This document shows positions 1 to 64,000 of a stretch of 64,000 nt of DNA, piece by piece. The DNA lies in NCBI RefSeq assembly GCF_000716445.1, contig NZ_JNWK01000009.1, positions 1 to 64,000 on the forward strand. Reading direction: 5' to 3'. Position 1 is the first letter of the stretch; every line of letters starts with the position of its first letter. The position numbers were made by a program, and so were the translations under genes. The notes under the pieces were generated by a model. It made no database searches, was not told the DNA's origin, and saw nothing but the letters and a program-made list of their open reading frames with translations. Source of the stretch: Streptomyces wedmorensis (GTDB taxonomy: Bacteria > Actinomycetota > Actinomycetes > Streptomycetales > Streptomycetaceae).

Positions 1-82
1 TGCCCGCGCGCTGGCCGACCGCCTGGCCGTGGAGGACGGCGTCGCACCGGTGCTCGCCGCCCTCACCCGGCTGGCGCGCTGA
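1..82 (+). CDS. C-terminal end of an unidentified protein (partial)
   Basis: Only the last 26 codons are inside the window, reading A-R-A-L-A-D-R-L-A-V-E-D-G-V-A and ending L-T-R-L-A-R before TGA at 80-82. The Ala/Leu-rich amphipathic helix with an E-D-G-V stretch looks like the C-terminal helix of actinobacterial MGT-type glycosyltransferases, but 26 residues cannot decide this. Reading frame and stop are clear; function is a guess. It points towards the convergent PASTA gene. Confidence 0.45.
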   Translation, partial: ARALADRLAVEDGVAPVLAALTRLAR

Positions 83-188
83 CCGCTTGCCCGCCGCACC
101 TCGGCGTGTCCCGAGCATCCGTCACCGGGCCGCGCCAGGCGTACGTCACCCTCGATCCGTTCGACCAGGGGGCGTCTCGCGGGGCGGC

Positions 189-1547
189 TCAACCGGAGTT
201 GTAGCCCCATCTGGCTGCGCCGTCCCTGCCCATGAAGCACTTCGCCGGACGTCCGTCGGAGGTCGTGGCGGTGGCGCCCACCGGAGAGCAGGGTTGGCCG
301 AAGCCGACGCCGCCGATCGTGCCGCCCGAGCCGCCGGAGGAACCGCCGTCACCGGAGCTTCCACCGCTCGTCGACCCGGCGTCGTCCCCGCCCGTCGTGC
401 CGCCGCCCGAGGTGGAGTCGTAGGAACGCTGCGGACGGGGCTTGGGCTTGGGGGTCGCCTGCCCGCCCGGCTCGGGCCTGGGCTTGGGCTGGGGCTTCGG
501 CTTCGGCTTGGGTTTCGGCTTCGGGGTCGGGCTGGGCGCGGTGCAGGAGACGCCGGGCCCGATGAGCCACAGGTCGACCTGCGTGGTGACGGGGACCTCG
601 ATGCCGGCTTCGGGTTGGTGCCTGCAGACCTGCCAGTCCCCCAGGTCCTGGGAGCGGTCGTCCAACTGCTGCCCGGTGTGTGCGTGGAACCGCACCACAC
701 GCCCGAGGCCGAGGTCGTCGAGTGCGCGCGCCGAGGCGTCGTACCGCTCGCCGACGAGGTTCGGCATCACCACCCGCCGGGTGCCGTCCAGTTGCGACGG
801 GCACGGTTCGTCCTTCGGCACGGCGTACAACGTCAGCGTCGTACCGGAGGCGGGCGCACGCCCGCCCGAGGAGGGGTTCTGGAAGCAGACGCGCCAGCCG
901 GCCTGCGCGGGCGTCACCGTCCGGTACGCGGAGGAGGCGTCGGCGGCCGCCACCCGCCAGGAACCTCGGCGCGCCTGGGCGGTGGCCTCGGCCAGGGAGA
1001 CTCCGCGGAAGTCGGGCACGGTCAGCGTGCGATCCGTTCCTCCCGTCGCCACGGCGTCGTCCTGCCCGGGTCCTGCGCTCACCCCCGCGATGAGCATCGC
1101 GGCCGCCAGCGAGGACACCGACACCGGGTGGCGCCGTATCCACGTGAAGGACCGCTTTCCGCCTCCCGGACGCAGCGGCGAACCGGAGGGCAGGAGTTCT
1201 CCCGCGGCTTCGAGCAGCTCTCCCTTGGGATCGAGCTTGGAGCCGTGGAGCTTGTGCGGCTTCCCGTCGACGAGGATCTCGACGGAGTCGAACATGCCGT
1301 GCGCGCGGCGCAGGATCCGCAGCGGTCCGGTGACGCGGGTCGCCTTCGGCGCCAGGAGGTTACGGAAGAGGATGAGCCCCTTCCGGGTGAGCACGGCATA
1401 GCCCCAACCGTCGTGGTACAGGGCCCGGACGACCTCATGGGGCCCCAGCTCCCGCAGCAGGACCTTCTTGTGGTCGTCGGAGAGGGAGATGGTCTCGCCG
1501 GCCGCGACCGCGGCGGTCCGGGGGTCGTCGGTGAGTGGATTGGACAC
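189..1547 (-). CDS. Membrane-anchored PASTA-domain protein with cytoplasmic PH-like N-terminus
   Basis: 452 aa, GTG start preceded by AGGGAAG. Residues about 15-120 form a soluble domain resembling the short PH-like folds of actinobacterial proteins. A single membrane segment lies near 142-158. Two PASTA-type repeats follow (about 175-243, containing VPDFRGVSLAEA, and about 257-330, containing VMPNLVGERYDAS). Then come a Pro-Lys spacer (340-380) and a Gly/Ser-rich tail ending in a small Cys-containing module. PASTA domains usually bind muropeptides or beta-lactams outside the cell and are commonly fused to PknB-type kinases. Here no kinase domain is present, although two separate kinases lie 5.4 kb away, so it could be an uncoupled cell-wall sensor. 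It follows the STAND gene by 236 nt on the same strand. Topology is visible; the signalling role is inferred. Confidence 0.8.
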   Translation of the reverse strand: MSNPLTDDPRTAAVAAGETISLSDDHKKVLLRELGPHEVVRALYHDGWGYAVLTRKGLILFRNLLAPKATRVTGPLRILRRAHGMFDSVEILVDGKPHKLHGSKLDPKGELLEAAGELLPSGSPLRPGGGKRSFTWIRRHPVSVSSLAAAMLIAGVSAGPGQDDAVATGGTDRTLTVPDFRGVSLAEATAQARRGSWRVAAADASSAYRTVTPAQAGWRVCFQNPSSGGRAPASGTTLTLYAVPKDEPCPSQLDGTRRVVMPNLVGERYDASARALDDLGLGRVVRFHAHTGQQLDDRSQDLGDWQVCRHQPEAGIEVPVTTQVDLWLIGPGVSCTAPSPTPKPKPKPKPKPQPKPRPEPGGQATPKPKPRPQRSYDSTSGGGTTGGDDAGSTSGGSSGDGGSSGGSGGTIGGVGFGQPCSPVGATATTSDGRPAKCFMGRDGAARWGYNSG

Positions 1548-1730
1548 GGGCTTCCCTGAGCTCGGAGGTGCGAAGGGGGGACCGAGGGAGGCCCTGTGCG
1601 GCGATCTCGGACGTACGGGATGTTAGCGCCTGTCGAACGCCCGTTCCGTCCCGGCGGAAGGCGGCCCGCCAAGTCCCAAGGCCCGCAGGTCTCCGACCGT
1701 CCTGCCCGTCCGGACAGCCATCCCACCTGG

Positions 1731-1803
1731 TCGGGCGGCGATCGCGCCTGTTCGGTCGGCGACCGCGCGCGTCGGGGTGGCGATCACGCCCCCTCGGGCG
1801 GCG
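1731..1803. repeat. Four imperfect ~21-nt direct repeats between the PASTA and STAND genes
   Basis: Copies begin near 1731, 1752, 1772 and 1794, each starting TCGG followed by GGCGA-like sequence (for example TCGGGCGGCGATCGCGCC). The spacing of 20-22 bp is close to two helical turns. The first three lie in the 236-nt gap between the two minus-strand genes and the fourth runs into the 3' end of the STAND gene. This could be repeated regulator contacts or just low-complexity G+C sequence. Confidence 0.4.
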
Positions 1804-4648
1804 ACTCGTCGCCCTCGTCGCTTCGTCGTTCGAAGGCCGGCTCGTCGGCCTCGGCCCGGTAGGACTTGACGAGTGCCTCGGTCCATTCGGGGCCGTGCTC
1901 GGGGGTCGTGTCCAGATACGCGGCGATCACCTCGCCGCGTTCGCCGCTCGTGTACGTCTGCCAGTCGACCGGGAGCGTGCCGGTCGGATCCTCCGCCGGC
2001 CGGCCCGCGGCCGTCTCGGTCTCGGAGGCGAAGTCCCGGATGTCGTCGGCAGTGAGCGCCTCGCCTAGGGCGACACCCGCCTTGCCTTCCGTGGTGACCC
2101 CGAGGAGGCGGGCCGTGTCCGACACCAGCCCCGGCATCCGGTCGCCCACTTCGGCAGCCAGGTCCCGCACGAGGGTGGGGTGCCGCAGGCGCTCGTGGCG
2201 GCTCAGCTCGTTCGCCGCGGCCAGGACCGACGTCCTGAGCGCGGCGGCCGCATCGGAGCCCTCCGCACCGGAGCGGCGCAGCACCCGGAGCTGCGCGACG
2301 TCGACCCGCAGGTGCGGGATGCGGTCGGGCAGCGCGAGCGCCATGCGGCGGGCGCGCTCCAACAGGGCGAGCGCGTCCGCGTACTCGGTGAGGTCCTCGG
2401 AGATCTTCGCGGCGAGGAGCGTCACGTCCACGATGCCGGACGCGTCCCCCGCCTCGACGGCTCGCCGGAGCGCACCGGCCGCCCGATCCAGTGCCTCGGC
2501 CGTGAGCCCGAGCGCGGCGAGGGCTTCGACCTCCAGGGCGACGATCTCCGTGCGCCGTCCCTCCTCCGGGCGCTCCCGTAGCAGCGCCAGTACGGTCGAG
2601 GGCTTCCCGGAGGCGAGGAGGACGCGGCTCCTGCGTACCGTCTGCCGGGTCCAGACCTCGGAGTCCGCGGCGGTCAGCGTGTCCAGGTCGGCGGGGAGCC
2701 CGAGCCGGTCGGCGAGGTACACACGGCCCGACGGGGGGAGTTCGTCGAGCGCGCCGTCGAGCAGCGCGCCAGCCTCGGGGGTCCAGCGTTCGTCCAGGGT
2801 GACGGTGTCCTGGCCGAGGGCGAGCCGGTGGTAGAGCTCCTCGGCCCGCGCCTCCAGACCGGCTGCCGCGGCGTAGTAGTCCACCGCCAGGTGGTGGATG
2901 CCGCGCGTCGCCTCACGCTTGTCCCGGAGGAGCAGGGGCAGGGTGGCCCGGCGTACGTCGGCGCGGTGGACGAGGACCTGCTCGCCGGGCACCCTGTCCA
3001 TCAGGGTCCCTTCCCCCGCCAGCATCTCGAACAGGTGCCGGGCCCGGGCCTCGTCCACCTCGCCGAGCTCGCAGGGGACGGCGAGCACGTGGCGGATCAC
3101 GTCCGGGGTGATCCGGCGAAGGGTGAGACCGGGGCTGGCGAGCTTCTTCAGATCCGGGTGTTCGAGGTGGTCCAGGACTCGCCGGTAGAGGACGGCCTGC
3201 ACCTCCTCGTCCTCGACGGTGGACAGGATCCGGTCGAGGACCTCGTCGTCGCGGAGCACGCCCTCGCCTTCGCGACGGACCACTTCGGCGGCCAGCCGGA
3301 GACTGAGCGGATTCTCTCCGATCCGCCCGGTGATCCTCCGCAGGAACTCCCGGTCCACCCTGACGCCCGCCGCGGCCAGCTGCTGCCCCAGGTACTCCAC
3401 GGCCAGGGCCGGTTCGAGTCCCGGCAGGGAGACGGCCCGGGTGGGGTGATCCAGCCGGGAACGGCCCGCGAACACGAGACGGAGCAAGGGGTACGCGTGC
3501 TGCAGCCGGTCCAGGAAACCCCACAGCCGCGCCATGGCGTCGGGGCCCTGCCGCTGCGCCCGCTCCATCGTGTCGAGGACCATCACCAGGGGCACCGTCG
3601 TCCCCGGGGCAAGGGCGGTCTCCGCGAAGTCCGCGAACCGCCGGATGAGACCGTCCTCGTCGTCCCTCAGATAGTCGGGCAGCGGCCCCGTGCTCCCCTC
3701 GACGACCGCCGCGCTCGCGTTGAGCAGGGTGCCGCGCACGGCCCACTCCAGCGAGCGGGCTCGCTCCCCGGCCGCCGGGTAGAGCAGGCCGAGTTGGTGG
3801 GCCGCCTCCGCGAGGAGGGTGAGGGGCAGCTGGGGAAGGAGGTCGGCCCGGTCGAAGGTCAGGTAGCAGCAGGGAAGGCGTGGACGACCCGCCGTTCCCA
3901 CACGGTCCAGGAGGAAGCGTGAGACCACGGTGGACTTGCCGACCCCACCCGGTCCGTACAGGGCGACGGGCCGGCAGGCGGCGAGGTCCGGGAGCGGCTC
4001 GGGGTTCTCGGCGTACCGGGAGAGGAGTTCCAGCTCGGCCCGGCGGCCCACGAAGTGGTCGTCCGCCAGGAGCCTCATCGGCTGGAGGATCGCCGTCACC
4101 TCGATCGCCCGGCGGACGTCGTCCGTGGCGGGGAGCGAGACCCCCTGCTCCGCCAGTGTCTCGGCCGTGCGGGGCGCCCGTGCGAGCCATTCCGTGAGGC
4201 GCAGGGTTCCGGCCAGCTGGTCCATGGTCTGCGCCTCGACGGTGGGAGCCGTGCCGCGAAGGTAGGCCTCGGCCATGGCGCGACCGGTGTCGGACGGTTC
4301 GGGGCGGACGGCCGCCAGACCGCCGAGCAGCCGGTCGCGGTCCCCGAGCAGCTCCAGGGCTTCGGTCCGTGCGGGGGCGGTCAGACTCCAGCGGGGGCCG
4401 GCCGGCGTACTCACCCGCTCGCAGTCCCGCACGATGAAGTCGCGCAGCGCGCGCTCGTTCGCCGGCTCTTCGAGGGCGGCGAGTTCACCCGCGTCGAAGA
4501 AGCCGAGCAGGGCGGCCGCCTCCCGGTAGACCGCGGAGGACGTGACCGCGTCCGGACCGGGAGGGCCGGAGGTGTGCTCGGCCCGGGCACGTCGGGCCCG
4601 CAGACGGGCCGTGATCTCCGCGGACGTGACGCTTCTGAGTTCGGCCAT
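1784..4648 (-). CDS. STAND-type P-loop NTPase with C-terminal helical (TPR-like) repeats
   Basis: 954 aa. The start at 4648 is chosen because it lies one base after the stop of the upstream gene; the frame stays open further upstream but would run into that gene. An N-terminal helical domain (1-195) precedes a NACHT/NB-ARC-like NTPase: a GRRAELELL motif near 200 (the usual entry to the domain), Walker A GPGGVGKST at 232-240 and Walker B VMVLDTMERA around D359. A winged-helix-like region and a long alpha-helical repeat tail (about 560-920) follow. STAND NTPases act as switches that oligomerise on sensing a trigger bound by the repeats. Third gene of the EAD1 operon, it is the likely sensor/hub for the protease and NTPase encoded just upstream. 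The trigger cannot be read from sequence. Confidence 0.8.
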   Translation of the reverse strand: MAELRSVTSAEITARLRARRARAEHTSGPPGPDAVTSSAVYREAAALLGFFDAGELAALEEPANERALRDFIVRDCERVSTPAGPRWSLTAPARTEALELLGDRDRLLGGLAAVRPEPSDTGRAMAEAYLRGTAPTVEAQTMDQLAGTLRLTEWLARAPRTAETLAEQGVSLPATDDVRRAIEVTAILQPMRLLADDHFVGRRAELELLSRYAENPEPLPDLAACRPVALYGPGGVGKSTVVSRFLLDRVGTAGRPRLPCCYLTFDRADLLPQLPLTLLAEAAHQLGLLYPAAGERARSLEWAVRGTLLNASAAVVEGSTGPLPDYLRDDEDGLIRRFADFAETALAPGTTVPLVMVLDTMERAQRQGPDAMARLWGFLDRLQHAYPLLRLVFAGRSRLDHPTRAVSLPGLEPALAVEYLGQQLAAAGVRVDREFLRRITGRIGENPLSLRLAAEVVRREGEGVLRDDEVLDRILSTVEDEEVQAVLYRRVLDHLEHPDLKKLASPGLTLRRITPDVIRHVLAVPCELGEVDEARARHLFEMLAGEGTLMDRVPGEQVLVHRADVRRATLPLLLRDKREATRGIHHLAVDYYAAAAGLEARAEELYHRLALGQDTVTLDERWTPEAGALLDGALDELPPSGRVYLADRLGLPADLDTLTAADSEVWTRQTVRRSRVLLASGKPSTVLALLRERPEEGRRTEIVALEVEALAALGLTAEALDRAAGALRRAVEAGDASGIVDVTLLAAKISEDLTEYADALALLERARRMALALPDRIPHLRVDVAQLRVLRRSGAEGSDAAAALRTSVLAAANELSRHERLRHPTLVRDLAAEVGDRMPGLVSDTARLLGVTTEGKAGVALGEALTADDIRDFASETETAAGRPAEDPTGTLPVDWQTYTSGERGEVIAAYLDTTPEHGPEWTEALVKSYRAEADEPAFERRSDEGDESPPEGA

Positions 4649-4649
4649 C

Positions 4650-5708
4650 TCACACGTCCGGGGAGAAGGCCGCACGGGCGATGTCGGCGGCACTCAGCGA
4701 CAGTTCGTACAGTGGTGGGAGAGAGGCCGGTGGCCGGCTTCCGAGCAGCTCGTCCATCAGGACGTCGATCGCGCCCTGGTCGGGATCCTCCCCGGCCTCC
4801 GCCGCCATCGCGCGGAAGAACGCCTCCAGTTCGGGCACCCCGATGGGTTCGATGCGCTCGCGCAGCACTGTCCGGTCGACTTCGGGCAGCCGGTCCTGGA
4901 AGTCGGCGAGGACCACCCTCAGCCGGTCGACCTCCGTGCGCCGTTCGGCGGCGACGGCGATGTCCTTGACCAGTCTCATGGCCGGAGGGGTGAGCCGGTC
5001 CGGATGCGGACCGTCGAAGCACACCCAGACGTCCTCCCCGCTCTGGCGGACGTTCTCCAGGAACCAGCTCAGCAGCAGGCGGGCCTGGGTGTCCTCGGTC
5101 TCCCGCACCACGGTGGTGCGGGGCGTCCAGTCGAGCTGATGGGCGAGGTCCCGCATGATGCCCGCCGGCGTGGCCAGGGAGCCCGCCCATCTGCGGAAGT
5201 CGATGTGGCCGGTCGACACGCCCGTCCTGCCCAGCGCGTAGATCACGAACTCCAGCGAGTAGCTCTTTCCGCACCCGGACCCGCCGGTCAGGATCAGGAC
5301 ACGGGAATCCCCGGAGACGAGGTCCCGGAGGTGGGCGCGGAGCTCGTCCCGGTCGAACACTGCCTGAGGCTTCGTCTTCCCGATCAGACTCAGGCGGAAC
5401 ACCACCGCGTCGCCGTCGGCCCGCTCCTCGAGCAGCGCCTTGAAGATGGTGTGCGCCGTGCTCTCGGGGGCGGAGTCCACCGCCTCGACCAGGGCACGGA
5501 GCCTTCCCTGGGCGGCCGCCCGCCGCAGGATCTCGGGCCAGACGTCGGACATGGGGGTGTTCCAGGCGAAGTCCGCACGCCGGAGCCCCGCCCGCGCCAC
5601 GAGGTCGCTGGTCGGGGGCGCCTGCCAGTAGAGCGCGATGAGCGTCTCCAGCAGGTCCTCGGCGTCCTTGTGGGACCGGGGGAAGCGTCGTAGGTCCAGG
5701 ATGCTCAT
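4650..5708 (-). CDS. EAD1-domain P-loop NTPase
   Basis: 352 aa, starting at MSILDLRRF. The open frame continues upstream but would overlap the protease gene. Residues about 14-80 match the effector-associated domain EAD1 pattern (LLETLIALYW, then a WPEILRRAAAQGRLRALV helix), and the neighbouring protease carries the same domain. A P-loop NTPase follows: Walker A GGSGCGKS at 142-149 and Walker B-like VWVCFDGPHP at 227-236. The protein ends soon after the ATPase core, so it lacks the long sensor repeats of the next gene. It lies 7 nt after the protease stop and 1 nt before the STAND start, so translation is coupled. Likely an adaptor ATPase recruited through EAD1-EAD1 contact. EAD1 assignment rests on pattern recognition. 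Confidence 0.75.
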   Translation of the reverse strand: MSILDLRRFPRSHKDAEDLLETLIALYWQAPPTSDLVARAGLRRADFAWNTPMSDVWPEILRRAAAQGRLRALVEAVDSAPESTAHTIFKALLEERADGDAVVFRLSLIGKTKPQAVFDRDELRAHLRDLVSGDSRVLILTGGSGCGKSYSLEFVIYALGRTGVSTGHIDFRRWAGSLATPAGIMRDLAHQLDWTPRTTVVRETEDTQARLLLSWFLENVRQSGEDVWVCFDGPHPDRLTPPAMRLVKDIAVAAERRTEVDRLRVVLADFQDRLPEVDRTVLRERIEPIGVPELEAFFRAMAAEAGEDPDQGAIDVLMDELLGSRPPASLPPLYELSLSAADIARAAFSPDV

Positions 5709-5715
5709 GGCGCCC

Positions 5716-6750
5716 TCACACGATCCCCGCCGCTGCCAAGTCCTCCTGCACCCGCTCGATCCTGATGCCCTGGTTCCGGTACTCGCGGTCGTCGCTCCGT
5801 CCCCGTCGCACCCACCTGTGGTGCAACGCGACCAGCCGCCAGCGCTCGTCGAACACCGGCGACCCGGAGGAACCGGCCTCGGTGTCCGTCCAGTACTGGA
5901 CCACCTCGTCGTCCACGTGCCGTACGAGATTGTGGTGGACGCCCACCTTCTTCGCACCGCCGCTGGGGTGCTGGATGATGTACACCCGGTCCCCGACGGC
6001 GACCTGCGCCCCGCTGTCCAACGCCACCGCGGGGGTGCCTTCGGGAAGCGGCTCAGCTGCCCTGACGACCGCCCAGTCGTGCACCTCGTCTCCCACGATG
6101 GTGTCCGGCAGGCCCATGACGACGGTGTGGGCGAGGTGCAGCCCGTGCACGTCCTTCTCGTAACCGAACCAGGCCTCGACGCTCGTGGCCCGGGCGCCCC
6201 CGGGTCCTTGGCCGAACAGCACATGATGATTCGTGAGCAGCAGGCCGTCGCCGATGTGGAAGGCGGTGCCGTGGAACCTTCCGGTCGGCAGGGTGACCAG
6301 CAGTCGTGCCACCGCGGGTGCCAGTTCGAGCCCGCGGCGCAGGAACGCGACGTCGAGGAGGGAGGGCTCGCGGAAGATCTGCCGCTCCGCGCCGTCGGAC
6401 TCGCCGGGCTCCTTCCACTTCTCGGCACCGGCATGCGGGCGGGGCGCCTCCACCACGGGCGGTCCGTGCGTCAGCTCCCGCAGCCGTACCGCCACGGCCG
6501 CGTCGACACCGTCCTCGATCCGGGTGAGCAGCGTCCGCAACAGGTCCTGGTTCCGGGCGCTCTCGATGAGGTCGTGCCAGATCAGATGTGTCGGCTGCCC
6601 CCAGTTGATGCGCGCCCTCCGGACGCCCGCCTGCTGCGCCAGGACGGCGACGGCGTCCGGCTTCCAGTAGGTCTCGCTCAGGAGGTCGCACAGCTCCCGC
6701 GCGGCCGGGTGAGTCCAGTCGAAGGGAAGGCTGTCGAGGAAATGTGGCAT
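5716..6750 (-). CDS. EAD1-trypsin-like serine protease fusion
   Basis: 344 aa. Residues 1-90 form an EAD1 domain (LCDLLSETYW, then WHDLIESARNQDLLRTLL), homologous to that of the next protein. After a linker with acidic and Pro-rich stretches comes a trypsin/V8-fold domain (about 150-344) with a complete triad: H176 in TNHHVL, D225 in VHDWAVV and S295 in GSSGSPV. There is no signal peptide or membrane segment, so it acts in the cytoplasm. In the conflict systems catalogued by Aravind and colleagues, EADs tether effectors such as trypsin-like proteases to NTPase sensors. It is the first gene of the operon and diverges from a kinase gene across 186 bp. It is the predicted toxic or processing effector, with an unknown target. 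Confidence 0.85.
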   Translation of the reverse strand: MPHFLDSLPFDWTHPAARELCDLLSETYWKPDAVAVLAQQAGVRRARINWGQPTHLIWHDLIESARNQDLLRTLLTRIEDGVDAAVAVRLRELTHGPPVVEAPRPHAGAEKWKEPGESDGAERQIFREPSLLDVAFLRRGLELAPAVARLLVTLPTGRFHGTAFHIGDGLLLTNHHVLFGQGPGGARATSVEAWFGYEKDVHGLHLAHTVVMGLPDTIVGDEVHDWAVVRAAEPLPEGTPAVALDSGAQVAVGDRVYIIQHPSGGAKKVGVHHNLVRHVDDEVVQYWTDTEAGSSGSPVFDERWRLVALHHRWVRRGRSDDREYRNQGIRIERVQEDLAAAGIV

Positions 6751-6936
6751 GGCACTCCGTCACCACCGAGCCCCCACCGCGCGACGCCACCCCGCCCCGC
6801 GGCGCCCCGTTCCGGCCCCGTGCGGGCTGTGACTTCAGTATGCGTCGTACGCCTCCGGCGGGCACGTCGTCCGTGCTGCGCGCGTCGTGTGCCCGACGGA
6901 CCATGGAAGGAGGACCCGGACACCAGGCGAAGGCCA
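6751..6936. promoter_or_regulatory. Divergent intergenic region between protease and kinase genes
   Basis: 186 bp between two divergent starts, so it must hold promoters for both the EAD1 operon and the kinase operon. A somewhat less G+C-rich patch at about 6830-6850 (containing CAGTATGCGTCG) is the most promoter-like segment, but no convincing -35/-10 pair could be assigned. Confidence 0.4.
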
Positions 6937-7787
6937 TGGACACGCACACGGACGTACGGCCCCGACGGCTCGGCGACTGGATCGTCGGCAAGGAGCTGGG
7001 GCGCGGCGGCATGGGCACGGTGTACGCCGCCGTGCACGAGGAGAGCGGCCGGCACCGCGCCCTCAAGGTGATCTCCTGCGACGCCGAGCCGTCACCGGAG
7101 GAGGCCGCGCGGTTCGACCGCGAGATCCGGATCGGCATGAGCCTGCGCCATCCCCATGTCGTCCGCATGGAATCCTCCGGCCGTGAGGGGCGGCTCTGGT
7201 ACCTGGTCATGGAACGGTGCGAAGCCGGCTCACTGGCGGACCGGGTCCGTGAGCGGGGCCCGCTGCCCGCCTCGCGCGCCGTACCGCTGTTCCTGGGCGT
7301 GCTCGACGGCCTGTCGTACGCGCACACCGCGGGAGGCGCCGTCCACCGCGACATCAAACCGCAGAACCTCCTCCTGACGGCCGGCGAGGACGGCACCGAG
7401 GTGGCCAAGATCGCCGACTTCGGCCTGGCCAAGGCCTACGAGACCGCCGGCCTGAGCGGCCTCACCCGCACCGACGGGTTCGCGGGATCGGCGGGCTTCG
7501 TGCCGCGCGCACAGCTGATCAACTTCAAGTACGCCAAGCCGTACGTCGACGTGTGGGCGACGGCCGCTTCGCTCTACTTCACGCTCACCGGCCGGACGCC
7601 CCGTGACTTCCCACCCGGCCGCGACCCCTGGCTGACCGTCGCACACGCCTCCCCGGTACCGGTCGCGGAGCGGGGTGCGACCGTCCCCCGAGCCCTGGCC
7701 GCGGTGGTGGACCAGGCGCTCGACGACGACCCCGCCCGGGGCTTCGCCACCGCCGACCGGCTCAGGGACGCACTGCGCGACGCCTGA
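6937..7787 (+). CDS. Soluble Ser/Thr protein kinase
   Basis: About 283 aa from ATG 6937. A second in-frame ATG at 6904 is possible; the GGAGG at 6909-6913 lies too far from 6937 to decide. A complete Hanks-type kinase fold: glycine loop GRGGMGTVY (22-30), ATP lysine K44 in ALKVI, catalytic loop HRDIKPQN with D139, and DFG at 161-163. It ends right after the kinase core, with no juxtamembrane or transmembrane segment, unlike PknB. The activation segment contains a TRTDGFAGSAGFVPRAQ stretch typical of an autophosphorylating loop. It sits 25 nt before a second kinase gene and diverges from the EAD1 operon, which suggests phosphorylation-based control of that system. Confidence 0.88.
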
Positions 7788-7812
7788 GGGGCCCGTTCGA
7801 GGGCAGGTTCTC

Positions 7813-10800
7813 GTGACCGATGCATGGCAGCCCGGCGCCACGGTGCTGGAGGAGTTCTCCGTCGAACGGATCCTGGGAGCGGGCGGCTTCGGCAGCGTCG
7901 CCCTGCTCCGGGCGCTCCGCTCGGGCGAACGGTACGCCGCCAAGCGACTGCACGAGACCGGCACCGTCCACCAAGGGCGGCTGATCGGCGAGGCCCGGCG
8001 ATGGATGGCGCTGCCCCCACACCCGTACATCACCGGATGCCGTTTCACCCGGACCGTGCAGGAACGGCTGGTCGTCTTCAGCGACTACGTGCCCGGCGGC
8101 TCCCTGGCGGACCGCATCCGGTCCGGAGCGCTGTACGGCGACGGCGGCCGACCGGCCCTCCGTCGTGCCCTGACCGCCGCGGCGCAGATCGCGTACGGCC
8201 TCGACGCCGCCCACTCCGCCGGACTGCTGCACCTGGACGTCAAGCCCGGCAACGTCCTCTTCGACGACGCAGGGGACGCGAAGGTCACCGACTTCGGCCT
8301 GGCGGTCGCGCTGCGGTCGACGACCGGAGCCGATGCCCCCGTGCCCGCGGAGACGGAGAGGGCCCCGTGGACGGTCCCCCGGGCTCCGGGCCACACCCAG
8401 GCGTACGCCTCGCCCGAGCAGGCGGAGGGCAGGGCGGTCGGTCCGGCCGCCGACGTGTGGAGCTGGGCGGTGACCCTCCTGGAGATGCTCGTCGGCGAAC
8501 GGACATGGCCGTCGGGCGCCGTCGCCGCCCTGGTCCTCGACTCCGCCCGGCACGAGCCACTGACCGGCCGCTCGCTGATGATCCCCCCACCCCTGGCGGA
8601 GCTGCTCGCCCGCTGCTTCCACGAGGATCCCGGGGCAAGGCCGGGTTCCCTGCGACCGTTGGCGGCCGCGCTGCTGGACATCGCCGAGGGCGAGACGGGC
8701 ACGCCCCTCCCGGTGGTGGTACCGGCCGTCGAGCCGACCAGTGACGTACGGGAACGGGTGCACGAACGCCGGTCGACCGTCGGTTTCGAACGGGAGGACC
8801 CCTGGGAACTGCTGAGTGCCGCGTACGCCGCCGCGCGCGTCGGCGAATCGGACCGCACCGGATTCCGGCAGCAGCCCACCGGCGGCCGCAAAGCGCAACT
8901 TCTCGAAGAACTGGAGGTACTCGACGAGGCATGGCGCGTCCTGATGCACCTGCCCGACGCCACGGGTCCGCACCTGCTGCTGCGTGCCCGCTGTGCCCTG
9001 TCGATGGCCGACGTGCAGGACGGTCTGGGTGATCTGGGCGATGCCGTCGAGCGCTGCCGTACCTGTGTGCGCCTGCTCGACCTCCTGCCACCGGAGGAGT
9101 CCTTCCGGTGGCTGTCACCGGCACTGAACAACCTGGCCGTACTCCTGCGGAGGCAGGGGGCGGTCGAGGAGTCGCTCCGCTTCGCCGACCGGGCGATCGC
9201 GACGGCGCGGCGGAAGGTCGACGCGTACCCGACCAGCCCGGCGCTGGGAAACGCGCTGCTGACCAAGGCGAACACCCTGCAGGGGAAGGACGGAACGGAA
9301 GCCCGCTACACCGCCGCCGCGAGCGCGATGCGGGCGGCGGGCAACGACGTGGGCGAGGCGAAGGTACTCGCGAACCTCGCCGGGTTCCTGGCCCGACAGG
9401 GTTCGACGGAGCAAGCGCACCGGCTCTGGGACGAGGCCGACCAGGTCCTCGCACGTCACGAGGATCCCGCCCGGCACGACGTGCGGGCGGCCCGGGGCGC
9501 CTTGTGGCTCCAGCGGGCGTCCGAGGCCGAAGCCGGAACCGACGCCGAACTGAGGTGTGCGAGGAAGGCGGTGGACCTCTACGCCCCGTTGGTCCGTGAC
9601 CACGGGATCCACGAATACTCCGGGGACCTCGGCAGGGCACTGTTCCGCGTCGGCCGCGTCGCCGAGCACCGGGGGAGTCCGCAGGTGGCCCTCTCGGCCT
9701 ACGGGCTGGCGTCGGAGGCGCTGGCGTCCGCCGTACTGCGCGACGGGCGACCGGAGTTCACCGAGGACCTCGCCCGCTCGTACGACCACGAATCGAGGTT
9801 CACGGCCGACCTACAGGACCCGGAGCGGGCAGTCGGAATGGCCCGGCGGGCGGTGGACATGTGGCGCCGCGTCGCCGACATGGACGGACTCGGCCCCACC
9901 GGAAGCCCCTTGGTCGAGGCGCTGCGCAGACTCGCCGAAGCGCTGCAGGACGCGGGCCACATGCTGGAGGCGGAGACGGCCATCGAGGAGGCAGTGCGGG
10001 TGACCGCCGCCCCCGGGTTCCGCCGTGACCGGACGGGCCGGCTGACCGAGGCCGGGCTGTACCGCGCCTGGGGAGTCTGGCATCGCCGACGCGGCCGGCA
10101 CGACGAGGCGTGGCGGGAGTGCACGCGAGCCCTCGACCTGCTGGAGGGGCAGGAGGGGGAGGAGGCCGCGCACTTCCGTGTCCTCGCCATGGAGACCCTG
10201 TCCGGCATCTGCTTGGACACCGGCCGCTACCGGCAGGCCGTCGTGATGCGTCAGGACGTCGTAGCGGCCATGCTCGCCCAGGCCGAAGCCGGATTCCTGC
10301 GTCAGGCGGACCTGGCCGACGGCATCCACCGACTCGCCCAGGCCCGCGCCGAATACGGAAACGCCGGTGACGCCGCCGTCGCCGCACGCCTGGCACTGGA
10401 AAACTACGACGGACTCGTCACGGATGGGCGCGTCGACCTGGCCGCCGAAGCGGCCAGGACCCGGATGCTGCTCGGGGTGTGTCTCCTCCGGGAGGGAGAA
10501 CTCGACTCCGCCGCTGATGAGTTGGAGTCGGTCTTGCGCTCCTACGAGTCCCTGTCCGACCGGGACGTGGACCGGACCATGCCCCCGGGCGGCCCGCGTC
10601 GCACGGCGCAGATCGAATCCGTCGAGTACTTGCTCGCGGAGACCCGTGAGGTGCTCGCCACCGGCCCCGACCAGCTGGAACGTGAGCTCGACCGCCGCCG
10701 CGCGGTCCAGGCCGCAGCCCACGAACTGTTCCAGGTCGGCTCCCCGCGACAGGCGAGCCAACTCCTCGAGCACTCCGCCGGCATGCTCCACCGGCTGGCG

Positions 10801-11166
10801 CTCGCGCACCCCGGCGACGCGGTGGAACAGGTCCTGGCCGAGACGGCGCTCCTCCTGGGGGCCTGCGCGGGGAGCTGCTCACGCGGCGGCGCAGCACGGC
10901 ACGCGTTCCGCCGCGCGGTGGCGAGCCTCCGGCGCCTGACCACGGACCTCGGCCGACCGGAGTTCGCCCCCCGTTGCTTCGACGCCTACATCATCTGGGC
11001 GTCCGCGCTCGGGTGGGAAGGCGACGAACCCGGGGTGCAGGCCGTGCTTCAGGAAATGCGCCGGCAGGTGGACCACATCCGGCCGGCCGAGGCCGAGACA
11101 TGGGAGCGGCGTGCCGAGGAATCGATGGCCGAGGTAAGGGAGTCGCGTGGGCGGGCCGCCGCGTAG
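7813..11166 (+). CDS. Ser/Thr kinase fused to a long TPR-like repeat region
   Basis: 1117 aa from GTG 7813, placed where kinase homology begins; the open frame upstream lies inside the previous gene. Kinase domain about 12-305: glycine loop GAGGFGSV, ATP lysine K44 (YAAKRL), catalytic loop HLDVKPGN (Leu replaces the usual Arg of HRD, Asp142 kept) and DFG at 160-162. Loss of the HRD arginine often marks kinases that do not need activation-loop phosphorylation. Residues about 350-1117 are a chain of Ala/Arg-rich helix pairs typical of TPR repeats, with periodic L-x3-G/A-x2-A/Y signatures. There is no membrane segment. Probably a scaffold kinase that senses or gathers partners through the repeats. 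Cotranscribed with the preceding kinase. Confidence 0.85.
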   Translation: MTDAWQPGATVLEEFSVERILGAGGFGSVALLRALRSGERYAAKRLHETGTVHQGRLIGEARRWMALPPHPYITGCRFTRTVQERLVVFSDYVPGGSLADRIRSGALYGDGGRPALRRALTAAAQIAYGLDAAHSAGLLHLDVKPGNVLFDDAGDAKVTDFGLAVALRSTTGADAPVPAETERAPWTVPRAPGHTQAYASPEQAEGRAVGPAADVWSWAVTLLEMLVGERTWPSGAVAALVLDSARHEPLTGRSLMIPPPLAELLARCFHEDPGARPGSLRPLAAALLDIAEGETGTPLPVVVPAVEPTSDVRERVHERRSTVGFEREDPWELLSAAYAAARVGESDRTGFRQQPTGGRKAQLLEELEVLDEAWRVLMHLPDATGPHLLLRARCALSMADVQDGLGDLGDAVERCRTCVRLLDLLPPEESFRWLSPALNNLAVLLRRQGAVEESLRFADRAIATARRKVDAYPTSPALGNALLTKANTLQGKDGTEARYTAAASAMRAAGNDVGEAKVLANLAGFLARQGSTEQAHRLWDEADQVLARHEDPARHDVRAARGALWLQRASEAEAGTDAELRCARKAVDLYAPLVRDHGIHEYSGDLGRALFRVGRVAEHRGSPQVALSAYGLASEALASAVLRDGRPEFTEDLARSYDHESRFTADLQDPERAVGMARRAVDMWRRVADMDGLGPTGSPLVEALRRLAEALQDAGHMLEAETAIEEAVRVTAAPGFRRDRTGRLTEAGLYRAWGVWHRRRGRHDEAWRECTRALDLLEGQEGEEAAHFRVLAMETLSGICLDTGRYRQAVVMRQDVVAAMLAQAEAGFLRQADLADGIHRLAQARAEYGNAGDAAVAARLALENYDGLVTDGRVDLAAEAARTRMLLGVCLLREGELDSAADELESVLRSYESLSDRDVDRTMPPGGPRRTAQIESVEYLLAETREVLATGPDQLERELDRRRAVQAAAHELFQVGSPRQASQLLEHSAGMLHRLALAHPGDAVEQVLAETALLLGACAGSCSRGGAARHAFRRAVASLRRLTTDLGRPEFAPRCFDAYIIWASALGWEGDEPGVQAVLQEMRRQVDHIRPAEAETWERRAEESMAEVRESRGRAAA

Positions 11167-11285
11167 GCCGCGTGCGGGCGTGGTCTTCCGCGCGAAGGGC
11201 GGAGTGACACCGAGGGCCGGGGCGACCATGATTGCTGCCGATGTCCTGCCCGGTGACCAGCGCACGCGAACGGAAGAACTGCCCG

Positions 11286-12347
11286 GTGTCCAAGCACGAC
11301 CAGGCCATGCGTCGCCATTTCCACGAGGCCGCCGCACGGCGCGGATTCTCGATAGCCCCCGCACAGGAGGCCGCCGTCGAGCGGTTGGCACACCTGGCGG
11401 CCGAACTCGCCCGTCCGGCCTGGACGTTTCCCGGACCACCCCGGGACCTGTATGTCTGGGGCCCGGTGGGCCGGGGGAAGAGCTGGCTGGTGGACACCTT
11501 CTACGAAGGTCTGCCCGCCGGGCGCAAACGCCGCCTGCACTTCCACGACTTCTTCCGGCGGTTGCACGACGGAGTGAGCGGACCGGGCACCCGCCACGAC
11601 GGTCAGAGCGCCGTCGACAGAGCCCTCGACGAGCTGATCGGGGACAGCAGGGTCCTGGTCTTCGACGAGTTCCACGCACACGACGCGGGTGACGCGATGC
11701 TGATCGCACGGCTCTTCCGCACCCTCCTCGACCGCCGCGTCACCCTCGTCACCACGTCCAACTACCCGCCCGCCGGCCTGATGCCGGACCCGCTCTACCA
11801 CCACCTGTTCGAGCCCACCATCAAGCTCATAGAGGAGCGGATGGACGTCCTGGACGTCTCAGGCCCGGTGGACTTCCGCCGCCTCACCCCGGCCCAACCG
11901 GCAGGCGGTGGGAGGCGGTTCGCGACGGGCCTGTGCCTGCCCCCGGGCGACGGCGCCCTGGAGGCGCTCGGCCTCACCTTCCCGGCCCCCGCGGAGGCCA
12001 CAGCCGTCCGGGCCCACCTGCGGGAGCTGCCGGCCCGCGCCACGCGCGGCGAACTCGTCTGGTTCGGCTTCGACGCGTTGTGCGAGACCACGACGGCGGT
12101 GCCGGACTACCTGGCCCTCGCCGAACGGTTCACCACCCTGGTCCTGGACGGCGTACCCCCGCTGACCGAGGCCTCCTCCGACGGACGGCAGCGGTTCGCG
12201 AACCTGGTCGACGTCGCCTGCGACAGGGACATCCGGCTCGTCCTCATCGGCTCCGACCCCCTGACCGCCCTCCCCGCCGACCGGGCCCTGACACGCGACC
12301 TGGATCGCACGGCCAGCCGCCTCGCGATGCTCCAGCGGACGAACTGA
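11286..12347 (+). CDS. zapE: AFG1/ZapE-family AAA+ ATPase
   Basis: 353 aa from GTG 11286, chosen because GGAAG lies nine bases upstream; the frame is open back to 11232. Family landmarks: Walker A GPVGRGKS (59-66), the FHDFF segment after strand 2, Walker B LVFDEFHAHD (124-133), TTSNYPP sensor stretch near 160, and the C-terminal VLIGSDPL and DLDRTASRL elements typical of AFG1. ZapE is linked to cell division in gram-negatives and AFG1 to mitochondrial protein quality control. The actinobacterial role is not established. Length matches the family. It starts 119 nt after the TPR-kinase and ends at a hairpin before convergent genes. The link to the kinase block is positional only. Confidence 0.85.
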   Translation: MSKHDQAMRRHFHEAAARRGFSIAPAQEAAVERLAHLAAELARPAWTFPGPPRDLYVWGPVGRGKSWLVDTFYEGLPAGRKRRLHFHDFFRRLHDGVSGPGTRHDGQSAVDRALDELIGDSRVLVFDEFHAHDAGDAMLIARLFRTLLDRRVTLVTTSNYPPAGLMPDPLYHHLFEPTIKLIEERMDVLDVSGPVDFRRLTPAQPAGGGRRFATGLCLPPGDGALEALGLTFPAPAEATAVRAHLRELPARATRGELVWFGFDALCETTTAVPDYLALAERFTTLVLDGVPPLTEASSDGRQRFANLVDVACDRDIRLVLIGSDPLTALPADRALTRDLDRTASRLAMLQRTN

Positions 12348-12356
12348 CCCGCTCAC

Positions 12357-12374
12357 CCGCCTCACCGGAGGCGG
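12357..12374. terminator. Hairpin terminator between convergent genes
   Basis: CCGCCTC (12357-12363) pairs perfectly with GAGGCGG (12368-12374) around the tetraloop ACCG. It occupies nearly the whole 28-nt gap between the ZapE stop and the stop of the dioxygenase gene on the other strand, so it can serve both directions. There is no U tract, as is usual in Streptomyces. Confidence 0.65.
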
Positions 12375-12375
12375 T

Positions 12376-13161
12376 TCAGGAGTCCGCAGGCTCGGACGGC
12401 GGCATCAGATCGCTCTCGCTGACGGTGTAGGCCAACAACGGGTAGACGAAGTCCGTTTCGTCGTTCTTGCGGCGCCGTAGTCGGTAGAACTCGCTCCTCT
12501 GCTCATCGTCGGCCGACAGGAGGCGCGCACCCTGGGGGAGGTACGCGTGTCCCTCGCGGAACCGCACCAAGGTCTGTGACGTTCGGAACGTCACCCCCAA
12601 CCATTCGTTGTCCGCCGGCTTGCCGGGCTGGTCCAGAACGATCCTGTGCCTGAGCCGCCGATTCGAGTCGACCGAGAACGCGACGACACCGTTGTGGGCG
12701 AGGGGGATCTCGGCCTTCTCGCCGTCGGACCCCTTCGATTCGAAGATCAGCTTCCTCGGCGGACCGGCTTCGGGATCTCGATAGCAGGAGAAGACGGCGA
12801 TGAACGACCCGTCAGCCAGATCGAGAGCCTGGTCGGAATGGCTGCCCATGGTGCGGTAAGCGTTCGTGTAGCTCTCGATGAGGGCGTTGTTGAAGTCGAT
12901 CGAAATCGCCGCACGTTCCCGGATCTGCCGTGCCAGCCGTTCGTGCACCGCCTGGAAACGCTGTGCCGGGCTGCCGTACCGACTGGTGGTACGCACGAGA
13001 GGAACGCCGCCCGCCTCGTCGACCTTGGTGAGCACCGCACCTCGTCGGCCTCTTCCGACGTCCTCCAGACGAGCCGACGCGGACAGCTCGGCGAAGAGAT
13101 CCTCCTCGGCCGGCAGAGCGAACGAGAGGATCTCGTCCGAGAACCTAGACGCGGGGGGCAA
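12376..13161 (-). CDS. AlkB-like 2OG-Fe(II) dioxygenase-like protein (second of a pair)
   Basis: 261 aa. I read it as a double-stranded beta-helix oxygenase: HxD motif in GSHSDQAL (about residues 108-115), strand FIAVFSCYRD, distal histidine in LRHRIV and, about twenty residues on, an arginine in VTFRTSQT suited to 2-oxoglutarate binding. This spacing matches AlkB-like enzymes. The upstream neighbour shows the same order of motifs and similar flanking text (NNALIESYTNAY here, NHVLAQIYHNTL there), so the two are probably paralogues. Its start overlaps the neighbour's 3' end by 17 nt. Substrate unknown: nucleic acid, protein or small molecule are all possible. Confidence 0.6.
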   Translation of the reverse strand: MPPASRFSDEILSFALPAEEDLFAELSASARLEDVGRGRRGAVLTKVDEAGGVPLVRTTSRYGSPAQRFQAVHERLARQIRERAAISIDFNNALIESYTNAYRTMGSHSDQALDLADGSFIAVFSCYRDPEAGPPRKLIFESKGSDGEKAEIPLAHNGVVAFSVDSNRRLRHRIVLDQPGKPADNEWLGVTFRTSQTLVRFREGHAYLPQGARLLSADDEQRSEFYRLRRRKNDETDFVYPLLAYTVSESDLMPPSEPADS

Positions 13162-14461
13162 CGTAGTCTCCTGTGTTCATGCTGAAGAGGAACTCCTCGC
13201 CGTAGTCGACGAAGGCCGAGGTCCTGTTCTCCTCGGCGTACAGCCTGCGCAGGTCGTCCATGCCGTCCTGGGTGGGCGGCTCCAGCTCCACCCGATCCCC
13301 GGCCACTTTGAGAAACGTCCGGCCGTCCTGGTGAACGGCCTCGGCGCTCGAACAGCGCACCACGTATCCCAGGCGGGTCGGGAGCAGCCCGGCATCCAAT
13401 GACGAGGGCCGGATCTCGTGCGTATACAGGCGGTTGGTGGACAGCGGCATGAAGAACACGGAGCCGGGGTAGAGCGGTACGGTGAAGTGCGGGGGCAGCG
13501 CGACGCCGTCGCTCGCTTCGGTCGGCTCCTTCAGGCGAAAGCGGAGTGTGGTCAGTCCGCTGACGCCCTTCACGCCGTGGTCGAAGGTGTCTGCGGTCAG
13601 AGGCTCCAGCTTGTCGAGCCCGTCGTAGAACGTGCAGAAGGCCATGATCCCGTTGACGGGCATGTCCTTGGTCTTGTCGGCATGGGCCGAGATCTTGGCC
13701 TTGGACTGCTTGCGCTCGGTGGTCGCGAGGGTGTTGTGGTAGATCTGGGCGAGGACATGATTCAGCGGCGCATGGCCCCGGAAGACGGCGGTGGCCTCGC
13801 GGTTCAGATCCTCGACGATGCGCGTATCGGTCGGGCGGAAGCCTTCGGTCGGCCCCGAGAGATTCGTGGAGCACCGGAGCAGGCGGAAACGCAGTTCGTC
13901 ACCGTTCCGTGTGACGGGCGTCAGGTAGATGCCGGTGCGATGGGCCGTGCCCGGCTTGGTGGACTCCGTCAGTGACTGGAACGCGTGCTCCGCCTGGATC
14001 CGTCCGAAGTGATCGTCGCCGGGTTCGAAGAATCGCCGGTACAGCACGCCGACGCCGTGTACGTCGACGGGAACGCGGCCGAGGCCGACGACGGTCCGAG
14101 GTTCGTCGACGTCCTCGTGGTACCCGTGCGCCGGCTCCCCGACGACGAACACCCTCGCAGCCGTGCGCAGTTGCCGGCCGCTGATCCCGGACACGTCCCC
14201 GCACAGGTAGACGTTCTTCCGCGCGAGGTCGAACGAACCGGACGCCAGGTCCTCCGGCGTGATCTTCGACCCGAAGAAGTCCCTGATCGATTCGTCGTCC
14301 TGCAACGTCGCAGGCGCGACCAGGACGTTGTCCGCATCGTCGATGCGGGCCTCTGTCGGCTCTTCTGCGTACATCAGGCTGTACCTGCCATCCGGGATCT
14401 TGACGGATTCCTCAAAACCGTGGACACGGCAACGGCCCGCTCCTTCATTCACGTCGAGCAA
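13145..14461 (-). CDS. AlkB-like 2OG-Fe(II) dioxygenase-like protein (first of a pair)
   Basis: Up to 438 aa; the start is uncertain. The longest frame opens at TTG 14461 without a ribosome binding site. A later ATG (SLMYAEEP, about residue 28) preceded by GGCAGG is a good alternative. The N-terminal ~190 residues are unassigned. The C-terminal half has the 2OG-Fe(II) signature: HAD metal motif in SAHADKTKD, strand IMAFCTFYD, distal histidine in LYTHEIRPS and Arg in TRLGYVVRCS. It overlaps the downstream paralogue by 17 nt, so the two are likely made together and may form a heterodimer. The inverted repeat at the 5' end may control it. Confidence 0.6.
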   Translation of the reverse strand: MLDVNEGAGRCRVHGFEESVKIPDGRYSLMYAEEPTEARIDDADNVLVAPATLQDDESIRDFFGSKITPEDLASGSFDLARKNVYLCGDVSGISGRQLRTAARVFVVGEPAHGYHEDVDEPRTVVGLGRVPVDVHGVGVLYRRFFEPGDDHFGRIQAEHAFQSLTESTKPGTAHRTGIYLTPVTRNGDELRFRLLRCSTNLSGPTEGFRPTDTRIVEDLNREATAVFRGHAPLNHVLAQIYHNTLATTERKQSKAKISAHADKTKDMPVNGIMAFCTFYDGLDKLEPLTADTFDHGVKGVSGLTTLRFRLKEPTEASDGVALPPHFTVPLYPGSVFFMPLSTNRLYTHEIRPSSLDAGLLPTRLGYVVRCSSAEAVHQDGRTFLKVAGDRVELEPPTQDGMDDLRRLYAEENRTSAFVDYGEEFLFSMNTGDYVAPRV

Positions 14462-14476
14462 CGCGAATGAAGGGAG
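14440..14476. promoter_or_regulatory. Inverted repeat at the head of the dioxygenase pair
   Basis: CTCCTTCATTC (14440-14450) and GAATGAAGGGAG (14465-14476) form an 11-bp inverted repeat with one bulged G and a 14-nt spacer. It lies over the annotated 5' end of the dioxygenase gene and 124 bp before the divergent methyltransferase gene. An operator position makes most sense if the dioxygenase starts at its later ATG. The cognate regulator is unknown. Confidence 0.5.
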
Positions 14477-14599
14477 ACGGACCGTCGAGTCCCGATGCTC
14501 TCACGGTGCTCGAAAGCCGGGCAACGCGGTTCTGCCGTACGGGCGGTGGACGGTAAATGCGTCGACAGCGCCCGTACGCACCCGGCAGAGTGGCCGCCC

Positions 14600-15340
14600 G
14601 TGACGAGCAGTGAACTGTGGACCCGTGCGACCGCCGACCGCTACGACGCCGAGGAGGCCGAGTTGTCCTCGGCCGCCGTTCTCGGACCGACCCTCGCCTT
14701 TCTCGCCGAGCTCGCCGGAGACGGGCGGGCACTGGAGTTCGCCATCGGGACCGGACGAGTGGGTGTCCCGCTCCGGGAGCGCGGCGTGCCGGTAGTGGGC
14801 ATCGAACTGTCCGAGCACATGGCCGCGGTGCTGCGGCGCAAGATCGACGAGGACACGCTTCCGGTGGCCATCGGGGACATGGCCACCACCGTCGTTCCCG
14901 GCGGGTTCACCCTGGTCTATCTCGTCTACAACACCATCACGAACCTGCTCACGCAGGACGAGCAGGTCGAGTGCTTCCGCAACGCCGCACGTCACCTGGA
15001 GCCCGGCGGTCGATTCGTCATCGAGCTGGGCGTGCCGCCGCTGCGGTTCCTGCCGCCCGGCCAGGTCGCGGTGCCGTTCGACGTCTCCGATCAGCATGTC
15101 GGCTTCGACACCTTCGACCTCGTCGAGCAGGTTCTCGTCTCGCACCACTTCACCCGTGACGGCGACGACGGCCACTACCGCCGCGAGAACTCCCGGCACC
15201 GCTACGCCTGGCCGGCAGAGCTCGACCTGATGGCACGGATCGCCGGGCTCGAGTTGGAACGTCGCGTCGCCGACTGGGACGGGGCACCGTTCGTCCAGGA
15301 CTCCACGAAGCACATCTCCGTGTGGCGCAAGCCGATCTGA
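14600..15340 (+). CDS. Class I SAM-dependent methyltransferase
   Basis: 246 aa from GTG 14600; the frame is open upstream to 14495 but that part is low-quality. Rossmann methyltransferase motifs: motif I LEFAIGTGRVGVPL (SAM glycine loop), acidic end of strand 2 VVGIELSEHM, GDMATT after strand 3, and FTLVYLVYNTITNLL at motif IV. This closely fits the actinobacterial methyltransferases that begin ELWTRATADRYD. The C-terminus carries a YRRENSRHRYAW stretch before the last strands. Substrate not predictable. Divergent from the dioxygenase pair with a shared 138-bp control region, so possibly coregulated. Confidence 0.85.
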   Translation: MTSSELWTRATADRYDAEEAELSSAAVLGPTLAFLAELAGDGRALEFAIGTGRVGVPLRERGVPVVGIELSEHMAAVLRRKIDEDTLPVAIGDMATTVVPGGFTLVYLVYNTITNLLTQDEQVECFRNAARHLEPGGRFVIELGVPPLRFLPPGQVAVPFDVSDQHVGFDTFDLVEQVLVSHHFTRDGDDGHYRRENSRHRYAWPAELDLMARIAGLELERRVADWDGAPFVQDSTKHISVWRKPI

Positions 15341-15500
15341 GCGCCGGACACCGGGCCGTCAGTGTGATGCCTGCTGCCCGTCCCGCCCCGGTGGACCGGG
15401 CGTCGTCCCGTCCTGATCCCCCTCCGATGCCCGTATGCGGGAGCCGTCGACGGCGCCCGGGAGCCCATGGCGTCCGCGCTGCGATGGCTCGGCCGGATGC

Positions 15501-15650
15501 TCAGGGGCGTGGGCCGGCGCCGTGGAGCAGGGTGTCGATGATGCGGGCGGCGAGGGTGTCGGTGTCGGTGCCGTCCGGGTAGGTCACCACGGTGACCCGT
15601 CGGCCCCCGGTCGCCGAGGGGGCGTGCACGACCATCGGGACGGTGCTCAT
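15501..15650 (-). CDS. Small hypothetical protein (49 aa)
   Basis: Encodes MSTVPMVVHAPSATGGRRV then TVVTYPDG and an amphipathic helix DTLAARIIDTLLHG. An AGGAG lies 12 nt before the ATG, with GGAGG immediately before it. The opening (VVVH-PS-TGGRRVTV type) reminds me of a short family of Streptomyces orphan proteins, recalled from memory only. The latter half differs from those I remember, so it may be a recombined or eroded member. It lies downstream of the 302-aa gene on the same strand. No function is proposed. Confidence 0.45.
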   Translation of the reverse strand: MSTVPMVVHAPSATGGRRVTVVTYPDGTDTDTLAARIIDTLLHGAGPRP

Positions 15651-15779
15651 GCCTCCGGGATGCTCCTGGCCGGAGAGGCATGCCCGAGCTCGGCGTCCGG
15701 CGGCGGCGCAGGGCGGGGTGACGACGATGGCGGGGGGATCGTGGGCTGGGCGGAGCGCCCGCCCGGGCCCCAGGCGGGT

Positions 15780-16688
15780 TCAGTTCACCGGCATGCCGAT
15801 GCCCGGCAGCCACAGCCGGCCGTGGTCGTTGACCGTCAGCTCCCAGGCGACCAGCTCGTCCGGGCGGACCGAACCACGGCCGCGGACGTCGGCGACCAGA
15901 AGTCGGGCTGCCGACCGTGCCGCCGCGGGGTCGTCGTCCGGGAACACCGCGCGCCACCAACCGCCGTCGCGTACCTGCCAGCCCCGCTCCCGCATGGTCT
16001 CCTCCAGACCCGGCACGTCGGCCGTGGTCCGGTGGTCCACCATCAGCGACAGCTGCCCGCGGCCCTGGCTGTACCCCACCCGCAGGTGCCGCGGCCAGTC
16101 CCGCGCGCACCCCACGACGAAGGACGCCCAGTCACCCGGCACCTGCACCGGCAACTGCTCCATCCACGATTCCAGGAGCAGTTCGAGCGAGGACTCCAGG
16201 TGCTCCCAGGACGCGGCCGTGTGGTGACCGTCCCAGCGGAAGGCCGGCCAGTCGTGCCCCGGCCCCCGGTGCAGCAGCCAGAGATAGGGCAGCGCGTCGA
16301 AGCCGTGCGGGTCCTCCGGCCGCCAGCCGACCGAACCCGACTCCACCGCGGTGTACTCGCGTCCGTGCAGGTCCGACGCCGTGTGCACCGAGAGCGTGGC
16401 CCCCTGTGGGCCGCCCGCCAACAGCACCACGTGCGGCCCTGTGTGCCACCGCACGCTGGGGCCGACGGCCGAACCGCCGTACAGGGTGGGCTCGCCCAGT
16501 TCGGCCGCCACCGCTTCGTACACCGGCCGAAGCGCCTCCCGCCGGGCCGCCCGCCCGGACCCGGGCGGGTACGGGGCGACGAGCACGGCAGGCGCGCCCA
16601 GGTGTGCGTCGGGGCGGTCGTGCAGGTCGCGAGCGCGGGCGGCAGCACCTGCGGGACCGGGAAGCGAGGGGGACGTGCCGATGACCAT
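15780..16688 (-). CDS. Hypothetical protein, possibly YbjN/TY-Chap-like
   Basis: 302 aa from ATG 16688. The open frame upstream of this has no sensible protein and crosses the regulator gene. Alternating beta-alpha texture with many Trp residues: GPHVVLLAGGPQG, SSLELLLESWMEQLP, RHLRVGYSQGRGQLSLMVDHRT and WWRAVFPDDD. The last third, with Trp-rich strands and a closing helix (ARSAARLLVADV), recalls the YbjN/TY-Chap fold found as stand-alone proteins in Streptomyces. That is a weak impression. No signal peptide or membrane segment. 152 nt downstream of the sugar-operon regulator, probably unrelated to it. Confidence 0.6.
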   Translation of the reverse strand: MVIGTSPSLPGPAGAAARARDLHDRPDAHLGAPAVLVAPYPPGSGRAARREALRPVYEAVAAELGEPTLYGGSAVGPSVRWHTGPHVVLLAGGPQGATLSVHTASDLHGREYTAVESGSVGWRPEDPHGFDALPYLWLLHRGPGHDWPAFRWDGHHTAASWEHLESSLELLLESWMEQLPVQVPGDWASFVVGCARDWPRHLRVGYSQGRGQLSLMVDHRTTADVPGLEETMRERGWQVRDGGWWRAVFPDDDPAAARSAARLLVADVRGRGSVRPDELVAWELTVNDHGRLWLPGIGMPVN

Positions 16689-16840
16689 GGCGCCATCGTG
16701 CCAGGCGGCCACCGGACCGGTCAGAACCGGACCGGACGAGGTCGGCATCGTCGTACCCGCCCGGGCCCCCATGGGGGAGGAGGGGGACCGGGCCGCGACA
16801 CCGTTCCGTCCGGGTCGAGCCGGCTCCGGACGTCGTCCCG

Positions 16841-17929
16841 TCAGCTCCGCACGTTGAGGACGGGGTTCAGCATGAGGTGGTGGGTCGGCCGGGTGGGGTC
16901 CTCCAGTCGCCTGACGAGCAGCTCGACGGCCTCGGCGCCGACTGCGCGCCGGGGTGGGGCGACGGCGGTGAGCGGGGGATCGGCGAGGGTGGCCAGCTCG
17001 TCGTCGTAGGTGACGACGGCCAGGTCGTCGGGGACACGAATGCCGGATTCCTGGAGTCGGCTGACCAGGGGGAGGGCGATCGAGTCGTTGTGGACCAGGA
17101 TCGCGTCGACCTGGCCGCTCTTCACGCAGCGCACCAGCTGCGCGCACTTGTCGTCGAGGTCGGTGAGGTCGTTCTCCAGGAGGGTGCTCGGAACGTCGGG
17201 GGAGCAGGGTTCCAGGTTCAGCGCGGTCAGGGCCTGGTCGTAGCCGGCCTGCAGCATGGGGGCGGTCATGGTGGCGAACTGGAGGAGCGCGATGCGGCTG
17301 CGGCCCCTCGCGACCAGATGGCGCAGGGCGAGGTGGGCGCCGTACTCGTGGCTGGTGGCGACGTGTTCGACCGTTCCCGTGTCGAGTCCGGTCCGGCGCT
17401 CGGCGAGGACGACGGGGACCGGGAGTTCCCTCAGCCAGGCCTCTGTGTCGGGTGAGGTGCGAGGGTCTTCGGCCGTCGTCACCAGCAGTCCGTCGACGCC
17501 CGTCTGCAGCATCTTGGCCACCAGGGCCTTCTCCGTGAAGGAGTTCTGTGACACCTCCACGGTCAGCGTCGCGCCGAACGACTCCGCGGCCGCCGTCGCG
17601 CCGCCGACGACCTCCGGGTAGTAGTACGACGAGTGGGGGACCACCATGCCCAGGCTGTACGTCCTGGGTGTCCGCCCCGCCGCCACGTCCTCGGCGGGCG
17701 CCTGTCCGGCGCCGGTCGTCGGCGTGGACGGTCCGTTCTCCCCGCGCTCGGCGGGCCGGGCGACTCCGCCGTGGACGCGGACGACCTCGCCGCGCCTTGC
17801 CAGCTCGCGTACGTCGCTCCGCACGGTGACGGCGGCGACGTTCAGCTCCTCGGCGAGCGTGCCGATCCTGACCGATCCCCGCTCCCGCACCGCAGCGACG
17901 ATCGCGCGCTGCCGGTCTTCCGCAAGCAT
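16841..17929 (-). CDS. DeoR-type HTH / LacI-type sensor hybrid regulator
   Basis: 362 aa. ATG 17929 is chosen because GGAGGGGAG lies six bases upstream; a GTG ten codons earlier lacks this. Residues 1-60 form a DeoR-like winged helix (RQRAIVAAVRERGSVRIGTLAEEL, then VTVRSDVRELARRGEVVRVHGG). From about 95 to the end is a LacI/PurR periplasmic-binding fold (YSLGMVVPHSSYYYPEVVGG at the start; VVTYDDELATLADPPLT at the inter-lobe crossover). This domain pair is common for Streptomyces sugar-uptake regulators. Divergent from the ABC importer, with palindromic sites between, so a substrate-relieved repressor of that operon and of itself is expected. Confidence 0.88.
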   Translation of the reverse strand: MLAEDRQRAIVAAVRERGSVRIGTLAEELNVAAVTVRSDVRELARRGEVVRVHGGVARPAERGENGPSTPTTGAGQAPAEDVAAGRTPRTYSLGMVVPHSSYYYPEVVGGATAAAESFGATLTVEVSQNSFTEKALVAKMLQTGVDGLLVTTAEDPRTSPDTEAWLRELPVPVVLAERRTGLDTGTVEHVATSHEYGAHLALRHLVARGRSRIALLQFATMTAPMLQAGYDQALTALNLEPCSPDVPSTLLENDLTDLDDKCAQLVRCVKSGQVDAILVHNDSIALPLVSRLQESGIRVPDDLAVVTYDDELATLADPPLTAVAPPRRAVGAEAVELLVRRLEDPTRPTHHLMLNPVLNVRS

Positions 17930-17956
17930 CCCGTGCTCCCCTCCACTCGTCACCGT

Positions 17957-17968
17957 CAAACGATATCA
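17957..17968. promoter_or_regulatory. TGATATCG half-operator in front of the regulator gene
   Basis: On the minus strand this reads TGATATCGTTTG, 28 bp before the regulator ATG, where its -10 region should be. The 8-mer TGATATCG recurs in the opposite orientation at 18079-18086. Two copies in opposite orientation 118 bp apart suit autoregulation, perhaps with looping. Inference only. Confidence 0.45.
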
Positions 17969-18078
17969 CTTTCGGTGTCGCGGGCCGGTCGCCCGCGATG
18001 CTCCTTGTCGCGATCCCGTCGACCTCGACGGCCGTCGGCACGTCCCGTCTACCTGGAGGACCGCCTCGTGCCTTCACT

Positions 18079-18086
18079 TGATATCG
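18079..18086. promoter_or_regulatory. Second TGATATCG element upstream of the importer promoter
   Basis: TGATATCGAATT at 18079-18090 repeats the 8-mer found before the regulator gene. It also contains TCGAAT, the core of the palindrome at 18122-18143. It lies about 25 bp upstream of the -35 box. Confidence 0.45.
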
Positions 18087-18103
18087 AATTGGGGCGGGAA
18101 GTA

Positions 18104-18132
18104 TTGACGCGGCGTTCGCCTTGTCGAATGAT
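18104..18132 (+). promoter_or_regulatory. Likely sigma-70-type promoter of the sugar importer operon
   Basis: TTGACG (18104-18109) and AATGAT (18127-18132) are separated by 17 bp, a close match to the housekeeping consensus at -35 and a weaker one at -10. The -10 box falls inside the palindromic operator, so bound repressor would occlude polymerase. Transcription would begin near 18140, leaving a short leader before ATG 18169. Confidence 0.6.
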
Positions 18133-18143
18133 TTCATTCGACA
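18122..18143. promoter_or_regulatory. Perfect 22-bp palindromic operator
   Basis: TGTCGAATGA (18122-18131) and its exact complement TCATTCGACA (18134-18143) flank a TT/AA centre: a perfect 10-bp inverted repeat. It overlaps the -10 box and ends 25 bp before the ATG of the binding-protein gene. It is the best candidate site for the divergent DeoR/LacI hybrid. Confidence 0.75.
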
Positions 18144-18168
18144 TCACATCGAACGATCGGTGAAACCC

Positions 18169-19479
18169 ATGCTGCGTAGAACCGCGGTCACCACCCTGGC
18201 CGGCTCGGTCACGGCGCTCGCCCTGCTCGTCACCGGCTGCGGCGGTGGCGGACAGGACACGTCCGCCGGCACCGAGAAGACCGGCGAGGTCACCTTCTGG
18301 TCCTTCCTGAAGGGGTCCGAGGCAGTGGCCGCGGCCTTCAACCGAAGCCACCCGGACATCAAGGTGACCTTCGAGACGGTGCCGTCGGGCCAGGAGTACT
18401 ACTCCAAGCTCACCAACGCCGTGAAGGCCGGCACCGCGCCGGACGTCGCGGTCGTCGAGTATCCGCACCTCCCGGAGTTCGCGGCGCAGGGCAAGGTCGA
18501 GGACCTGACCGGCACGCTCGGCCCGGCGGTGAAGGACGGCTTCCCCGAAGCGGTACGGCAGCTGGTCGAACTCGGCGGCAGGACCTGGGGCGTTCCGCGT
18601 GACGCGGCACCCTTGACGCTGATGTACCGCAAGGACTTCTTCACCCGGCACGAGATCGACGTGCCGACCACCTGGGACGCGTACCGGACCATGACCGAGC
18701 AGGTGAAGAAGGCCGACGCGAACGCCCGCGGCGGGGTCCTGTACACCAACAACCCCGGACAGTTGACCGCCCTCGCCTGGCAGTCCGGCGGACAGTGGTT
18801 CACCGCCGCCGACGACTCCTGGAAGGTCACGCTCGACGACGCGCCCTCGAACAAGGTCGCCTCCTTCTGGGGCGACCTCGCCCGCAAGGACCTCGTCCGC
18901 TCGCTGACCGACGCCGACCCGTTCTGGACGAGCGTGCAGAAGTCCCAGACGGTCGCCTACGTCTGCGCCAGCTGGTGCGCGGGAGCGCAGCAGGCCACCG
19001 TCCCCGACCAGAAGGGCAAGTGGGCCGTGGCGCCCGCGCCCACCTGGGACGGCAAGCCCGCCTCGGCCATGTTCGGCGGTTCCTCCTTCGTGGTCCCGAA
19101 GGGGGCGCGCAACAGCGGTGCCGCCGCCGAGTTCATCAAGTGGATCACCACCGACCCCGAAGGCATGAAGGCGTGGGTGGCCTCGGGAACCAGCAGCATG
19201 CTCCCCGCCGATCCGGCGCTCGTACCGGTCGCCAGGGCGGCGTTCAAGACGGACTACTACGGCGGCCAGGACGTCTACGCGGTCGGCGCGGAGTCGTACA
19301 AGGCGATCCGGAGCGGCTGGACGTGGGGTCCGGTCACGGGCACGACCAACGCGGCCATCGCGGACGAGCTGCCCAAGGTCGCCGACGGCACGGCCGCCCT
19401 GCCGGCGGTCCTCACACAGGCGGAGCGGACCACCGTCGAGCAGATGGAGCGGCGCGGCATGAAGGTCTCCGCTCCCTGA
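18169..19479 (+). CDS. Carbohydrate ABC transporter substrate-binding lipoprotein
   Basis: 436 aa from ATG 18169, which gives a proper lipoprotein signal peptide (MLRRT, hydrophobic core, lipobox LVTGC). The frame is open further upstream through the operator. The mature protein shows the family 1 extracellular solute-binding fold of CUT1 sugar importers: VTFWSFLKGSEAVAAAFNRS at the start, a GVPRDAAPLTLMYRKDFF hinge strand, and a conserved Trp-rich sugar pocket (SFWGDLARKDLV, WTSVQKSQ, WDGKPASAMFGGSSFVV). First gene of an importer operon with two permeases. No ATPase gene is present, as usual in Streptomyces, where a shared MsiK-type ATPase serves many importers. The particular sugar cannot be read. 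Confidence 0.92.
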   Translation: MLRRTAVTTLAGSVTALALLVTGCGGGGQDTSAGTEKTGEVTFWSFLKGSEAVAAAFNRSHPDIKVTFETVPSGQEYYSKLTNAVKAGTAPDVAVVEYPHLPEFAAQGKVEDLTGTLGPAVKDGFPEAVRQLVELGGRTWGVPRDAAPLTLMYRKDFFTRHEIDVPTTWDAYRTMTEQVKKADANARGGVLYTNNPGQLTALAWQSGGQWFTAADDSWKVTLDDAPSNKVASFWGDLARKDLVRSLTDADPFWTSVQKSQTVAYVCASWCAGAQQATVPDQKGKWAVAPAPTWDGKPASAMFGGSSFVVPKGARNSGAAAEFIKWITTDPEGMKAWVASGTSSMLPADPALVPVARAAFKTDYYGGQDVYAVGAESYKAIRSGWTWGPVTGTTNAAIADELPKVADGTAALPAVLTQAERTTVEQMERRGMKVSAP

Positions 19480-19553
19480 CAGCCCCCGCCCGGCCCGGTG
19501 GCCCGCCCGCACAGGCCACCGGACCCGGCCCCGCCCCATCCCGGAAGGCCGTC

Positions 19554-20450
19554 ATGGCAAGCACCTCCACACGCGGACAGCGCCGCGCCGCCGCGCTGCT
19601 CCTCTCACCGTTCTTCGGCCTCTTCACGGCCGTCACCCTCGTTCCACTCCTCTACGCCGCCTGGCTCAGCCTGTTCACCACCCGCACCTCGGGCCTCGGG
19701 TTCGGCGGCGCCGAGAACGCCTTCGCGGGGTGGGACAACTACGTGCGCGCGCTGGCCGACCCGGCGTTCCGCGACGGGTTCCTCGTCGTCGCCGCGTACT
19801 GCGCGATCTACATCCCCCTGATGATCGGCGGAGCGCTCGCCCTCGCCCTGCTGCTCGATTCGGGACTGGCCAAGGCCCGGTCCTTCTTCCAGCTGGCGCT
19901 GTTCCTGCCCCACGCCGTGCCGGGGCTGATCGCCGCGCTGATCTGGGTGTACCTCTACACGCCCGGCCTCAGCCCGGTGATCGACCTCCTCGAGTCCGGA
20001 GGCCTCGCCGTCAGCTTCCTGTCGGCCGACAACGCCGTCTTCTCCACGGCCAACATCGCCGTGTGGGAGTGGACCGGCTACAACATGGTCATCTTCTACG
20101 CCGCGCTGCAGGCCGTGCCCCGCGAGACGCTCGACGCCGCGAAGGTCGACGGGGCAGGCGCGCTGCGCACCGCCCTGTCCGTCAAGCTGCCGATGATCCG
20201 TCCGGCAGTGGCGCTCGCCGTCCTGTTCACCGTCATCGGATCCATCCAGCTGTTCACCGAGCCCAAGGTCATCTACAGCGCCTCCACCGCGATCGGCAGC
20301 AGCTGGACGCCGAACATGTACGTCCAGACCGCGGCCTTCCAGGACAACGACTTCGGCCTCGCCGCCGCCGCGTCCCTGCTGATCGCGCTCTTCGCCGCCG
20401 TCCTCTCCTTCGCCGTCACCCGTATCTCACGCCGCGGGAGCAAGCCGTGA
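19554..20450 (+). CDS. ABC transporter permease, MalF/UgpA type
   Basis: 298 aa from ATG 19554, preceded by GGAAGG. Six predicted membrane segments, beginning LLLSPFFGLFTAVTLVPLLYA. The EAA loop ETLDAAKVDGAGALRTALSV near residue 200 contacts the ATPase. First permease of the CUT1 pair. It ends in a GTGA overlap with the next gene, so the two permeases are translationally coupled. Confidence 0.92.
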   Translation: MASTSTRGQRRAAALLLSPFFGLFTAVTLVPLLYAAWLSLFTTRTSGLGFGGAENAFAGWDNYVRALADPAFRDGFLVVAAYCAIYIPLMIGGALALALLLDSGLAKARSFFQLALFLPHAVPGLIAALIWVYLYTPGLSPVIDLLESGGLAVSFLSADNAVFSTANIAVWEWTGYNMVIFYAALQAVPRETLDAAKVDGAGALRTALSVKLPMIRPAVALAVLFTVIGSIQLFTEPKVIYSASTAIGSSWTPNMYVQTAAFQDNDFGLAAAASLLIALFAAVLSFAVTRISRRGSKP

Positions 20451-21385
20451 CCACTTCCGTCCGACCCCCCGCCCCCGCACGTGTGCCCGCCCCCGGCCCC
20501 GTCCCGCCGCCCCGCGGCCGGCGGCGCGCCGCGAGACGGCCGTCGGCCCTGCTCTCCAAGACGGGCGTCACCGCGCTCCTCGCCCTCGCCACCTTCTACA
20601 CCCTTCTCCCACTGACCTGGCTGCTGCTGTCCTCCACCAAGAGCCGCCAGGACCTGTTCGGCACGAACGGCTTCGCGCTGGGCGACGAGATCCACCTGAC
20701 GCAGAACCTCCAGTACCTGTTCAGCGCCCAGGACGGCGTCTATCTGCGCTGGGTGCTCAACACCGTGCTGTACGCGGGTGTCGGCGCCCTCCTCGCGGCG
20801 GTGTTCAGCGTCGCGGCCGGCTACGCCTTCGACAAGCTCGCGTTCCCCGGCAAGGAGCGGCTGTTCTCCCTCGTCCTGCTCGGGGTGATGGTGCCGGCCA
20901 CGGCGCTCGCCATCCCGCTGTACCTGCTCGCCGCCAAGGTCGGCCTGGTGAACACGTTCTGGGGCGTGTTCCTGCCCGGACTGGTCTTTCCGTTCGGGGT
21001 CTACCTGGCGCGGGTCTTCAGCGCGGCCTACGTGCCGGACGAGGTGCTGGAAGCGGCGCGGATGGACGGCGCCGGCGAGTTCCGGACCTTCCGCCGCATC
21101 GCCTTCCCGATGATCGCGCCCGGCTTCGTCACCATCTTCCTCTTCCAGTTCACGCAGATCTGGAACAGCTTCTTCCTGCCCCTGGTGATGCTCTCCGACC
21201 AGGACCTGTACCCGGTCAACCTCGGCCTGTACGTGTGGTACTCGTCCGCCCTCTCGCAGGGGCGTCCGGAGGACTACCTGCTGGCCGTCGTCGGCTCGCT
21301 CGTCTCCGTCGCCCCGCTCATAGCCGTGTTCCTGATGCTCCAGCGGTTCTGGAAGTCCGGCATGACCGCCGGCGCCGTCAAGTAG
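20447..21385 (+). CDS. ABC transporter permease, MalG/UgpE type
   Basis: 312 aa from GTG 20447, which overlaps the preceding TGA by three bases. The first ~35 residues are a Pro/Arg-rich cytoplasmic tail. Six membrane segments follow, with the EAA loop DEVLEAARMDGAGEFRTFRR (about 220-240) and the typical FTQIWNSFFLPLVML segment of the second permease in sugar importers. Partner of the preceding permease. Confidence 0.92.
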   Translation: MTTSVRPPAPARVPAPGPVPPPRGRRRAARRPSALLSKTGVTALLALATFYTLLPLTWLLLSSTKSRQDLFGTNGFALGDEIHLTQNLQYLFSAQDGVYLRWVLNTVLYAGVGALLAAVFSVAAGYAFDKLAFPGKERLFSLVLLGVMVPATALAIPLYLLAAKVGLVNTFWGVFLPGLVFPFGVYLARVFSAAYVPDEVLEAARMDGAGEFRTFRRIAFPMIAPGFVTIFLFQFTQIWNSFFLPLVMLSDQDLYPVNLGLYVWYSSALSQGRPEDYLLAVVGSLVSVAPLIAVFLMLQRFWKSGMTAGAVK

Positions 21386-21420
21386 CCGTCAGACAGGCCG
21401 ACACCGTGAGGATCCCCCGC

Positions 21421-22434
21421 ATGGCCCCGTCCACGACCACCCGCCCGCGCGCCCTGTTCGCCATGGCCCGGCACCACCGCGAGCAGCTCTTCCCGCCGGA
21501 CGTGATCCGACGCCTCGAGGCCCACGTCGACATCGACCCCGACCACGTCGTGGAGGACTTCGCCGACGAGCCCGACCTGGAAGGAGTGGAACTCCTGATC
21601 ACCTCCTGGGGATGCCCGGCCCTCGACGCGGACGTGCTGGCGCGCGCCCCCGACCTCAAGGCGGTCGTCCACGCCGCGGGCAGCGTCAAGCACCACGTCA
21701 CCCAGGCGTGCTGGGACCGCGGCCTCGCCGTGTCCTCCGCTCCCGCGGCCAACGCCGTGCCCGTGGCCGAGTACACGGTCGCCGCGATCCTCTTCGCCAA
21801 CAAACGCGTCCTGGACATCGCAGGGCTCTACCGTGACCACCGCGCGCCGCTCGACTGGTCCCGCCTGTTCCCCGGATTCGGCAACTACCGCCGGACCGTC
21901 GGCGTGCTGGGCGCCTCGCTCGTCGGCCGCAAGGTGCTCGAACTACTGCGCCCCTACGACCTCGAACTGCTGCTGGCCGACCCCCATGTCGACACCGCGC
22001 GGGCCGCCGCGCTCGGCGCCCGCCTGGTGGACCTCGACGAGCTGGTGAGCGGATCGGACGTCGTGTCGCTGCACGCGCCGGAACTGCCCGAGACCCGGCA
22101 CCTGCTGGACGCCCGCAGGCTGGGACTGATGCGTGACGGCGCCACACTCGTCAACACGGCCCGCGGCTCCCTCGTCGACACCGACGCCCTCACGGCCGAA
22201 GCGGTGACCGGGCGGATCCACGCGGTCATCGACGTCACCGAACCGGAAGTGCTCCCCGCCGCCTCACCCCTCTACTCCCTGCCCAACGTCCTCCTCACCC
22301 CCCACATCGCCGGCTCGCTCGGCGGCGAACTCCGCCGCATCACCACCACCGCCCTCGACGAGATCGAGCGCTACTCCTCCGGCAGACCGTTCGCCCACTC
22401 CGTCCACCCCGCGTCCCTGGCGACCTCGGCCTGA
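21421..22434 (+). CDS. D-2-hydroxyacid dehydrogenase family protein
   Basis: 337 aa from ATG 21421, chosen for GAGG nine bases upstream; a GTG at 21406 is in frame but weaker. NAD-binding Rossmann motif TVGVLGASLVGRKV (G-x-x-x-x-G variant common in this actinobacterial clade). Catalytic residues: Arg in VNTARGSLVD, Glu in IDVTEPEVL and His in LTPHIAGSLGG. It reduces 2-keto acids or oxidises D-2-hydroxyacids with NAD(P). Last gene of the importer operon, 35 nt after the permease, so it probably processes an imported sugar acid or a breakdown product. It is followed by a strong hairpin. Confidence 0.88.
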   Translation: MAPSTTTRPRALFAMARHHREQLFPPDVIRRLEAHVDIDPDHVVEDFADEPDLEGVELLITSWGCPALDADVLARAPDLKAVVHAAGSVKHHVTQACWDRGLAVSSAPAANAVPVAEYTVAAILFANKRVLDIAGLYRDHRAPLDWSRLFPGFGNYRRTVGVLGASLVGRKVLELLRPYDLELLLADPHVDTARAAALGARLVDLDELVSGSDVVSLHAPELPETRHLLDARRLGLMRDGATLVNTARGSLVDTDALTAEAVTGRIHAVIDVTEPEVLPAASPLYSLPNVLLTPHIAGSLGGELRRITTTALDEIERYSSGRPFAHSVHPASLATSA

Positions 22435-22444
22435 CGCGTACACC

Positions 22445-22480
22445 GGGGCCGGGGACGGGCCGCGACCCGACCCCGGCCCC
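22445..22480. terminator. Strong G+C hairpin after the importer operon
   Basis: GGGGCCGGGG (22445-22454) is the exact complement of CCCCGGCCCC (22471-22480). A second CCCCGGCCCC repeats a few bases further on. It sits between the dehydrogenase stop and the convergent matrixin stop, and can terminate both. Confidence 0.75.
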
Positions 22481-22537
22481 GACCCCGGCCCCGCCGGGAC
22501 GGCGACGGCGAGTCCATCGCCGGCTCCGTCGCGCCGG

Positions 22538-24175
22538 CTACTTGTAGTACCGCATCAGCTCTCCGTTGGCCCGCAGGTGGTACAGCTGGGTGCTCGAACT
22601 CGCGATCATGACCGGGATGGGGCGGCCCGACAGTCGGAGGTGGCTCACCTGCCCCACCTCGCCGCTCGGCGTGTGCCGGAAGATCTCTCCATTGTCGAGG
22701 AGCTGGTACACGTCCCCGGCGGAGGCGCTGATCTCCAAGGTCCGCAGGTCGGTGTCGACCGTGTCCCAGGACGTTCCTCCCAGGTGCCGCAGGATCTGAC
22801 CGCTGGCCAGCCTGAACTGGTACATGACTCCGCCGCCGGCCTCGATCCGGGTGGCGCCGCTGCCGGCGAAGGCGAGGAGCTCCCAGCCGGTCAGGGGCGT
22901 ACCGGTGTACCGGAAGATCGCACCCGTGGTGTGCCGCTGGTACAGCTGGTTGCCGTCGGCGACGATCTGAGCCGTGAACGGGTTGTTGTCCAGGAGCTGC
23001 CACCCGGTCATGGGCGTGCCGGTGTACCGGAAGATCGCGCCGGAGTTGTGACGCTGGTAGAGGTTCCCTCCGGACGCGGTGAGCTGCGCGGTGGCGGTGT
23101 TGGCGTCCAGTTGCTGCCAGCCCGCCAGCGGGGTGCCGGTGTACCGGAGGATCGCGCCGCTGGTGTGACGCAGCTGGTACAGCTCGCCTCCGTCGGCGAC
23201 GATCTGTGTCGTCGTGGGGTTCAGGTCGAGTGCCACCCAGCCGATCATGGGCGTTCCGGTGTACTCGAAGATCGCGCCCGTGCTGTGGCGCTGGTAGAGC
23301 CGGTTGCCCGACGCGGCGAGCTGGGCGGTGGCCGGGTTGCCGTCGAGCTGCTGCCAGTAGAGGCTGCGCGCGCGCCTCTTGTCGCTCTCCGTCGGCACCC
23401 GCCTCAGGGTGTTGGGTTCGAAGAACGCCCACATGACGTCATGCTGCATGCCGACTCCGGCCGCGTGCCGCATGCCGATGAGATGGCCGATCTCGTGGAG
23501 GGCGACGCTCTCCACGTCGAAGCAGTCGGGCTTGGCCCCGATGTGCCACTTGTGCTCGTCCTTGTCGAAGTGGAGCGGCTTGGGCATATCGGGCGTCCCG
23601 CACCCCGGCGGCGGGAAGGAATGTGCGTGGCGTGGGCCTACCAGGAGGGGGTAGTCGGGGTCGTTCGCCGGAACCCAACTGACCATGAAGTCGGGGTTCG
23701 CCCCAGAGGACACCTCGGTGAAGGTGATGGGGAGGAGTGCCTGCCACGTGGCGAACGCGGTCCGCACGGCGGTGAACTCGTCGTCACCGGGTATCTGCAC
23801 GGTCCCCGCGCCGAACGCGTAGGTGAAGTGGTTCTTGTCCCAGGCGCACATGGGCCCGTTGACGCTGTGGAGGATGGGCTCTCCGATCGCGCGGAAGACC
23901 GGGTCACCCATGAACCCGCAGCGGGACTTCAGCATGACCTCGCGCGTCCGTTCGTCGAACGAACCCGTCGGCGTGAGCGCGCTGTGCTCCTGGAACCAGG
24001 TCAGGGCCAGTGAGGTGATGCCGTCGAGGCGCCCGGCTTCGTAGGAGTGAGCGGGAAGGTACCCCAGCTCTTCCAGGAACTTCTGAACGTACTCGAAGCC
24101 GTCCTGCTTCTGACCGGGTTTCGTGGTGGGCACGCCGGCGACGGTGGGTCTCGACGCGGTGGTGTGCTGTCCCAT
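22538..24175 (-). CDS. Matrixin-like zinc metalloprotease with cysteine switch and propeller repeats
   Basis: 545 aa, GAAGGAG before the ATG. Residues about 25-80 resemble the peptidoglycan-binding-like prodomain of animal matrix metalloproteases, ending in a cysteine-switch motif SRCGFMGDP (Cys86; animal form PRCGVPD). The catalytic domain (about 95-275) has the MMP structural-metal region (HAHSFPPPGCG, then LHFDKDEHKWH), the zinc site HEIGHLIGMRH (H227, E228, H231, H237) and a Met-turn at VMWA (M248). From about 280 to the end are six or seven ~39-residue repeats (LYQRHSTGAIFEYTGTP type) suggesting a tachylectin-like beta-propeller, perhaps for glycan binding. No signal peptide. Cotranscribed behind the FHA-monooxygenase gene. 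Activation by Cys86 release is inferred from the family. Confidence 0.85.
   Translation of the reverse strand: MGQHTTASRPTVAGVPTTKPGQKQDGFEYVQKFLEELGYLPAHSYEAGRLDGITSLALTWFQEHSALTPTGSFDERTREVMLKSRCGFMGDPVFRAIGEPILHSVNGPMCAWDKNHFTYAFGAGTVQIPGDDEFTAVRTAFATWQALLPITFTEVSSGANPDFMVSWVPANDPDYPLLVGPRHAHSFPPPGCGTPDMPKPLHFDKDEHKWHIGAKPDCFDVESVALHEIGHLIGMRHAAGVGMQHDVMWAFFEPNTLRRVPTESDKRRARSLYWQQLDGNPATAQLAASGNRLYQRHSTGAIFEYTGTPMIGWVALDLNPTTTQIVADGGELYQLRHTSGAILRYTGTPLAGWQQLDANTATAQLTASGGNLYQRHNSGAIFRYTGTPMTGWQLLDNNPFTAQIVADGNQLYQRHTTGAIFRYTGTPLTGWELLAFAGSGATRIEAGGGVMYQFRLASGQILRHLGGTSWDTVDTDLRTLEISASAGDVYQLLDNGEIFRHTPSGEVGQVSHLRLSGRPIPVMIASSSTQLYHLRANGELMRYYK
22870..23345 (-). repeat. Tandem ~117-nt coding repeats in the matrixin gene
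   Basis: At least four copies spaced about 117 nt, recognisable on the plus strand by CCGGTGTACCGGAAGATCGC-type text near 22909, 23018, 23132 and 23247. Each encodes one propeller repeat ending YTGTP-x-x-GW. DNA similarity between copies is high, implying recent expansion or gene conversion. Confidence 0.7.
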
Positions 24176-24293
24176 GGCGGACTCCTTCGGCGTCGATGGG
24201 AATCGAACCGAGTCCTGCAGGAGCCGGGGTGCACCTTCAGTCTCCTGCGGGGCGACAGCCTCCGCAATCCGTTCTCCATCGGCACGACCGTGG

Positions 24294-26189
24294 TCAGGAG
24301 GTCGCCGGGGTCTTCGTCGCTGTGGGGGATGGGTCCTGTTGGTAGAAGATGTCGATGTCCACCTCCTCGCCGCCGACGGTCAGGGTGTCCCACGCTCCGC
24401 TCTCCCACAGGGTGCGCAGGGTGGAGGAGTCGAGGGAGTCCAGGTGGTTCCGGAGCGTCGAGTCGTCGGGCATGCCGGGGAGGCGTGAGGTCAGCCGGTC
24501 GCGGATCGATCGCAGTCGTTCCATGAGGGCGTCGATGTCCGCGTTCCTGTCGAGGTCCTTCCCTTCGGACTCCTCGATGCTCTGGGCGATCTTCTCCTTG
24601 ATCGGGCGGCTGACGCCGTTCTCGTCGGTGGTGATCATCGTGTTCCAGGCGCGGCTCTTGTGCCGGTACTGGAGCATGGACATGGCCGCTTCGTGGCGTG
24701 CGAAGTCGGCGTCGCGGAACGGCCTGCCGGTCCAGGCTCCGTTGAGGGTCCGGGCGAGCGATACGGCGGAGCCCAGGCCGCTGTTGAGCCCGCGGCCCGG
24801 CCAGAAGTGGATCGCGTTGGCGGCGTCGCCGAGGAGGAATCCGTACGTCCCGGGGGAGGTCGACGTGGCCGAGTGCAGACGGGTGGTGAACCTGGGCCGC
24901 TGCACCATGTCGAGCCGGAAGGCGGTGACGGCCCGCAGGTTCTGTTCGGCGACGCCGAACAGTGTCAGCCCCTCCAGGACCCGCTTCCACAGGGCCGAAC
25001 CCTTGACCATGGCGGGCAGGAAGAGCGTGCTGTGCGTCGAGCAGTGGAAGTCGCCGTGGTCATCGCGTCCCATGACGCACGGGCGTGAGGCGATGCACTC
25101 CTCGAATACGTGCCGGACCGGATCGATTCCGACGACTTCCGCGGCCTCTTCGTCGGTGAGCCGCATGTTCAGGAATCCCTCGCCGCGCAGGGCGTTGAGG
25201 AGAAAGCGGTTCTGGGCCACCGTCAGCAGGACCGTCATGGGGTCCGTCAGAGTCGATGTGACGCGCAGGCCCAGGACGACGTCCTGAACGTGCTGACCGT
25301 GCAGCGAGTAGATGGACTTGTCGGCGTTGCCGAACTTGTCGGCGAAGTGCTCCCGCGTTCGGGACCGGCCGCCCTCGCAAATGGCGAGTACGTGATCCTT
25401 GGTCCCGGACTTCTGGTGCTCGGCCGGGTCGAACGTCTCGGGGACCAGCCGAATGCGGTCCGGCTTCTCGTTGGCCAGGTCGAGAAGCGTGTCCTCGATG
25501 TAGGCGATCCGGAGGTTCCTCGGGCTGCGGCCGCGGATCGAGTCGGGGCCGACCGGCCACATCTCGGAGTACGCGTCGCCGCGGAACAGCCGTTGCTGCA
25601 CTTCTTCGGGGAGGTTCAGATACTGGCGGCTCTGCACCGTGACGACCTGCTGCCGGCGGACGTTGCCCTGGCTCTCGCTCTTCCAGACGACCTTCGGACC
25701 GTCCTGGGTCCAGCGGCCGTCGTACACGGTGATGGCGACGCGGTGCCCCATGAGGTGTTCCAGGAGCAGGGCGAAGCTCAGGCCGACGGGACCACCGCCG
25801 GAGACGGTGACGTTCAGTACCGGCCCCGCCGCCAGTGCCGCCTGCGAGGAGGGGCCGAGCGGGCGCAGCACGGAGAGGTCGAGGATGGTCTCCATCGCGT
25901 CGGCCGCTTCGAAGCGGAAGGTCTCGGTTCCTATCGCGATGAGGTCTCCGGGCTGCAGTTCGTGCGAGGTCACGCGCGTCCCGTTGACGTGCGTTCCATT
26001 GCTGCTGCCGCTGTCGTACAGCACGAATCCATGGCCTTCACGACGTACTTCGGCGTGAAATCGCGATACGTTCTCGCCGACTATGACTATGCTGTTTTCG
26101 CCATTGCGGCCCAAGGTGACCGGTGTGCTTCCGATGGGGAACTGCTTTCCCGTCAGGGAGCCTTGATGGCCGACAAGCCGAGGGGGCAT
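24294..26189 (-). CDS. FHA domain fused to an FAD-dependent monooxygenase-like domain
   Basis: 631 aa. Residues 1-98 form an FHA domain with the phosphothreonine-binding set: G27-R28, SRFH (42-45) and N64-G65. From about 125 an FAD-binding Rossmann fold begins (VSGGGPVGLSFALLLE), with the second FAD motif GFLLGDAANAIHFWPGRG near 450, whose surroundings resemble MICAL and aromatic-hydroxylase monooxygenases. The C-terminal 130 residues are charged and helical. FHA plus flavoenzyme in one chain is rare: docking on a phosphorylated partner would place an oxidising enzyme on a protein target, as MICAL does with actin. No signal peptide. First gene of the minus unit with the matrixin, divergent from the amidase operon. 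Reaction and target unknown. Confidence 0.8.
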   Translation of the reverse strand: MPPRLVGHQGSLTGKQFPIGSTPVTLGRNGENSIVIVGENVSRFHAEVRREGHGFVLYDSGSSNGTHVNGTRVTSHELQPGDLIAIGTETFRFEAADAMETILDLSVLRPLGPSSQAALAAGPVLNVTVSGGGPVGLSFALLLEHLMGHRVAITVYDGRWTQDGPKVVWKSESQGNVRRQQVVTVQSRQYLNLPEEVQQRLFRGDAYSEMWPVGPDSIRGRSPRNLRIAYIEDTLLDLANEKPDRIRLVPETFDPAEHQKSGTKDHVLAICEGGRSRTREHFADKFGNADKSIYSLHGQHVQDVVLGLRVTSTLTDPMTVLLTVAQNRFLLNALRGEGFLNMRLTDEEAAEVVGIDPVRHVFEECIASRPCVMGRDDHGDFHCSTHSTLFLPAMVKGSALWKRVLEGLTLFGVAEQNLRAVTAFRLDMVQRPRFTTRLHSATSTSPGTYGFLLGDAANAIHFWPGRGLNSGLGSAVSLARTLNGAWTGRPFRDADFARHEAAMSMLQYRHKSRAWNTMITTDENGVSRPIKEKIAQSIEESEGKDLDRNADIDALMERLRSIRDRLTSRLPGMPDDSTLRNHLDSLDSSTLRTLWESGAWDTLTVGGEEVDIDIFYQQDPSPTATKTPATS

Positions 26190-26705
26190 GGGTCACCCAA
26201 TTCCATGAGTCACGGATCCGATGACAAAGGGCGAGACCGGCGACCGGACGGCAACACCCCACACCACACCGCCAGTCGTCCGGCACGCAGGGCAATCGTA
26301 AGCGGGCCGCGACGTCGCTGAGAAGGCATACGGAGTGACTTATCACCACACGGTGGGCGGTCCGTGACGATGTAACAGGAATCCCGACGGGGTCGGTGCG
26401 TCGCATGTGAATGGTGTGGCGGGAATGGCGCAATCTGTTGGGCGTCGGCTTCGGAAGCCGAATTCGCCTTTGCCCGAACGCCGTTCCTGAACCCAGGCGG
26501 CAGCGCGGCGGCCCGGTGGTGCAGGCGGCGGTTGTCGGGACGGACGGGTGCTCGTGCGTCCGGAAGAAGACCGGCGGTTCGTCACACTCCGTATGCCTCA
26601 GGGCCGTACGTTGACTCTGAGTGTCTTCTGCTACGGCGAGTTGCCGGGCGAGCGTCCCGGTTGAGCGGTTGCGGAAGGCGTAAGAGTATGGAAGGAGGCA
26701 GCCCC

Positions 26706-26735
26706 ATGCGGAACGGAATCGTCCGAAACAACTGA
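26706..26735 (+). CDS. Possible 9-residue leader peptide
   Basis: AAGGAGG (26692-26698) lies seven bases before an ATG that opens a nine-codon frame, MRNGIVRNN, then TGA. The Shine-Dalgarno is among the best in the window, yet the frame is tiny and precedes the amidase gene by 80 nt. Its stop sits inside a hairpin. This is the layout of a translated attenuator leader; chance cannot be excluded. Confidence 0.35.
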   Translation: MRNGIVRNN

Positions 26736-26752
26736 GAAGTTGTCTCATCAAC
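26728..26752 (+). promoter_or_regulatory. Nested alternative hairpins in the amidase leader
   Basis: ACAACT-GAGA-AGTTGT (26728-26743) is a perfect 6-bp stem with a GAGA tetraloop. The loop GAGA can instead pair with TCTC (26743-26746), and GTTG (26739-26742) can pair with CAAC (26749-26752). The pairings are mutually exclusive. They overlap the stop codon of the short leader frame, suggesting attenuation of the operon. Inference only. Confidence 0.35.
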
Positions 26753-26815
26753 GATCTTTGCCCTCCTTTGTGTGCAGGGCATCCCTCTGAGCCGGACCAG
26801 TCTCCGGAGAGCGAC

Positions 26816-27571
26816 ATGACGATCAAGAACATGCAGTTCGCCTGCCCGAAGTGCGGCGAGGTGTCGTCGTACGCCGTGCAGACGAACGGCGAGGTGACCG
26901 AGCAGTCGGGTCTGGCTTCGCACCAGAACCTGGGAAACCTGCGGAGCCTCGCGGTTCCCTACAAGAACAGTCCGAACCGTGACGCGTATGGCCCGCTGGT
27001 CCCGCAGGGCATCGTCGTCCACTACACCCAGGGCAGGTACGAGGGAGCCATCGGCCACTTCCAGAACCCCGCGTCCAAGGTCTCGGCGCACTTCATCGTC
27101 GCCAGGGACGGCCGGCGCGTCCAGATGGTCCCGCTGCCCGACCCCGACACCAACGGACCCAGGGACGGGCGGTACACGGCCTGGCACTGCAAGGGAGGCA
27201 ACACCCGCTACTTCGGCATCGAGCACGAGTTCGGGTACACGGGGGCCACCTACCCCGCCGACTGGACCGAGGAGATGATGGACTCCTCGGCGGAGCTCTC
27301 GGCGTACATGTGCGTCCTGTACGGCATCCCGATCGAGGTGCCGCTCGCCCCGAACGAGCGCGACTGGTTCACGGGCTTCGGCGGTCACTACAACGTGCCC
27401 GGCAACAGTCACACCGACCCGGGACCGTACTTCCCGTGGGACTACTACATCAACCGCGTGGAGTACTTCGCGAGCCGCATGGCCGACAGCCCGTCCGGCC
27501 CGACCCTCACCTCCGGTACCCCGATCCAGACGGCACAGGGGTCCGAGGCGCCCTCCTACCAGACGCTCTGA
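26816..27571 (+). CDS. N-acetylmuramoyl-L-alanine amidase (Amidase_2 fold) with N-terminal Cys knuckle
   Basis: 251 aa, GGAGA five bases before ATG 26816. After a short CPKC knuckle (C10, C13) comes an AmpD/PGRP-type amidase: zinc ligands H69 (IVVHYTQG), H191 (GGHYNVPG) and D201 (SHTDPGPYFPW), with E136 (GIEHEF) in the catalytic position. It would cut the muramic acid-peptide bond of peptidoglycan. Remarkably, there is no signal peptide or membrane anchor, so it needs another route to the wall or acts on internalised or foreign peptidoglycan. First gene of the plus-strand island operon, 22 nt before the first giant gene, which suggests it is a cargo or partner of that assembly. Confidence 0.85.
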   Translation: MTIKNMQFACPKCGEVSSYAVQTNGEVTEQSGLASHQNLGNLRSLAVPYKNSPNRDAYGPLVPQGIVVHYTQGRYEGAIGHFQNPASKVSAHFIVARDGRRVQMVPLPDPDTNGPRDGRYTAWHCKGGNTRYFGIEHEFGYTGATYPADWTEEMMDSSAELSAYMCVLYGIPIEVPLAPNERDWFTGFGGHYNVPGNSHTDPGPYFPWDYYINRVEYFASRMADSPSGPTLTSGTPIQTAQGSEAPSYQTL

Positions 27572-27593
27572 CCGGCGTACGAGGTGACGCCTC

Positions 27594-30500
27594 ATGATCG
27601 CCTCCACGGTGACCGCGCTCACTGCCTGTTCGGTCGCACCCGGCCGTCTCGACCTGTTCGTGGGCGACGGCGACGGCTGCGTATGGCACAGGACGCGCAC
27701 GGAGTCCCACGACGCGGTCCGAGGACAGTGGAGTGCGTGGCACTCGCTCGGCCGGCCGTGGCCGTCGCCCGGAGCGCCGGAGCGCGCCGGCTGGCTGGCC
27801 GCGTTGCGTTCCGGCCCCGGCCGGATCGAGCTCCTCGCCCTGGGCGGCGGCCGGGGGGCGAAGCACAGGCTCTTCGCGGCGGCCCGTGACGGGACCGTCG
27901 ACACACTCCGTGAAGAGGCCGACGCCGAGGCCGGAAACACCGCCGGTGCCGAGGCGGGCGGCGGAGCCGGTGACGTCGTCGACGATGTCCTCGGCGACGT
28001 GGCCGGCCACGGCTGGACCCCGTGGACGTCCCCCGACCCGCTCGCGGGGCGGCCTCCGGCGACCGCCCCGCCGCTGACGGACGAGCAGTCGGCGCTGCTC
28101 CGCAGACGAGTCTCCGAGGGTCGGCGTTCCGACGCCGACCCCCGGCCCACCGGCTTCGCCGCGACGGAACGTGACCTCTTCGCCGTCGCCGGTCGCAGAC
28201 TGTGGCACCGCATGTGGACGGAGAGCACCCCATGGGAGGACCTCGGAGGCGACCTCACCTCCGACGACGGGAGCGCCCCCCACCTCGCCGCCGTCCACGA
28301 CGAGGCCGGTCCCACCCACGTGTTCGCCGTCTGGGCCGGTACGGCCCTGATGCACCGGCAGCTCGACCGCACGTGGTCCGACTGGCGGCTCATCGACATC
28401 TGGGCCGACGTGCGGGCCTACCAGGCGCTGCGTCCCGAAGACCTCGTCGCGCTGACCGTCCGCGGCAGCGGACTGCGCGAACGGGTCCGCGCCGACGGGG
28501 TGGTGGAAGTCCTCGCCGCCCAGCCCGACGCCCGACTCGTCGTCGAGTTCCCGTCGCAGCACATCGCCGAGACCGTCTCCCAGACGGGCACGACCAGCCA
28601 GGCGCGGATCGCGGGACCCTCACGGCTGGCCTTCGCCATCGGCCGGGAGGCCGTGCCGCTCACGGTCGACGGCGTACTGACCGCCATGGGCAGACTGCCC
28701 CTGGTCGCGACGCCCGGGACCACGGGGGCGGAAGACGCCCGCCTCGAACTGCCCTGGCGCCTGCTCGTGCAGCTGCCCACCGGCGCCCACTGCACGCATC
28801 ACACCCAGCCCGCCGTCGGCCACGACGGCATCACCGAACTGTGGCACAGCCGCATCACGCGCCCCGACGGGGCCGACGCGCTGCGGGTGAGGCCCGTCAA
28901 GGCACTCCCGGACGAATCGGCCCTCGCCACCCCGCTCGGCCGCCACACGGCGACGATCGCCGCCCTCGGGGCGCAGTCCGCCGATCCGCCCGTGACGGTC
29001 GACCGGCTCATGCTCAGCGCGTTCGGCGCCTGGTTCGACGCCTCCGCCTCGTGGCCCACCCTGGACTGGACCCACCGGACCGCGATGGGCCGCGACCACT
29101 ACGTCCGCGTCCTCACCCGCGGCGCGCTCTTCCCCTTCGGACACCGGGCCGCCTTCGTCGAGGTCACCGAGCGCCGGTTCGACCGACAGACTCCGGCCGT
29201 GGCGGCGCTCCGCACGACACGCACGCTGATCGTCACCGAGCCGACGCGCCACTACGGCATCGGCGACGGCGCCGGCAGGGCGTACGAGCGTGCCTTCCCC
29301 TTCCAGGAGGTGTCCGTCGAGCCCCGGCAGCTGACGGGCCTGGACCCGGCGGTGTGGCTGCCCGGCAAGGCGTTCTGGCCCACGCAGTCGGGAGCGGCAG
29401 TCGAGTTCACCATTCGCGCGCGGGCGGACCGGGAGGTCGTCGACTTCCGGCTGCCGATGCTGTTCGTCGACGACGCGGCCGTCGGCACCTCCCACGCCGC
29501 CTCTCACGACGCCGAGTACGCCCGCGGACCGCGCTCGGGCGTCCAGCGTGCCACGGGACACCCCACGCGAGAGATCGGCCGCAGGATCGCGCTCGCCATG
29601 AAGACCGCCACCCAGCCGCTCGAAGGCGCGGTCCAGGAAGTACGGTCGATGTCCTTCGGCGGCACCGGTGCCGCCCTCGCCGCGAACGGCGTCGGATTCC
29701 ACCCCCGCGTCACCCGCATGGAGGTCGCGCTGCCGGCGGTACGCCAGCTGACCGGATCGTCGCCGACGGTGCCGGCCGAGTTCTCCAAGGCGTTCCTGAC
29801 GGCCACGGGCGGCCAGCGGCCCGAGGTCCTGCTCGCCCTCCTGGAGCCGAAGGTCATCGACTTCGCCGCGGCCGGGGCGCGTACGGGCATGGTCGCCGCG
29901 CCGAACATGGCCGTCACCGAGATCTCCCGGCTGGCCGGACCGATCGCCGGAGGCCCCTTCCCGCCGAGGCCGCAGGACATGTTCGCCGAGGACGCCAGAC
30001 TCTTCGGCGTCATCTCGCTCCGCCGCATCGTGTCCGTCATCACCTCACGGCCGCAGATCACGTGGTCCGACGCGGTCGGCGCGCCGTCCGCGAAGCTCAC
30101 CTGGAGCGAGAAGCTGACGACGGCGGTGGAACCCTTCCACCCGAAGACGCCCACGTCCCAGGTCTTCCTCGAGGTCCTCTCCCAGGTCGTCGCCGGCCGG
30201 CCCCAGCTGCGCACGACCGGCGAGGTCACGGACTTCACGCTGGAGATCCCGACCCGAGCCTCCGCCCTCGTCGTCCTCACCTTCAAGAAGGTCCGTTTCA
30301 CCGGCGACTCCGGAGCGAACCCCTCCCTCACCTTCGAGCTCGCGGACGCACGGCTCGCCGGGAAGCTGAACTTCGTCAGGACGCTGGCGGAGAAGATCCC
30401 GCAGGCGGGGCGCGGCGGGCCGCGTGTCGAGGCCTCCGCGCTCCAGATCCGGGCCACGTACACGATCGCCGTTCCCACCCTCGGCATGGGCGTCTTCACC

Positions 30501-31154
30501 GTGCAGAACCTGGCCATCCGCATCGGCCTCACCCTCTCCCTCGCCCAGCGGCCCATCGAGATCGACTTCGCCTTCGCCACCCGGGAACGGCCGTTCCTCG
30601 TCACCGTCAGCGGCTTCGGAGGCGGCGGCTATCTGGAGCTCGGAGTGAGCGCCGGAGAACCCGACGGGGGACTGCAGCGGTTCGTCGGCGGCATCGAGTT
30701 CGGCGCCGGCGTCGCCATGGACTTCGGCGTCGCGGCAGGCGAGGTCCACGTCTTCGGCGGTGTCGTCTTCGTCAAGACGGGCAGCACGATCGAGATCACG
30801 GGCTACCTGCGGATCGGGGGCAGCGTCTCCGTCCTGGGCCTGATCCGGGTCTCCGTGGAGCTGACGCTCAGCCTCACCTACGACGTCCAGCGCAACGAGC
30901 TGCACGGCTCCGCCCGGCTCGTGATCACCGTCGACCTCACCTTCTGGTCCACGTCCGTCACCCTCGAATGCCACAAGAGCTTCAAGGGCCCCAGCCTCGC
31001 CGCCGGTCCCCGGGACGCCCTGACGGCGTCCGCTGCGGCACGGCAGGCCTCCGAGGACGCGGCGCTGCGGACCTCGACCGTCGAGGCCGCGCTCGGCCCC
31101 GACGGCTCCTCGTTCCCGTGGCAGACGTACTGCCGGGCCTTCGCGAAGGAGTGA
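27594..31154 (+). CDS. Giant beta-rich protein 1 (1186 aa), lectin-propeller-like N-terminus
   Basis: Starts at ATG 27594 behind GAGG. The N-terminal ~270 residues have the rhythm of bacterial PLL/fucose-lectin-type propellers (GRLDLFVGDGDGCVWHR, WSAWHSLG, and later THVFAVWAGTALMHRQ, WSDWRLIDIW), each a strand with a terminal W-x-x-W-x-x-L. The middle part contains Arg/Val-rich beta strands without recognisable domains. The last ~350 residues are almost pure alternating beta with Gly runs (GFGGGGYLELGVSAG, VHVFGGVVFVKTG), similar in texture to the DUF6603-like protein of the opposing operon. No signal peptide, no membrane helix, no catalytic motif. It may be a structural subunit of a large assembly. 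Three nt before the next giant gene. Family not recognised. Confidence 0.7.
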   Translation: MIASTVTALTACSVAPGRLDLFVGDGDGCVWHRTRTESHDAVRGQWSAWHSLGRPWPSPGAPERAGWLAALRSGPGRIELLALGGGRGAKHRLFAAARDGTVDTLREEADAEAGNTAGAEAGGGAGDVVDDVLGDVAGHGWTPWTSPDPLAGRPPATAPPLTDEQSALLRRRVSEGRRSDADPRPTGFAATERDLFAVAGRRLWHRMWTESTPWEDLGGDLTSDDGSAPHLAAVHDEAGPTHVFAVWAGTALMHRQLDRTWSDWRLIDIWADVRAYQALRPEDLVALTVRGSGLRERVRADGVVEVLAAQPDARLVVEFPSQHIAETVSQTGTTSQARIAGPSRLAFAIGREAVPLTVDGVLTAMGRLPLVATPGTTGAEDARLELPWRLLVQLPTGAHCTHHTQPAVGHDGITELWHSRITRPDGADALRVRPVKALPDESALATPLGRHTATIAALGAQSADPPVTVDRLMLSAFGAWFDASASWPTLDWTHRTAMGRDHYVRVLTRGALFPFGHRAAFVEVTERRFDRQTPAVAALRTTRTLIVTEPTRHYGIGDGAGRAYERAFPFQEVSVEPRQLTGLDPAVWLPGKAFWPTQSGAAVEFTIRARADREVVDFRLPMLFVDDAAVGTSHAASHDAEYARGPRSGVQRATGHPTREIGRRIALAMKTATQPLEGAVQEVRSMSFGGTGAALAANGVGFHPRVTRMEVALPAVRQLTGSSPTVPAEFSKAFLTATGGQRPEVLLALLEPKVIDFAAAGARTGMVAAPNMAVTEISRLAGPIAGGPFPPRPQDMFAEDARLFGVISLRRIVSVITSRPQITWSDAVGAPSAKLTWSEKLTTAVEPFHPKTPTSQVFLEVLSQVVAGRPQLRTTGEVTDFTLEIPTRASALVVLTFKKVRFTGDSGANPSLTFELADARLAGKLNFVRTLAEKIPQAGRGGPRVEASALQIRATYTIAVPTLGMGVFTVQNLAIRIGLTLSLAQRPIEIDFAFATRERPFLVTVSGFGGGGYLELGVSAGEPDGGLQRFVGGIEFGAGVAMDFGVAAGEVHVFGGVVFVKTGSTIEITGYLRIGGSVSVLGLIRVSVELTLSLTYDVQRNELHGSARLVITVDLTFWSTSVTLECHKSFKGPSLAAGPRDALTASAAARQASEDAALRTSTVEAALGPDGSSFPWQTYCRAFAKE

Positions 31155-31157
31155 CCC

Positions 31158-34100
31158 ATGTCGGCCTCCGTCCTGCGGCGACAGTTCGTCTGGACCCCGA
31201 TCCCGGCAGGACGGGTCGCCCTCGTCCCGGGACACTCCACCCCGATGGCCCTGCTGTCCGTCCTCCTCACCCCCCGGCTGATCGGCCCCCCGGGTGACCG
31301 GAAGCTGTCGGACTTCGGCATGCAGACCTGGCCCGAGCGGCTCGCCGCCCTCCGGTTCGACGTCTTCCGGGGAACACAGCCCGTCACCGCCCACCGGGTC
31401 CCGCACCTCACCATCGAGCAGAAAGAGGTCCGCTTCACCACCGCCGGCCAACTCTCGGCCTGGAAGGCCCTGTTCACCGGTGACTCGCCGGTGGTCCCGT
31501 ACCGGACGACCTCCTACGGCGATCGTGACATCCGCGAGTTCCCGGCCGCCGAGGCCGCCGCCGAGGTCCGGGAGGCGTACACGGCCACGGCCCGTGTCCA
31601 CCTCGACCACGACGGCGGGGACCCCGAGACCGACCCCGGGCTGCGAGCGGCGCTGAGCCGGGTGAGCGCGATGTGGCAGGCGGGACTCGCGCCTCCGGAC
31701 GGCGCGGCGGACGGCAACCCGTCCGCACCCCGGTCGGCGCTCGCCCAGGCGTACGCCTTCTACCGGCGCGAGTCCGACGCGTTCACGGCGCTGCCGACGC
31801 CCGCCGCCGTCCCCGTGCACGAGTTCCACGAGACCGTCTCCCGCCTCGCCGACCACCCGCTGCTCCTCCGCGCGCTCGGACTGCTGGTCGACCTGGCCGT
31901 GGAGCCCACCCCGCTGACGGCGGCCGGCGGAGCGAAGGAGCTGCGCGTCGTCCCGAAGTGGCCGAACCCCGACGGCTCCGCGCCCCCAGGCTGGTCCCAC
32001 GCCACCCAGGACGACCTGTCCCCGAAGACCGCCTACCTCCTGGAAGGGAAGCGCTTCGTCACCGCGTCACTGCCGGGACCGGCGGCCACCGAACTCAAGC
32101 GCGGCATGCTGCCCCTGGCCGGAACCGGCGTGGCGTCCCCCGCAGGGGACGCGGGCGCACGGTACGAGGTGATGCCGTTCGACGTCGACGGCGCCGCCCT
32201 GCGCATGGTCGGCGTCGCCGAGTCGGACCGCGCCGGGACGGCCTCGCGGGACCGGGCCGACGTCGGCGCGCTGCCCGCCCTGCGGTCGATGGGCTTCGCC
32301 CTCGTCGAGCGGGACCGCGTGGAGGAGCACCGCAGGCAGCTCCAGCGGGCCGCCCAGCGAGCCACGGCCGACGGCCTCACCTCCCAGCCGGTGACGGCGG
32401 ATTCGCTGCTCGGCGGCTACCGGGTGGACGTCTTCGACGTGGCGAGGAGACAGTGGTTCCCCCTCTGCCGCAGGCGAGTCCGCTACAAGATCGGCGACGT
32501 GACGATCGGCCAGGAGACGTCCGGCGGCAGCGGCCCCGCCGGCCTCCTCGAGGAGGGATTCGTACGCCCCGAGGCGGCGACGACCGGAGCCGGCGCGCAG
32601 GACGACCTGTACCTCCACCAGATCGTGCTGCGCTTCGACGGCTGGAGCCCGGTCGTGGAGCGACCCGAGCGGATCGTCGACACGGGGGACGACATGCCGG
32701 TGGCGGTCGACCCGCCGCCCTTCGACGCGGTCGTCGAAACCGACCCGGGATCACTGCCCCGCCTGCGGTTCGGCCGCGACTACCGCCTCCGCGTACGGAT
32801 CGCCGACCTCGCCGGCGGCGGACTGCGCCCCGACGAGACCGAGCCCGAAGAAGAACGGACGAACGTCTTCCGGCACCACCGCTTCGAGCCCCTCCCACCC
32901 CCGGAACTCGTCCCCACCCGCAAACTGGCCGACGGCGAGACCCTGGACCTGATGGTCATCCGCAGCGACCGCGACACGACGGTGGAGGCCTACGCGGCGG
33001 CCCACGGCCACCGTGCCTTCGACCTCCGCCACCTCCTCGCCCCCGCGTGCTCCCTGGAACTGGCCCTCCAGCACGAGCGCACCTTCGACGCCGCCCTCGG
33101 CCCCGACGTACCGACCGCGAAGGTGAAGGAGTTCTTCGAAGTAGCCAAACGGGCCGACCGGTCCCTCTCCGACATCGCCGGCGCGGTCGTCGTGGGAACG
33201 GAGACCGGCTCGACCGTCCCCGCCCCGTACGTCTTCCTCCCCGAGACCGGTGTCTCCCTGCCCTGGCTGCCCGACCCGGCCACCACCCACCTCGCCCTGC
33301 GCCCGCGCCGCAGGCCCCTCGACCCCGAATCCGGAAAGTACGGAACGGTCGTGGGCGACAAGAGGACCGGCCTGTGGCAGGGCACCTGGCCGGCGTACGC
33401 GCCGATCTCGCTCCGCCTCGTCGGCGGCCCCAGAGGCTGCACCCTGACCCGCTCCCCGGACCAGCGCACGTTCACCGTCGCGCTCGGCCCCGCCGAAGAG
33501 GTCACCTTCGACATCCCCTCCTGCCCCGGCACCCGCAGCGTCCAGCTGTTCGGCATCGTCACCTGGCTGGGCATCGACCCCACGGACCCCACCGCGTTCC
33601 AGCCCATCACCGAGGGCAGCAACCGCCTGGTCACGCCCCCGCGCACCGTCACCCTCGTCCACGCCGTGCAGCGCCCCCTGGCGGTCCCCTCCGGCCTGCT
33701 CGCCGCCCGCCGGATCGCCGGAGAGACCAGCGCCGTCCTGAACACCGACGATCTGCGCATCCACATCGCCAGCACCGGCCGCCTCGACCTGCGCGCCGAG
33801 TGGACCGACCACGAGGACCTCCCGCCGCACAAGCCGGCCGAGCCCCGGCAGACCGCCATCCTCGGCTCGTACGACGTCCAGCGCGCCCCGCAGCACGAGG
33901 CGTTCACCACGATCCGCCAGGAGTTCGGCGACACCCGCCGCCGCCACGTCACGTACCGCGCCACCGCCGTCTCCCGCTTCCAGGACTGCTTCCCCCGCGC
34001 CACCGCCGCCGACCCCCAGGCCTGCCTGAGCGAGGGCGTCCTGGAGGTCACCGACGTGCCGAGCTCCGCCCGACCGCCCGCACCCAAGGTCCTCCACACC

Positions 34101-34937
34101 GTGCCGACGTTCCGCTGGACCCGTTCGCACGACGGCCAGCAGTCGCTCACCCGCTGGAGGTACGGAGGCGGCCTTCGGGTCCTGCTCGAACGGCCCTGGT
34201 ACGTCTCCGGGGACGACGAACGCCTTGCCGTCCTCACCTGGCCCAGCCCGTCCGCCCCCGCCGACGTGCTGCGGTACGTCAGCGTGGCGGGCCGCGACCC
34301 GATCTGGACCACCGGCGCCCCGCCCGCCGTCCTCAGCCGGAGCGACGTCGTCGCCCCGCGCGGCGACCGGGTGGACCTGCCGGAACTGGAACGAGCCGTC
34401 GACGTGATCGCGTACCCCGTCCACTTCGACCAGGCGGCCGACCGCTGGTACGCCGACATCGACCTGTCCCCGCTCGTCACCGCCTCCTACTTCCCCTTCG
34501 TCCGACTGGCCCTGGCCCGCTACCAGGACCACACCGTCGACGGCGTGCCCACCCTGTCCCCCTCGGTGCTGACGGAGCCGGTTCAGCTCCCGCCCCACCG
34601 CCGCCTCCTCGTCACCCGGACGACGGGGCGGGCCACCGTGCTCCTCGACGGCCTCGGCCCGGCCGGCCCCCGGCCGAACCTCGTCCGTACCGAACTCCAG
34701 GTCAGATCCGACCCGGCCGCGGACGGCGGCGGCGCGGGCTGGAGCACCGTCTTCCGGACCACCGGGTCCCTCGGTCAGGCCCGCGACCTCGACCTCCCCG
34801 CCACCGGGGACCGCCCCCAGCGCATTGTCGTCCAGGAGTACGAGACGCATCCGCCCGCCACGAACGAGACGGGATCCGCCGTCGAGGGCCCGGGGCGGCT
34901 GGTCTACGCCGACATCGTCCCCCTTGGAGTGTGGTGA
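31158..34937 (+). CDS. Giant protein 2 (1259 aa), unknown function
   Basis: ATG 31158 follows AAGGAG and begins three bases after the preceding stop. No named domain recognised. Visible features: a helical segment about 95-240, and long beta-rich regions with dispersed motifs such as RPWYVSGDDERLAVLTWP (near 1015), FRWTRSHDGQQ and ADRWYADIDLSP, which I associate with a widespread family of huge uncharacterised bacterial proteins. No signal peptide, membrane segment or protease/nuclease motif. The size and order (giant 1, giant 2, KE-tailed protein) suggest subunits of one particle or fibre. Function is not proposed beyond that. Confidence 0.65.
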   Translation: MSASVLRRQFVWTPIPAGRVALVPGHSTPMALLSVLLTPRLIGPPGDRKLSDFGMQTWPERLAALRFDVFRGTQPVTAHRVPHLTIEQKEVRFTTAGQLSAWKALFTGDSPVVPYRTTSYGDRDIREFPAAEAAAEVREAYTATARVHLDHDGGDPETDPGLRAALSRVSAMWQAGLAPPDGAADGNPSAPRSALAQAYAFYRRESDAFTALPTPAAVPVHEFHETVSRLADHPLLLRALGLLVDLAVEPTPLTAAGGAKELRVVPKWPNPDGSAPPGWSHATQDDLSPKTAYLLEGKRFVTASLPGPAATELKRGMLPLAGTGVASPAGDAGARYEVMPFDVDGAALRMVGVAESDRAGTASRDRADVGALPALRSMGFALVERDRVEEHRRQLQRAAQRATADGLTSQPVTADSLLGGYRVDVFDVARRQWFPLCRRRVRYKIGDVTIGQETSGGSGPAGLLEEGFVRPEAATTGAGAQDDLYLHQIVLRFDGWSPVVERPERIVDTGDDMPVAVDPPPFDAVVETDPGSLPRLRFGRDYRLRVRIADLAGGGLRPDETEPEEERTNVFRHHRFEPLPPPELVPTRKLADGETLDLMVIRSDRDTTVEAYAAAHGHRAFDLRHLLAPACSLELALQHERTFDAALGPDVPTAKVKEFFEVAKRADRSLSDIAGAVVVGTETGSTVPAPYVFLPETGVSLPWLPDPATTHLALRPRRRPLDPESGKYGTVVGDKRTGLWQGTWPAYAPISLRLVGGPRGCTLTRSPDQRTFTVALGPAEEVTFDIPSCPGTRSVQLFGIVTWLGIDPTDPTAFQPITEGSNRLVTPPRTVTLVHAVQRPLAVPSGLLAARRIAGETSAVLNTDDLRIHIASTGRLDLRAEWTDHEDLPPHKPAEPRQTAILGSYDVQRAPQHEAFTTIRQEFGDTRRRHVTYRATAVSRFQDCFPRATAADPQACLSEGVLEVTDVPSSARPPAPKVLHTVPTFRWTRSHDGQQSLTRWRYGGGLRVLLERPWYVSGDDERLAVLTWPSPSAPADVLRYVSVAGRDPIWTTGAPPAVLSRSDVVAPRGDRVDLPELERAVDVIAYPVHFDQAADRWYADIDLSPLVTASYFPFVRLALARYQDHTVDGVPTLSPSVLTEPVQLPPHRRLLVTRTTGRATVLLDGLGPAGPRPNLVRTELQVRSDPAADGGGAGWSTVFRTTGSLGQARDLDLPATGDRPQRIVVQEYETHPPATNETGSAVEGPGRLVYADIVPLGVW

Positions 34938-34939
34938 CC

Positions 34940-35941
34940 ATGGTCGACCCGGTCTTCCAGATGTATCCCGAGGAGGGGCCGCTGCGACTCGCCGCGGGAT
35001 CGCCACCCAGTACTCCGGTCGCCTTCCAGGTAGGTGCCCAGCTGTCGGGCGTGTTCCTTCGCCTCATCAAGGCGGGGACGGAGTGCGCGCCTCCCGGGGA
35101 ATCGGCCGTGGTCGTCGAACTGCGCGCGGGAGAGGGCGATTTCGTGCCGGTGCCACGCGGACCGGACACCGTCACGATCGATGACGCCTCCCTGACGCCG
35201 GTCGCCACGGCATCCTGGATCCCTGAGCCCCGGGGCGTCATCCTGATCAGCGTGAGCATCGGCAAACCATCCGAACGGCCCTGGGAGATACGGATCACGA
35301 ACAAGGCGCCGGTGGAACTCCTCTTCGTCTGGGTCGTCTCGGACCTCGAGGACGACACCCGTCAACCGCGGCTCATGATGGAACGGTCCCACGGTAGGGA
35401 AGCCCTTCTGGGAAAGCCCGTCGGCGACATCGTGGTGAACGTGGCCAATGTCGGTACGCGAGAACTCACCATCGACACCCCGGCGGGAACCGACCTCGGT
35501 AACGGGTTCCTCCTGGACGAGAGGACGTCGCCCGTCCTTCCGAACGCCTGCGGGCACCTCCGTATCAAGGTCGCCCCCATCGAGTTCGTTCCCGGCGGTG
35601 TCGGATTCGTCAGGCACAGCACCGACTTCACACTGCAGGCCGACACCCGCGACGTGGAGGAGCGGACGCTCCACCTCACACGCTCCGAGAAGGTGAGCAA
35701 GGAGAAGGAAAAGGAGAAGGAGAAGGAGAAGGAGGGCAAGGAGAAGGAGAAGGAGGGGAAGGACAAGGAGAACAAGGACACGCCGGACGAACTGATGATG
35801 GTCGGTGACCTCTTCCCCACCCCCCTCTCGCCCCTCGTCGCCTGGGCCGGTGCGGCCTCCCCGCACGTGCACTTCATCCCCCAGGAGCTGCGCCCCGACG
35901 TGTCGACGAGCGCCCTCGTCCACGAGGACCCGGCGCCGTAG
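34940..35941 (+). CDS. Beta-sandwich-like protein with Lys/Glu-repeat linker
   Basis: 333 aa, starting two bases after the previous stop. Residues 1-250 look like two Ig/beta-sandwich units (WEIRITNKAPVELLFVWVVS and GDIVVNVANVGTRELTIDTP are typical strand pairs). A strikingly regular KEKEKE segment (about 250-280) follows, then a Pro-rich tail ending with VHFIPQELRP. The KE block should form a long single charged helix acting as spacer. No signal peptide. Third member of the giant-protein operon, 16 nt before the ATP-grasp partner. Candidate adaptor, or substrate of the ATP-grasp enzyme; no direct evidence for either. Confidence 0.65.
   Translation: MVDPVFQMYPEEGPLRLAAGSPPSTPVAFQVGAQLSGVFLRLIKAGTECAPPGESAVVVELRAGEGDFVPVPRGPDTVTIDDASLTPVATASWIPEPRGVILISVSIGKPSERPWEIRITNKAPVELLFVWVVSDLEDDTRQPRLMMERSHGREALLGKPVGDIVVNVANVGTRELTIDTPAGTDLGNGFLLDERTSPVLPNACGHLRIKVAPIEFVPGGVGFVRHSTDFTLQADTRDVEERTLHLTRSEKVSKEKEKEKEKEKEGKEKEKEGKDKENKDTPDELMMVGDLFPTPLSPLVAWAGAASPHVHFIPQELRPDVSTSALVHEDPAP
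35697..35778 (+). repeat. AAGGAG-type hexanucleotide repeat encoding Lys-Glu
   Basis: Imperfect array of AAGGAG/AAGGAA units, interrupted by GGCAAG and GGGAAG. It encodes the KE block of the upstream gene. All units are multiples of three bases, so length changes would alter spacer length without breaking the frame. Each unit also resembles a ribosome binding site. Confidence 0.75.
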
Positions 35942-35957
35942 CGAGGCGGCGGTCGTC

Positions 35958-36770
35958 ATGTGGCTGGTGCTGTGCGACGCGGAGGACCGGGCTGCCCACT
36001 GGGCCGCCGCCGGGCTGCGTGAAAGGGGGCTCGACCCGCTGGAGCTCGTCGACGCCGGGACGTTGACGCGCACCGAACGGTCCACGCACCGGATCGAGGA
36101 GGAGCGAGGCCGGGGGGAGGACCGGACCGAGCCGGAGCCGTCCGGCGACGATGCCGCCGATGGTGATCGGGCCGGCTTCGAGCTCACCCTGCCCGACGGG
36201 CGCGACCTCGCGAGCGACGCCGTCCACGGCGTGGTCAACCGGCTCACCTTCGCACCCCTGCACCATCTCCGCTTCGCCTCCTACGCCGACACCGCCTACG
36301 CGATGGCGGAATGGGACGCGCTCGTCCTCAGCTGGCTCCAGTGCCTCGCCCCCGTGACGGTCAACCGCCCCAGCCCCCTCGGTCTTTCCGGCACCCTCCG
36401 CTCTCCCGCCGAGTGGACGGTGCTCGCCGCCGCGGCGGGACTGGCGGTGTCGCCGCTGAGGCTGACCGACGACATCCCGGACGAACCGCCCACGGACCGG
36501 TCGCCCGCCCGCACCCTGGTCGTCCTCGGCGACGACGTCTACGGCGTCCACGACGGCGAATCGCTCGACGGCCTCTCCCCGGCCTGCCTCCGCCTCGCCC
36601 GCAGCGCGGAGGCCGACCTCCTGGGCATCCGCCTGGAGCCCGACGCGCACGCCCGGCACGGCGCGAGATTCGCGGGGGCGACGCTCCTGCCCGACCTGCG
36701 GATCGCGGGCGCCGCGATGCTCGACGGCCTCCACGCGTACCTGACCCGGCTGCCCGCGAGGTCCCGGTGA
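35958..36770 (+). CDS. Hypothetical partner of the ATP-grasp enzyme
   Basis: 270 aa, GAGG before ATG 35958. It starts MWLVLCDAEDRAAHWAAAGL, a Rossmann-like strand-helix. A variable acidic linker follows, then DAVHGVVNRLTFAPLHHLRF, WDALVLSWLQCLAP and PVTVNRPSPLGLSG, and it ends with DLRIAGAAMLDGLHAYL. The last two segments resemble the pre-ATP-grasp part of RimK-like proteins (asparagine-rich nRpS stretch), but no ATP-binding motif is present. It could be a degenerate ATP-grasp or substrate-presenting subunit. Its stop overlaps the ATP-grasp start (GTGA), implying a 1:1 complex. Function otherwise unknown. Confidence 0.6.
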   Translation: MWLVLCDAEDRAAHWAAAGLRERGLDPLELVDAGTLTRTERSTHRIEEERGRGEDRTEPEPSGDDAADGDRAGFELTLPDGRDLASDAVHGVVNRLTFAPLHHLRFASYADTAYAMAEWDALVLSWLQCLAPVTVNRPSPLGLSGTLRSPAEWTVLAAAAGLAVSPLRLTDDIPDEPPTDRSPARTLVVLGDDVYGVHDGESLDGLSPACLRLARSAEADLLGIRLEPDAHARHGARFAGATLLPDLRIAGAAMLDGLHAYLTRLPARSR

Positions 36771-37681
36771 TCGTCGTCTGCGGCATCGCCAGCGAGCGGC
36801 CGATCGCCCTCGTCATCGACGCGCTGCGACGCCGGGGCCTGCCGTACGCCGTGCTGCACCAGCGCCACTTCACGGACACCCCGATCGACATCCGTGTCGA
36901 CGGCACGGACGTGCGCGGGCACCTGCGCTGCGACGGCCTGACCGTCGCCTGCTCCGACGTCACCGGCATCTACACCCGGCTCATGGACTGGCGGCTGCTG
37001 CCCGAGGCACGCGGCGCGGACCAGGAGACGCTGCGGCACTGCCAGGCCTGGCACCAGGCCCTCGGCACCTGGATCGAGATCGCGCCGGGACGCGTGATGA
37101 ACCGCGCCTCCGCGACGGCGACCAACCGCTCCAAGCCCTACCAGGCCCAGCTGATCCGCCGTGCCGGGTTCCGCGTCCCCGAGACCCTCGTCACCGACGA
37201 CCCGGACCGCGCACTCGCCTTCCGGGACCGGCACGGCCGGGTCGTCTACAAGTCGATCAGCTCGGTGCGCTCGATCGTGCGGCTGCTCGACGACGAGGCC
37301 GCCGCCCGGCTCCCGCGGATCCGCTCGTGCCCCGTCCAGTTCCAGCGCTACGTCACCGGCGTGAACATCCGCGTGCACGTGGTCGCGGGCGAGGTCCTCG
37401 CCACCCGCATCGAGACCGACCAGGTGGACTACCGCTACGCCGGCCGGTACGGAGGCCGCGCCGACCTCACGCCGTGGACCCCGCCCCGCGAACTGGCGCG
37501 CCGCTGCGCCGACCTCGCCGGCGGGCTCGGCCTCGCCCTCGCCGGCATCGACCTCGTCCTCACGGACGACGGCGAGTTCTACTGCTTCGAGGTCAACCCC
37601 AGCCCCGCGTACAGCTTCTACGAGGACCACACGGCCCAGCCGATCTCCGACGCGATCGCAAGGGCCCTGGCCGGACGATGA
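36767..37681 (+). CDS. ATP-grasp ligase (RimK/graspetide-synthetase-like)
   Basis: 304 aa, GTG overlapping the preceding stop. Pre-ATP-grasp Rossmann strand MIVVCGIASERPIALVIDAL, the NRASATATNRSKPYQAQLIR segment typical of MvdC/MvdD/TgmB-type enzymes, ATP-contact Lys in RVVYKSISS, FQRYVTGVNIRVHVVAGEV, and the metal-binding close FYCFEVNPSPAYSFYE (Glu-x-Asn). Such enzymes form amide or ester bonds between carboxylates and amines or hydroxyls, often on ribosomal peptides. Here the substrate might be a subunit of the giant-protein operon or a short peptide encoded just downstream. The enzyme class is well supported; the substrate is open. Confidence 0.82.
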   Translation: MIVVCGIASERPIALVIDALRRRGLPYAVLHQRHFTDTPIDIRVDGTDVRGHLRCDGLTVACSDVTGIYTRLMDWRLLPEARGADQETLRHCQAWHQALGTWIEIAPGRVMNRASATATNRSKPYQAQLIRRAGFRVPETLVTDDPDRALAFRDRHGRVVYKSISSVRSIVRLLDDEAAARLPRIRSCPVQFQRYVTGVNIRVHVVAGEVLATRIETDQVDYRYAGRYGGRADLTPWTPPRELARRCADLAGGLGLALAGIDLVLTDDGEFYCFEVNPSPAYSFYEDHTAQPISDAIARALAGR

Positions 37682-38002
37682 AGAGCGCCCGTGCGATGTC
37701 ACCCGACCCGGCATCCGGCGGGCCGCGGCCGGCTCGGCCGGGAGGGGTCGAGCTGCGCCGACTCCCGTGTGGGGGCACGATGGAGATACCGGGGCCGATG
37801 CGGCCGCGACACCGTCGCCCGCATCCGACGTCAAGAGGTTCCATGACCGGTGACGCACACGAACCCCCTGTCCTCGCACCATCATCCGCGACGTCGACGG
37901 CGTGGTCGGGATCTCGCTCTTCCACGGGGGCGGCGGCGTGTTGAATCCCGGTCACGTCGTCGGCGTCCCGGGGTCCCTCGCGAAGCCCTGAAGGAGGGAA
38001 CC
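37682..38002 (+). other. 321-bp gap between the ATP-grasp and neprosin genes
   Basis: Contains one short ORF with a ribosome binding site (37843-37944, separate entry). In another frame, 37882-37992 reads IIRDVDGVVGISLFHGGGG then VLNPGHVVGVPGSLAKP and a stop. That text looks protein-like but has no good start, so it may be the shifted tail of a broken gene. No convincing promoter or terminator seen. Confidence 0.5.
37843..37944 (+). CDS. Possible short peptide downstream of the ATP-grasp ligase
   Basis: 33 codons: MTGDAHEPPVLAP, then a Ser/Thr-rich segment, ending GAAAC. AAGAGG lies four bases before the ATG. Position 160 nt after an ATP-grasp ligase and composition (leader-like start, S/T-rich end) would fit a modified-peptide precursor. 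However, the overlapping second frame looks more protein-like over the same bases, so this may instead be the start of a frameshifted 50-residue gene. Low confidence. Confidence 0.3.
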   Translation: MTGDAHEPPVLAPSSATSTAWSGSRSSTGAAAC

Positions 38003-39229
38003 ATGGAATTCGGCAGGATCGAACGCAACCCGGAGTCGCCGAAGTCGGCGCCGCCACCGCGAGCGGGCCGGGATCTGGACCGCGAGGCCGCGGAGCAGCT
38101 GGACGAGATCCGGCAGTACTTCAAGGACCTGTACGCGCGACGCGATGTGGTGGCACGCACCACGACCCCGTACGGGGAGGACCTCGACTGGGTCCCCAGC
38201 GAGGCCGATGCCGAGCCACCGGAGCTCGATTACCCGAGGGACTCCGGTCCCGGCGACCGTCCCGCTTTGCCCCAGCCCTTCGAGGTGGCCGCCGGCAGCG
38301 GCCAGACGGGCCCTCCCGGCACGGTCCCGATGGTGCACAAGCAGCTGGACAGCATCACCGCCGCCGGCACGCTCCAGGACTACCTCGCCAAAGGGACGCG
38401 CGCGAAGCTCGTGACACCGCCCGACGATCCCGGCATCGCGCCCCGAGCCGTCTCCCCGCACAAGTACGCGCACACCATCCAGCAGGTCACGAACTACGGG
38501 ACGGAAGGCGTCATCAACACCTGGCGGCCCTACGTCGAGTGGTCGGACGAGTTCTCCCTCGGGCAGGAGTGGGTGGTGCGGGGCAGCTTCGCGCCGGGCA
38601 CGACCGACGGGCAGACCGTCGAAGTGGGCACGCAGACCTACCAGGGCCTCTACGGGGACTGGTATCCGCACCTGTTCATCTTCTACACGACCAACAACTA
38701 CACGGCCAGCGGCCCGAAGAAGGGCGGCTACAACACCGACGTGCTCGGCTGGAAGCAGAAGTCGACCACGGTCTACCCGACCATACGCCTCGCGGAGAGC
38801 GTGTTCGACGGGAACCAGTACGAACTCGCCATCAAGGTCACGCTCTTCGCCGGCAACTGGTGGGTCCGGATAGGCAACGAGTGGATGGGGTACTACCCCG
38901 CCGGCGGCCCCGACGGACTGTTCAACGCAGCGGGGCTGCTCAACCAGGCCCAGTCCATCGACTGGGGCGGTGAGGTCGTCGACGAGGTCAGCCACCCCGG
39001 GCCGACGAAAACCTGGATGGGCAGCGGCTACTTCCCCTACCACGGCTGGCGCCGCGCGGCCTACATGCGCAACCTGGCCTATCAGTCCGACACCGCCGGG
39101 TCGATGGTCAACATGCAGGGCTACATCCACGAGACCAACCCGAACGCCTACCGGATCACGACCGACTTCTCCGGTGCGACGACCTGGGGCTCGAACTGCT
39201 ACTGGGGAGGTCCGGGTGGAGTCGAGTGA
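38003..39229 (+). CDS. Neprosin-family glutamic endopeptidase
   Basis: 408 aa, AAGGAGGGAACC before ATG. Residues about 150-405 carry the neprosin (DUF239) pattern: WSDEFSLGQEWVV, TVEVGTQTYQGLYGDW with candidate catalytic Glu207, FIFYTTNNYTASGPKKGGYN, NWWVRIGNEWMGYYPAG, IDWGGEVVDEV with candidate Glu324, and TWMGSGYFPYHGW. Neprosins are proline-preferring peptidases with a glutamate pair, known from pitcher plants. The N-terminal 150 residues contain an activation-peptide-like stretch (GEDLDWVPSE, later PGTVPMVHK, the equivalents of the plant D-x-V and CP-G-T-P-R elements but degenerate). No signal peptide, unlike plant members. Within the giant-protein operon, so a possible cargo protease. 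Confidence 0.85.
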   Translation: MEFGRIERNPESPKSAPPPRAGRDLDREAAEQLDEIRQYFKDLYARRDVVARTTTPYGEDLDWVPSEADAEPPELDYPRDSGPGDRPALPQPFEVAAGSGQTGPPGTVPMVHKQLDSITAAGTLQDYLAKGTRAKLVTPPDDPGIAPRAVSPHKYAHTIQQVTNYGTEGVINTWRPYVEWSDEFSLGQEWVVRGSFAPGTTDGQTVEVGTQTYQGLYGDWYPHLFIFYTTNNYTASGPKKGGYNTDVLGWKQKSTTVYPTIRLAESVFDGNQYELAIKVTLFAGNWWVRIGNEWMGYYPAGGPDGLFNAAGLLNQAQSIDWGGEVVDEVSHPGPTKTWMGSGYFPYHGWRRAAYMRNLAYQSDTAGSMVNMQGYIHETNPNAYRITTDFSGATTWGSNCYWGGPGGVE

Positions 39230-39527
39230 CCTTCCGGCCGAGGACGACCGGCCCGAGGTGATCCCCTCCGAGGCCGATCCGGACGTCGAGTGCGTCCGGA
39301 TCGACCGGGCGGGCGGGGCGGTGGAGCCGCCGCCCTACCCGCCCACGCAGGACCAGGGCGCCCCGCCGGGGCGGGGCGTGCGGCTCTGCCCCGACGGGTA
39401 CGTGCCCCGGCGCCGCCGCCGCGACTACACCCTGGACGGCAAACGGGTCGTCACCGACGCCCCGGCGACCCGCAATCCCGACGAGCCGCCGCCTCACGGG
39501 GCGGCGGCGTCGCCCCCGTCCCCCTGA
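39216..39527 (+). CDS. Small protein with a neprosin-propeptide-like motif
   Basis: 103 aa from GTG 39216, with GGGGAGG five bases upstream, overlapping the neprosin stop by 14 nt. It contains DPDVECVRID (25-30), a Pro-rich stretch and RLCPDGYVPRRRRRDY (57-71). In plant neprosins the activation peptide has the order D-C-V, Pro region, then CP-G-T-I/V-P-R-R. This small protein therefore looks like that segment made as a separate chain. It could act as a trans-acting inhibitor or chaperone of the peptidase encoded just before. The motif is visible; the role is inferred. Its 3' end overlaps the convergent repeat-protein gene by 34 nt. Confidence 0.7.
   Translation: MESSDLPAEDDRPEVIPSEADPDVECVRIDRAGGAVEPPPYPPTQDQGAPPGRGVRLCPDGYVPRRRRRDYTLDGKRVVTDAPATRNPDEPPPHGAAASPPSP
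39485..39508. terminator. Bidirectional hairpin inside the overlapping ends of two operons
   Basis: GCCGCCGCC (39485-39493) pairs perfectly with GGCGGCGGC (39500-39508) around the six-base loop TCACGG. The loop contains the stop codon of the minus-strand gene, and the whole hairpin is coding on the plus strand. It lies exactly where the two long island operons collide. Confidence 0.6.
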
Positions 39528-40930
39528 GACACCGGGAGAACGCTCCGGGACGCCGTGGGAACCCCGGCGGAGTCGGAGGAGACGGTCACGCCGCACGGAC
39601 CGTGGTCGTCGTCGCCCTCGTACGAGACGACGATCCCGGCCCCGTCCACCGGCGGGTGCGGCGTACGCAGCGTCGCCATGCCCACCTCGTCCAGGAGGGC
39701 CGTGCCGAGCACCCGGCCGTCCGTGCTGAAGGTGACGGCGCCGCGCGGCGGGGGACCGCCGGGGACGGTCGCCGTGACCCGTACCGTCAGCGTCGTGGGC
39801 GATCCCGTGACCAGGGCCGGCCGAGCGGCGAAGGAGCGGGACGCCGAAGGCTCGATGGCGAAGGAGCCGTCCCGGGCGATCCCGAAGGCGCTGCACAGGC
39901 CGTGCGCGGTCCGCGCGAGGTAGCCCGTCGCCGGGGCGAGGACGGCCGTCAGCTCGCGGGGGGTCTGCGGCAGGGAGTCCAGGGCCGTGACGCCGAGGAG
40001 GTCGCCGTCCGCCCGGACCGCCGAAAGCACCACCGGAAACCCGCCCACGACCAGCGTGTCCGTGCCGCGTCCGGCCAGGAAGGGGTCGCAGGACTCCTCG
40101 TAGTCGACGGTGCCGTCGGACCGGACGGTGTACGCGAGGTCGGCGGTCACCCCGGGACTCGCCTGGAGGAGGTACCCGGACGCCGGCAGCAGCGTGAGCC
40201 GGTGCGTCGAGGTGCGGGCCAGGGAGCCCGTGCCGGTGACGGACGCGCCGACGGGCAGTAGACCGTGGGAGAGCCCGCGGCCGTCGACGGTGATCGTGTG
40301 CCCGTGGACCGTCAGGGTGTGCCCGGAGGCGTCGGCGAAGCCGGCCGCCTCCGGGTCGAGCCGGACCCGGCCGTCCGGCGGGACGGAGAAGCGGAGGCCG
40401 CCGTCGGCGGTGCCTGCCGAGGCCCGCAGCCGGTAGCCGTAGGCGGGCAGCAGACGCAGTTCGTGAACCCGGTCCGGCGTGAGGGGTTCCGCGTCCGGCA
40501 GTTCCGGTACGAGGGGATGGTCGAGAGCCAGGGCGTCGATGGCGACGGGTACGCCGCGCACGGTCAGCCGCCGTCCGCCGCGGCCGTCGAGGAACGCGTC
40601 GAACTCCGGGTCGAAGTCGAGCGTGCCGTCCTCTCGTACGTCGAAGGTGACGGCGGCCGTGGCGGAATCGGCCGGCCGCAGCAGATAGCCCGTACGTGGC
40701 GGGAGCGACACCTCGGGCGGCGGGTCGGCCGCCCCGTCGAGGAACCGCGTCCCGGGCCGGGCGCCGTATCCGGAACGGGACGCGTGCCCATCCCCGTCCA
40801 CGTACCCGGGTACGGCTCCCGCCACGGACCCGGACCCGGACCCGGACCCGGACCCGGACCCGGTGTCGGAGACCGCGACCGCGACCAGAGGGAACGTCAG
40901 CTGTGAGGTGTCGATGGTGATGGCCGGCAT
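39494..40930 (-). CDS. Four-module repeat protein with C-terminal Ig-like domain
   Basis: 478 aa. After a flexible (GS)n tract (about 23-35) and Gly/Asp-rich linker, four ~75-residue modules share the pattern TGYLLR (or GYRLRAS, SGYLLQAS, TGYLARTA), a D-G-x-hydrophobic strand (EDGTLDFDPEFDAFLDGRG, SDGTVDYEESCDPFLAGRG) and a closing strand pair. The last ~110 residues resemble a bacterial Ig-like repeat domain (GAVTFSTDGRVLGTALLDE, then VVSYEGDDDHGP). There is no signal peptide. Last gene of the minus-strand giant operon, 35 nt after the WD40 gene. Probably an adhesive or structural spacer; not an enzyme. Confidence 0.7.
   Translation of the reverse strand: MPAITIDTSQLTFPLVAVAVSDTGSGSGSGSGSGSVAGAVPGYVDGDGHASRSGYGARPGTRFLDGAADPPPEVSLPPRTGYLLRPADSATAAVTFDVREDGTLDFDPEFDAFLDGRGGRRLTVRGVPVAIDALALDHPLVPELPDAEPLTPDRVHELRLLPAYGYRLRASAGTADGGLRFSVPPDGRVRLDPEAAGFADASGHTLTVHGHTITVDGRGLSHGLLPVGASVTGTGSLARTSTHRLTLLPASGYLLQASPGVTADLAYTVRSDGTVDYEESCDPFLAGRGTDTLVVGGFPVVLSAVRADGDLLGVTALDSLPQTPRELTAVLAPATGYLARTAHGLCSAFGIARDGSFAIEPSASRSFAARPALVTGSPTTLTVRVTATVPGGPPPRGAVTFSTDGRVLGTALLDEVGMATLRTPHPPVDGAGIVVSYEGDDDHGPCGVTVSSDSAGVPTASRSVLPVSQGDGGDAAAP
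40825..40863 (-). repeat. Six CGGACC units encoding a Gly-Ser tract
   Basis: CGGACC occurs six times in a row from 40825, followed by CGG. On the coding strand it encodes the (Gly-Ser)n linker near the N-terminus of the repeat protein. The hexamer period keeps the frame, so slippage would only change linker length. Confidence 0.85.
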
Positions 40931-40965
40931 CGGCTCTTCCGATCGGTCGTCGGTGGGGAAGGGGG

Positions 40966-42051
40966 TCAGGACGGTGTCGTGCCGGTGATCTCCAGGCGCG
41001 GTACGAGGTCGATGCGGGTCTCCTTCCGGGCCGACCTGGTGGGCTCTCCCGTGACGCGCGCCCAGCGCCGGATCCTCGCGTCCCAGCCGCAGGTGACGAG
41101 CTCGGACTCGTCCCGCGTCGCCGCGATCGACGGCACGCCCCAGCCGTGCGCCGCGACGGGGGCGCCGATCCGCTGTCCCGTGCGGTCCCAGCGGTGCAGG
41201 AGGCCGTGGGCGCTGCCCGCCGCGATCTCGCCGTCGCGCGTGAGCAGCACCGACCAGACGGCCGAGTCGAGGACCAGCGGGGGGCCGACCGGCCGTCCCG
41301 AGCCGAGGTCCCAGCGGCGCACGGTGCCGTCCCGGCCGCCGGAGGCGGCGATTCGCCCGTCGGGGGCGGTCGCCAGCGCCTGGACCGGACCGCTGTGGCC
41401 GACGAGCGGCTCGCCGACCGGGGTGCCGTCCGCCCGGTTCCAGCGCCGTACGGTGCCGTCCTGACCGGCCGTGACGACGAGCTCCTCGTCGGCGGCGAGC
41501 GCGACCGCCCGTACCGTACCCGCGTGCCCCGTCAGGGGTTCGCCGAGCTGGGAGCCGGCCGCCCGGTCCCAGCGGCGCACCGTGCCGTCCTGGGAGGCGG
41601 AGACGAGTTCCCGCCCGTCACGGGTGACGGCGAGGCCGCGGATGCGGCTCCGATGGCCGGTGAGGGGCTCGCCCAGGGGGGTGCCGTTCACCCGGTTCCA
41701 GCGGCGCAGGACGCCGTCGCCGCCGCCGATGACGATCTCGTGGTCGTCGGGGGTGAGCAGCATCGCGTAGACGGTCCGCGTGTGCACCTGGACCGGGGCG
41801 GAGACGGGTTTTCCGAGGAGCCTGTCCCACCGGTGGACGTACCCGATGAAGTCCACCCCGACGATCTCGGTGTCGTCCGAGGTGAGGTCGAGGACCATCA
41901 GCTCCCTGGGCGTGGTGATCTCGCCCGCCGAGCGGGTCGTGCTCCTCACGGCGACGGCTTCGCGCCGCGGGCGGTCGCCGCGCCGGTGTTCGCTCCCTCT
42001 GCCCGGCATGCCCGTCCCGGTGTGTGCGTTCGTCCTGGCTTCCGTGTTCAT
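40966..42051 (-). CDS. WD40-repeat protein
   Basis: 361 aa, ATG 42051 overlapping the previous stop by one base, with GAAGGGG upstream. Seven to eight WD-type repeats of about 40 residues, for example SQDGTVRRWDRAAGSQLGEP then LTGHAGTVRAVALAADEELV. The blades end in RRWDRA or RRWNRA and begin with GH. This should form a single seven-bladed propeller. The first ~45 residues are disordered. No fused catalytic domain. WD40 propellers are protein-docking platforms. In a convoy with five giant or structural genes it is a natural scaffold subunit. Confidence 0.9.
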   Translation of the reverse strand: MNTEARTNAHTGTGMPGRGSEHRRGDRPRREAVAVRSTTRSAGEITTPRELMVLDLTSDDTEIVGVDFIGYVHRWDRLLGKPVSAPVQVHTRTVYAMLLTPDDHEIVIGGGDGVLRRWNRVNGTPLGEPLTGHRSRIRGLAVTRDGRELVSASQDGTVRRWDRAAGSQLGEPLTGHAGTVRAVALAADEELVVTAGQDGTVRRWNRADGTPVGEPLVGHSGPVQALATAPDGRIAASGGRDGTVRRWDLGSGRPVGPPLVLDSAVWSVLLTRDGEIAAGSAHGLLHRWDRTGQRIGAPVAAHGWGVPSIAATRDESELVTCGWDARIRRWARVTGEPTRSARKETRIDLVPRLEITGTTPS

Positions 42052-43772
42052 CACGACCCCTTCGGCGGTACGGCCCCGTCGAACGCGAGGGCGCTGGACG
42101 CCTCGCCCCGGCCGGCCCGGACGCGCCGGCCGACCCACTGGTAGATGCGGCCGTCCTCGCCGCGGGCCACGACCGGCACGCGGCTGACGGTCACTCCTGA
42201 GCGCGGGACCTCCTCCTCGCGGAAGAACACCCGCTTCACCTTCGGTTCGAGGACCTGCCCGGCCGCCTTGAGCTGTGGCAACCGGTCGCCGTGCGCGTCG
42301 AAACGGGGGATCTGCCCGCGCCGCAGGCAGACGGCCGCCGAGTCCTCCTCCAACGGCACCGGCACCAGGGGGATCCAGTACGGCGGCACCGGTGTCAGGA
42401 GGCGGTAGGCGAGCGCCGTCGGGTCGGCGGGCGGGACCTGCGGCGTGTCGTCCGGCGGCTCGTCGGCCCGGACCCGCGGTCGGCCGGTGGCGCTCTGCAC
42501 GACCCGCTCGATCGCGAAGCCCAGGTTGGCCATCTCGTCGCGGGCGAACAGGACTTCCTCGACGGGGGCGCCTTCGAGACGGGCGGAGGCGGTCGGCAGC
42601 AGCGGCAGGAGCGGCGGCGCCGCCGCTCCGGTCGCGGCGTCCGTGAGACGGAACACCGACCAGTGGTCGTCGTCGGCCGCCTTGACCGGAATCGTCTCCT
42701 CGAAGGTGTCGACGACCGTGAGGGAGGCGATCCGGTGCAGCGCGCCCGTGGCCAGCTCCACCGGGACGATCCAGTGGTCGTTCCCGTAGACGTTCGCGAA
42801 CTCGACGACGAGCAGCCGGGCCAGGTCCGGCACGCCCGCGCCGATGTCGGGCAGGTTGACGGCGGAGTCCTCGAACTCCCACCAGCGTTCGGCCGGCATG
42901 CCGGGGTACGTGACCCGGGTGGGCAGCACACCCACCGGTGTGCCGCCGACCGGGGCGGGGAGCGCGCCGCCGCCCAGGTCGAGGTCGAAGTGGTACGTGT
43001 CGGCGGTGCCGCCGGTGTACTCGGGCGCGGTCAGCGTCACCGTCCGGCCGCCGGGCTTGGCGGTGACGGCGAAGCGGTGCTCCAGCCGCTCCCGTGCCCA
43101 GCTCGACGTCACCGGTGGCCGGTACCGCTCCCCGTACCAGGCCAGCCAGAGTGCGGCCGCCTTGTCGAAGGCGGTCCGTTGGGAGGCCGTGAGCCCCGGC
43201 GGCCGCCAGCCGTCCGCCAGATGGCCGGCGAGCGCGGCCCCGTCGGGGGCCCGGCCCGCGAGGATCTCGCGCAGGCCCTGCCCGGCCGGGTCGCGGCGCA
43301 GCGGGTCCTCCTCCGGAACGTCTCCGGGCACGGGCAACGGCGCCCTGTCGAGGACCTCCTCGTCGATGTCGTCCAGGACGGAGGAGGGCAGGTTCACCGT
43401 GCGGAGGGTGGCGAGGAACCGTGCGCCGGCCCGGGCGGCGGCGCGGAGCGTGAGCTCCCCCGCGCTCTCGCCCGGCGCCGCCCCGGCCTCCGCGAGGAAC
43501 TCCAGCGGCATGCCCTTCGACAGGGCCACCGCCGTGCCGTCGGAGGCCGGACGGAAGGAGTCGAGCGGGGTGCTCTCGGTGCTGAGGGTGCACCAGACGG
43601 GCGATCCGCCGTCCTCGCCCGCGAACTCGGCGACCTGCCACTGCCGGGCCAGCAGGAACAGCGGGTCGGCGACCCGCGCCGCGAGCGCGTCGTCGAGCTG
43701 ACCGCCCGTACCGCTCGGCCTGACCACCGGTTCCACGCGGTGGAACTGGCCGAAGTGCATGACATCGAACAC
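42051..43772 (-). CDS. Unknown 573-aa protein of the giant operon
   Basis: GTG 43772 lies two bases after the stop of the 1547-aa gene and is preceded by AAGGAG. It starts FDVMHFGQFHRVEPV; residues 35-62 read ADPLFLLARQWQVAEFAGED then GGSPVWC, a signature I associate with large uncharacterised proteins that travel together with the next two giants. The C-terminal part is Pro-rich with basic strands (KRVFFREEEVPRSGVTVSRV). No signal peptide, membrane segment or catalytic motif found. Function unknown; tight spacing argues for a stoichiometric partner of its neighbours. Confidence 0.7.
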   Translation of the reverse strand: MFDVMHFGQFHRVEPVVRPSGTGGQLDDALAARVADPLFLLARQWQVAEFAGEDGGSPVWCTLSTESTPLDSFRPASDGTAVALSKGMPLEFLAEAGAAPGESAGELTLRAAARAGARFLATLRTVNLPSSVLDDIDEEVLDRAPLPVPGDVPEEDPLRRDPAGQGLREILAGRAPDGAALAGHLADGWRPPGLTASQRTAFDKAAALWLAWYGERYRPPVTSSWARERLEHRFAVTAKPGGRTVTLTAPEYTGGTADTYHFDLDLGGGALPAPVGGTPVGVLPTRVTYPGMPAERWWEFEDSAVNLPDIGAGVPDLARLLVVEFANVYGNDHWIVPVELATGALHRIASLTVVDTFEETIPVKAADDDHWSVFRLTDAATGAAAPPLLPLLPTASARLEGAPVEEVLFARDEMANLGFAIERVVQSATGRPRVRADEPPDDTPQVPPADPTALAYRLLTPVPPYWIPLVPVPLEEDSAAVCLRRGQIPRFDAHGDRLPQLKAAGQVLEPKVKRVFFREEEVPRSGVTVSRVPVVARGEDGRIYQWVGRRVRAGRGEASSALAFDGAVPPKGS

Positions 43773-43774
43773 CG

Positions 43775-46700
43775 TCAGGACTCCTTGTCGGTCAGCAGCT
43801 TGACGAGGGACCCCAGCTCGGCCCGCTTCATGAGGTCCTTCATGTTCACGGAGGGCGCCGAAGGCAGCGCCGTGTCCGGCAGGTAGGCCGCGGGCAGGTA
43901 ACGCCCCAGCCAGCCCAGCGCGTCGAGGTCGACGAGCCGCAGCTTGGCCAGGTCGAGGGCCTCGACGACGGTGGCGGCCAGCACGTCGGGCGTCCAGGCC
44001 GCGCCCACCTCGGGCGGTACGGCGAGCAGGACGGCCTGCGGGGCGCGCGCCCCCGGCGCGTCGTAGTGGAAGGTGGCGCCCGCCGTGTGTCGTTGCGCCG
44101 GGATCAGTTCCGACCACTCGTCGACGACGAGGACGGCCGCCCGGTGTGTCGCGAACGGCTTGGCGGGCCCGTGCACCACCAGTCCCGTCGCCGGCGCCTT
44201 CTCGTCGTCGGCGGTCCTGTGCGCGCCGACCCAGCGGTCGCCCTGCGCGAACGGGACCTGACCGATCCGCAGTTCGTGGCCCGCCCCGGTCCCGGCGGCC
44301 TGGGTGTGCATGAGGAGGTCCGCCAGGGCGCCGGCGCCGGGCCGGACCATGCCCATCTGCTCCACCCAGTCGCCCGGGACGAGCCGGGCGTCGCCGCCCC
44401 GGTCGAGGCCGGACCCGAACGAGGCGTCCAGCGCGTCGCCCTCCGGTGCGCGCGAGAGGCTCACGGCCCGGAACCCGGAGCCGAACACGGCCTCCAGGAC
44501 CGCGGCCGAGGCCCCGGGGTCCGTGCGCTTCGCCAGCTCGTCGGCTTGGCCGAGCCGCTCCCGCCCCTTGCGCAGCGCGCCCGCCAACTGGTCCTGGAGC
44601 TCCGCTGCGGAGCCCGACGGAGGGCCGGTCACCCCGTAGGCGGCGAGCGCCTCCAGGTCCTCGGCCGCGTGTGCGGCCCGCAGGCCGTCGCGCGCGGTGT
44701 CCGCCCGCTGCTTCAGCTCCTGGTCGACGGCCGACTGCGGCGGGTTGTGGGCCGCGGCCAGATCGCCCTCCGTGCCCGCCCTGCCGGAGCTGAGCACGGC
44801 GGTCACCGCCGCGGCCAGCGCCTCGACCTGGGCGATGCCCACGGTGGTACGGGGCCAGGCGGCGGCCCGGGCGGTGCGCAGCTGCGGCAGGGCGTCCTCG
44901 GGCACGTTCGCCGGCCGCTCGTAGGTCAGCGCGTGCTCCAGGACGGCCCGCAGCCGGCCCGCCGACGCGAGCGCCACCACGTCCAGGGCGCAGTACCGCG
45001 CGAGCGGCCAGGCGTGCTCGGTGACCGTGGCCGACCCGTCTCCGGCGGTCTGGCCGGGCCGCAGCCAGGCGGCCCGCAGCCGGATCCGGGCCGTCGGCCC
45101 CAACTGGTGTCCGGCCCACGCGTCGAGCCGGGGTTCGGCCAGCGCGCGGGGCCGGGCGGTCTGCTGCGCGCCGTCCCAGCCCGCGGCCCTGGCGGTGCCC
45201 TCCGGTACGACGACGAGGACGCGGTGGCCGACCGGGATGCCGCGCCGCGGGGTGTCGAGGACCTGCGGCCGGGGCGGCGGCTGTCCGCCCGCCGCCAGGG
45301 ACTCCATGGTGGCGGCCGCCCGGTCGTGGCTGCCGTTGGCCAGCTGGTGGACGCTCTCGGCGAGGAGCAGGTCCGCCACGGCGTCGAGGTCGTCCCGCAG
45401 GGCCGTGAGGTGCCGCCGTACGGTGGACTGCTCCGCGGAGGACATCGGCGTGGTCCCCGCCTGCGTCTTGAGGTAGTCGATGACGATCTGCTCCGGCACC
45501 TCGGCGAGGCGCGCGCCGTCGGTCACGTCGTGCGGGCCGATGAACCCCTGCGCTCCGTCGCCGGGATGCTGCGCGCTCTGCACCGACCACTTGGCGCGCA
45601 GCGGTGCGATGAACCGGTCCAGCTCGCGGAGCCCGCCGGTGGTCTCGCGCTCGTCGTGCAGGCGCCGTTCGAGCCGGTAGCCGAGGAGCGCGCCCAGCGG
45701 CTGGCCCTGCGCCATGCCGTCGACGACGGTCATCGCCACGCGCATCCGGCGCGAGGACAGGTCGACGGCGAAGGCCCCGGGGTCGGTCGGGTGCGACAGG
45801 GCGCCGCTGCGCAGGATGGCCGCGGTCGCCGCCTGCGGGATCGAGGGCGCGAGCACCCACCCCCTGCTGCGCCGGCCGGGGTGCCGCGACAGGTTCTCCA
45901 CCCAGCCGTACGCGCCCAGTTGCACACCGGCCGGACGCCGCTTCCGCAGCGCGTGCAGCCGGGCGGTGGCGAGGGAGGTGATCCATGCGTCGAGGCGGTG
46001 CGACACGAGGTCGAGGGACTCGCCGAGGAGCCGCTCGACCGGCCCGAAGGCGTCCCCGCGCTTGTCCCACGCCTTCACCCGCCCGGCGAGGTACTGGAGG
46101 GCCGCGTCCATCTCCGCGAGCCGTACGCTCCACGGGCGTTCGGTGCCCAGGAGGGCGAAGACGCCCCGGCTGTTGACCGCCGCGTCCGAGACCCGCCCGG
46201 CCAGGGACAGCCGGGCCTCGACGATGGCCTCGGACACCGTCGGACCCCGGTCGGTCCCGGTCCCGTCGCCGTCCGCGCCGCCGACCGCTCCTGCCGGTGA
46301 CTGCATGATCTTGCCCAGAGTGAACGGCGTCGCCTTGAGCCCCGCCGAACTGATCGTCTGCAGCGCCGTGTCGGGGTTGAGCAGCACCTCGGCGAAGCGC
46401 AGCCGGGGCCGGAACACCAGCGGGTCCTTCGCCCCGGCGGCGGCGCGCCCGTACTCCAGGTTGGCGCTGTGCCGCAGCAGTGCCTCCAGGAGCGTGCGGG
46501 CCTCCGCCTTGCCGACCATCAGCCTGCGCAGCTCGAAGCGTTCGACGACGCGGTCCAGGAAGCCGGCGAGCTCGGCCACCGGATCCTGGCCCTCGGGCAG
46601 GTGCGGTCGCGCGTACGGCAGCCAGAGCCGGGTGGCCCGGCCGTTGACGTGATGGGTGATGCGGGGCCGGTAGCGGATGCCGAGGGCCTCGTTGAGGGCC

Positions 46701-48418
46701 CGTGAGTGCAGGTCCTCCGGCGTGCTCGCCATGCACTGCTCGCCGCCGCCGAAGTGCGAGCCGAGGATGCCGAGGCCGAGGTCGCCGAAGCAGGCGAGCA
46801 TGCCGCCCTGGACCTTCCGCACCGACACCGTGCCGGAGACCGGCGCCATGCCGAGGGCCCGTAGCACGTCCCTCTCGGGCTTGGCCAGGGGGAGGGTGTC
46901 GTCGTCCTGGTCGGGTCCGTCGACCCGGGGCAGCGTGCCGACGCCCACCTCCCAGAACGGGCGCAGGACCCCGAGGACGCGGTGGAGCCCCGCGAGGCCG
47001 GGCGGTTCGTGCGCGGCGGTGTCGGCCCGCCAGCGCGCGGTCGCGGTGACCGGCAGCAGCCCGTACGGCTGCCTGCCGACCCGCAGGACCGGCAGCGGGC
47101 CCCTGGCCCGGACGTGGTCGTGGTGATGGACCCGCAGCCACTCCCGGTCGACGTCGAGCTGCCCGCCTCCCTTGTCCTGGTCCATCAGCTCGTCGAGGAA
47201 GAAGTCCCCGGTGGCGCTCCACAGGGCGAGTTGCAGGTTGCGCGCGTCGGCCTGTTCCGGGTCGTCGGCGCCGGGGAGCGCGTCGAGGCCGCCGGGCGGC
47301 AGGCCGAGGGCGGCGGCGGTGCGCCTGCCGTTGTCCCACCCGTCGGCCGGGGCGGTCGGGACGGCGCCGAGGAGCCGGTCGACGTCGGGCGGCGCGGGAT
47401 GCGGGGACCCGGCGTCCGGGAGGTTGTTGGTCGGCGTGCCCTGCGGCACGAACGCCGCCTCGCCGTCACCGTCCCGGCCCGACAGGAGGCCGGCGACGCG
47501 GGCCGCCGCCTCCTCGGGGGCGAGCGAGGCAGAGACGCCGAACACGACCACACGGGTCAGCAGCGGTTTCCGGTCCGCCGCGTACCCGTTCTCGGGGCGC
47601 AGCGGCACGGTGATCGCGAGCCCGTTCTCCACCGCGGTGTCGTACTGCTTCAGCCAGAGCAGCGCCGGATCGAGGTGCGGTCCGCCCGCCGCGGGCTCGG
47701 CGTCCGGGTCGGGACCGACGTGGACGACGTCGGGCACCGGCTTGCCGGGTTCCTCGGCGACCAGCCGGTCGCCCTGGTAGGCCCGTACGACGAACATGTC
47801 CGGCAGCGTCGAGGCGGTCGCCGCCCGGTTCCAGCCGCGGCCCCGGACCGGCACCTCGGGCCACGACGGCTCCGGCACCGTCCCGGTGTCGGGCACGGGC
47901 AACGGCGGCCGGGTGTCCGAGACCGGCTTCAGGAGCCGGACCAGCCACCGGGCCCGCCGGGCGCCGACAGCCCCCGCCAACTGGCCCCAGGCGGCGAGCA
48001 GCAGCCGCTCGCGGTCCCCGGCCGCGTTGTCGGCACGGCCCGCCCGCCAGACGGTCCGCCAGTACCGCCGGGCCTGCTGGACCTCGCCGTCGGTGGGGTG
48101 CGGCTCGTGCGACTCGATGTGGATGTCATCGGGGAAGATGCGGACGAGCAGCCGGTGGGACGCCGGGTCGTCCAGGCAGAGCCGCGTCTCCAGCCGTACC
48201 GGCAGCAGCATCAGCGGCACCTCGGGGTCCACCTGGCGCAGCAGCGGGGCGAAACCCTCGTCGGCGAGGGCGCGCAGCTCCGCGTCGACGGCGCGCCGCG
48301 CGGTGCCGAGGCGGGCGAAGGCGGCCTTGCGTTCGTCGTCGGTGGCTCCGGCGCCGAGCAGGGCGCGGTGCTCCTCGGCCTCGGCCACGTCCTGGCGCAG
48401 CGCGCCGAGATCTCTCAT
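43775..48418 (-). CDS. Giant protein of 1547 aa, unknown function
   Basis: ATG 48418 is preceded by GAGGAGAG; the frame is open further upstream but inside the previous gene. The N-terminal ~60 residues are helical, then VPLMLLPVRLETRL, LVRIFPDDIHIESHEPHPT and RRYWRTVWRAG. Later come VHHHDHVRARGPLPVLRVGR and RQPYGLLPV, then a very long alpha-rich body with Ala/Leu/Arg helices to about 1480. The QPYGLLPV and FPDDIHI elements recur in a family of enormous bacterial proteins I cannot name. No signal peptide, P-loop, protease or nuclease motif. Second-largest structural candidate of the island; coupled to genes on both sides (14 and 2 nt gaps). Confidence 0.7.
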   Translation of the reverse strand: MRDLGALRQDVAEAEEHRALLGAGATDDERKAAFARLGTARRAVDAELRALADEGFAPLLRQVDPEVPLMLLPVRLETRLCLDDPASHRLLVRIFPDDIHIESHEPHPTDGEVQQARRYWRTVWRAGRADNAAGDRERLLLAAWGQLAGAVGARRARWLVRLLKPVSDTRPPLPVPDTGTVPEPSWPEVPVRGRGWNRAATASTLPDMFVVRAYQGDRLVAEEPGKPVPDVVHVGPDPDAEPAAGGPHLDPALLWLKQYDTAVENGLAITVPLRPENGYAADRKPLLTRVVVFGVSASLAPEEAAARVAGLLSGRDGDGEAAFVPQGTPTNNLPDAGSPHPAPPDVDRLLGAVPTAPADGWDNGRRTAAALGLPPGGLDALPGADDPEQADARNLQLALWSATGDFFLDELMDQDKGGGQLDVDREWLRVHHHDHVRARGPLPVLRVGRQPYGLLPVTATARWRADTAAHEPPGLAGLHRVLGVLRPFWEVGVGTLPRVDGPDQDDDTLPLAKPERDVLRALGMAPVSGTVSVRKVQGGMLACFGDLGLGILGSHFGGGEQCMASTPEDLHSRALNEALGIRYRPRITHHVNGRATRLWLPYARPHLPEGQDPVAELAGFLDRVVERFELRRLMVGKAEARTLLEALLRHSANLEYGRAAAGAKDPLVFRPRLRFAEVLLNPDTALQTISSAGLKATPFTLGKIMQSPAGAVGGADGDGTGTDRGPTVSEAIVEARLSLAGRVSDAAVNSRGVFALLGTERPWSVRLAEMDAALQYLAGRVKAWDKRGDAFGPVERLLGESLDLVSHRLDAWITSLATARLHALRKRRPAGVQLGAYGWVENLSRHPGRRSRGWVLAPSIPQAATAAILRSGALSHPTDPGAFAVDLSSRRMRVAMTVVDGMAQGQPLGALLGYRLERRLHDERETTGGLRELDRFIAPLRAKWSVQSAQHPGDGAQGFIGPHDVTDGARLAEVPEQIVIDYLKTQAGTTPMSSAEQSTVRRHLTALRDDLDAVADLLLAESVHQLANGSHDRAAATMESLAAGGQPPPRPQVLDTPRRGIPVGHRVLVVVPEGTARAAGWDGAQQTARPRALAEPRLDAWAGHQLGPTARIRLRAAWLRPGQTAGDGSATVTEHAWPLARYCALDVVALASAGRLRAVLEHALTYERPANVPEDALPQLRTARAAAWPRTTVGIAQVEALAAAVTAVLSSGRAGTEGDLAAAHNPPQSAVDQELKQRADTARDGLRAAHAAEDLEALAAYGVTGPPSGSAAELQDQLAGALRKGRERLGQADELAKRTDPGASAAVLEAVFGSGFRAVSLSRAPEGDALDASFGSGLDRGGDARLVPGDWVEQMGMVRPGAGALADLLMHTQAAGTGAGHELRIGQVPFAQGDRWVGAHRTADDEKAPATGLVVHGPAKPFATHRAAVLVVDEWSELIPAQRHTAGATFHYDAPGARAPQAVLLAVPPEVGAAWTPDVLAATVVEALDLAKLRLVDLDALGWLGRYLPAAYLPDTALPSAPSVNMKDLMKRAELGSLVKLLTDKES

Positions 48419-48432
48419 CGGATGTTCTCTCC

Positions 48433-51400
48433 TCACGGGGCCATGAGCCGTTTGGCGGGCAGGATGACCCTGACGGGCTGCTGGAAGCACTGGCGGGCCG
48501 TCCCGGCCGCGCTCCTGCCCCAGACCAGGCCGCCGTACGAGACGTTGGGCCGTAGGGTTCCCGGCGCGTGGGTCGCGGCCAGGAAGGCGTCCTTGGAGTC
48601 GAAGAGGTGACTCCATTTCAGGTCGTTCCAGTCGTTCGCCTCACCGGGAGTGTTCGGCGGGGTGTACGGGCCGCCCCAGGCGCCGGGGGGCGGCGTGGTG
48701 GAGAGCGCCTCGGGGTCGGGGTCGTCGAGTCCGAACCGGGGTTCGGTGGGCTGCTCCGCGATGACGAAGCACCAGGGCGACGCGTTGAGTTCGGTTTCGG
48801 TGAGCTTGAAGCCCACCATGGTGGTGTCGGCGTCCAGACCGCCGCGGAAGATGGGGTGCCGGGCGCCGTTCTCGTCGGGTTCCGTGCCGATCAGCGGAGC
48901 CGCGTAGATGATCGCGCCGGGGTAGCGGCGGAGCAGGGCGCTGCGCAGCAGCAGGACCACCCGGTCGGGCGGGCCGGTGAGGTGCGCGCCCAGCGGGAGC
49001 TCGCGCTTCCACGTGTCCAGCGACTCGTGGTCCGTCCCGTACCCCCAGAACGAGGCGAAGTAGGTGCCGCGCTGGTCGGTGGGGTACTCGCGCCAGCGCA
49101 GCTCGCGGGCGAACTCGTGGTTGAGACCGACCATGTACGAGGCCACGAAGGGCGGGTTGGTGACGGCGAGGACCGCCGTGTCGGCGGGGATGTGTTCGAG
49201 GCCGCCGAAGAGCCACTCGTTGGACTGTTCGGACAGCGGCGGCCACATGGGGTCGGGGAAGACGGGCGCCCACTGCACCGGTGCTTGCGGGTCGGTGCCC
49301 GCGGGCCGATCGACCCGGGAGGCCACCACCGCGGGCACCGTCACCGACGGGTCCGTCAGGGCCACGATGCCGTTCTGCGAGGTCCCGGTCGGGAAGGGTT
49401 CCCGGTGCGGGATCGGCGGGGCGTCCGACGGGCCGAGGACCCGGTCGTGCGCCGAGACGACCATGTCCTTGACGTTCCCGGGACTCGCGTCGAGCACGGC
49501 GGGGGCGGGCAGCCGGTCCTGCTGGCCGCCGAGCAGTCCGCCGCCGGTGAAGACGTCCAGGGGCAGGGTGCCGGTGGCGTGCCAGCGGTCGACGAGGTCC
49601 TTGAGCTGCCCCGGCTCCCAGGGGTCCTGCCCGCCGGTGCCCTCGGCCGCGACGAGGATCTCGCCGTAGCAGTCCGCGCTCCACTCACCGCCGACGCTGC
49701 TGGGGGTGTCCCAGTCCCAGTCGCCCGGACACGTACCCCGGAAGGTTCCGTGGTGGGTGTCGGAGCTCCAGGTCCCGGTGAACACGCCGTCGGACGACGA
49801 GTTCCAGGGGTCCCAGGTGCCGGTGCACACCCCGCGCCACACGCCGCGCTCCTCGCCGGACTCCCAGGTGCCGGTGTAGAGGGCGAGCCAGGTGGGGTCC
49901 GTGCCGCCGGCGCCCGCGTTGTTGCTCCACGTGCCGTGGAAGGCGCCCTTCCACGTGCCCGACCGGTCGGGACCGACCCGCAAGGTGCCCGAACAGGTGC
50001 CCCGCCAGCCGCCGGCCGGCTCGCCCCTGCCGCCGTTGACGGTGTCCCACGGCCCGGTCCAGGAGCCGGTGAACCGCCCCGGCGCCGCCCCGGTGCCCAC
50101 CGCCCCGGTGAACAGGTCGAGTCCCGCCGGGCCGGTCCGTTCGGTGGGGAAGACCAGGTTGCCGTGCTGGTCGATCCTCGTCCTGGCCAGGAAGTTCTCG
50201 GGCGCCTCCGCCTCGGGCAGGGCGCCGAGCCGGAAGGACCGGTTGAGTCCGGCGGCGGGGAGCGGTGACGTGGCGGCCAGCTGTTCGGTGGTGACGTCGC
50301 GCAGCCGGGAGCGCGCGGTCGCGTCGGCCGCCACCTGCCGCCAGGCGTCCGGCGCGCCGTCCTCGGGCGCGAACACCTTCCGTACGGCGGCGAGCCGCTC
50401 CGCGGCGACGACGTCCTCGGGCGCGACGCGGAAGGCCACCGTGCCGTCCGGGTCGCGGCGGGGCACGGCGAGTCCGGTGGGGGAGGCCGCGACCGAGCTC
50501 AGCACCGTCGCGAACGGCGGCTCCGGGTCGTCCGCCGTCCGCCCCGCGAGCAGGCCCACCCGCCGGCTGAGGACGCCCATGGGGCGTACCGTGCGGTGGA
50601 ACACCGTGGTGGCCATGGCGTTCGGCAGGAGGCTCGCCCGGACCGACGACCACAGGGTGGTGTCCGCGGCCAGGGAGATCCGGCTCTGCAGCGGCGTCGC
50701 GAGGCGAAGGACCTCGTCGGCGGAGAGCGGCTTCACGTGCCGCAGGTGCAGGCGGCCGGAGACCAGCCGCGCGAACCGGGCCAGGTCGAGGAACCGGTTG
50801 GCCGCCTGTACGTCCACGAGCTGGCGCCACGCGGAGGCCATGAGGGCCTCCTGGTCGGCCTGCACGGTCCGGGCGCCGAGCCCCGCCACGACCCGCCACC
50901 GCGGGTCCAGGTTGAGGGTGTCGAGCCAGCCCGTCGAGGCCGGGTCGGCGCCCTTGCGCAGGGCGTGGAAGCCTCCGTACAGCGGGGGCAGGACGTCCGG
51001 GTCCTCGTCGCCGGTGCCGTCGCCGATCGGGACCAGCGCCTTCGCGAGGCGCTGCTGCCACTGGGCGCTCTGCGGGCCGGTGGGCCACGGGTCGCGGGGC
51101 AGGTTGCCGGGGGCCCGCAGGGCGCTCTCCACCTCCTGGACGACGGGTCCGGGGCCGGTCGCGAAGAGGCCGGGGCGGCTGACGTCGAGGGGCCGGCGGC
51201 CGGCGCGCGGAGGAAACGGGCGGGCCTTGAGCCGTGCCGCGAGGGTCTCGAAGTCCCCGGCCTCGCCGGTCGAGAAGACCCAGGAGAAGTAGACGGGCAG
51301 TTCGCACCGGGCGGTCGGGCTCGGGTCCCACGCGGGGGCGAGGGTGGCGTCCTTGGTGTCCTTGCCGAGTCCGGCGAGCTTGCCGGCCAGGAAGGAGGGG

Positions 51401-51972
51401 ACCAGGCAGGCGGTGTACGTGGTGTGCGGTTCCAGCTTGCGGGGCGCGAGGAGCCGGGAGACCGACCGCCGCGGGTCGTCCTCGTGGCCGGGGAGGGTCT
51501 GGGCGTGCGCCCACAGGTGCAGGGTCGTCGGATCGGGCAGCTCGCTGCCCATGACTTCGAGGACCGGCAGCGGCACGCCGGGTCTGCGCTGCGGCCGCCC
51601 CTTGGAAGTGGGCACGCAGACGAGGCTCAGCCAGGGGCGCAGCTCGCCCGCGTCACCGGCGCGCAGCGGGGTGAACAGCCAGGGCATCTCGCTGCGTTCG
51701 AACTCCACCAGCGGGAACTTGGTGGGCTCCGCGTCCGGTGTGCCGGGCATCGGGAAGACCCGCACGATCTCCTTGGGGTCGAGCGCCCGGACGTCCCCGG
51801 GGCCGTACACCTGGAGCGCGGGCACCGGGACCGGCCGGCCGGGCGGGCCATTGACGTGCGCGGTGGCCGCGAGCGATCCCCGTACGGGGGTGGTACGGGA
51901 CAGGTCGTCGGCGTCGGTGAGACAGGCGGCCGCGCCGTCCCGGTCCCAGGACGCGAACGTGTACACGGTCAT
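48433..51972 (-). CDS. 1179-aa protein with GTW repeat block
   Basis: ATG 51972 overlaps the previous stop (ATGA). Residues 1-600: alpha/beta body starting MTVYTFASWDRDG, with IVRVFPMPGTPDAEPTKFPL and LHLRHVKPLSADEVLRLATP. Residues about 635-770 contain repeated G-T-W/C elements every 10-17 residues (FTGSWTGPW, GTWKGAFHGTW, YTGTWESG, CTGTWDPW, FTGTWSSD, FRGTCPGDW), probably small beta-hairpins with stacked Trp as in carbohydrate-binding or antifreeze-like solenoids. The C-terminal 400 residues include NEWLFGGLEHIPADTAVLAV and RRYPGAIIYAAPLIG. No signal peptide or enzyme motif. Function unknown; the GTW block suggests ligand or surface binding. Confidence 0.7.
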   Translation of the reverse strand: MTVYTFASWDRDGAAACLTDADDLSRTTPVRGSLAATAHVNGPPGRPVPVPALQVYGPGDVRALDPKEIVRVFPMPGTPDAEPTKFPLVEFERSEMPWLFTPLRAGDAGELRPWLSLVCVPTSKGRPQRRPGVPLPVLEVMGSELPDPTTLHLWAHAQTLPGHEDDPRRSVSRLLAPRKLEPHTTYTACLVPSFLAGKLAGLGKDTKDATLAPAWDPSPTARCELPVYFSWVFSTGEAGDFETLAARLKARPFPPRAGRRPLDVSRPGLFATGPGPVVQEVESALRAPGNLPRDPWPTGPQSAQWQQRLAKALVPIGDGTGDEDPDVLPPLYGGFHALRKGADPASTGWLDTLNLDPRWRVVAGLGARTVQADQEALMASAWRQLVDVQAANRFLDLARFARLVSGRLHLRHVKPLSADEVLRLATPLQSRISLAADTTLWSSVRASLLPNAMATTVFHRTVRPMGVLSRRVGLLAGRTADDPEPPFATVLSSVAASPTGLAVPRRDPDGTVAFRVAPEDVVAAERLAAVRKVFAPEDGAPDAWRQVAADATARSRLRDVTTEQLAATSPLPAAGLNRSFRLGALPEAEAPENFLARTRIDQHGNLVFPTERTGPAGLDLFTGAVGTGAAPGRFTGSWTGPWDTVNGGRGEPAGGWRGTCSGTLRVGPDRSGTWKGAFHGTWSNNAGAGGTDPTWLALYTGTWESGEERGVWRGVCTGTWDPWNSSSDGVFTGTWSSDTHHGTFRGTCPGDWDWDTPSSVGGEWSADCYGEILVAAEGTGGQDPWEPGQLKDLVDRWHATGTLPLDVFTGGGLLGGQQDRLPAPAVLDASPGNVKDMVVSAHDRVLGPSDAPPIPHREPFPTGTSQNGIVALTDPSVTVPAVVASRVDRPAGTDPQAPVQWAPVFPDPMWPPLSEQSNEWLFGGLEHIPADTAVLAVTNPPFVASYMVGLNHEFARELRWREYPTDQRGTYFASFWGYGTDHESLDTWKRELPLGAHLTGPPDRVVLLLRSALLRRYPGAIIYAAPLIGTEPDENGARHPIFRGGLDADTTMVGFKLTETELNASPWCFVIAEQPTEPRFGLDDPDPEALSTTPPPGAWGGPYTPPNTPGEANDWNDLKWSHLFDSKDAFLAATHAPGTLRPNVSYGGLVWGRSAAGTARQCFQQPVRVILPAKRLMAP

Positions 51973-54641
51973 GGCCTCACCTCGTAGGCGGGCACGACCT
52001 GGAGGAGCCCCGACCGGCCCGTGACGGTCTTCAGTTGGGCTGCGGCTTCGGTGAACGTGTTCTTGGGGTGATGGACGGGGGCCGCCTTCAGCGTCTGGCG
52101 GCTGGCGATCGCGTACATGCGTTCCTTCAGCACCGGTGCGCGCACGGTCTTGGCGTAACGGGTGCTCAACTCGTGGACGAGGCTGCGGCCGACGGCACCG
52201 TACGGGAGGGCGGCCAGGAGTGCCGCGTCGGTGATCAGCCAGGGAGAGGCGGGGGCCGTACCGCCCAGCCACTTGGTCTCGTACTCGACCGGCACCGTGG
52301 TCCGGGGGGCGTTGTCCGAGGTGGGCGGCGGGGTCAGCTCGGCGCCGGAGCGGAACCGCTCGAACGCGGGCTGGGTGAGCTTCTGATCGTCCGTGAGGTC
52401 GAAGAAGTCGGCCCGCGCGAAGTCCTCCGTGACCGGTTTCGAGACCCCGGCCCCGGTGGGGAACGTGACGTCCACGTCGAACTTGGTCGGCTTGGGCAGT
52501 CTGCCCGGCCCGAACCGGGTCACCTCGATCCCCAGCGGCACCGTGCGCTGGCTGAACCGCACCCGCCCCAGGGGATGCAGGAGACGGCCGGCGGCCACGC
52601 CGTCGGCGCGCAGCGAGACCATCGTGCGCGCGTCGTCCGGCAGGACCGGCTCCCAGCTGCGGGGATCGTCCAGGACCCGTTCCAGGGCCCGGCGCACGTC
52701 CGGCGGCGGCGGGGCGACCGCCGTGCCGGTGCAGTTCCAGTGTTCGTCGAAGGGGAAGCTGACGTCGAAGAAGAGGAAGGACACGCTGGCGCGTCCGGCG
52801 ATGTGCCAGCACGGCGTCGGACCGTCCACGTGGACGCGCAGCCCGACGGAGCACAGCGTCGCCCCGGCGACGCGGAGCGCGAACGAGCCGCCGAGGTCGA
52901 GCATCACGCCGAAGCTCGGCTCCCAGCGCACCAGCGCGTCGAACGAGAGCCGCCCGGACACGCCGGTGCTCCTCGTCCCGATGACGGCGGACAGCTCCGC
53001 GCCGGCCTGGACGGTGCCGGGGGTGAGGGCGAAGTAGCCGGTGAAGACCACCTTCAGGAACGGGCTGTCCGCGATCGGGATCGTCAGGCGCTTCGGTGTC
53101 GGGAAACCCGCGGGAGGGGTGTAGCGGGGGTGGAATCCGCCGGCGCTGAGGATGAACGTCGCGTCCTGGCCCGACTTGGCCCGCAGGGCGAGACCCCCGT
53201 CCACCGAGGAGGTCAGCAGCCGGGACCCGGCCAGGTTCGCGTTGATCTCGACCAGTCCGTTGGCGGCGTCGACGACGCCCGCGACCGAGGCCCGCAGGTC
53301 GATCACCGGCGCCTGTGGGGCCGGCAGCGCGACCCGCAGCCGGCCGAGGATGCCGACCACCCCGCTGGGCAGTTCGAGCACCACACCGATGTCGGCCGTG
53401 ACGAACGAGACCGGACGGCCCCAGCCGATGCGGAACATCGGCCCGACGACCGTGCTCCCCGCCCGCGCGGGGAAGACCGTCCCCATGGTGGTCAGGATGC
53501 GCGGCGCCGCCGCCGCGGCGTCCGCGGGGAAGAGCAGGTCGTCCAGGTGACCGGACTGCACGACCGTGGCCAGGCCGGCCCGGTCCAGCGCGCGGCCGAT
53601 GCCGACCAGACCGCCGACGGCGTTGAGGGTGAAGGCGAGGCCCAGTTCGATGGCCGGGGTGAACTCGGCGCTCAGCGCCACGAGCACCGACGGCGGGCGG
53701 GGCTGCAGGATGCCGAACGCCTTGACCTCGACGAGGCCCAGGCTGAGCGAGAGCGCGCCTCGGCACTGCCCGTCGTGCTCGCCGAGGAACCCGCCGCCCT
53801 TCGCCGGGCCGAGCGCCAGGGTGAGTCCGATCCCCTTCGGCGGCACCACCGTCGGCGTGTACCCGCCGGCCGTCGGACGGATCTCGAGCCCCACCCCGTC
53901 GACCGTCGCGTCCGCGACGCCGAGCAGGGAGGCACGGAAGGAGGAGGTGAGCTGGAGCCCGCCGTCGCGCGCGGCCAGGTACAGCGAGGGCGCGCGCAGC
54001 CCGGCGGGGGCCCGGTCCAGGGGCAGGGCGATGCCCTTGCCGTTGCTGCCGCCTTCGAGCCGCAGCCCGCTCCTGTCGAGGTGGACGCCCAGACTCCCCT
54101 TGAGGGAGAGGCCGCCGGGGGCGAGGAGTTTCAGCAGCTCGTGGTCCACGAGCGCGAGCTCCATGCCGTCGGCCCGGAACGCGAGGGTGGAGTCGTCGGG
54201 TACGGCGGTGGGCAGGGCGAGCACGAGACTGATCCCGTCCCGTACGGCGAGTCCTGGCACCAGGTCGAGCGCGTCGCTCAGCCTGAAAGTGACGTTCAGC
54301 ACCGGGGGAAGGGTGGTGCCGAGCGCCTGTACCTCGGTGGGGCCGGCACGGAGGACGTCCGCGATGGCGAGCGACCAGTTCGGCGCGGCCCGCGTCGCGC
54401 CTCGCGCCGCGGTCCGCAGCAGGTCGACGAGGACCGGCCACAGGTCCCCCGGCGCCGCCCCGCTCGGCACCGCGAGCCGAGCGAGCAGTGCCTCCGGGGT
54501 GAGCGCGTCGGTGGGCAGTCCGAGCGCCTGTGCCAGGCGCTTCGGACGCTCGGTGGCGGGAAGCCCCGCGAGGTCCGGGAGCAGGAGGACGAGCCCGTCG
54601 CGGATGTCGGTGGCCAGCTGTGGCAGGGGGGCGGCTGCCAT
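51969..54641 (-). CDS. DUF6603-like giant beta-rich protein (890 aa)
   Basis: Start taken at ATG 54641 (MAAAPLPQLATDIRDGLVLLL); a start up to 21 codons earlier is possible and no clear Shine-Dalgarno decides. From about 230 onward it matches what I remember of the DUF6603 family: LSLGLVEVKAFGILQPR, FTPAIELGLAFTLNAVGGLV, PRILTTMGTVFPARAGS, FRIGWGRPVSFVTADIGVVLELP, GGFHPRYTPPAGFPTP and RASVSFLFFDVSFPFDEHW. The pattern is long, curved beta sheets. No catalytic role is known for the family. First gene of the minus giant operon after the ferritin-like gene (244-nt gap). Ends in an ATGA overlap with the next gene. Likely a structural subunit. Confidence 0.75.
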   Translation of the reverse strand: MAAAPLPQLATDIRDGLVLLLPDLAGLPATERPKRLAQALGLPTDALTPEALLARLAVPSGAAPGDLWPVLVDLLRTAARGATRAAPNWSLAIADVLRAGPTEVQALGTTLPPVLNVTFRLSDALDLVPGLAVRDGISLVLALPTAVPDDSTLAFRADGMELALVDHELLKLLAPGGLSLKGSLGVHLDRSGLRLEGGSNGKGIALPLDRAPAGLRAPSLYLAARDGGLQLTSSFRASLLGVADATVDGVGLEIRPTAGGYTPTVVPPKGIGLTLALGPAKGGGFLGEHDGQCRGALSLSLGLVEVKAFGILQPRPPSVLVALSAEFTPAIELGLAFTLNAVGGLVGIGRALDRAGLATVVQSGHLDDLLFPADAAAAAPRILTTMGTVFPARAGSTVVGPMFRIGWGRPVSFVTADIGVVLELPSGVVGILGRLRVALPAPQAPVIDLRASVAGVVDAANGLVEINANLAGSRLLTSSVDGGLALRAKSGQDATFILSAGGFHPRYTPPAGFPTPKRLTIPIADSPFLKVVFTGYFALTPGTVQAGAELSAVIGTRSTGVSGRLSFDALVRWEPSFGVMLDLGGSFALRVAGATLCSVGLRVHVDGPTPCWHIAGRASVSFLFFDVSFPFDEHWNCTGTAVAPPPPDVRRALERVLDDPRSWEPVLPDDARTMVSLRADGVAAGRLLHPLGRVRFSQRTVPLGIEVTRFGPGRLPKPTKFDVDVTFPTGAGVSKPVTEDFARADFFDLTDDQKLTQPAFERFRSGAELTPPPTSDNAPRTTVPVEYETKWLGGTAPASPWLITDAALLAALPYGAVGRSLVHELSTRYAKTVRAPVLKERMYAIASRQTLKAAPVHHPKNTFTEAAAQLKTVTGRSGLLQVVPAYEVRP

Positions 54642-54885
54642 CAGCGGGCCCGGGAGGGATGGGGGACGTTCATCGGATCGTCGCCGTTCTCCGCCCGCGG
54701 GCACGCAAGGGGCCCCTGCCGGGCGGATGGGGGATCGGAACGCGTCCGACGCTAACCCCGGACACGGAGCCGGGCGCGGTCGCGAACCGCCCGGGGCGCC
54801 GAACCGGTGTCCTTTTCACCCGCGCGGCAGGGGCGCGCGCAAAGCCTGCGGGGGGCGTGCGCCGGCTCCCGCGAGCGCGACCCCC

Positions 54886-55959
54886 TCACGGGGCCACGTA
54901 GCGGAACTCCGGTCCGTAGGTGGCGCCGCCGGCGCCGGGGACCGGGCGTGCCATCAGCCGTGTCGCGGGGTCCCGCAACGAGGACATCTGCCCCACCGCG
55001 ACCCACAGCAGGTCCTCCGCCTGGGACGCGTCGGTCTCCTGCCACGGCTTTTCCAGCGCGCGCAGCAGGTCACTGTAGGCCTGGTTGAACTCGTCGAGGA
55101 TCTGGATCGTCTCGGCGTCCGGTGCGGAGGGTCCCGTCCGGGGCCAGCCCCCTTCGGGCACGACCCCCATGGGCAGGGCCGTGGGCACCTCGATCCTGTC
55201 TCCCTTGAACTCCCACCTTCCGCTCTCCGGGTTCTTCCTCAACTTGCGCTCGTGGAAGATCTCCCGGAAGGCGTAGAAATGGGCGCGCTCTCCCGCCGCC
55301 CCCGGATACGGGTTCTCGGGCGAGGCGGACGTGCCCTCGCCCTGTTCCTTGATCACGTCGATGGCCGACTCGACGGCGGCGAGCGTGTCGAGGGGCACGA
55401 CGTCGTTCCCCTCACCGTGATGAGGCATGCGCAGGGTCAGCTGCCGTTTCCCGGTGATCCGCTCCGGGTGCGCGCGGAACGCTTCCAGGAGCGCGGTGTA
55501 GAAGGCCCCGATCGACGTGTGCTCCGCCACGGCCCGCACGAGCGGGTGGTCCGGTTCCTCGATGCGGGAGTACATGTCCACCGCATCCTTCGACAGCCCG
55601 CTGAGGAATACGGAGAGTTCGGGCCGCACACCTCCCGGAAGCGGGCCGGGGTACCTCGGCACCACCGTCTCGTCGGCCAGCAGGGGAGTCCCGCCCAGCG
55701 TGGTGACCAGGTTGCACGCCAGACCGAAGTGCGACATCTCGTCGAAGACGATCTCGCGCAGGGTGTCGACGACGGTGCCGTCCCCGGTCGAGGCGTCGAT
55801 CGACCACAAGCCGCACAGATACGGGGGGAGCGTGGCGAGTTCCAGCAGGACCGCCTGCTGTGCGGCTTCCCGCATCCAGTCGGTGTCACGCCGCTCCGCG
55901 GGCTGCTCCATCAGTTCGACGATGCGGTTGCTCCGGGCATACAGAAGCGCGTTCACCAC
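54886..55959 (-). CDS. Ferritin-like domain protein related to VioB/RebD
   Basis: 357 aa from GTG 55959, GGAAGGAG just upstream. It matches the ferritin-like domain first seen in the VioB/RebD imine-dimer synthases: E40 in LLELATLPPYLCGLW, EIVFDEMSHFGLACNLV with E74-x-x-H77, and later glutamates in AEHTSIGAFYTALLEAF and RAHFYAFREIF. These residues could bind a di-iron centre in a four-helix bundle. It lacks the large C-terminal part of VioB, and no amino-acid oxidase partner lies nearby, so violacein/rebeccamycin-type chemistry is unlikely. Upstream of the DUF6603-like gene with a 244-nt gap. Possibly an oxygen- or metal-handling accessory of the island. Confidence 0.8.
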   Translation of the reverse strand: MVNALLYARSNRIVELMEQPAERRDTDWMREAAQQAVLLELATLPPYLCGLWSIDASTGDGTVVDTLREIVFDEMSHFGLACNLVTTLGGTPLLADETVVPRYPGPLPGGVRPELSVFLSGLSKDAVDMYSRIEEPDHPLVRAVAEHTSIGAFYTALLEAFRAHPERITGKRQLTLRMPHHGEGNDVVPLDTLAAVESAIDVIKEQGEGTSASPENPYPGAAGERAHFYAFREIFHERKLRKNPESGRWEFKGDRIEVPTALPMGVVPEGGWPRTGPSAPDAETIQILDEFNQAYSDLLRALEKPWQETDASQAEDLLWVAVGQMSSLRDPATRLMARPVPGAGGATYGPEFRYVAP

Positions 55960-56027
55960 CGGTCTCCTTCCGGACGAATCCCACCTGGTTCCAGGGTCGG
56001 CGCGCGCAGCGGGTGCCGGAAGGCCCG

Positions 56028-56189
56028 TCAGTGCCGCAGGGCCTCGCTCGGATCGCCCTCGGCGAGGTGGCGGACGAGCCGTTGCGCGTTCCCGCGGACC
56101 TCGACGGTCTCACGGTCGGACTCCGGCCGGAACCGACCGATCTGCCGCAGGCGGGCGGGGTGAGGCGGGAGGGAGGAAGAGGGGCTCAT
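56028..56189 (-). CDS. Small hypothetical protein (53 aa)
   Basis: ATG 56189 has CAGGA about six bases upstream. The product has a Pro/Ser-rich start (MSPSSSLPPHPARL) followed by a charged helix (SDRETVEVRGNAQRLVRHLA) and EGDPSEALRH. It ends 68 nt before the ferritin-like gene on the same strand, so it may open that transcript. No family recognised. Soluble, no Cys; could be a small partner or a RiPP-like peptide, without evidence for either. Confidence 0.45.
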   Translation of the reverse strand: MSPSSSLPPHPARLRQIGRFRPESDRETVEVRGNAQRLVRHLAEGDPSEALRH

Positions 56190-56393
56190 CTGCCGTCCTG
56201 CGGGGTGTTCCCGACACCGGGATCTCGCTCTTCACCACCACCATCCATGGTAGGACGACGGATGGCCGACGGCGCGCCGCGGCGACCCGGTGTGCGGTCG
56301 GTTCCCGCATGCCGCCTGCCGGCATCACGACCCCGTGGCAGCCGCATGCGCCTGATAATCGATCACGGGCGCGGCGAGGCGAGAGGGGATCGC

Positions 56394-57448
56394 ATGGGTT
56401 TGCCGGCTTCGCCGGATGCCGTCGGGGCGGGCGAGGACGGGTTCGACTGGTTCTGCGAGACGGTGTCCAGCACTGTCATGCCCGTCACGCTCAGCACCCG
56501 GAACCCGGCCGACTTCCGGGCGAGCATGACGGACCTGGATCTCGGGGTGGTGCGGCTGTCCGCCGTGGCCTGCTCGCCGGTGCTCTCGCGCCGCACCTCG
56601 ACTCACGTCCGGCGTGACGATCCCGAGCGCTTGCACCTGGGACTCGTCACTCGAGGTGAGGTGCGGATCTCCCAGCACGGCAACGAATCGGTGGTCGCGG
56701 GGGAATCGTGCTCACAAACACCTCACGACCGAGCGAGGGGGTGTGCGCAGAGGAGCGGATCGAGACGGTGGTCATGCAGATCCCCCGTCAGGCGCTGGGA
56801 CTGAGCCCCGACCGGGTGGACCGGCTCCTCGCGCGGAACTTGGCCACGGACGTGGGGTCAGGGGCGATCCTCGCGGACTTCCTGAAGACGCTGCTCGCAC
56901 GAGGGCCGCAATGTCGCCCGGAGGAGCTGCGCGGAATGGGGTCCGTCGCTCTCGACCTGGCCACGGCGTTTCTCGCGCGGCGGTTCGGTGACCCCGGCGA
57001 GGCGCCTGCCGAGGCGCGTGCGCAGGAGGCGCTGCAGCGGATCTACCGCTTCGTCGAGAGCGATCCCGGCGACCCGGGCCTGACGCCGGAGGTGATCGCC
57101 GATCGGCACAACATGTCCGTGCGGGGTCTCCACCGCCTGTTCGGCGACCAGCCCCTGACCGTCGCCGCACACATCCGCCAGAGCCGGCTGGAGCACGCCC
57201 AGACCGACCTCGCGTGCGAGGAACTGAGCGGCCAGCCCGTTCAGGCGATAGCGGCCCGCTGGGGCTTCTCCAGCGCGACCGGCTTCAGCCGGGCGTTCCG
57301 CGAAGCCTTCGGGGTCACCCCTTCCGAGCACCGTGCGCTCTCCCTGGCCGGCCCGCGGCACGCAGAGGACAGGAACCCGGCACGCCATGCACACCACCGG
57401 GCGCCGCTCCGGCCTACATTTTCCGCTGGAGACAGCGCCACAGCGTGA
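56394..57448 (+). pseudogene. AraC-type regulator interrupted by a frameshift
   Basis: Part 1 (from ATG 56394, GAGAGGGG upstream) encodes the N-terminal sensor domain of the AraC_binding_2 type (FCETVSSTVMPVTL, FRASMTDLDLGVVRLSAV, LHLGLVTRGEVRISQHGN, VVAGES). At about 56706-56708 the reading continues in another frame: VLTNTSRPSEGVCAEERIET, then a helical linker, and at the end two AraC HTH motifs (VIADRHNMSVRGLHRLF and IAARWGFSSATGFSRAFREAFGVTPSEH). Adding one base at GAATC/GTG would restore one continuous ~350-aa protein. Loss of one base, a sequencing error, or separate translation from GTG 56708 (giving a sensorless 246-aa regulator) are possible. It diverges from the small-protein/ferritin unit, so it may have controlled it. 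Confidence 0.75.
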
Positions 57449-57582
57449 ACGGTGCCATGGGACAACAACCCGGCCCGACGCCCGGCGTGCCATCGACAGT
57501 GGCACCGGCCTGTGACAGCCGCGTCTCCGTGCCCCTCGCCGTCCTGCGAGGAGGCGTCCGAGATCCAACTCATGGGGGAAGA

Positions 57583-57942
57583 ATGAACGTGCGCAAGAAG
57601 GTCGCCACCACTGTCGGGGCCGCTGCCCTGGCCTTCGCCGGCGTGCTGGGCTCCGCGGGCCAGTCGTTCGCCGGATCGAACGGCCAGCAGCTCCACTTCC
57701 ACGACACCAGCACCGTCGTCTACTCCATCCGCGTCGAGGGCTACAACCAGAACGGCGAGTCGGTGTCGGGCTGCTTCAGCACGCCGACCAAGGACACCTG
57801 GATCGGCGGCTGGTGGTGGAAGGGGGAGGTCAGGGTCACCTTCTACAAGACCAACTCCTGCTCCTTCGCCACGTACTACGACGACACGATCGTGTGGGTC
57901 CCCACCGAGCAGAGCGGCGACTGGACGACCGTCTACTCCTGA
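57583..57942 (+). CDS. Small secreted protein (119 aa)
   Basis: ATG 57583 with GGGGGAAG upstream. Classical Sec signal (MNVRKKVATTVGAAALAFAG, cleavage likely after SFA at about 30). The mature part, about 90 aa, is beta-rich with two cysteines (SGCFSTPTK and NSCSF) that could form a disulfide, and is rich in Trp/Tyr (GGWWWKGEVRVTFYK). The texture is like small exported inhibitors or surface peptides of Streptomyces. No specific family recognised. Lies just upstream of a duplicated inhibitor-like gene pair of similar size. Confidence 0.8.
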   Translation: MNVRKKVATTVGAAALAFAGVLGSAGQSFAGSNGQQLHFHDTSTVVYSIRVEGYNQNGESVSGCFSTPTKDTWIGGWWWKGEVRVTFYKTNSCSFATYYDDTIVWVPTEQSGDWTTVYS

Positions 57943-58009
57943 CCCCGCCCTCCGCTCCCTCGCCGTTCAACGGCCGTCATCTCGGCATGGATCGAAACGA
58001 GGAACACTC

Positions 58010-58350
58010 ATGATTCGACGCACTTCGGCGATGCTCGTCGCCGCGGCATCCCTGTTCACCGCGGGAGTCGCCATGGCCGCGCCCGCGCAGGCGGCCTCCT
58101 GCACCCCCGACAACGCCTGTCTCTACTCGGACTCCGACTCAGCTCGCTCGACAACTGGGACGTGGACACCAGGGTCTCGGTGTACTACCACTCCCAGTGG
58201 CAGGGGCCCTGCTTCAAGATCGCGAACTACGGCTCCGTGACCAATTTCGCCTACATCACCCTGAGCAGCGGCAAGAACGCCAATGACGTGATGGCCTCGC
58301 ACCGCTTCGGCAACCACTGCTCGGGCACCGTCTACGACTCCGGCTCATGA
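58010..58350 (+). pseudogene. Peptidase-inhibitor-like secreted protein, copy 1, frame-broken
   Basis: Starts with a clean Sec signal (MIRRTSAMLVAAASLFTAGV, ending APAQA) and the mature start SCTPDNACLYSDSD. The conserved remainder (LDNWDVDTRVSVYYHSQW, GPCFKIANYGSVTNFAYI, then HRFGNHCSGTVYDS) is in another frame: one base appears to be missing near 58139. As read, translation gives a 76-aa product with an unrelated Arg/Thr-rich tail. The rejoined protein resembles the I36/SMI-type small beta-gamma-crystallin-like inhibitors of Streptomyces with four cysteines. Copy 2 has the same break, so this is unlikely to be a sequencing error. Confidence 0.75.
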
Positions 58351-58352
58351 CC

Positions 58353-58385
58353 GTGGCGGGGCGGAGGCCGATTCCGCCCCACCGC
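58353..58385 (+). terminator. Terminator hairpin after copy 1
   Basis: GTGGCGGGGCGGA (58353-58365) and TCCGCCCCACCGC (58373-58385) form a stem that is perfect over its inner 8 bp, with loop GGCCGAT. The same hairpin follows copy 2, where base changes make it perfect over 13 bp. Confidence 0.75.
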
Positions 58386-58445
58386 AGCACGTCAACCGAC
58401 CCTCAACGGCCGTCATCTCGGCATGGATCGAAACGAGGAACACTC

Positions 58446-58759
58446 ATGATTCGACGCACTTCGGCGATGCTCATAGCCGCGGCATCCCTGTTCACCGCGG
58501 GAGTCGCCATGGCCGCGCCCGCGCAGGCGGCCTCCTGCACCCCCGACAACGCCTGTCTCTACTCGGACTCCGACACGTGGACACCAGGATCTCGGTGTAC
58601 CGCGCGCCCTATTTCATGGGCCCCTGCTTCAAGATCGCGAACTACGGCTCCGTGACCAATTTCGCCTACATCACCCTGAGCGGCGGTCAGAACGCCAATG
58701 ACGTGATGGGCGGGCACCGCTTCGGCAACCAGTGCTCGGGCACCGTCTACGACTCCTGA
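58446..58759 (+). pseudogene. Peptidase-inhibitor-like secreted protein, copy 2, frame-broken at the same place
   Basis: Signal peptide and mature start are identical to copy 1 apart from one residue (Leu-Ile instead of Leu-Val). After YSDSD the frame again disagrees with the conserved tail (VDTRISVYRAPYFMGPCFKI and onward, ending HRFGNQCSGTVYDS). Compared with copy 1, 21 nt are missing at the junction, which leaves the same frame relationship. Between VSVY/ISVY and GPCF the six residues differ completely (YHSQWQ versus RAPYFM), while flanking codons stay nearly identical. Either an already broken gene was duplicated or some recoding rescues the tail. Confidence 0.75.
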
Positions 58760-58775
58760 TCCCCGGCCCATGACC

Positions 58776-58808
58776 GTGGTGGGGCGGAGGCCAATTCCGC
58801 CCCACCAC
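58776..58808 (+). terminator. Perfect 13-bp terminator hairpin after copy 2
   Basis: GTGGTGGGGCGGA (58776-58788) pairs exactly with TCCGCCCCACCAC (58796-58808) around the loop GGCCAAT. Ends 30 nt before the lipoprotein gene. Confidence 0.8.
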
Positions 58809-58837
58809 AGCACATCCACTCTATCCAGGGGATCCCT

Positions 58838-59743
58838 TTGCGTTACACACGTCTTGTCATCGCCGCCGGGGTCGGCACGCTGCTGCTCACCGGGTGCGCG
58901 GAGGACGCCCCGGAAGGCATCGGTGCCGGCGGTTCCGTTGCCCGGGAGGTCGTCACGGAGGCCGACATCGTCCTCCCGGTGTCCGCCTATTTCCTCACCC
59001 CCGAGCAGCAGGCGCTGGTGGACACCGCGCACTCCACCCTGGCTTCCGACTGCATGAAGCGGTTCGGGTTCGACTGGCCGGTCACGAAGGCCGAGCCCGT
59101 CAAGGCCGTGAGCCGTCGCTACGGCGTGGTCAGCGAGAAGGTCGCCGCCGAGCACGGCTACCACGTGATCCCTTTGGCAGGCGACGACCACGCCCGAGGC
59201 GCGGTGTCCGGCAAGGCCAAGCTTCCGCCCGAGGCGTACATGGTCTTCGGCGCCAAGGGTCCCAAGGGCGGCCAGGCGGGCTCGGGCGGCAGCTACCGGG
59301 GCAAGGACATTCCCGAAGGCGGCTGCGTGGGGGAGGCCCAGCGCAAGCTGGGGCTCGAGAAGGTGCAGAACCCCGAGAAGGGCAAGATCGGACTGCTCAG
59401 CATCGACTTCTCCAGCTTCGAACAGGCCCAGAGGATGCCGGAATTCATCAAGGTCCAGGACGCATGGGTGTCCTGCATGAAGAAGGCCGGATACCAGCAC
59501 GCCGCGTTCCTGCAGCCCGGCGAGAAGTTCACGCTCCAAGGGAACTCCGCGTCACCGCAGGAGAAGGCCGCGGCCAAGGCCGATGTGAAGTGCAAGCAGG
59601 ACACGAAGCTCGCCACCGTCCTGCTCCGCCTCGAAACGCAGATCCAGAACGACTACATCGAGCAGAACGCCGCCGGTTTCGCCGAGATCAAGAAGGACCA
59701 AGGCGCGGTCATCAAGTCGGCCAACGCGGCACTGGCGAACTGA
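58838..59743 (+). CDS. Lipoprotein of the MacAB-like operon
   Basis: 301 aa from TTG 58838, with AGGGGA upstream and a lipobox LLLTGC near residue 20; no better start gives a signal peptide. The mature protein has four cysteines (SDCMKRF, GGCVGEA, VSCMKKAGY and VKCKQD) and helical texture (TPEQQALVDTAHSTLASDCM; later AKADVKCKQDTKLATVLLRL). This pattern occurs in Streptomyces lipoproteins placed before ABC permease operons. Stop and next start are adjacent (TGA-ATG), so it is translated with the adaptor. Role: extracytoplasmic partner of the transporter; ligand unknown. Confidence 0.8.
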   Translation: MRYTRLVIAAGVGTLLLTGCAEDAPEGIGAGGSVAREVVTEADIVLPVSAYFLTPEQQALVDTAHSTLASDCMKRFGFDWPVTKAEPVKAVSRRYGVVSEKVAAEHGYHVIPLAGDDHARGAVSGKAKLPPEAYMVFGAKGPKGGQAGSGGSYRGKDIPEGGCVGEAQRKLGLEKVQNPEKGKIGLLSIDFSSFEQAQRMPEFIKVQDAWVSCMKKAGYQHAAFLQPGEKFTLQGNSASPQEKAAAKADVKCKQDTKLATVLLRLETQIQNDYIEQNAAGFAEIKKDQGAVIKSANAALAN

Positions 59744-61333
59744 ATGCAGAACGACGAGCAGCACTCCTCGGAGGCGGCCGAGACGGTCGCCGGTCACGGG
59801 GGTGACGGCGTACGGACCAGGCGCCGCTGGCTCGCCCTGATCGCGGCGGGCGCGGTCGCGCTCACCGGGGCGGGCTTCGGGGCCTCCCTGCTGATCAAGT
59901 CGCCCGCGCAGGCGGCGGCGGACTCTCGGCCCCCGGCACCCTCCGTGATCACGGCGCCGGTCGAGTACCGGACGCTGGCATCCTCGATGATCATTCGCGG
60001 CACCGTGGTCGCCGGCCAGAGCGTGGAGATCACCCCCGGCGGCGCGCCCGAAGGAGGCAGCCCCACGGTCTCCAAGCTGCCGCTGAAGGCAGGCGACCAG
60101 GTGCGCGCGGGCCGGCTGCTGGTCGAGGTCTCCGGCCGTCCGGTGATCGCGCTCCAGGGCACCGTTCCGCTCTACCGCGACCTCAAGCCCGGTGCCCAGG
60201 GCAGCGACGTGGGCCGGCTCCAGGACGCGCTCCAGCGGCTCGGCCACTCCACCTCCCCCGACAACCGGGGGCGTTTCGGCGAGGGCACGAAGTCGGCGGT
60301 CACCGCGCTCTACGACGCGCTCGGCTACGAACCCGTCCAGGTCGGCGGCGCCGACGGATCGAACACCGTCACCTCGGCCGAAGCACAGGTGACCTCGGCC
60401 GAACGGGCGCTGGACGACGCCGAGGACGCGCTGAAGACCGCCGAGGCAGGCTCCCGGTCCGAATCCGATGCCGGCTCCCACTCCCCCTCCGGCTCCGGCT
60501 CCGGCAGCTCCGAATCGGGCTCGGGCAAGACGGCCGGCTCGACCGAGGGGACGGCCGGCTCGGCCGAGGGAACGGCCGGGGAGGCGAAGGGCGGCGGCCG
60601 CGACCTGGAGGGCCTGCGCAAGGCCGTCGCACGTGCCGGGGAGGACCTGGCCACCGCACGCGAGGCCCTCGTCGCCGCGCGGGCGGCCGCGGGCCCCATG
60701 GTCCCGTCCGGCGAGGTCGCGTTCCTGGAGAGCTTCCCGGCGCGGGTGCAGGACCTCCCCGTACGGCTCGGCACGAAGGTGCAGGGAGCCGTGATGACCG
60801 TCGCCGCGGGCCCCCTGGTGGTGCACGGTTACGTGCCCGACCACCAGAAGGGCCTGATCAGGGCGGGCCAGAAGGCGGAGATCCTCTCCGAGCTCGACGG
60901 CGCCACCGCCCCGGCCTTCGTACGGTCCGTCGCCACCGCCCGTACGACCCCGCAACCCGCCGGCGACACGCAGGACGGACAGCAGGCCGGCGGGCAGTCC
61001 GACGCGGACGGCTATCTGATGATCCTGGCGCCGGGCCGGCCGCTGGAGGCCCAATGGACCGGGCAGAACGTCCGCCTGACCGTCCTGGCCGCCACGACCC
61101 GCGGCAAGGTCCTGGTCGTACCCGTCACGGCGGTGTCGGCCGGCGCCGACGGCTCCACCGCGGTCACCGTGCTCGAGGACGACGGCCGGCAGCGCCGGGT
61201 CCGGGTGAGGCCCGGCACCACCGGCGACGGCCATGTCGAGGTCATCCCCCTGGACCGCGGGGCCCTCGGCGCGGGCGACCGCGTGGTGACCGGCGTCCGC
61301 GCCGATTCCACCGCGCAGGAAGGCACCGGATGA
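59744..61333 (+). CDS. MacA-like periplasmic-adaptor-type protein with peptidoglycan-binding domain
   Basis: 529 aa. Membrane anchor near 28-48, then a biotinyl-lipoyl-like half (VEYRTLASSMIIRGTVVAGQ, AGDQVRAGRLLVEVSGRPVI), a PG_binding_1-like domain (LKPGAQGSDVGRLQDALQRL), a coiled-coil/low-complexity Ser-Gly-rich stretch (about 205-330) and a second beta-barrel half ending ALGAGDRVVTGV. This is the Gram-positive version of the MacA/HlyD adaptor seen beside MacB-type transporters. It overlaps the ATPase gene by four bases (ATGA). Likely links the ABC permease to the wall and helps export peptides or lipids. Confidence 0.85.
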   Translation: MQNDEQHSSEAAETVAGHGGDGVRTRRRWLALIAAGAVALTGAGFGASLLIKSPAQAAADSRPPAPSVITAPVEYRTLASSMIIRGTVVAGQSVEITPGGAPEGGSPTVSKLPLKAGDQVRAGRLLVEVSGRPVIALQGTVPLYRDLKPGAQGSDVGRLQDALQRLGHSTSPDNRGRFGEGTKSAVTALYDALGYEPVQVGGADGSNTVTSAEAQVTSAERALDDAEDALKTAEAGSRSESDAGSHSPSGSGSGSSESGSGKTAGSTEGTAGSAEGTAGEAKGGGRDLEGLRKAVARAGEDLATAREALVAARAAAGPMVPSGEVAFLESFPARVQDLPVRLGTKVQGAVMTVAAGPLVVHGYVPDHQKGLIRAGQKAEILSELDGATAPAFVRSVATARTTPQPAGDTQDGQQAGGQSDADGYLMILAPGRPLEAQWTGQNVRLTVLAATTRGKVLVVPVTAVSAGADGSTAVTVLEDDGRQRRVRVRPGTTGDGHVEVIPLDRGALGAGDRVVTGVRADSTAQEGTG

Positions 61334-62043
61334 CCGCGCCCGCGACCCCGTCCGAACCGCCCGTCATCGAATTCCGGCAGGTCGGCCTCACCTATCCGGG
61401 TCCGCCGCCCGTGGAGGCGTTCCGCCCCAGCGACCTCACGGTCCACAAGGGCGAGTTCATCACCGTCGTAGGCCCCTCCGGATCGGGCAAGTCCACGTTC
61501 CTGAACATCGCCGGACTCCTCGACACGCCCACGACGGGCAGCTTCCTCCTCGACGGCATCGACACCGGCCGGCTCAGGGACACCGAGCGCACCACGTTGC
61601 GCGGCCGCCGCATCGGGTTCGTCTTCCAGGCCTTCCACCTGCTGCCGCACCGCAGCGCCCGCGAGAACGTCGAACTCGCCATGGTCTACGGCGGCGCCCC
61701 GCGCCGCGAACGCCCCCAGCGGGCCCGCGAGGCGCTGGATCGGGTCGGCCTCGGCCACCGGACCGACGCACTGCCCACCCGGATGTCCGGCGGCGAACGC
61801 CAGCGGGTGGCCATCGCACGGGCCCTGGTCGCCCGGCCCTCGCTGCTCCTGTGCGACGAGCCGACGGGAAACCTCGACACCGGCAACGCCGAGGCGGTGC
61901 TCCGGCTCCTCGAAGCCCTCAACGCCGAGGGCATCACGATCGTCCTCATCACACACGACCCTGCCGTGGCCGCCCGCGGCCGACGGACGGTCACCATCCG
62001 GGACGGCGTACTGAGCGAGAGCGAGCGGGCACGCGCATGCTGA
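61330..62043 (+). CDS. MacB/LolD-type ABC transporter ATPase
   Basis: 237 aa with all ABC motifs: Walker A GPSGSGKST (48-56), Q-loop FVFQAFHLL, signature MSGGERQRVAIARAL, Walker B LLLCDEPTGNLDT and H-loop LITHDPAVA. Size and the LDTPTTGSFLLDG insertion are typical of the MacB/LolD family that energises FtsX-like permeases. Start overlaps the adaptor stop, and its end overlaps the permease start by seven bases, so the three are coupled. Confidence 0.93.
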   Translation: MTAPATPSEPPVIEFRQVGLTYPGPPPVEAFRPSDLTVHKGEFITVVGPSGSGKSTFLNIAGLLDTPTTGSFLLDGIDTGRLRDTERTTLRGRRIGFVFQAFHLLPHRSARENVELAMVYGGAPRRERPQRAREALDRVGLGHRTDALPTRMSGGERQRVAIARALVARPSLLLCDEPTGNLDTGNAEAVLRLLEALNAEGITIVLITHDPAVAARGRRTVTIRDGVLSESERARAC

Positions 62044-63299
62044 GCCGGAACCGAAAGGCACGGGACACCGCGCCCCCGCCCCCCATCGGGCACTCCACGT
62101 TCGTGGCACGGGACCTGCTGGCCGAAGCGCTGGCAGGGATGCTGCAGCGCCCCGCCCGCTCCGCGCTCACCATGCTCGGCACCGTCCTGGGCGTCGGCGC
62201 CTTCGTCGCCGTACTCGGCCTCACCGCCACCGCCTCCTCGCAGATCGACTCCCGCTTCAACGTGCTCTCCGCGACGGAGGTGACGGTCGAGGACGTCGCC
62301 CGCGACCAGGACGAGTTCGCCGACGCGGCGTTCCCGGACGACGCCTCGGACCGCGTCGAACGGCTCAACGGGGTGCGGCACGCCGGCGTGCTGTGGACGG
62401 TGCAACCCCGGTACGGCGCCGCCGAACTCGCCGTCACCGCCGCCCCGGTCGGCGGCACCGGAGGGGAAACCCTCAACGTGGTGGCTGCCGCCCCCGGCAC
62501 ACTGCGCGCCGCCGAACCCCGGCTCTCCCAGGGCAGGCTGTACGACGACTTCCACAGCGACACCCGCCAGCGCGTCACCGTCATCAGCTCGGGCATCGCC
62601 GCACGCCTGGGCATCACCACGCTGGAGACCCAACCGGCGATCTTCATCGGAGGGCAGCCGTTCACCGTCACCGGCATCGTCGACGACGTCCAGCGCCAGC
62701 CGGACGTGCTCCTCTCCGTTCTCGTACCGCACACCACCGCGGTCGAACTCTGGGGGCGGCCCGCCCAGGGCGCCAGAATGCTCATCGCGACCGACCTGGG
62801 CGCCGCCCGTCAGGTGGCCGGGGAAGCCCCCACGGCGCTGCGCCCCGACCACCCGGAGTACTTGAAGGCGGTTCCACCGCCCGACCCGAAGAGCCTGCGG
62901 TCCTCGGTGACCTCCGACCTCGAACAGTTGTTTCTCCTGCTCGCCGGGGTGTGCCTGGTCATCGGAGCGGTCGGGATCGCCAACACCACCCTGGTAGCGG
63001 TCCTGGAGCGCACCGGGGAGATCGGCCTGCGCCGTGCTCTCGGCGCGCAGAGACGGCATGTCACCGCCCAGTTCCTCGCCGAGTCGGGCACGCTGGGCGC
63101 GTTCGGCGGACTCATCGGCACGGCCATCGGCACGCTGGCCGTCCTGGTGGTGGCGCTGATCAGGGAGTGGACGCCGGTCATGCACCCGGTGATCCTCGCG
63201 ACCGCCCCGCTCATCGGTCTGGCGACCGGAGTCGTGGCCGGGATCTATCCCGCCCGGCGTGCGTCTTCCGTACAACCGGCCGAAGCCCTTCGCGGCTGA
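62037..63299 (+). CDS. MacB/FtsX-type ABC permease
   Basis: 420 aa. One N-terminal membrane helix (TMLGTVLGVGAFVAVLGLTA), a large extracytoplasmic MacB_PCD-like domain (about 65-290), then three membrane helices at the C-terminus (LLLAGVCLVIGAVGIANTTL; GAFGGLIGTAIGTLAVLVVA; LIGLATGVVAGIYPARRASS). The coupling helix TGEIGLRRALGAQRRHV and the ending PARRASSVQPAEALRG are family hallmarks. Transduces ATP hydrolysis to move the outer domain. Substrate unknown. Operon ends at a hairpin. Confidence 0.92.
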   Translation: MLSRNRKARDTAPPPPIGHSTFVARDLLAEALAGMLQRPARSALTMLGTVLGVGAFVAVLGLTATASSQIDSRFNVLSATEVTVEDVARDQDEFADAAFPDDASDRVERLNGVRHAGVLWTVQPRYGAAELAVTAAPVGGTGGETLNVVAAAPGTLRAAEPRLSQGRLYDDFHSDTRQRVTVISSGIAARLGITTLETQPAIFIGGQPFTVTGIVDDVQRQPDVLLSVLVPHTTAVELWGRPAQGARMLIATDLGAARQVAGEAPTALRPDHPEYLKAVPPPDPKSLRSSVTSDLEQLFLLLAGVCLVIGAVGIANTTLVAVLERTGEIGLRRALGAQRRHVTAQFLAESGTLGAFGGLIGTAIGTLAVLVVALIREWTPVMHPVILATAPLIGLATGVVAGIYPARRASSVQPAEALRG

Positions 63300-63337
63300 C
63301 CCACACGGGTGCTCGTCCGCTTCCACAGCGACTTCCC

Positions 63338-63361
63338 GGCCGGCGTCCGGAAGCGCCGGCC
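63338..63361 (+). terminator. Terminator hairpin after the MacAB-like operon
   Basis: GGCCGGCG (63338-63345) and CGCCGGCC (63354-63361) pair perfectly around the loop TCCGGAAG, 38 nt after the permease stop. Confidence 0.7.
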
Positions 63362-63464
63362 AGGGGTGGGAGACGGGCGGGAGGAAGAGGGAGGCTCCGT
63401 GCCGGGACGTCCCGGGCGCGACCCGTGGAGTGCGCGGCGCACTCCGGCATAGGAGCCTGGTGGT

Positions 63465-64000
63465 GTGGTGAAGCCAAGGAAGGCGGCGAACGGCGCGTAC
63501 CCCCGGAGCTGGCTGAGCGGGGCCCCACCGCCCCGCTGGGTGCGGGTCCTGCCCGTGCTGCTGCTCGTCGGGGTCGGAGCGGCCTCCCTCACCGACTCCG
63601 TTCCGCTGTACATCGGCTTCCTGCTCGGCGCGGTGCCTCCGCTGGCCGTCCTGGCCTACGGACCATGGGCCACGGCCCTCCTCGGCGCCGCGACGATCGC
63701 GCTGCTGACCATTCCCCTCTTCCACCTGGACCAGCCCGGCGACACCGACCTCTTCACCCTGGGCTTCGTCGCGACCCTGAGCGTCTTCGTCTCCTTCGTA
63801 CGCGGGCGCCGGGACGAGCAGCTCGACCTCGAACGCGCCGTCGCCGAGACGGCCCAGCGGGCCATCGTCCCGGACGTACGGCGGCGGGTCGGGCCCGTGC
63901 GCTGCGCGAGCCTGTACCGCGCCGCCGAGCGCGGCACCCTGGTGGGAGGCGACTTCTTCGACGTCGGGCCCGGCCCCCACGGGGTGCGGGCGGTCCTCGG
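63465..64000 (+). CDS. Membrane PP2C/SpoIIE-family phosphatase, N-terminal part
   Basis: Runs off the window. GTG 63465 (or 63468) with AGGAG about ten bases upstream. Three or four membrane segments (VRVLPVLLLVGVGAASL; YIGFLLGAVPPLAVLAYG; ATALLGAATIALLTIPLF; LFTLGFVATLSVFVSFV) are followed by a short coiled linker and the phosphatase start, with GTLVGGDFFDVGPG, the PP2C/SpoIIE metal-binding motif (GGDFYD-type). Such proteins dephosphorylate anti-sigma-factor antagonists in Streptomyces. Confidence 0.8.
   Translation, partial: MVKPRKAANGAYPRSWLSGAPPPRWVRVLPVLLLVGVGAASLTDSVPLYIGFLLGAVPPLAVLAYGPWATALLGAATIALLTIPLFHLDQPGDTDLFTLGFVATLSVFVSFVRGRRDEQLDLERAVAETAQRAIVPDVRRRVGPVRCASLYRAAERGTLVGGDFFDVGPGPHGVRAVL

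Follow-up and report, generated by a model that had tools for sequence, protein, structure and literature searches.

The giant proteins encoded in this island belong to two modules, not one. The window, a stretch of 64,000 nucleotides from Streptomyces wedmorensis, carries on its minus strand the four genes DUF6603(A)-B-C-D (module 1) and on its plus strand the series amidase-g04-g05-g06-g07-g08 (module 2; Table 1). The A-B-C-D genes lie close to one another and travel together, and module 1 may be a widespread, still undescribed enzyme-carrying complex. Our best explanation, which we hold tentatively at a probability of roughly 0.4, is that A-D form a soluble cytoplasmic carrier of a co-translated enzyme encoded upstream of A, with a target outside the cell, and that module 2 is a separate system of similar design.

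Table 1. Genes of the island, with positions in the window
Gene	Position	Strand	Description	Basis or remark
g01	22538..24175	-	Matrixin (M10) plus peptidoglycan-binding domain, without leader	Pfam; neighbour, candidate member
g02	24294..26189	-	FHA domain; weak FAD-binding match below cut-off	Neighbour of module 2, candidate member
g03	26816..27571	+	Amidase_2, without leader; module 2 gene 1	Pfam, 82.7 bits
g04	27594..31154	+	1186 aa, beta-like at about residues 800-1100, paired with g05	Hydropathy, neighbourhood
g05	31158..34937	+	1259 aa	80 relatives found
g06	34934..35941	+	335 aa, K/E-rich linker	Linker read from sequence
g07	35958..36770	+	270 aa, partner of ATP-grasp protein	Neighbourhood
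g08	36767..37681	+	RimK/graspetide-synthetase-like ATP-grasp	Pfam RimK, 31.6 bits
g09	38003..39229	+	Neprosin family, without leader, 408 aa	Pfam, 131 bits; start moved from 37850
g10	39216..39527	+	103 aa, no assigned family	83% identity to L075 gene beside neprosin
g11	39494..40930	-	Repeat protein, C-terminal bacterial Ig (Big_3_5)	Pfam
g12	40966..42051	-	WD40 beta-propeller, downstream of D	Pfam
D	42051..43772	-	573 aa, unnamed family	At least 490 relatives
C	43775..48418	-	1547 aa, unnamed family	At least 1091 relatives; 317 encoding stretches in genome_contigs
B	48433..51972	-	1179 aa, unnamed family, 4-nt overlap with A	Family alignment
A	51969..54641	-	DUF6603 protein, 890 aa; module 1 gene 1	Pfam PF20248, 333.5 bits, cut-off 27
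g17	54886..55959	-	Ferritin-like, 244 nt upstream of A	Pfam PF12902, 161.7 bits

An earlier note had described the island as a set of beta-rich giants lacking catalytic motifs, encoded in two convergent operons with short internal overlaps, together with leaderless hydrolases. The five proteins of 890-1547 residues (1186, 1259, 1547, 1179 and 890) and the one of 573 are where it had placed them. Pfam identifies the WD40 (g12), repeat/Ig (g11), amidase (g03), matrixin (g01) and neprosin (g09) proteins, and the K/E linker of g06 is read from its sequence. By a home-made hydropathy rule, the three hydrolases have no predicted signal peptide; a lenient rule flags g05, which we judge to be a false positive. 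The zinc motif of the matrixin, HEIGHLIGMRH, is intact. The start of the neprosin gene is better placed at 38003, because the homologues in loci L075 and L077 begin at the matching place. The 890-residue protein A does have a recognised domain, as a member of DUF6603 (333 bits against a cut-off of 27). The beta-rich character of the giants holds for A, whose hydropathy alternates strongly in a beta-like manner, and for the stretch of g04 given in Table 1, whereas hydrophobic moment, a weak measure, gives a mixed picture for C, B, D and g05. The two strands do converge, with g10 ending at 39527 and g11 at 39494. Overlaps of 1-4 nt are present at A/B, D/WD40, g05/g06 and g07/g08, but B/C, C/D and g04/g05 are separated by gaps of 14, 2 and 3 nt.

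These gene arrangements go beyond chance, since the orders seen in the modules are found again in many genomes. For module 1, we analysed the best 79 of 317 related stretches from a genome scan, weaker relatives lying outside this set. A, B, C and D are ordered on one strand in 60 of the 79 loci, and the remaining 19 are truncated, with a contig end no more than 500 bases away. The median intergenic gaps are -1, 2 and 3 nt. Nine bacterial phyla are represented among the 72 loci in the tree, and a haloarchaeal plasmid carries PhoD-A-B-C-D in the identical order. In a separate Streptomyces set, 11 of 13 loci have the A-B-C-D order and two have C-D inverted relative to A-B; two contigs are present in both sets (L076/G133 and L079/G042). 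The DUF6603 family itself is found in 44 of 293 genomes of the order and in none of 14 control genomes.

The four genes have also evolved together. Their distance matrices correlate at r = 0.89-0.94 over 55 loci, a level that none of 500 shuffles attained, and any two-gene comparison gives a shared nearest neighbour for 35-45 of the 55 loci. Sister pairs that cross phyla (L102/L111, L128/L141 and L089/L115) are consistent across all four genes. C and D are fused in L094, L136 and L138 and in 8 of the 13 Streptomyces loci, which argues for contact between the two proteins. A second chassis is present in the genome of the window, on contig C1, and its PhoD-like gene overlaps A by 4 nt. Profile comparison with a divergent Streptomyces operon relates B to its counterpart B' (86.9%) and finds no recognisable relation of C' and D' to C and D.

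An ordered, co-evolving set of four giant genes across nine bacterial phyla and a haloarchaeon is rare, and three of its four parts, B, C and D, are unnamed in Pfam and NCBIfam and have no significant relative in the PDB. The window proteins B, C and D gave no significant match in Pfam, NCBIfam, PHROGs or the PDB; in PDB profile searches B and C had zero matches and D had one, at E = 0.15. The same search with A returned 12 matches at E values up to 1, the best at 9e-4, all within the N-terminal 230 or fewer profile positions. Designed proteins make up 7 of the 12, and we take the matches to be due to chance. Pfam assigns no function to DUF6603 (PF20248), and its model includes neither the partners B, C and D nor the enzyme gene that precedes A. 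Neither the name DUF6603 nor a description of either operon appears in the literature searched, a scope that excludes preprints and most subscription journals. PADLOC models of anti-phage defence match none of eight proteins.

A gene on the same strand abuts A on its upstream side, at a distance of up to 70 nt, in 44 of the 63 loci with A, and 19 of these 44 genes overlap A; genes farther away or on the opposite strand were left out. Thirty of the 44 fall into six enzyme clusters: PhoD-like (13), trypsin/NAL1-like (8), subtilase-like (3), PLD (3), galactose-oxidase-like (2) and M64 (1). The other 14 include three small genes and one for a WD40 protein. Pfam was run on representatives, for which some matches fall below the cut-off in L146, L089 and L114 and none is found in L121. 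In the window, the ferritin-like gene g17, which is part of the island picture, lies upstream of A instead, at 244 nt.

The type of upstream gene follows the chassis. Mapped on the C tree, it changes 10 times, compared with a mean of 24.9 and a minimum of 22 after shuffling; 40 of the 44 genes were scored, four being unlabelled by cluster, and the two clusters of small genes counted as a single state. Between PhoD and C, distances correlate at 0.73 over 13 loci. These enzymes are mostly leaderless, as the earlier note had observed for the hydrolases of the window: signal-peptide-like starts occur in 1 of 36 upstream proteins and in 74 of 420 others (p = 0.018, home-made rule), after eight of the 44 genes that begin at a locus edge were set aside. 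Among the chassis proteins, the same rule flags 5 of 62 for A, 2 of 70 for B, 2 of 73 for C and 1 of 69 for D. Some of the upstream enzymes may be inactive, because a pattern search finds the usual motifs absent from the subtilase-like proteins and the PhoD motifs incomplete: the first is present in all 14 members, but by strict pattern the second is in only 7 and the third in 5.

Other neighbours recur as well. Beta-propellers are fused to the chassis or adjoin it in some loci, and a WD40 gene occupies the position downstream of D, as in the window, in L075-L079 and L081. By tblastn, matches to g11 adjoin A-B-C-D in G133, G042, G236b and G212. A neprosin gene lies near A-B-C-D in L075 and L077, and a gene for a Tle1-like phospholipase lies near some A-B-C-D loci. 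The ferritin-like gene is placed as in the window in L075; it adjoins module 2 in G036, and L188 has it close to a g04-g05 pair.

We hypothesize that A, B, C and D assemble into one large soluble cytoplasmic complex, which would bind the product of the gene upstream of A. This enzyme varies between clades and is a phosphatase, phospholipase, peptidase or oxidase. In the window, the bound product would be the ferritin-like protein. The complex would often also take in a beta-propeller. The enzyme would then get to an extracellular target without Sec or Tat, most simply through lysis of the producer, or else by an unrecognised route. If A-D do carry the adjoining enzymes, they would represent a widespread enzyme-delivery or enzyme-scaffolding system unrelated to phage tails, and this would account for the leaderless state of the normally exported hydrolases found here. 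Several points count against the carrier: in the window, the gene upstream of A codes for a ferritin-like protein and not a hydrolase, 14 of the 44 abutting genes lie outside the enzyme clusters, the enzymes encoded there could work intracellularly, and A-B and C-D are oppositely oriented in two Streptomyces loci. In reading the neighbourhood, we noticed no holin, export or lysis gene next to the operon.

In a different model, A-D scaffold the upstream enzyme for a cytosolic task, whose substrate might for instance be storage lipid, a phosphodiester or a protein, and there is no release from the cell. Leader-like starts are few in the operon, the archaeal A-D proteins have no leader by eye, many upstream genes encode phosphatase-, phospholipase- or peptidase-like enzymes that could act inside, and the ferritin-like and BTAD-regulator neighbours look cytosolic. 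However, proteins that act on or bind peptidoglycan are encoded nearby, namely amidase_2 (in the window, L105 and L088), M23 (L151) and peptidoglycan-binding proteins (L149 and L153), for which a cytosolic target is hard to see. The neprosin, M10 and M64 families are normally exported, which also counts against a purely intracellular role. We consider such a role unlikely, though it deserves serious attention.

The proteins could alternatively be exported or displayed at the surface by an unrecognised leaderless route, as enzymes associated with the wall or S-layer, with no release by lysis. For two haloarchaeal C genes the annotation reads 'BGTF surface domain', the Salinigranum D protein has a lamin-tail domain, and kelch, FG-GAP and TIG repeats, which are common in extracellular proteins, are found. 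This model seems quite improbable to us, as the Salinigranum proteins have no leader by eye, no secretion genes were noticed next to the operon and the operon spans phyla whose envelopes differ.

A bolder version of the carrier model would make A-B-C-D an undescribed machine shared by bacteria and archaea: a leaderless carrier particle unrelated to phage, built from the four large proteins, loaded with a co-translated, clade-specific enzyme and guided by propellers, which would bring lytic or lipid-active enzymes to other cells. A second invention of this design would then be module 2, matured by its ATP-grasp pair through action on the K/E-rich protein. We regard this version as possible but rather unlikely as a whole.

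The neighbouring phospholipases, amidases and peptidases recall effector sets, and one relative of g05 is labelled 'Baseplate protein J-like' by a source. Nevertheless, we think it very improbable that the island is a remnant or accessory of a phage, a contractile injection system or a Tc-like toxin. PHROGs profiles match none of seven proteins, none of 30 pattern matches in viral_contigs was confirmed as a relative of C, and the phage records contain one partial C match in 50,697. Among the 17 island proteins, Pfam identifies none of the sheath, tube or baseplate type, in agreement with the earlier note, and it finds no baseplate family in the 26 g05 relatives scanned. Sheath matches are present in 31 of 43 genomes with DUF6603 and in 160 of 244 others (p = 0.48), in a set of 287 genomes that we infer to be the 293 less G287-G292, so that the DUF6603 genome G292 lies outside it. 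The sheath match of the window genome itself is on contig C10. Families of the Tc type (TcA/TcB/TcC) are absent from the Pfam and NCBIfam scans of A-D, g04 and g05.

Module 1 shares features with known systems. Like extracellular contractile injection systems and the T6SS, it combines a multi-protein gene set with varying lytic enzymes, and Tle1-like proteins are a T6SS effector family; unlike them, the module has no sheath, tube or baseplate match and shows no association with sheath genes across the 287 genomes. As in polymorphic toxin systems, variable enzyme modules stand beside conserved large proteins, but in module 1 the variable part has its own gene upstream, which follows the clade of the chassis.

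The earlier note had proposed one particle or fibre, built from all the giants of the island, with the three hydrolases as cargo or with release by lysis. This part of its interpretation is not supported, since the distribution of the two modules across genomes disfavours one particle. It is true that the modules are juxtaposed in the window, that both are found in five further Streptomyces strains whose names are among the matches listed (Streptomyces sp. 5.8, where their locus tags are close, NPDC085481, NPDC017254, E-08 and NPDC056361) and that the ferritin-like gene can adjoin either module. However, module 2 recurs in three genomes of the same genus, G271, G036 and G196, that are not among the 44 with DUF6603; the negative status of 229 further genomes, G196 and G271 included, is read from their absence in the match list. 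No g04 or g05 matches surround A-B-C-D in the 13 Streptomyces regions read, seven plasmid regions, 20-33 kb long, with g04- and g05-like genes side by side contain no A-D match, and the modules are distant by locus tag in NPDC085481 and NPDC017254. In profile comparison, the sole resemblance between the modules is a weak one of A to g04 (32% probability and E 5e-4 one-to-one, falling to 6% with fewer g04 sequences), and other inter-module pairs stay below 1%. A single particle is highly unlikely, and the two modules, side by side in the window, are best explained as separately inherited. We do not take the A-g04 resemblance as homology and treat it only as a hint of similar beta architecture. 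Module 1 offers a concrete gene set for testing in harmless soil bacteria, and the split into two modules shows which genes to co-express.

Module 2 would follow a similar design but be a system of its own. The amidase_2 gene is kept beside g04 in G271, G036 and G196, and the charged run of g06 is conserved in the relatives from these three genomes. No Pfam or NCBIfam match was found for g07. The ATP-grasp protein g08 matches TIGR04187 (142.6 bits, cut-off 350), MvdC (85.3, cut-off 425) and MvdD (71.6, cut-off 475), and lies two genes behind the K/E-rich gene, which recalls the maturation of microviridin-type graspetides. In contrast to that pathway, every score is below its curated cut-off, no short precursor peptide was identified, and g08 is part of an operon of giant proteins; g06 and g10 are candidate graspetide precursors by position alone. 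The g07-g08 pair may modify a protein of module 2, for which g06 would be the obvious candidate. FHA domains, present in g02, are also fused to two of the 80 relatives of g05, and one relative of g05 is fused to phospholipase D.

The window lies at the beginning of contig C9, in a genome of 9.4 Mb, and sequence searches with the window's proteins place their closest relatives in Streptomyces. Gene calling and inspection of starts give 17 genes, including two runs that we treat as modules: the minus-strand genes A-B-C-D, which we call the chassis, and the plus-strand genes g03 to g08. An NCBIfam scan gives no further assignment for the giant proteins.

Genes of the island and other features in the window, in the same genome and elsewhere
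Feature	Content	Strand	Coordinates	Pfam result
g01	matrixin			assigned
g02	FHA protein		window 24294-26189	assigned
g03	amidase	plus		assigned
g04	1186 aa	plus		no match above curated cut-off
g05	1259 aa	plus		no match above curated cut-off
g06	335 aa, K/E-rich linker	plus		no match above curated cut-off
g07	270 aa	plus		no match above curated cut-off
g08	ATP-grasp	plus		assigned
g09	neprosin			assigned
g10	103 aa		window 39216-39527	no match above curated cut-off
g11	repeat/Ig	minus		assigned
g12	WD40	minus		assigned
D	573 aa	minus		no match above curated cut-off
C	1547 aa	minus		no match above curated cut-off
B	1179 aa	minus		no match above curated cut-off
A	890 aa	minus		DUF6603
g17	ferritin-like	minus		assigned
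tandem	two copies of a small-gene start		window 57580-58600	
g10 counterpart	small gene		L075 18845-19171	
L003	second ABCD operon, own genome		G000:C1:160000-179900, 754-18807	
MT835531.1	partial C match		33152-34342	
L180	g05-like gene and neighbours		14209-22217	

Within the genus, the A-B-C-D set is present in 13 of the 21 regions that we read around DUF6603 genes of other Streptomyces genomes, a second copy on contig C1 of the window's own genome being counted with them. Order and strand are maintained in 11 of these 13 loci, C and D are fused in 8, and in G236b and G212 A-B and C-D are in facing orientation. The remaining eight regions (loci L059-L074, in G016, G095, G099, G055, G125, G175, G229 and G054) hold a divergent operon, A-B'-C'-D', whose relatedness to the window is recognisable only for A and B; comparison of these eight loci gives no recognisable relationship of C' and D' to C and D, and D' itself is seen in seven. 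The own-genome copy (L003) is a second, divergent ABCD operon, in which a PhoD-like gene overlaps A by 4 nt and B carries FG-GAP repeats.

The chassis is also widespread among genomes at large. At least 1091 relatives of C (E up to 0.001) and at least 490 of D came from searches that scored only the candidates with most words in common. A scan of GTDB genomes found 317 stretches related to C, of which we read the best 80 (79 loci). Profiles of A-D place the four genes in order on a single strand in 60 of these 79 loci, with a kelch-cluster gene inserted between A and B in four of the 60 and C and D fused in three; each of the other 19 has its last core gene, on the incomplete side, at most 500 bases from a contig end. 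Median spacing is -1 nt for A-B, 2 nt for B-C and 3 nt for C-D. The 72 loci with a C row of sufficient length for a tree come from Actinomycetota, Pseudomonadota, Bacteroidota, Acidobacteriota, Nitrospirota, Verrucomicrobiota, Myxococcota, Cyanobacteriota and Chlorobiota. A plasmid of Salinigranum (Halobacteria) carries a PhoD-like gene, A, B, C and D in that order, and C matches occur in three further haloarchaeal plasmid records. No relative of C was confirmed in viral contigs, and 50,697 phage-collection records gave one partial match, at 38% identity, on a faecal-sample contig (MT835531.1) that may be a bacterial piece.

Over 55 loci the distance matrices of the four genes correlate at 0.89-0.94, a level reached in none of 500 shuffles, and for 35 to 45 of these loci two genes agree on the nearest neighbour. 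The cross-phylum nearest neighbours in C (L102/L111, L128/L141 and L089/L115) are nearest neighbours in all four genes. These correlations and agreeing pairs suggest that the operon passes between phyla as a whole, although the tree by itself is no proof of transfer. Taking the kept order, the tight spacing, the C-D fusions and the co-evolution together, we argue that A-D would operate as one complex.

A same-strand gene ends at most 70 nt from A in 44 of the 63 loci with A, and 19 overlap it. Typed by BLAST clusters with Pfam run on representatives, 30 of the 44 belong to enzyme clusters: 13 PhoD-like phosphatases (the match of L146 is under the Pfam cut-off), eight in a trypsin/NAL1-like cluster (L089 and L114 are under the cut-off and L121 has no Pfam match), three subtilase-like proteins in which the usual motifs were not found, three phospholipases D, two galactose-oxidase-like proteins and one M64 peptidase. 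A strict pattern search with three PhoD motifs finds motif one in all 14 members, counting the own-genome copy, motif two in seven and motif three in five. Because 10 changes of upstream-gene type suffice on the C tree (the minimum for ten states plus one) against a shuffled mean of 24.9, this type is specific to the chassis clade. A ferritin-like gene stands upstream of A at 244 nt in the window and 231 nt in L075.

Other features near the chassis were looked up because they stood out. In one or more loci they include amidase_2 (L088, and L105, 3 nt behind D), M43 (L138) and M64 (L078) peptidases, M23 with a peptidoglycan-binding domain (L151), a Tle1-like phospholipase (L136, with a DUF2235 gene in Streptomyces sp. 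NBC_01724), phospholipase D (also NBC_01724) and neprosin (window, L075, L077). Propellers recur beside or within it: WD40 lies behind D in L075-L079 and L081, A is joined to kelch in L121, and three long B proteins carry FG-GAP repeats.

Because the clade-specific enzyme gene is read out together with A, we argue that the complex would work alongside that enzyme or on its behalf. A simple hydropathy rule gives a secreted-like start to 1 of 36 upstream proteins, compared with 74 of 420 other genes of the same loci (p=0.018); among separate core proteins it flags 10 of 274. The main rival is a complex that stays inside the cell. Families that are normally exported occur here in leaderless form, and this, with the peptidoglycan- and lipid-active neighbours, leads us to favour an external target for the enzyme and exit by an unusual route, of which lysis would be the simplest. 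Sheath matches are no commoner with DUF6603 (31 of 43 genomes) than in the others (160 of 244), and so do not point to dependence on a contractile system.

The second module is narrower. Among 287 genomes, the order amidase-g04-g05-g06-g07-g08 recurs in G271, G036 and G196 (the raw translation is needed to see g06 and all of g07 in G196), and G211 has a partial g08 only. The earlier note read all the giants of both operons as one particle or fibre carrying leaderless hydrolases. Its observation is sound, with corrections; a single assembly is unsupported, since these three genomes fall outside the 44 of 293 that bear DUF6603. A widespread four-gene operon, hitherto undescribed and next to a second, narrower one, makes the better finding. 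Weighing against strict separation, both modules appear by name in search tables for five further Streptomyces strains: by locus tag they are close in sp. 5.8 and far apart in NPDC085481 and NPDC017254, and E-08 and NPDC056361 have both.

On plasmids, 10 of the 11 records with a g05 match also match g04, the two are adjacent in seven, and the pair occurs alone. Among the relatives of g05 are Bacillus proteins, two fusions with FHA and one with PLD. In G036 module 2 has a ferritin-like gene next to it, and in S. xanthophaeus such a gene, flanked by two BTAD regulators, is close to g04-g05. The best match of g08, far under the cut-off, is a ribosomal-peptide ATP-grasp model. The g08-like ATP-grasp genes of L190 (G306) and L192 (G296) lie near a protein of 552-592 aa, judged by eye to be a putative leaderless M6 protease, with no match to any giant nearby. 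In Rhizobium ruizarguesonis (L180), a g05-like gene is followed by one small gene and then a patatin-like phospholipase gene.

Within the window, g02 joins its FHA domain to a weak, below-cut-off FAD-binding match, an odd pairing. The neprosin-adjacent g10 is 83% identical to its L075 counterpart and is a possible neprosin partner. The tandem copies are near-identical, with a signal-peptide-like segment, and another small secreted-looking protein adjoins them.
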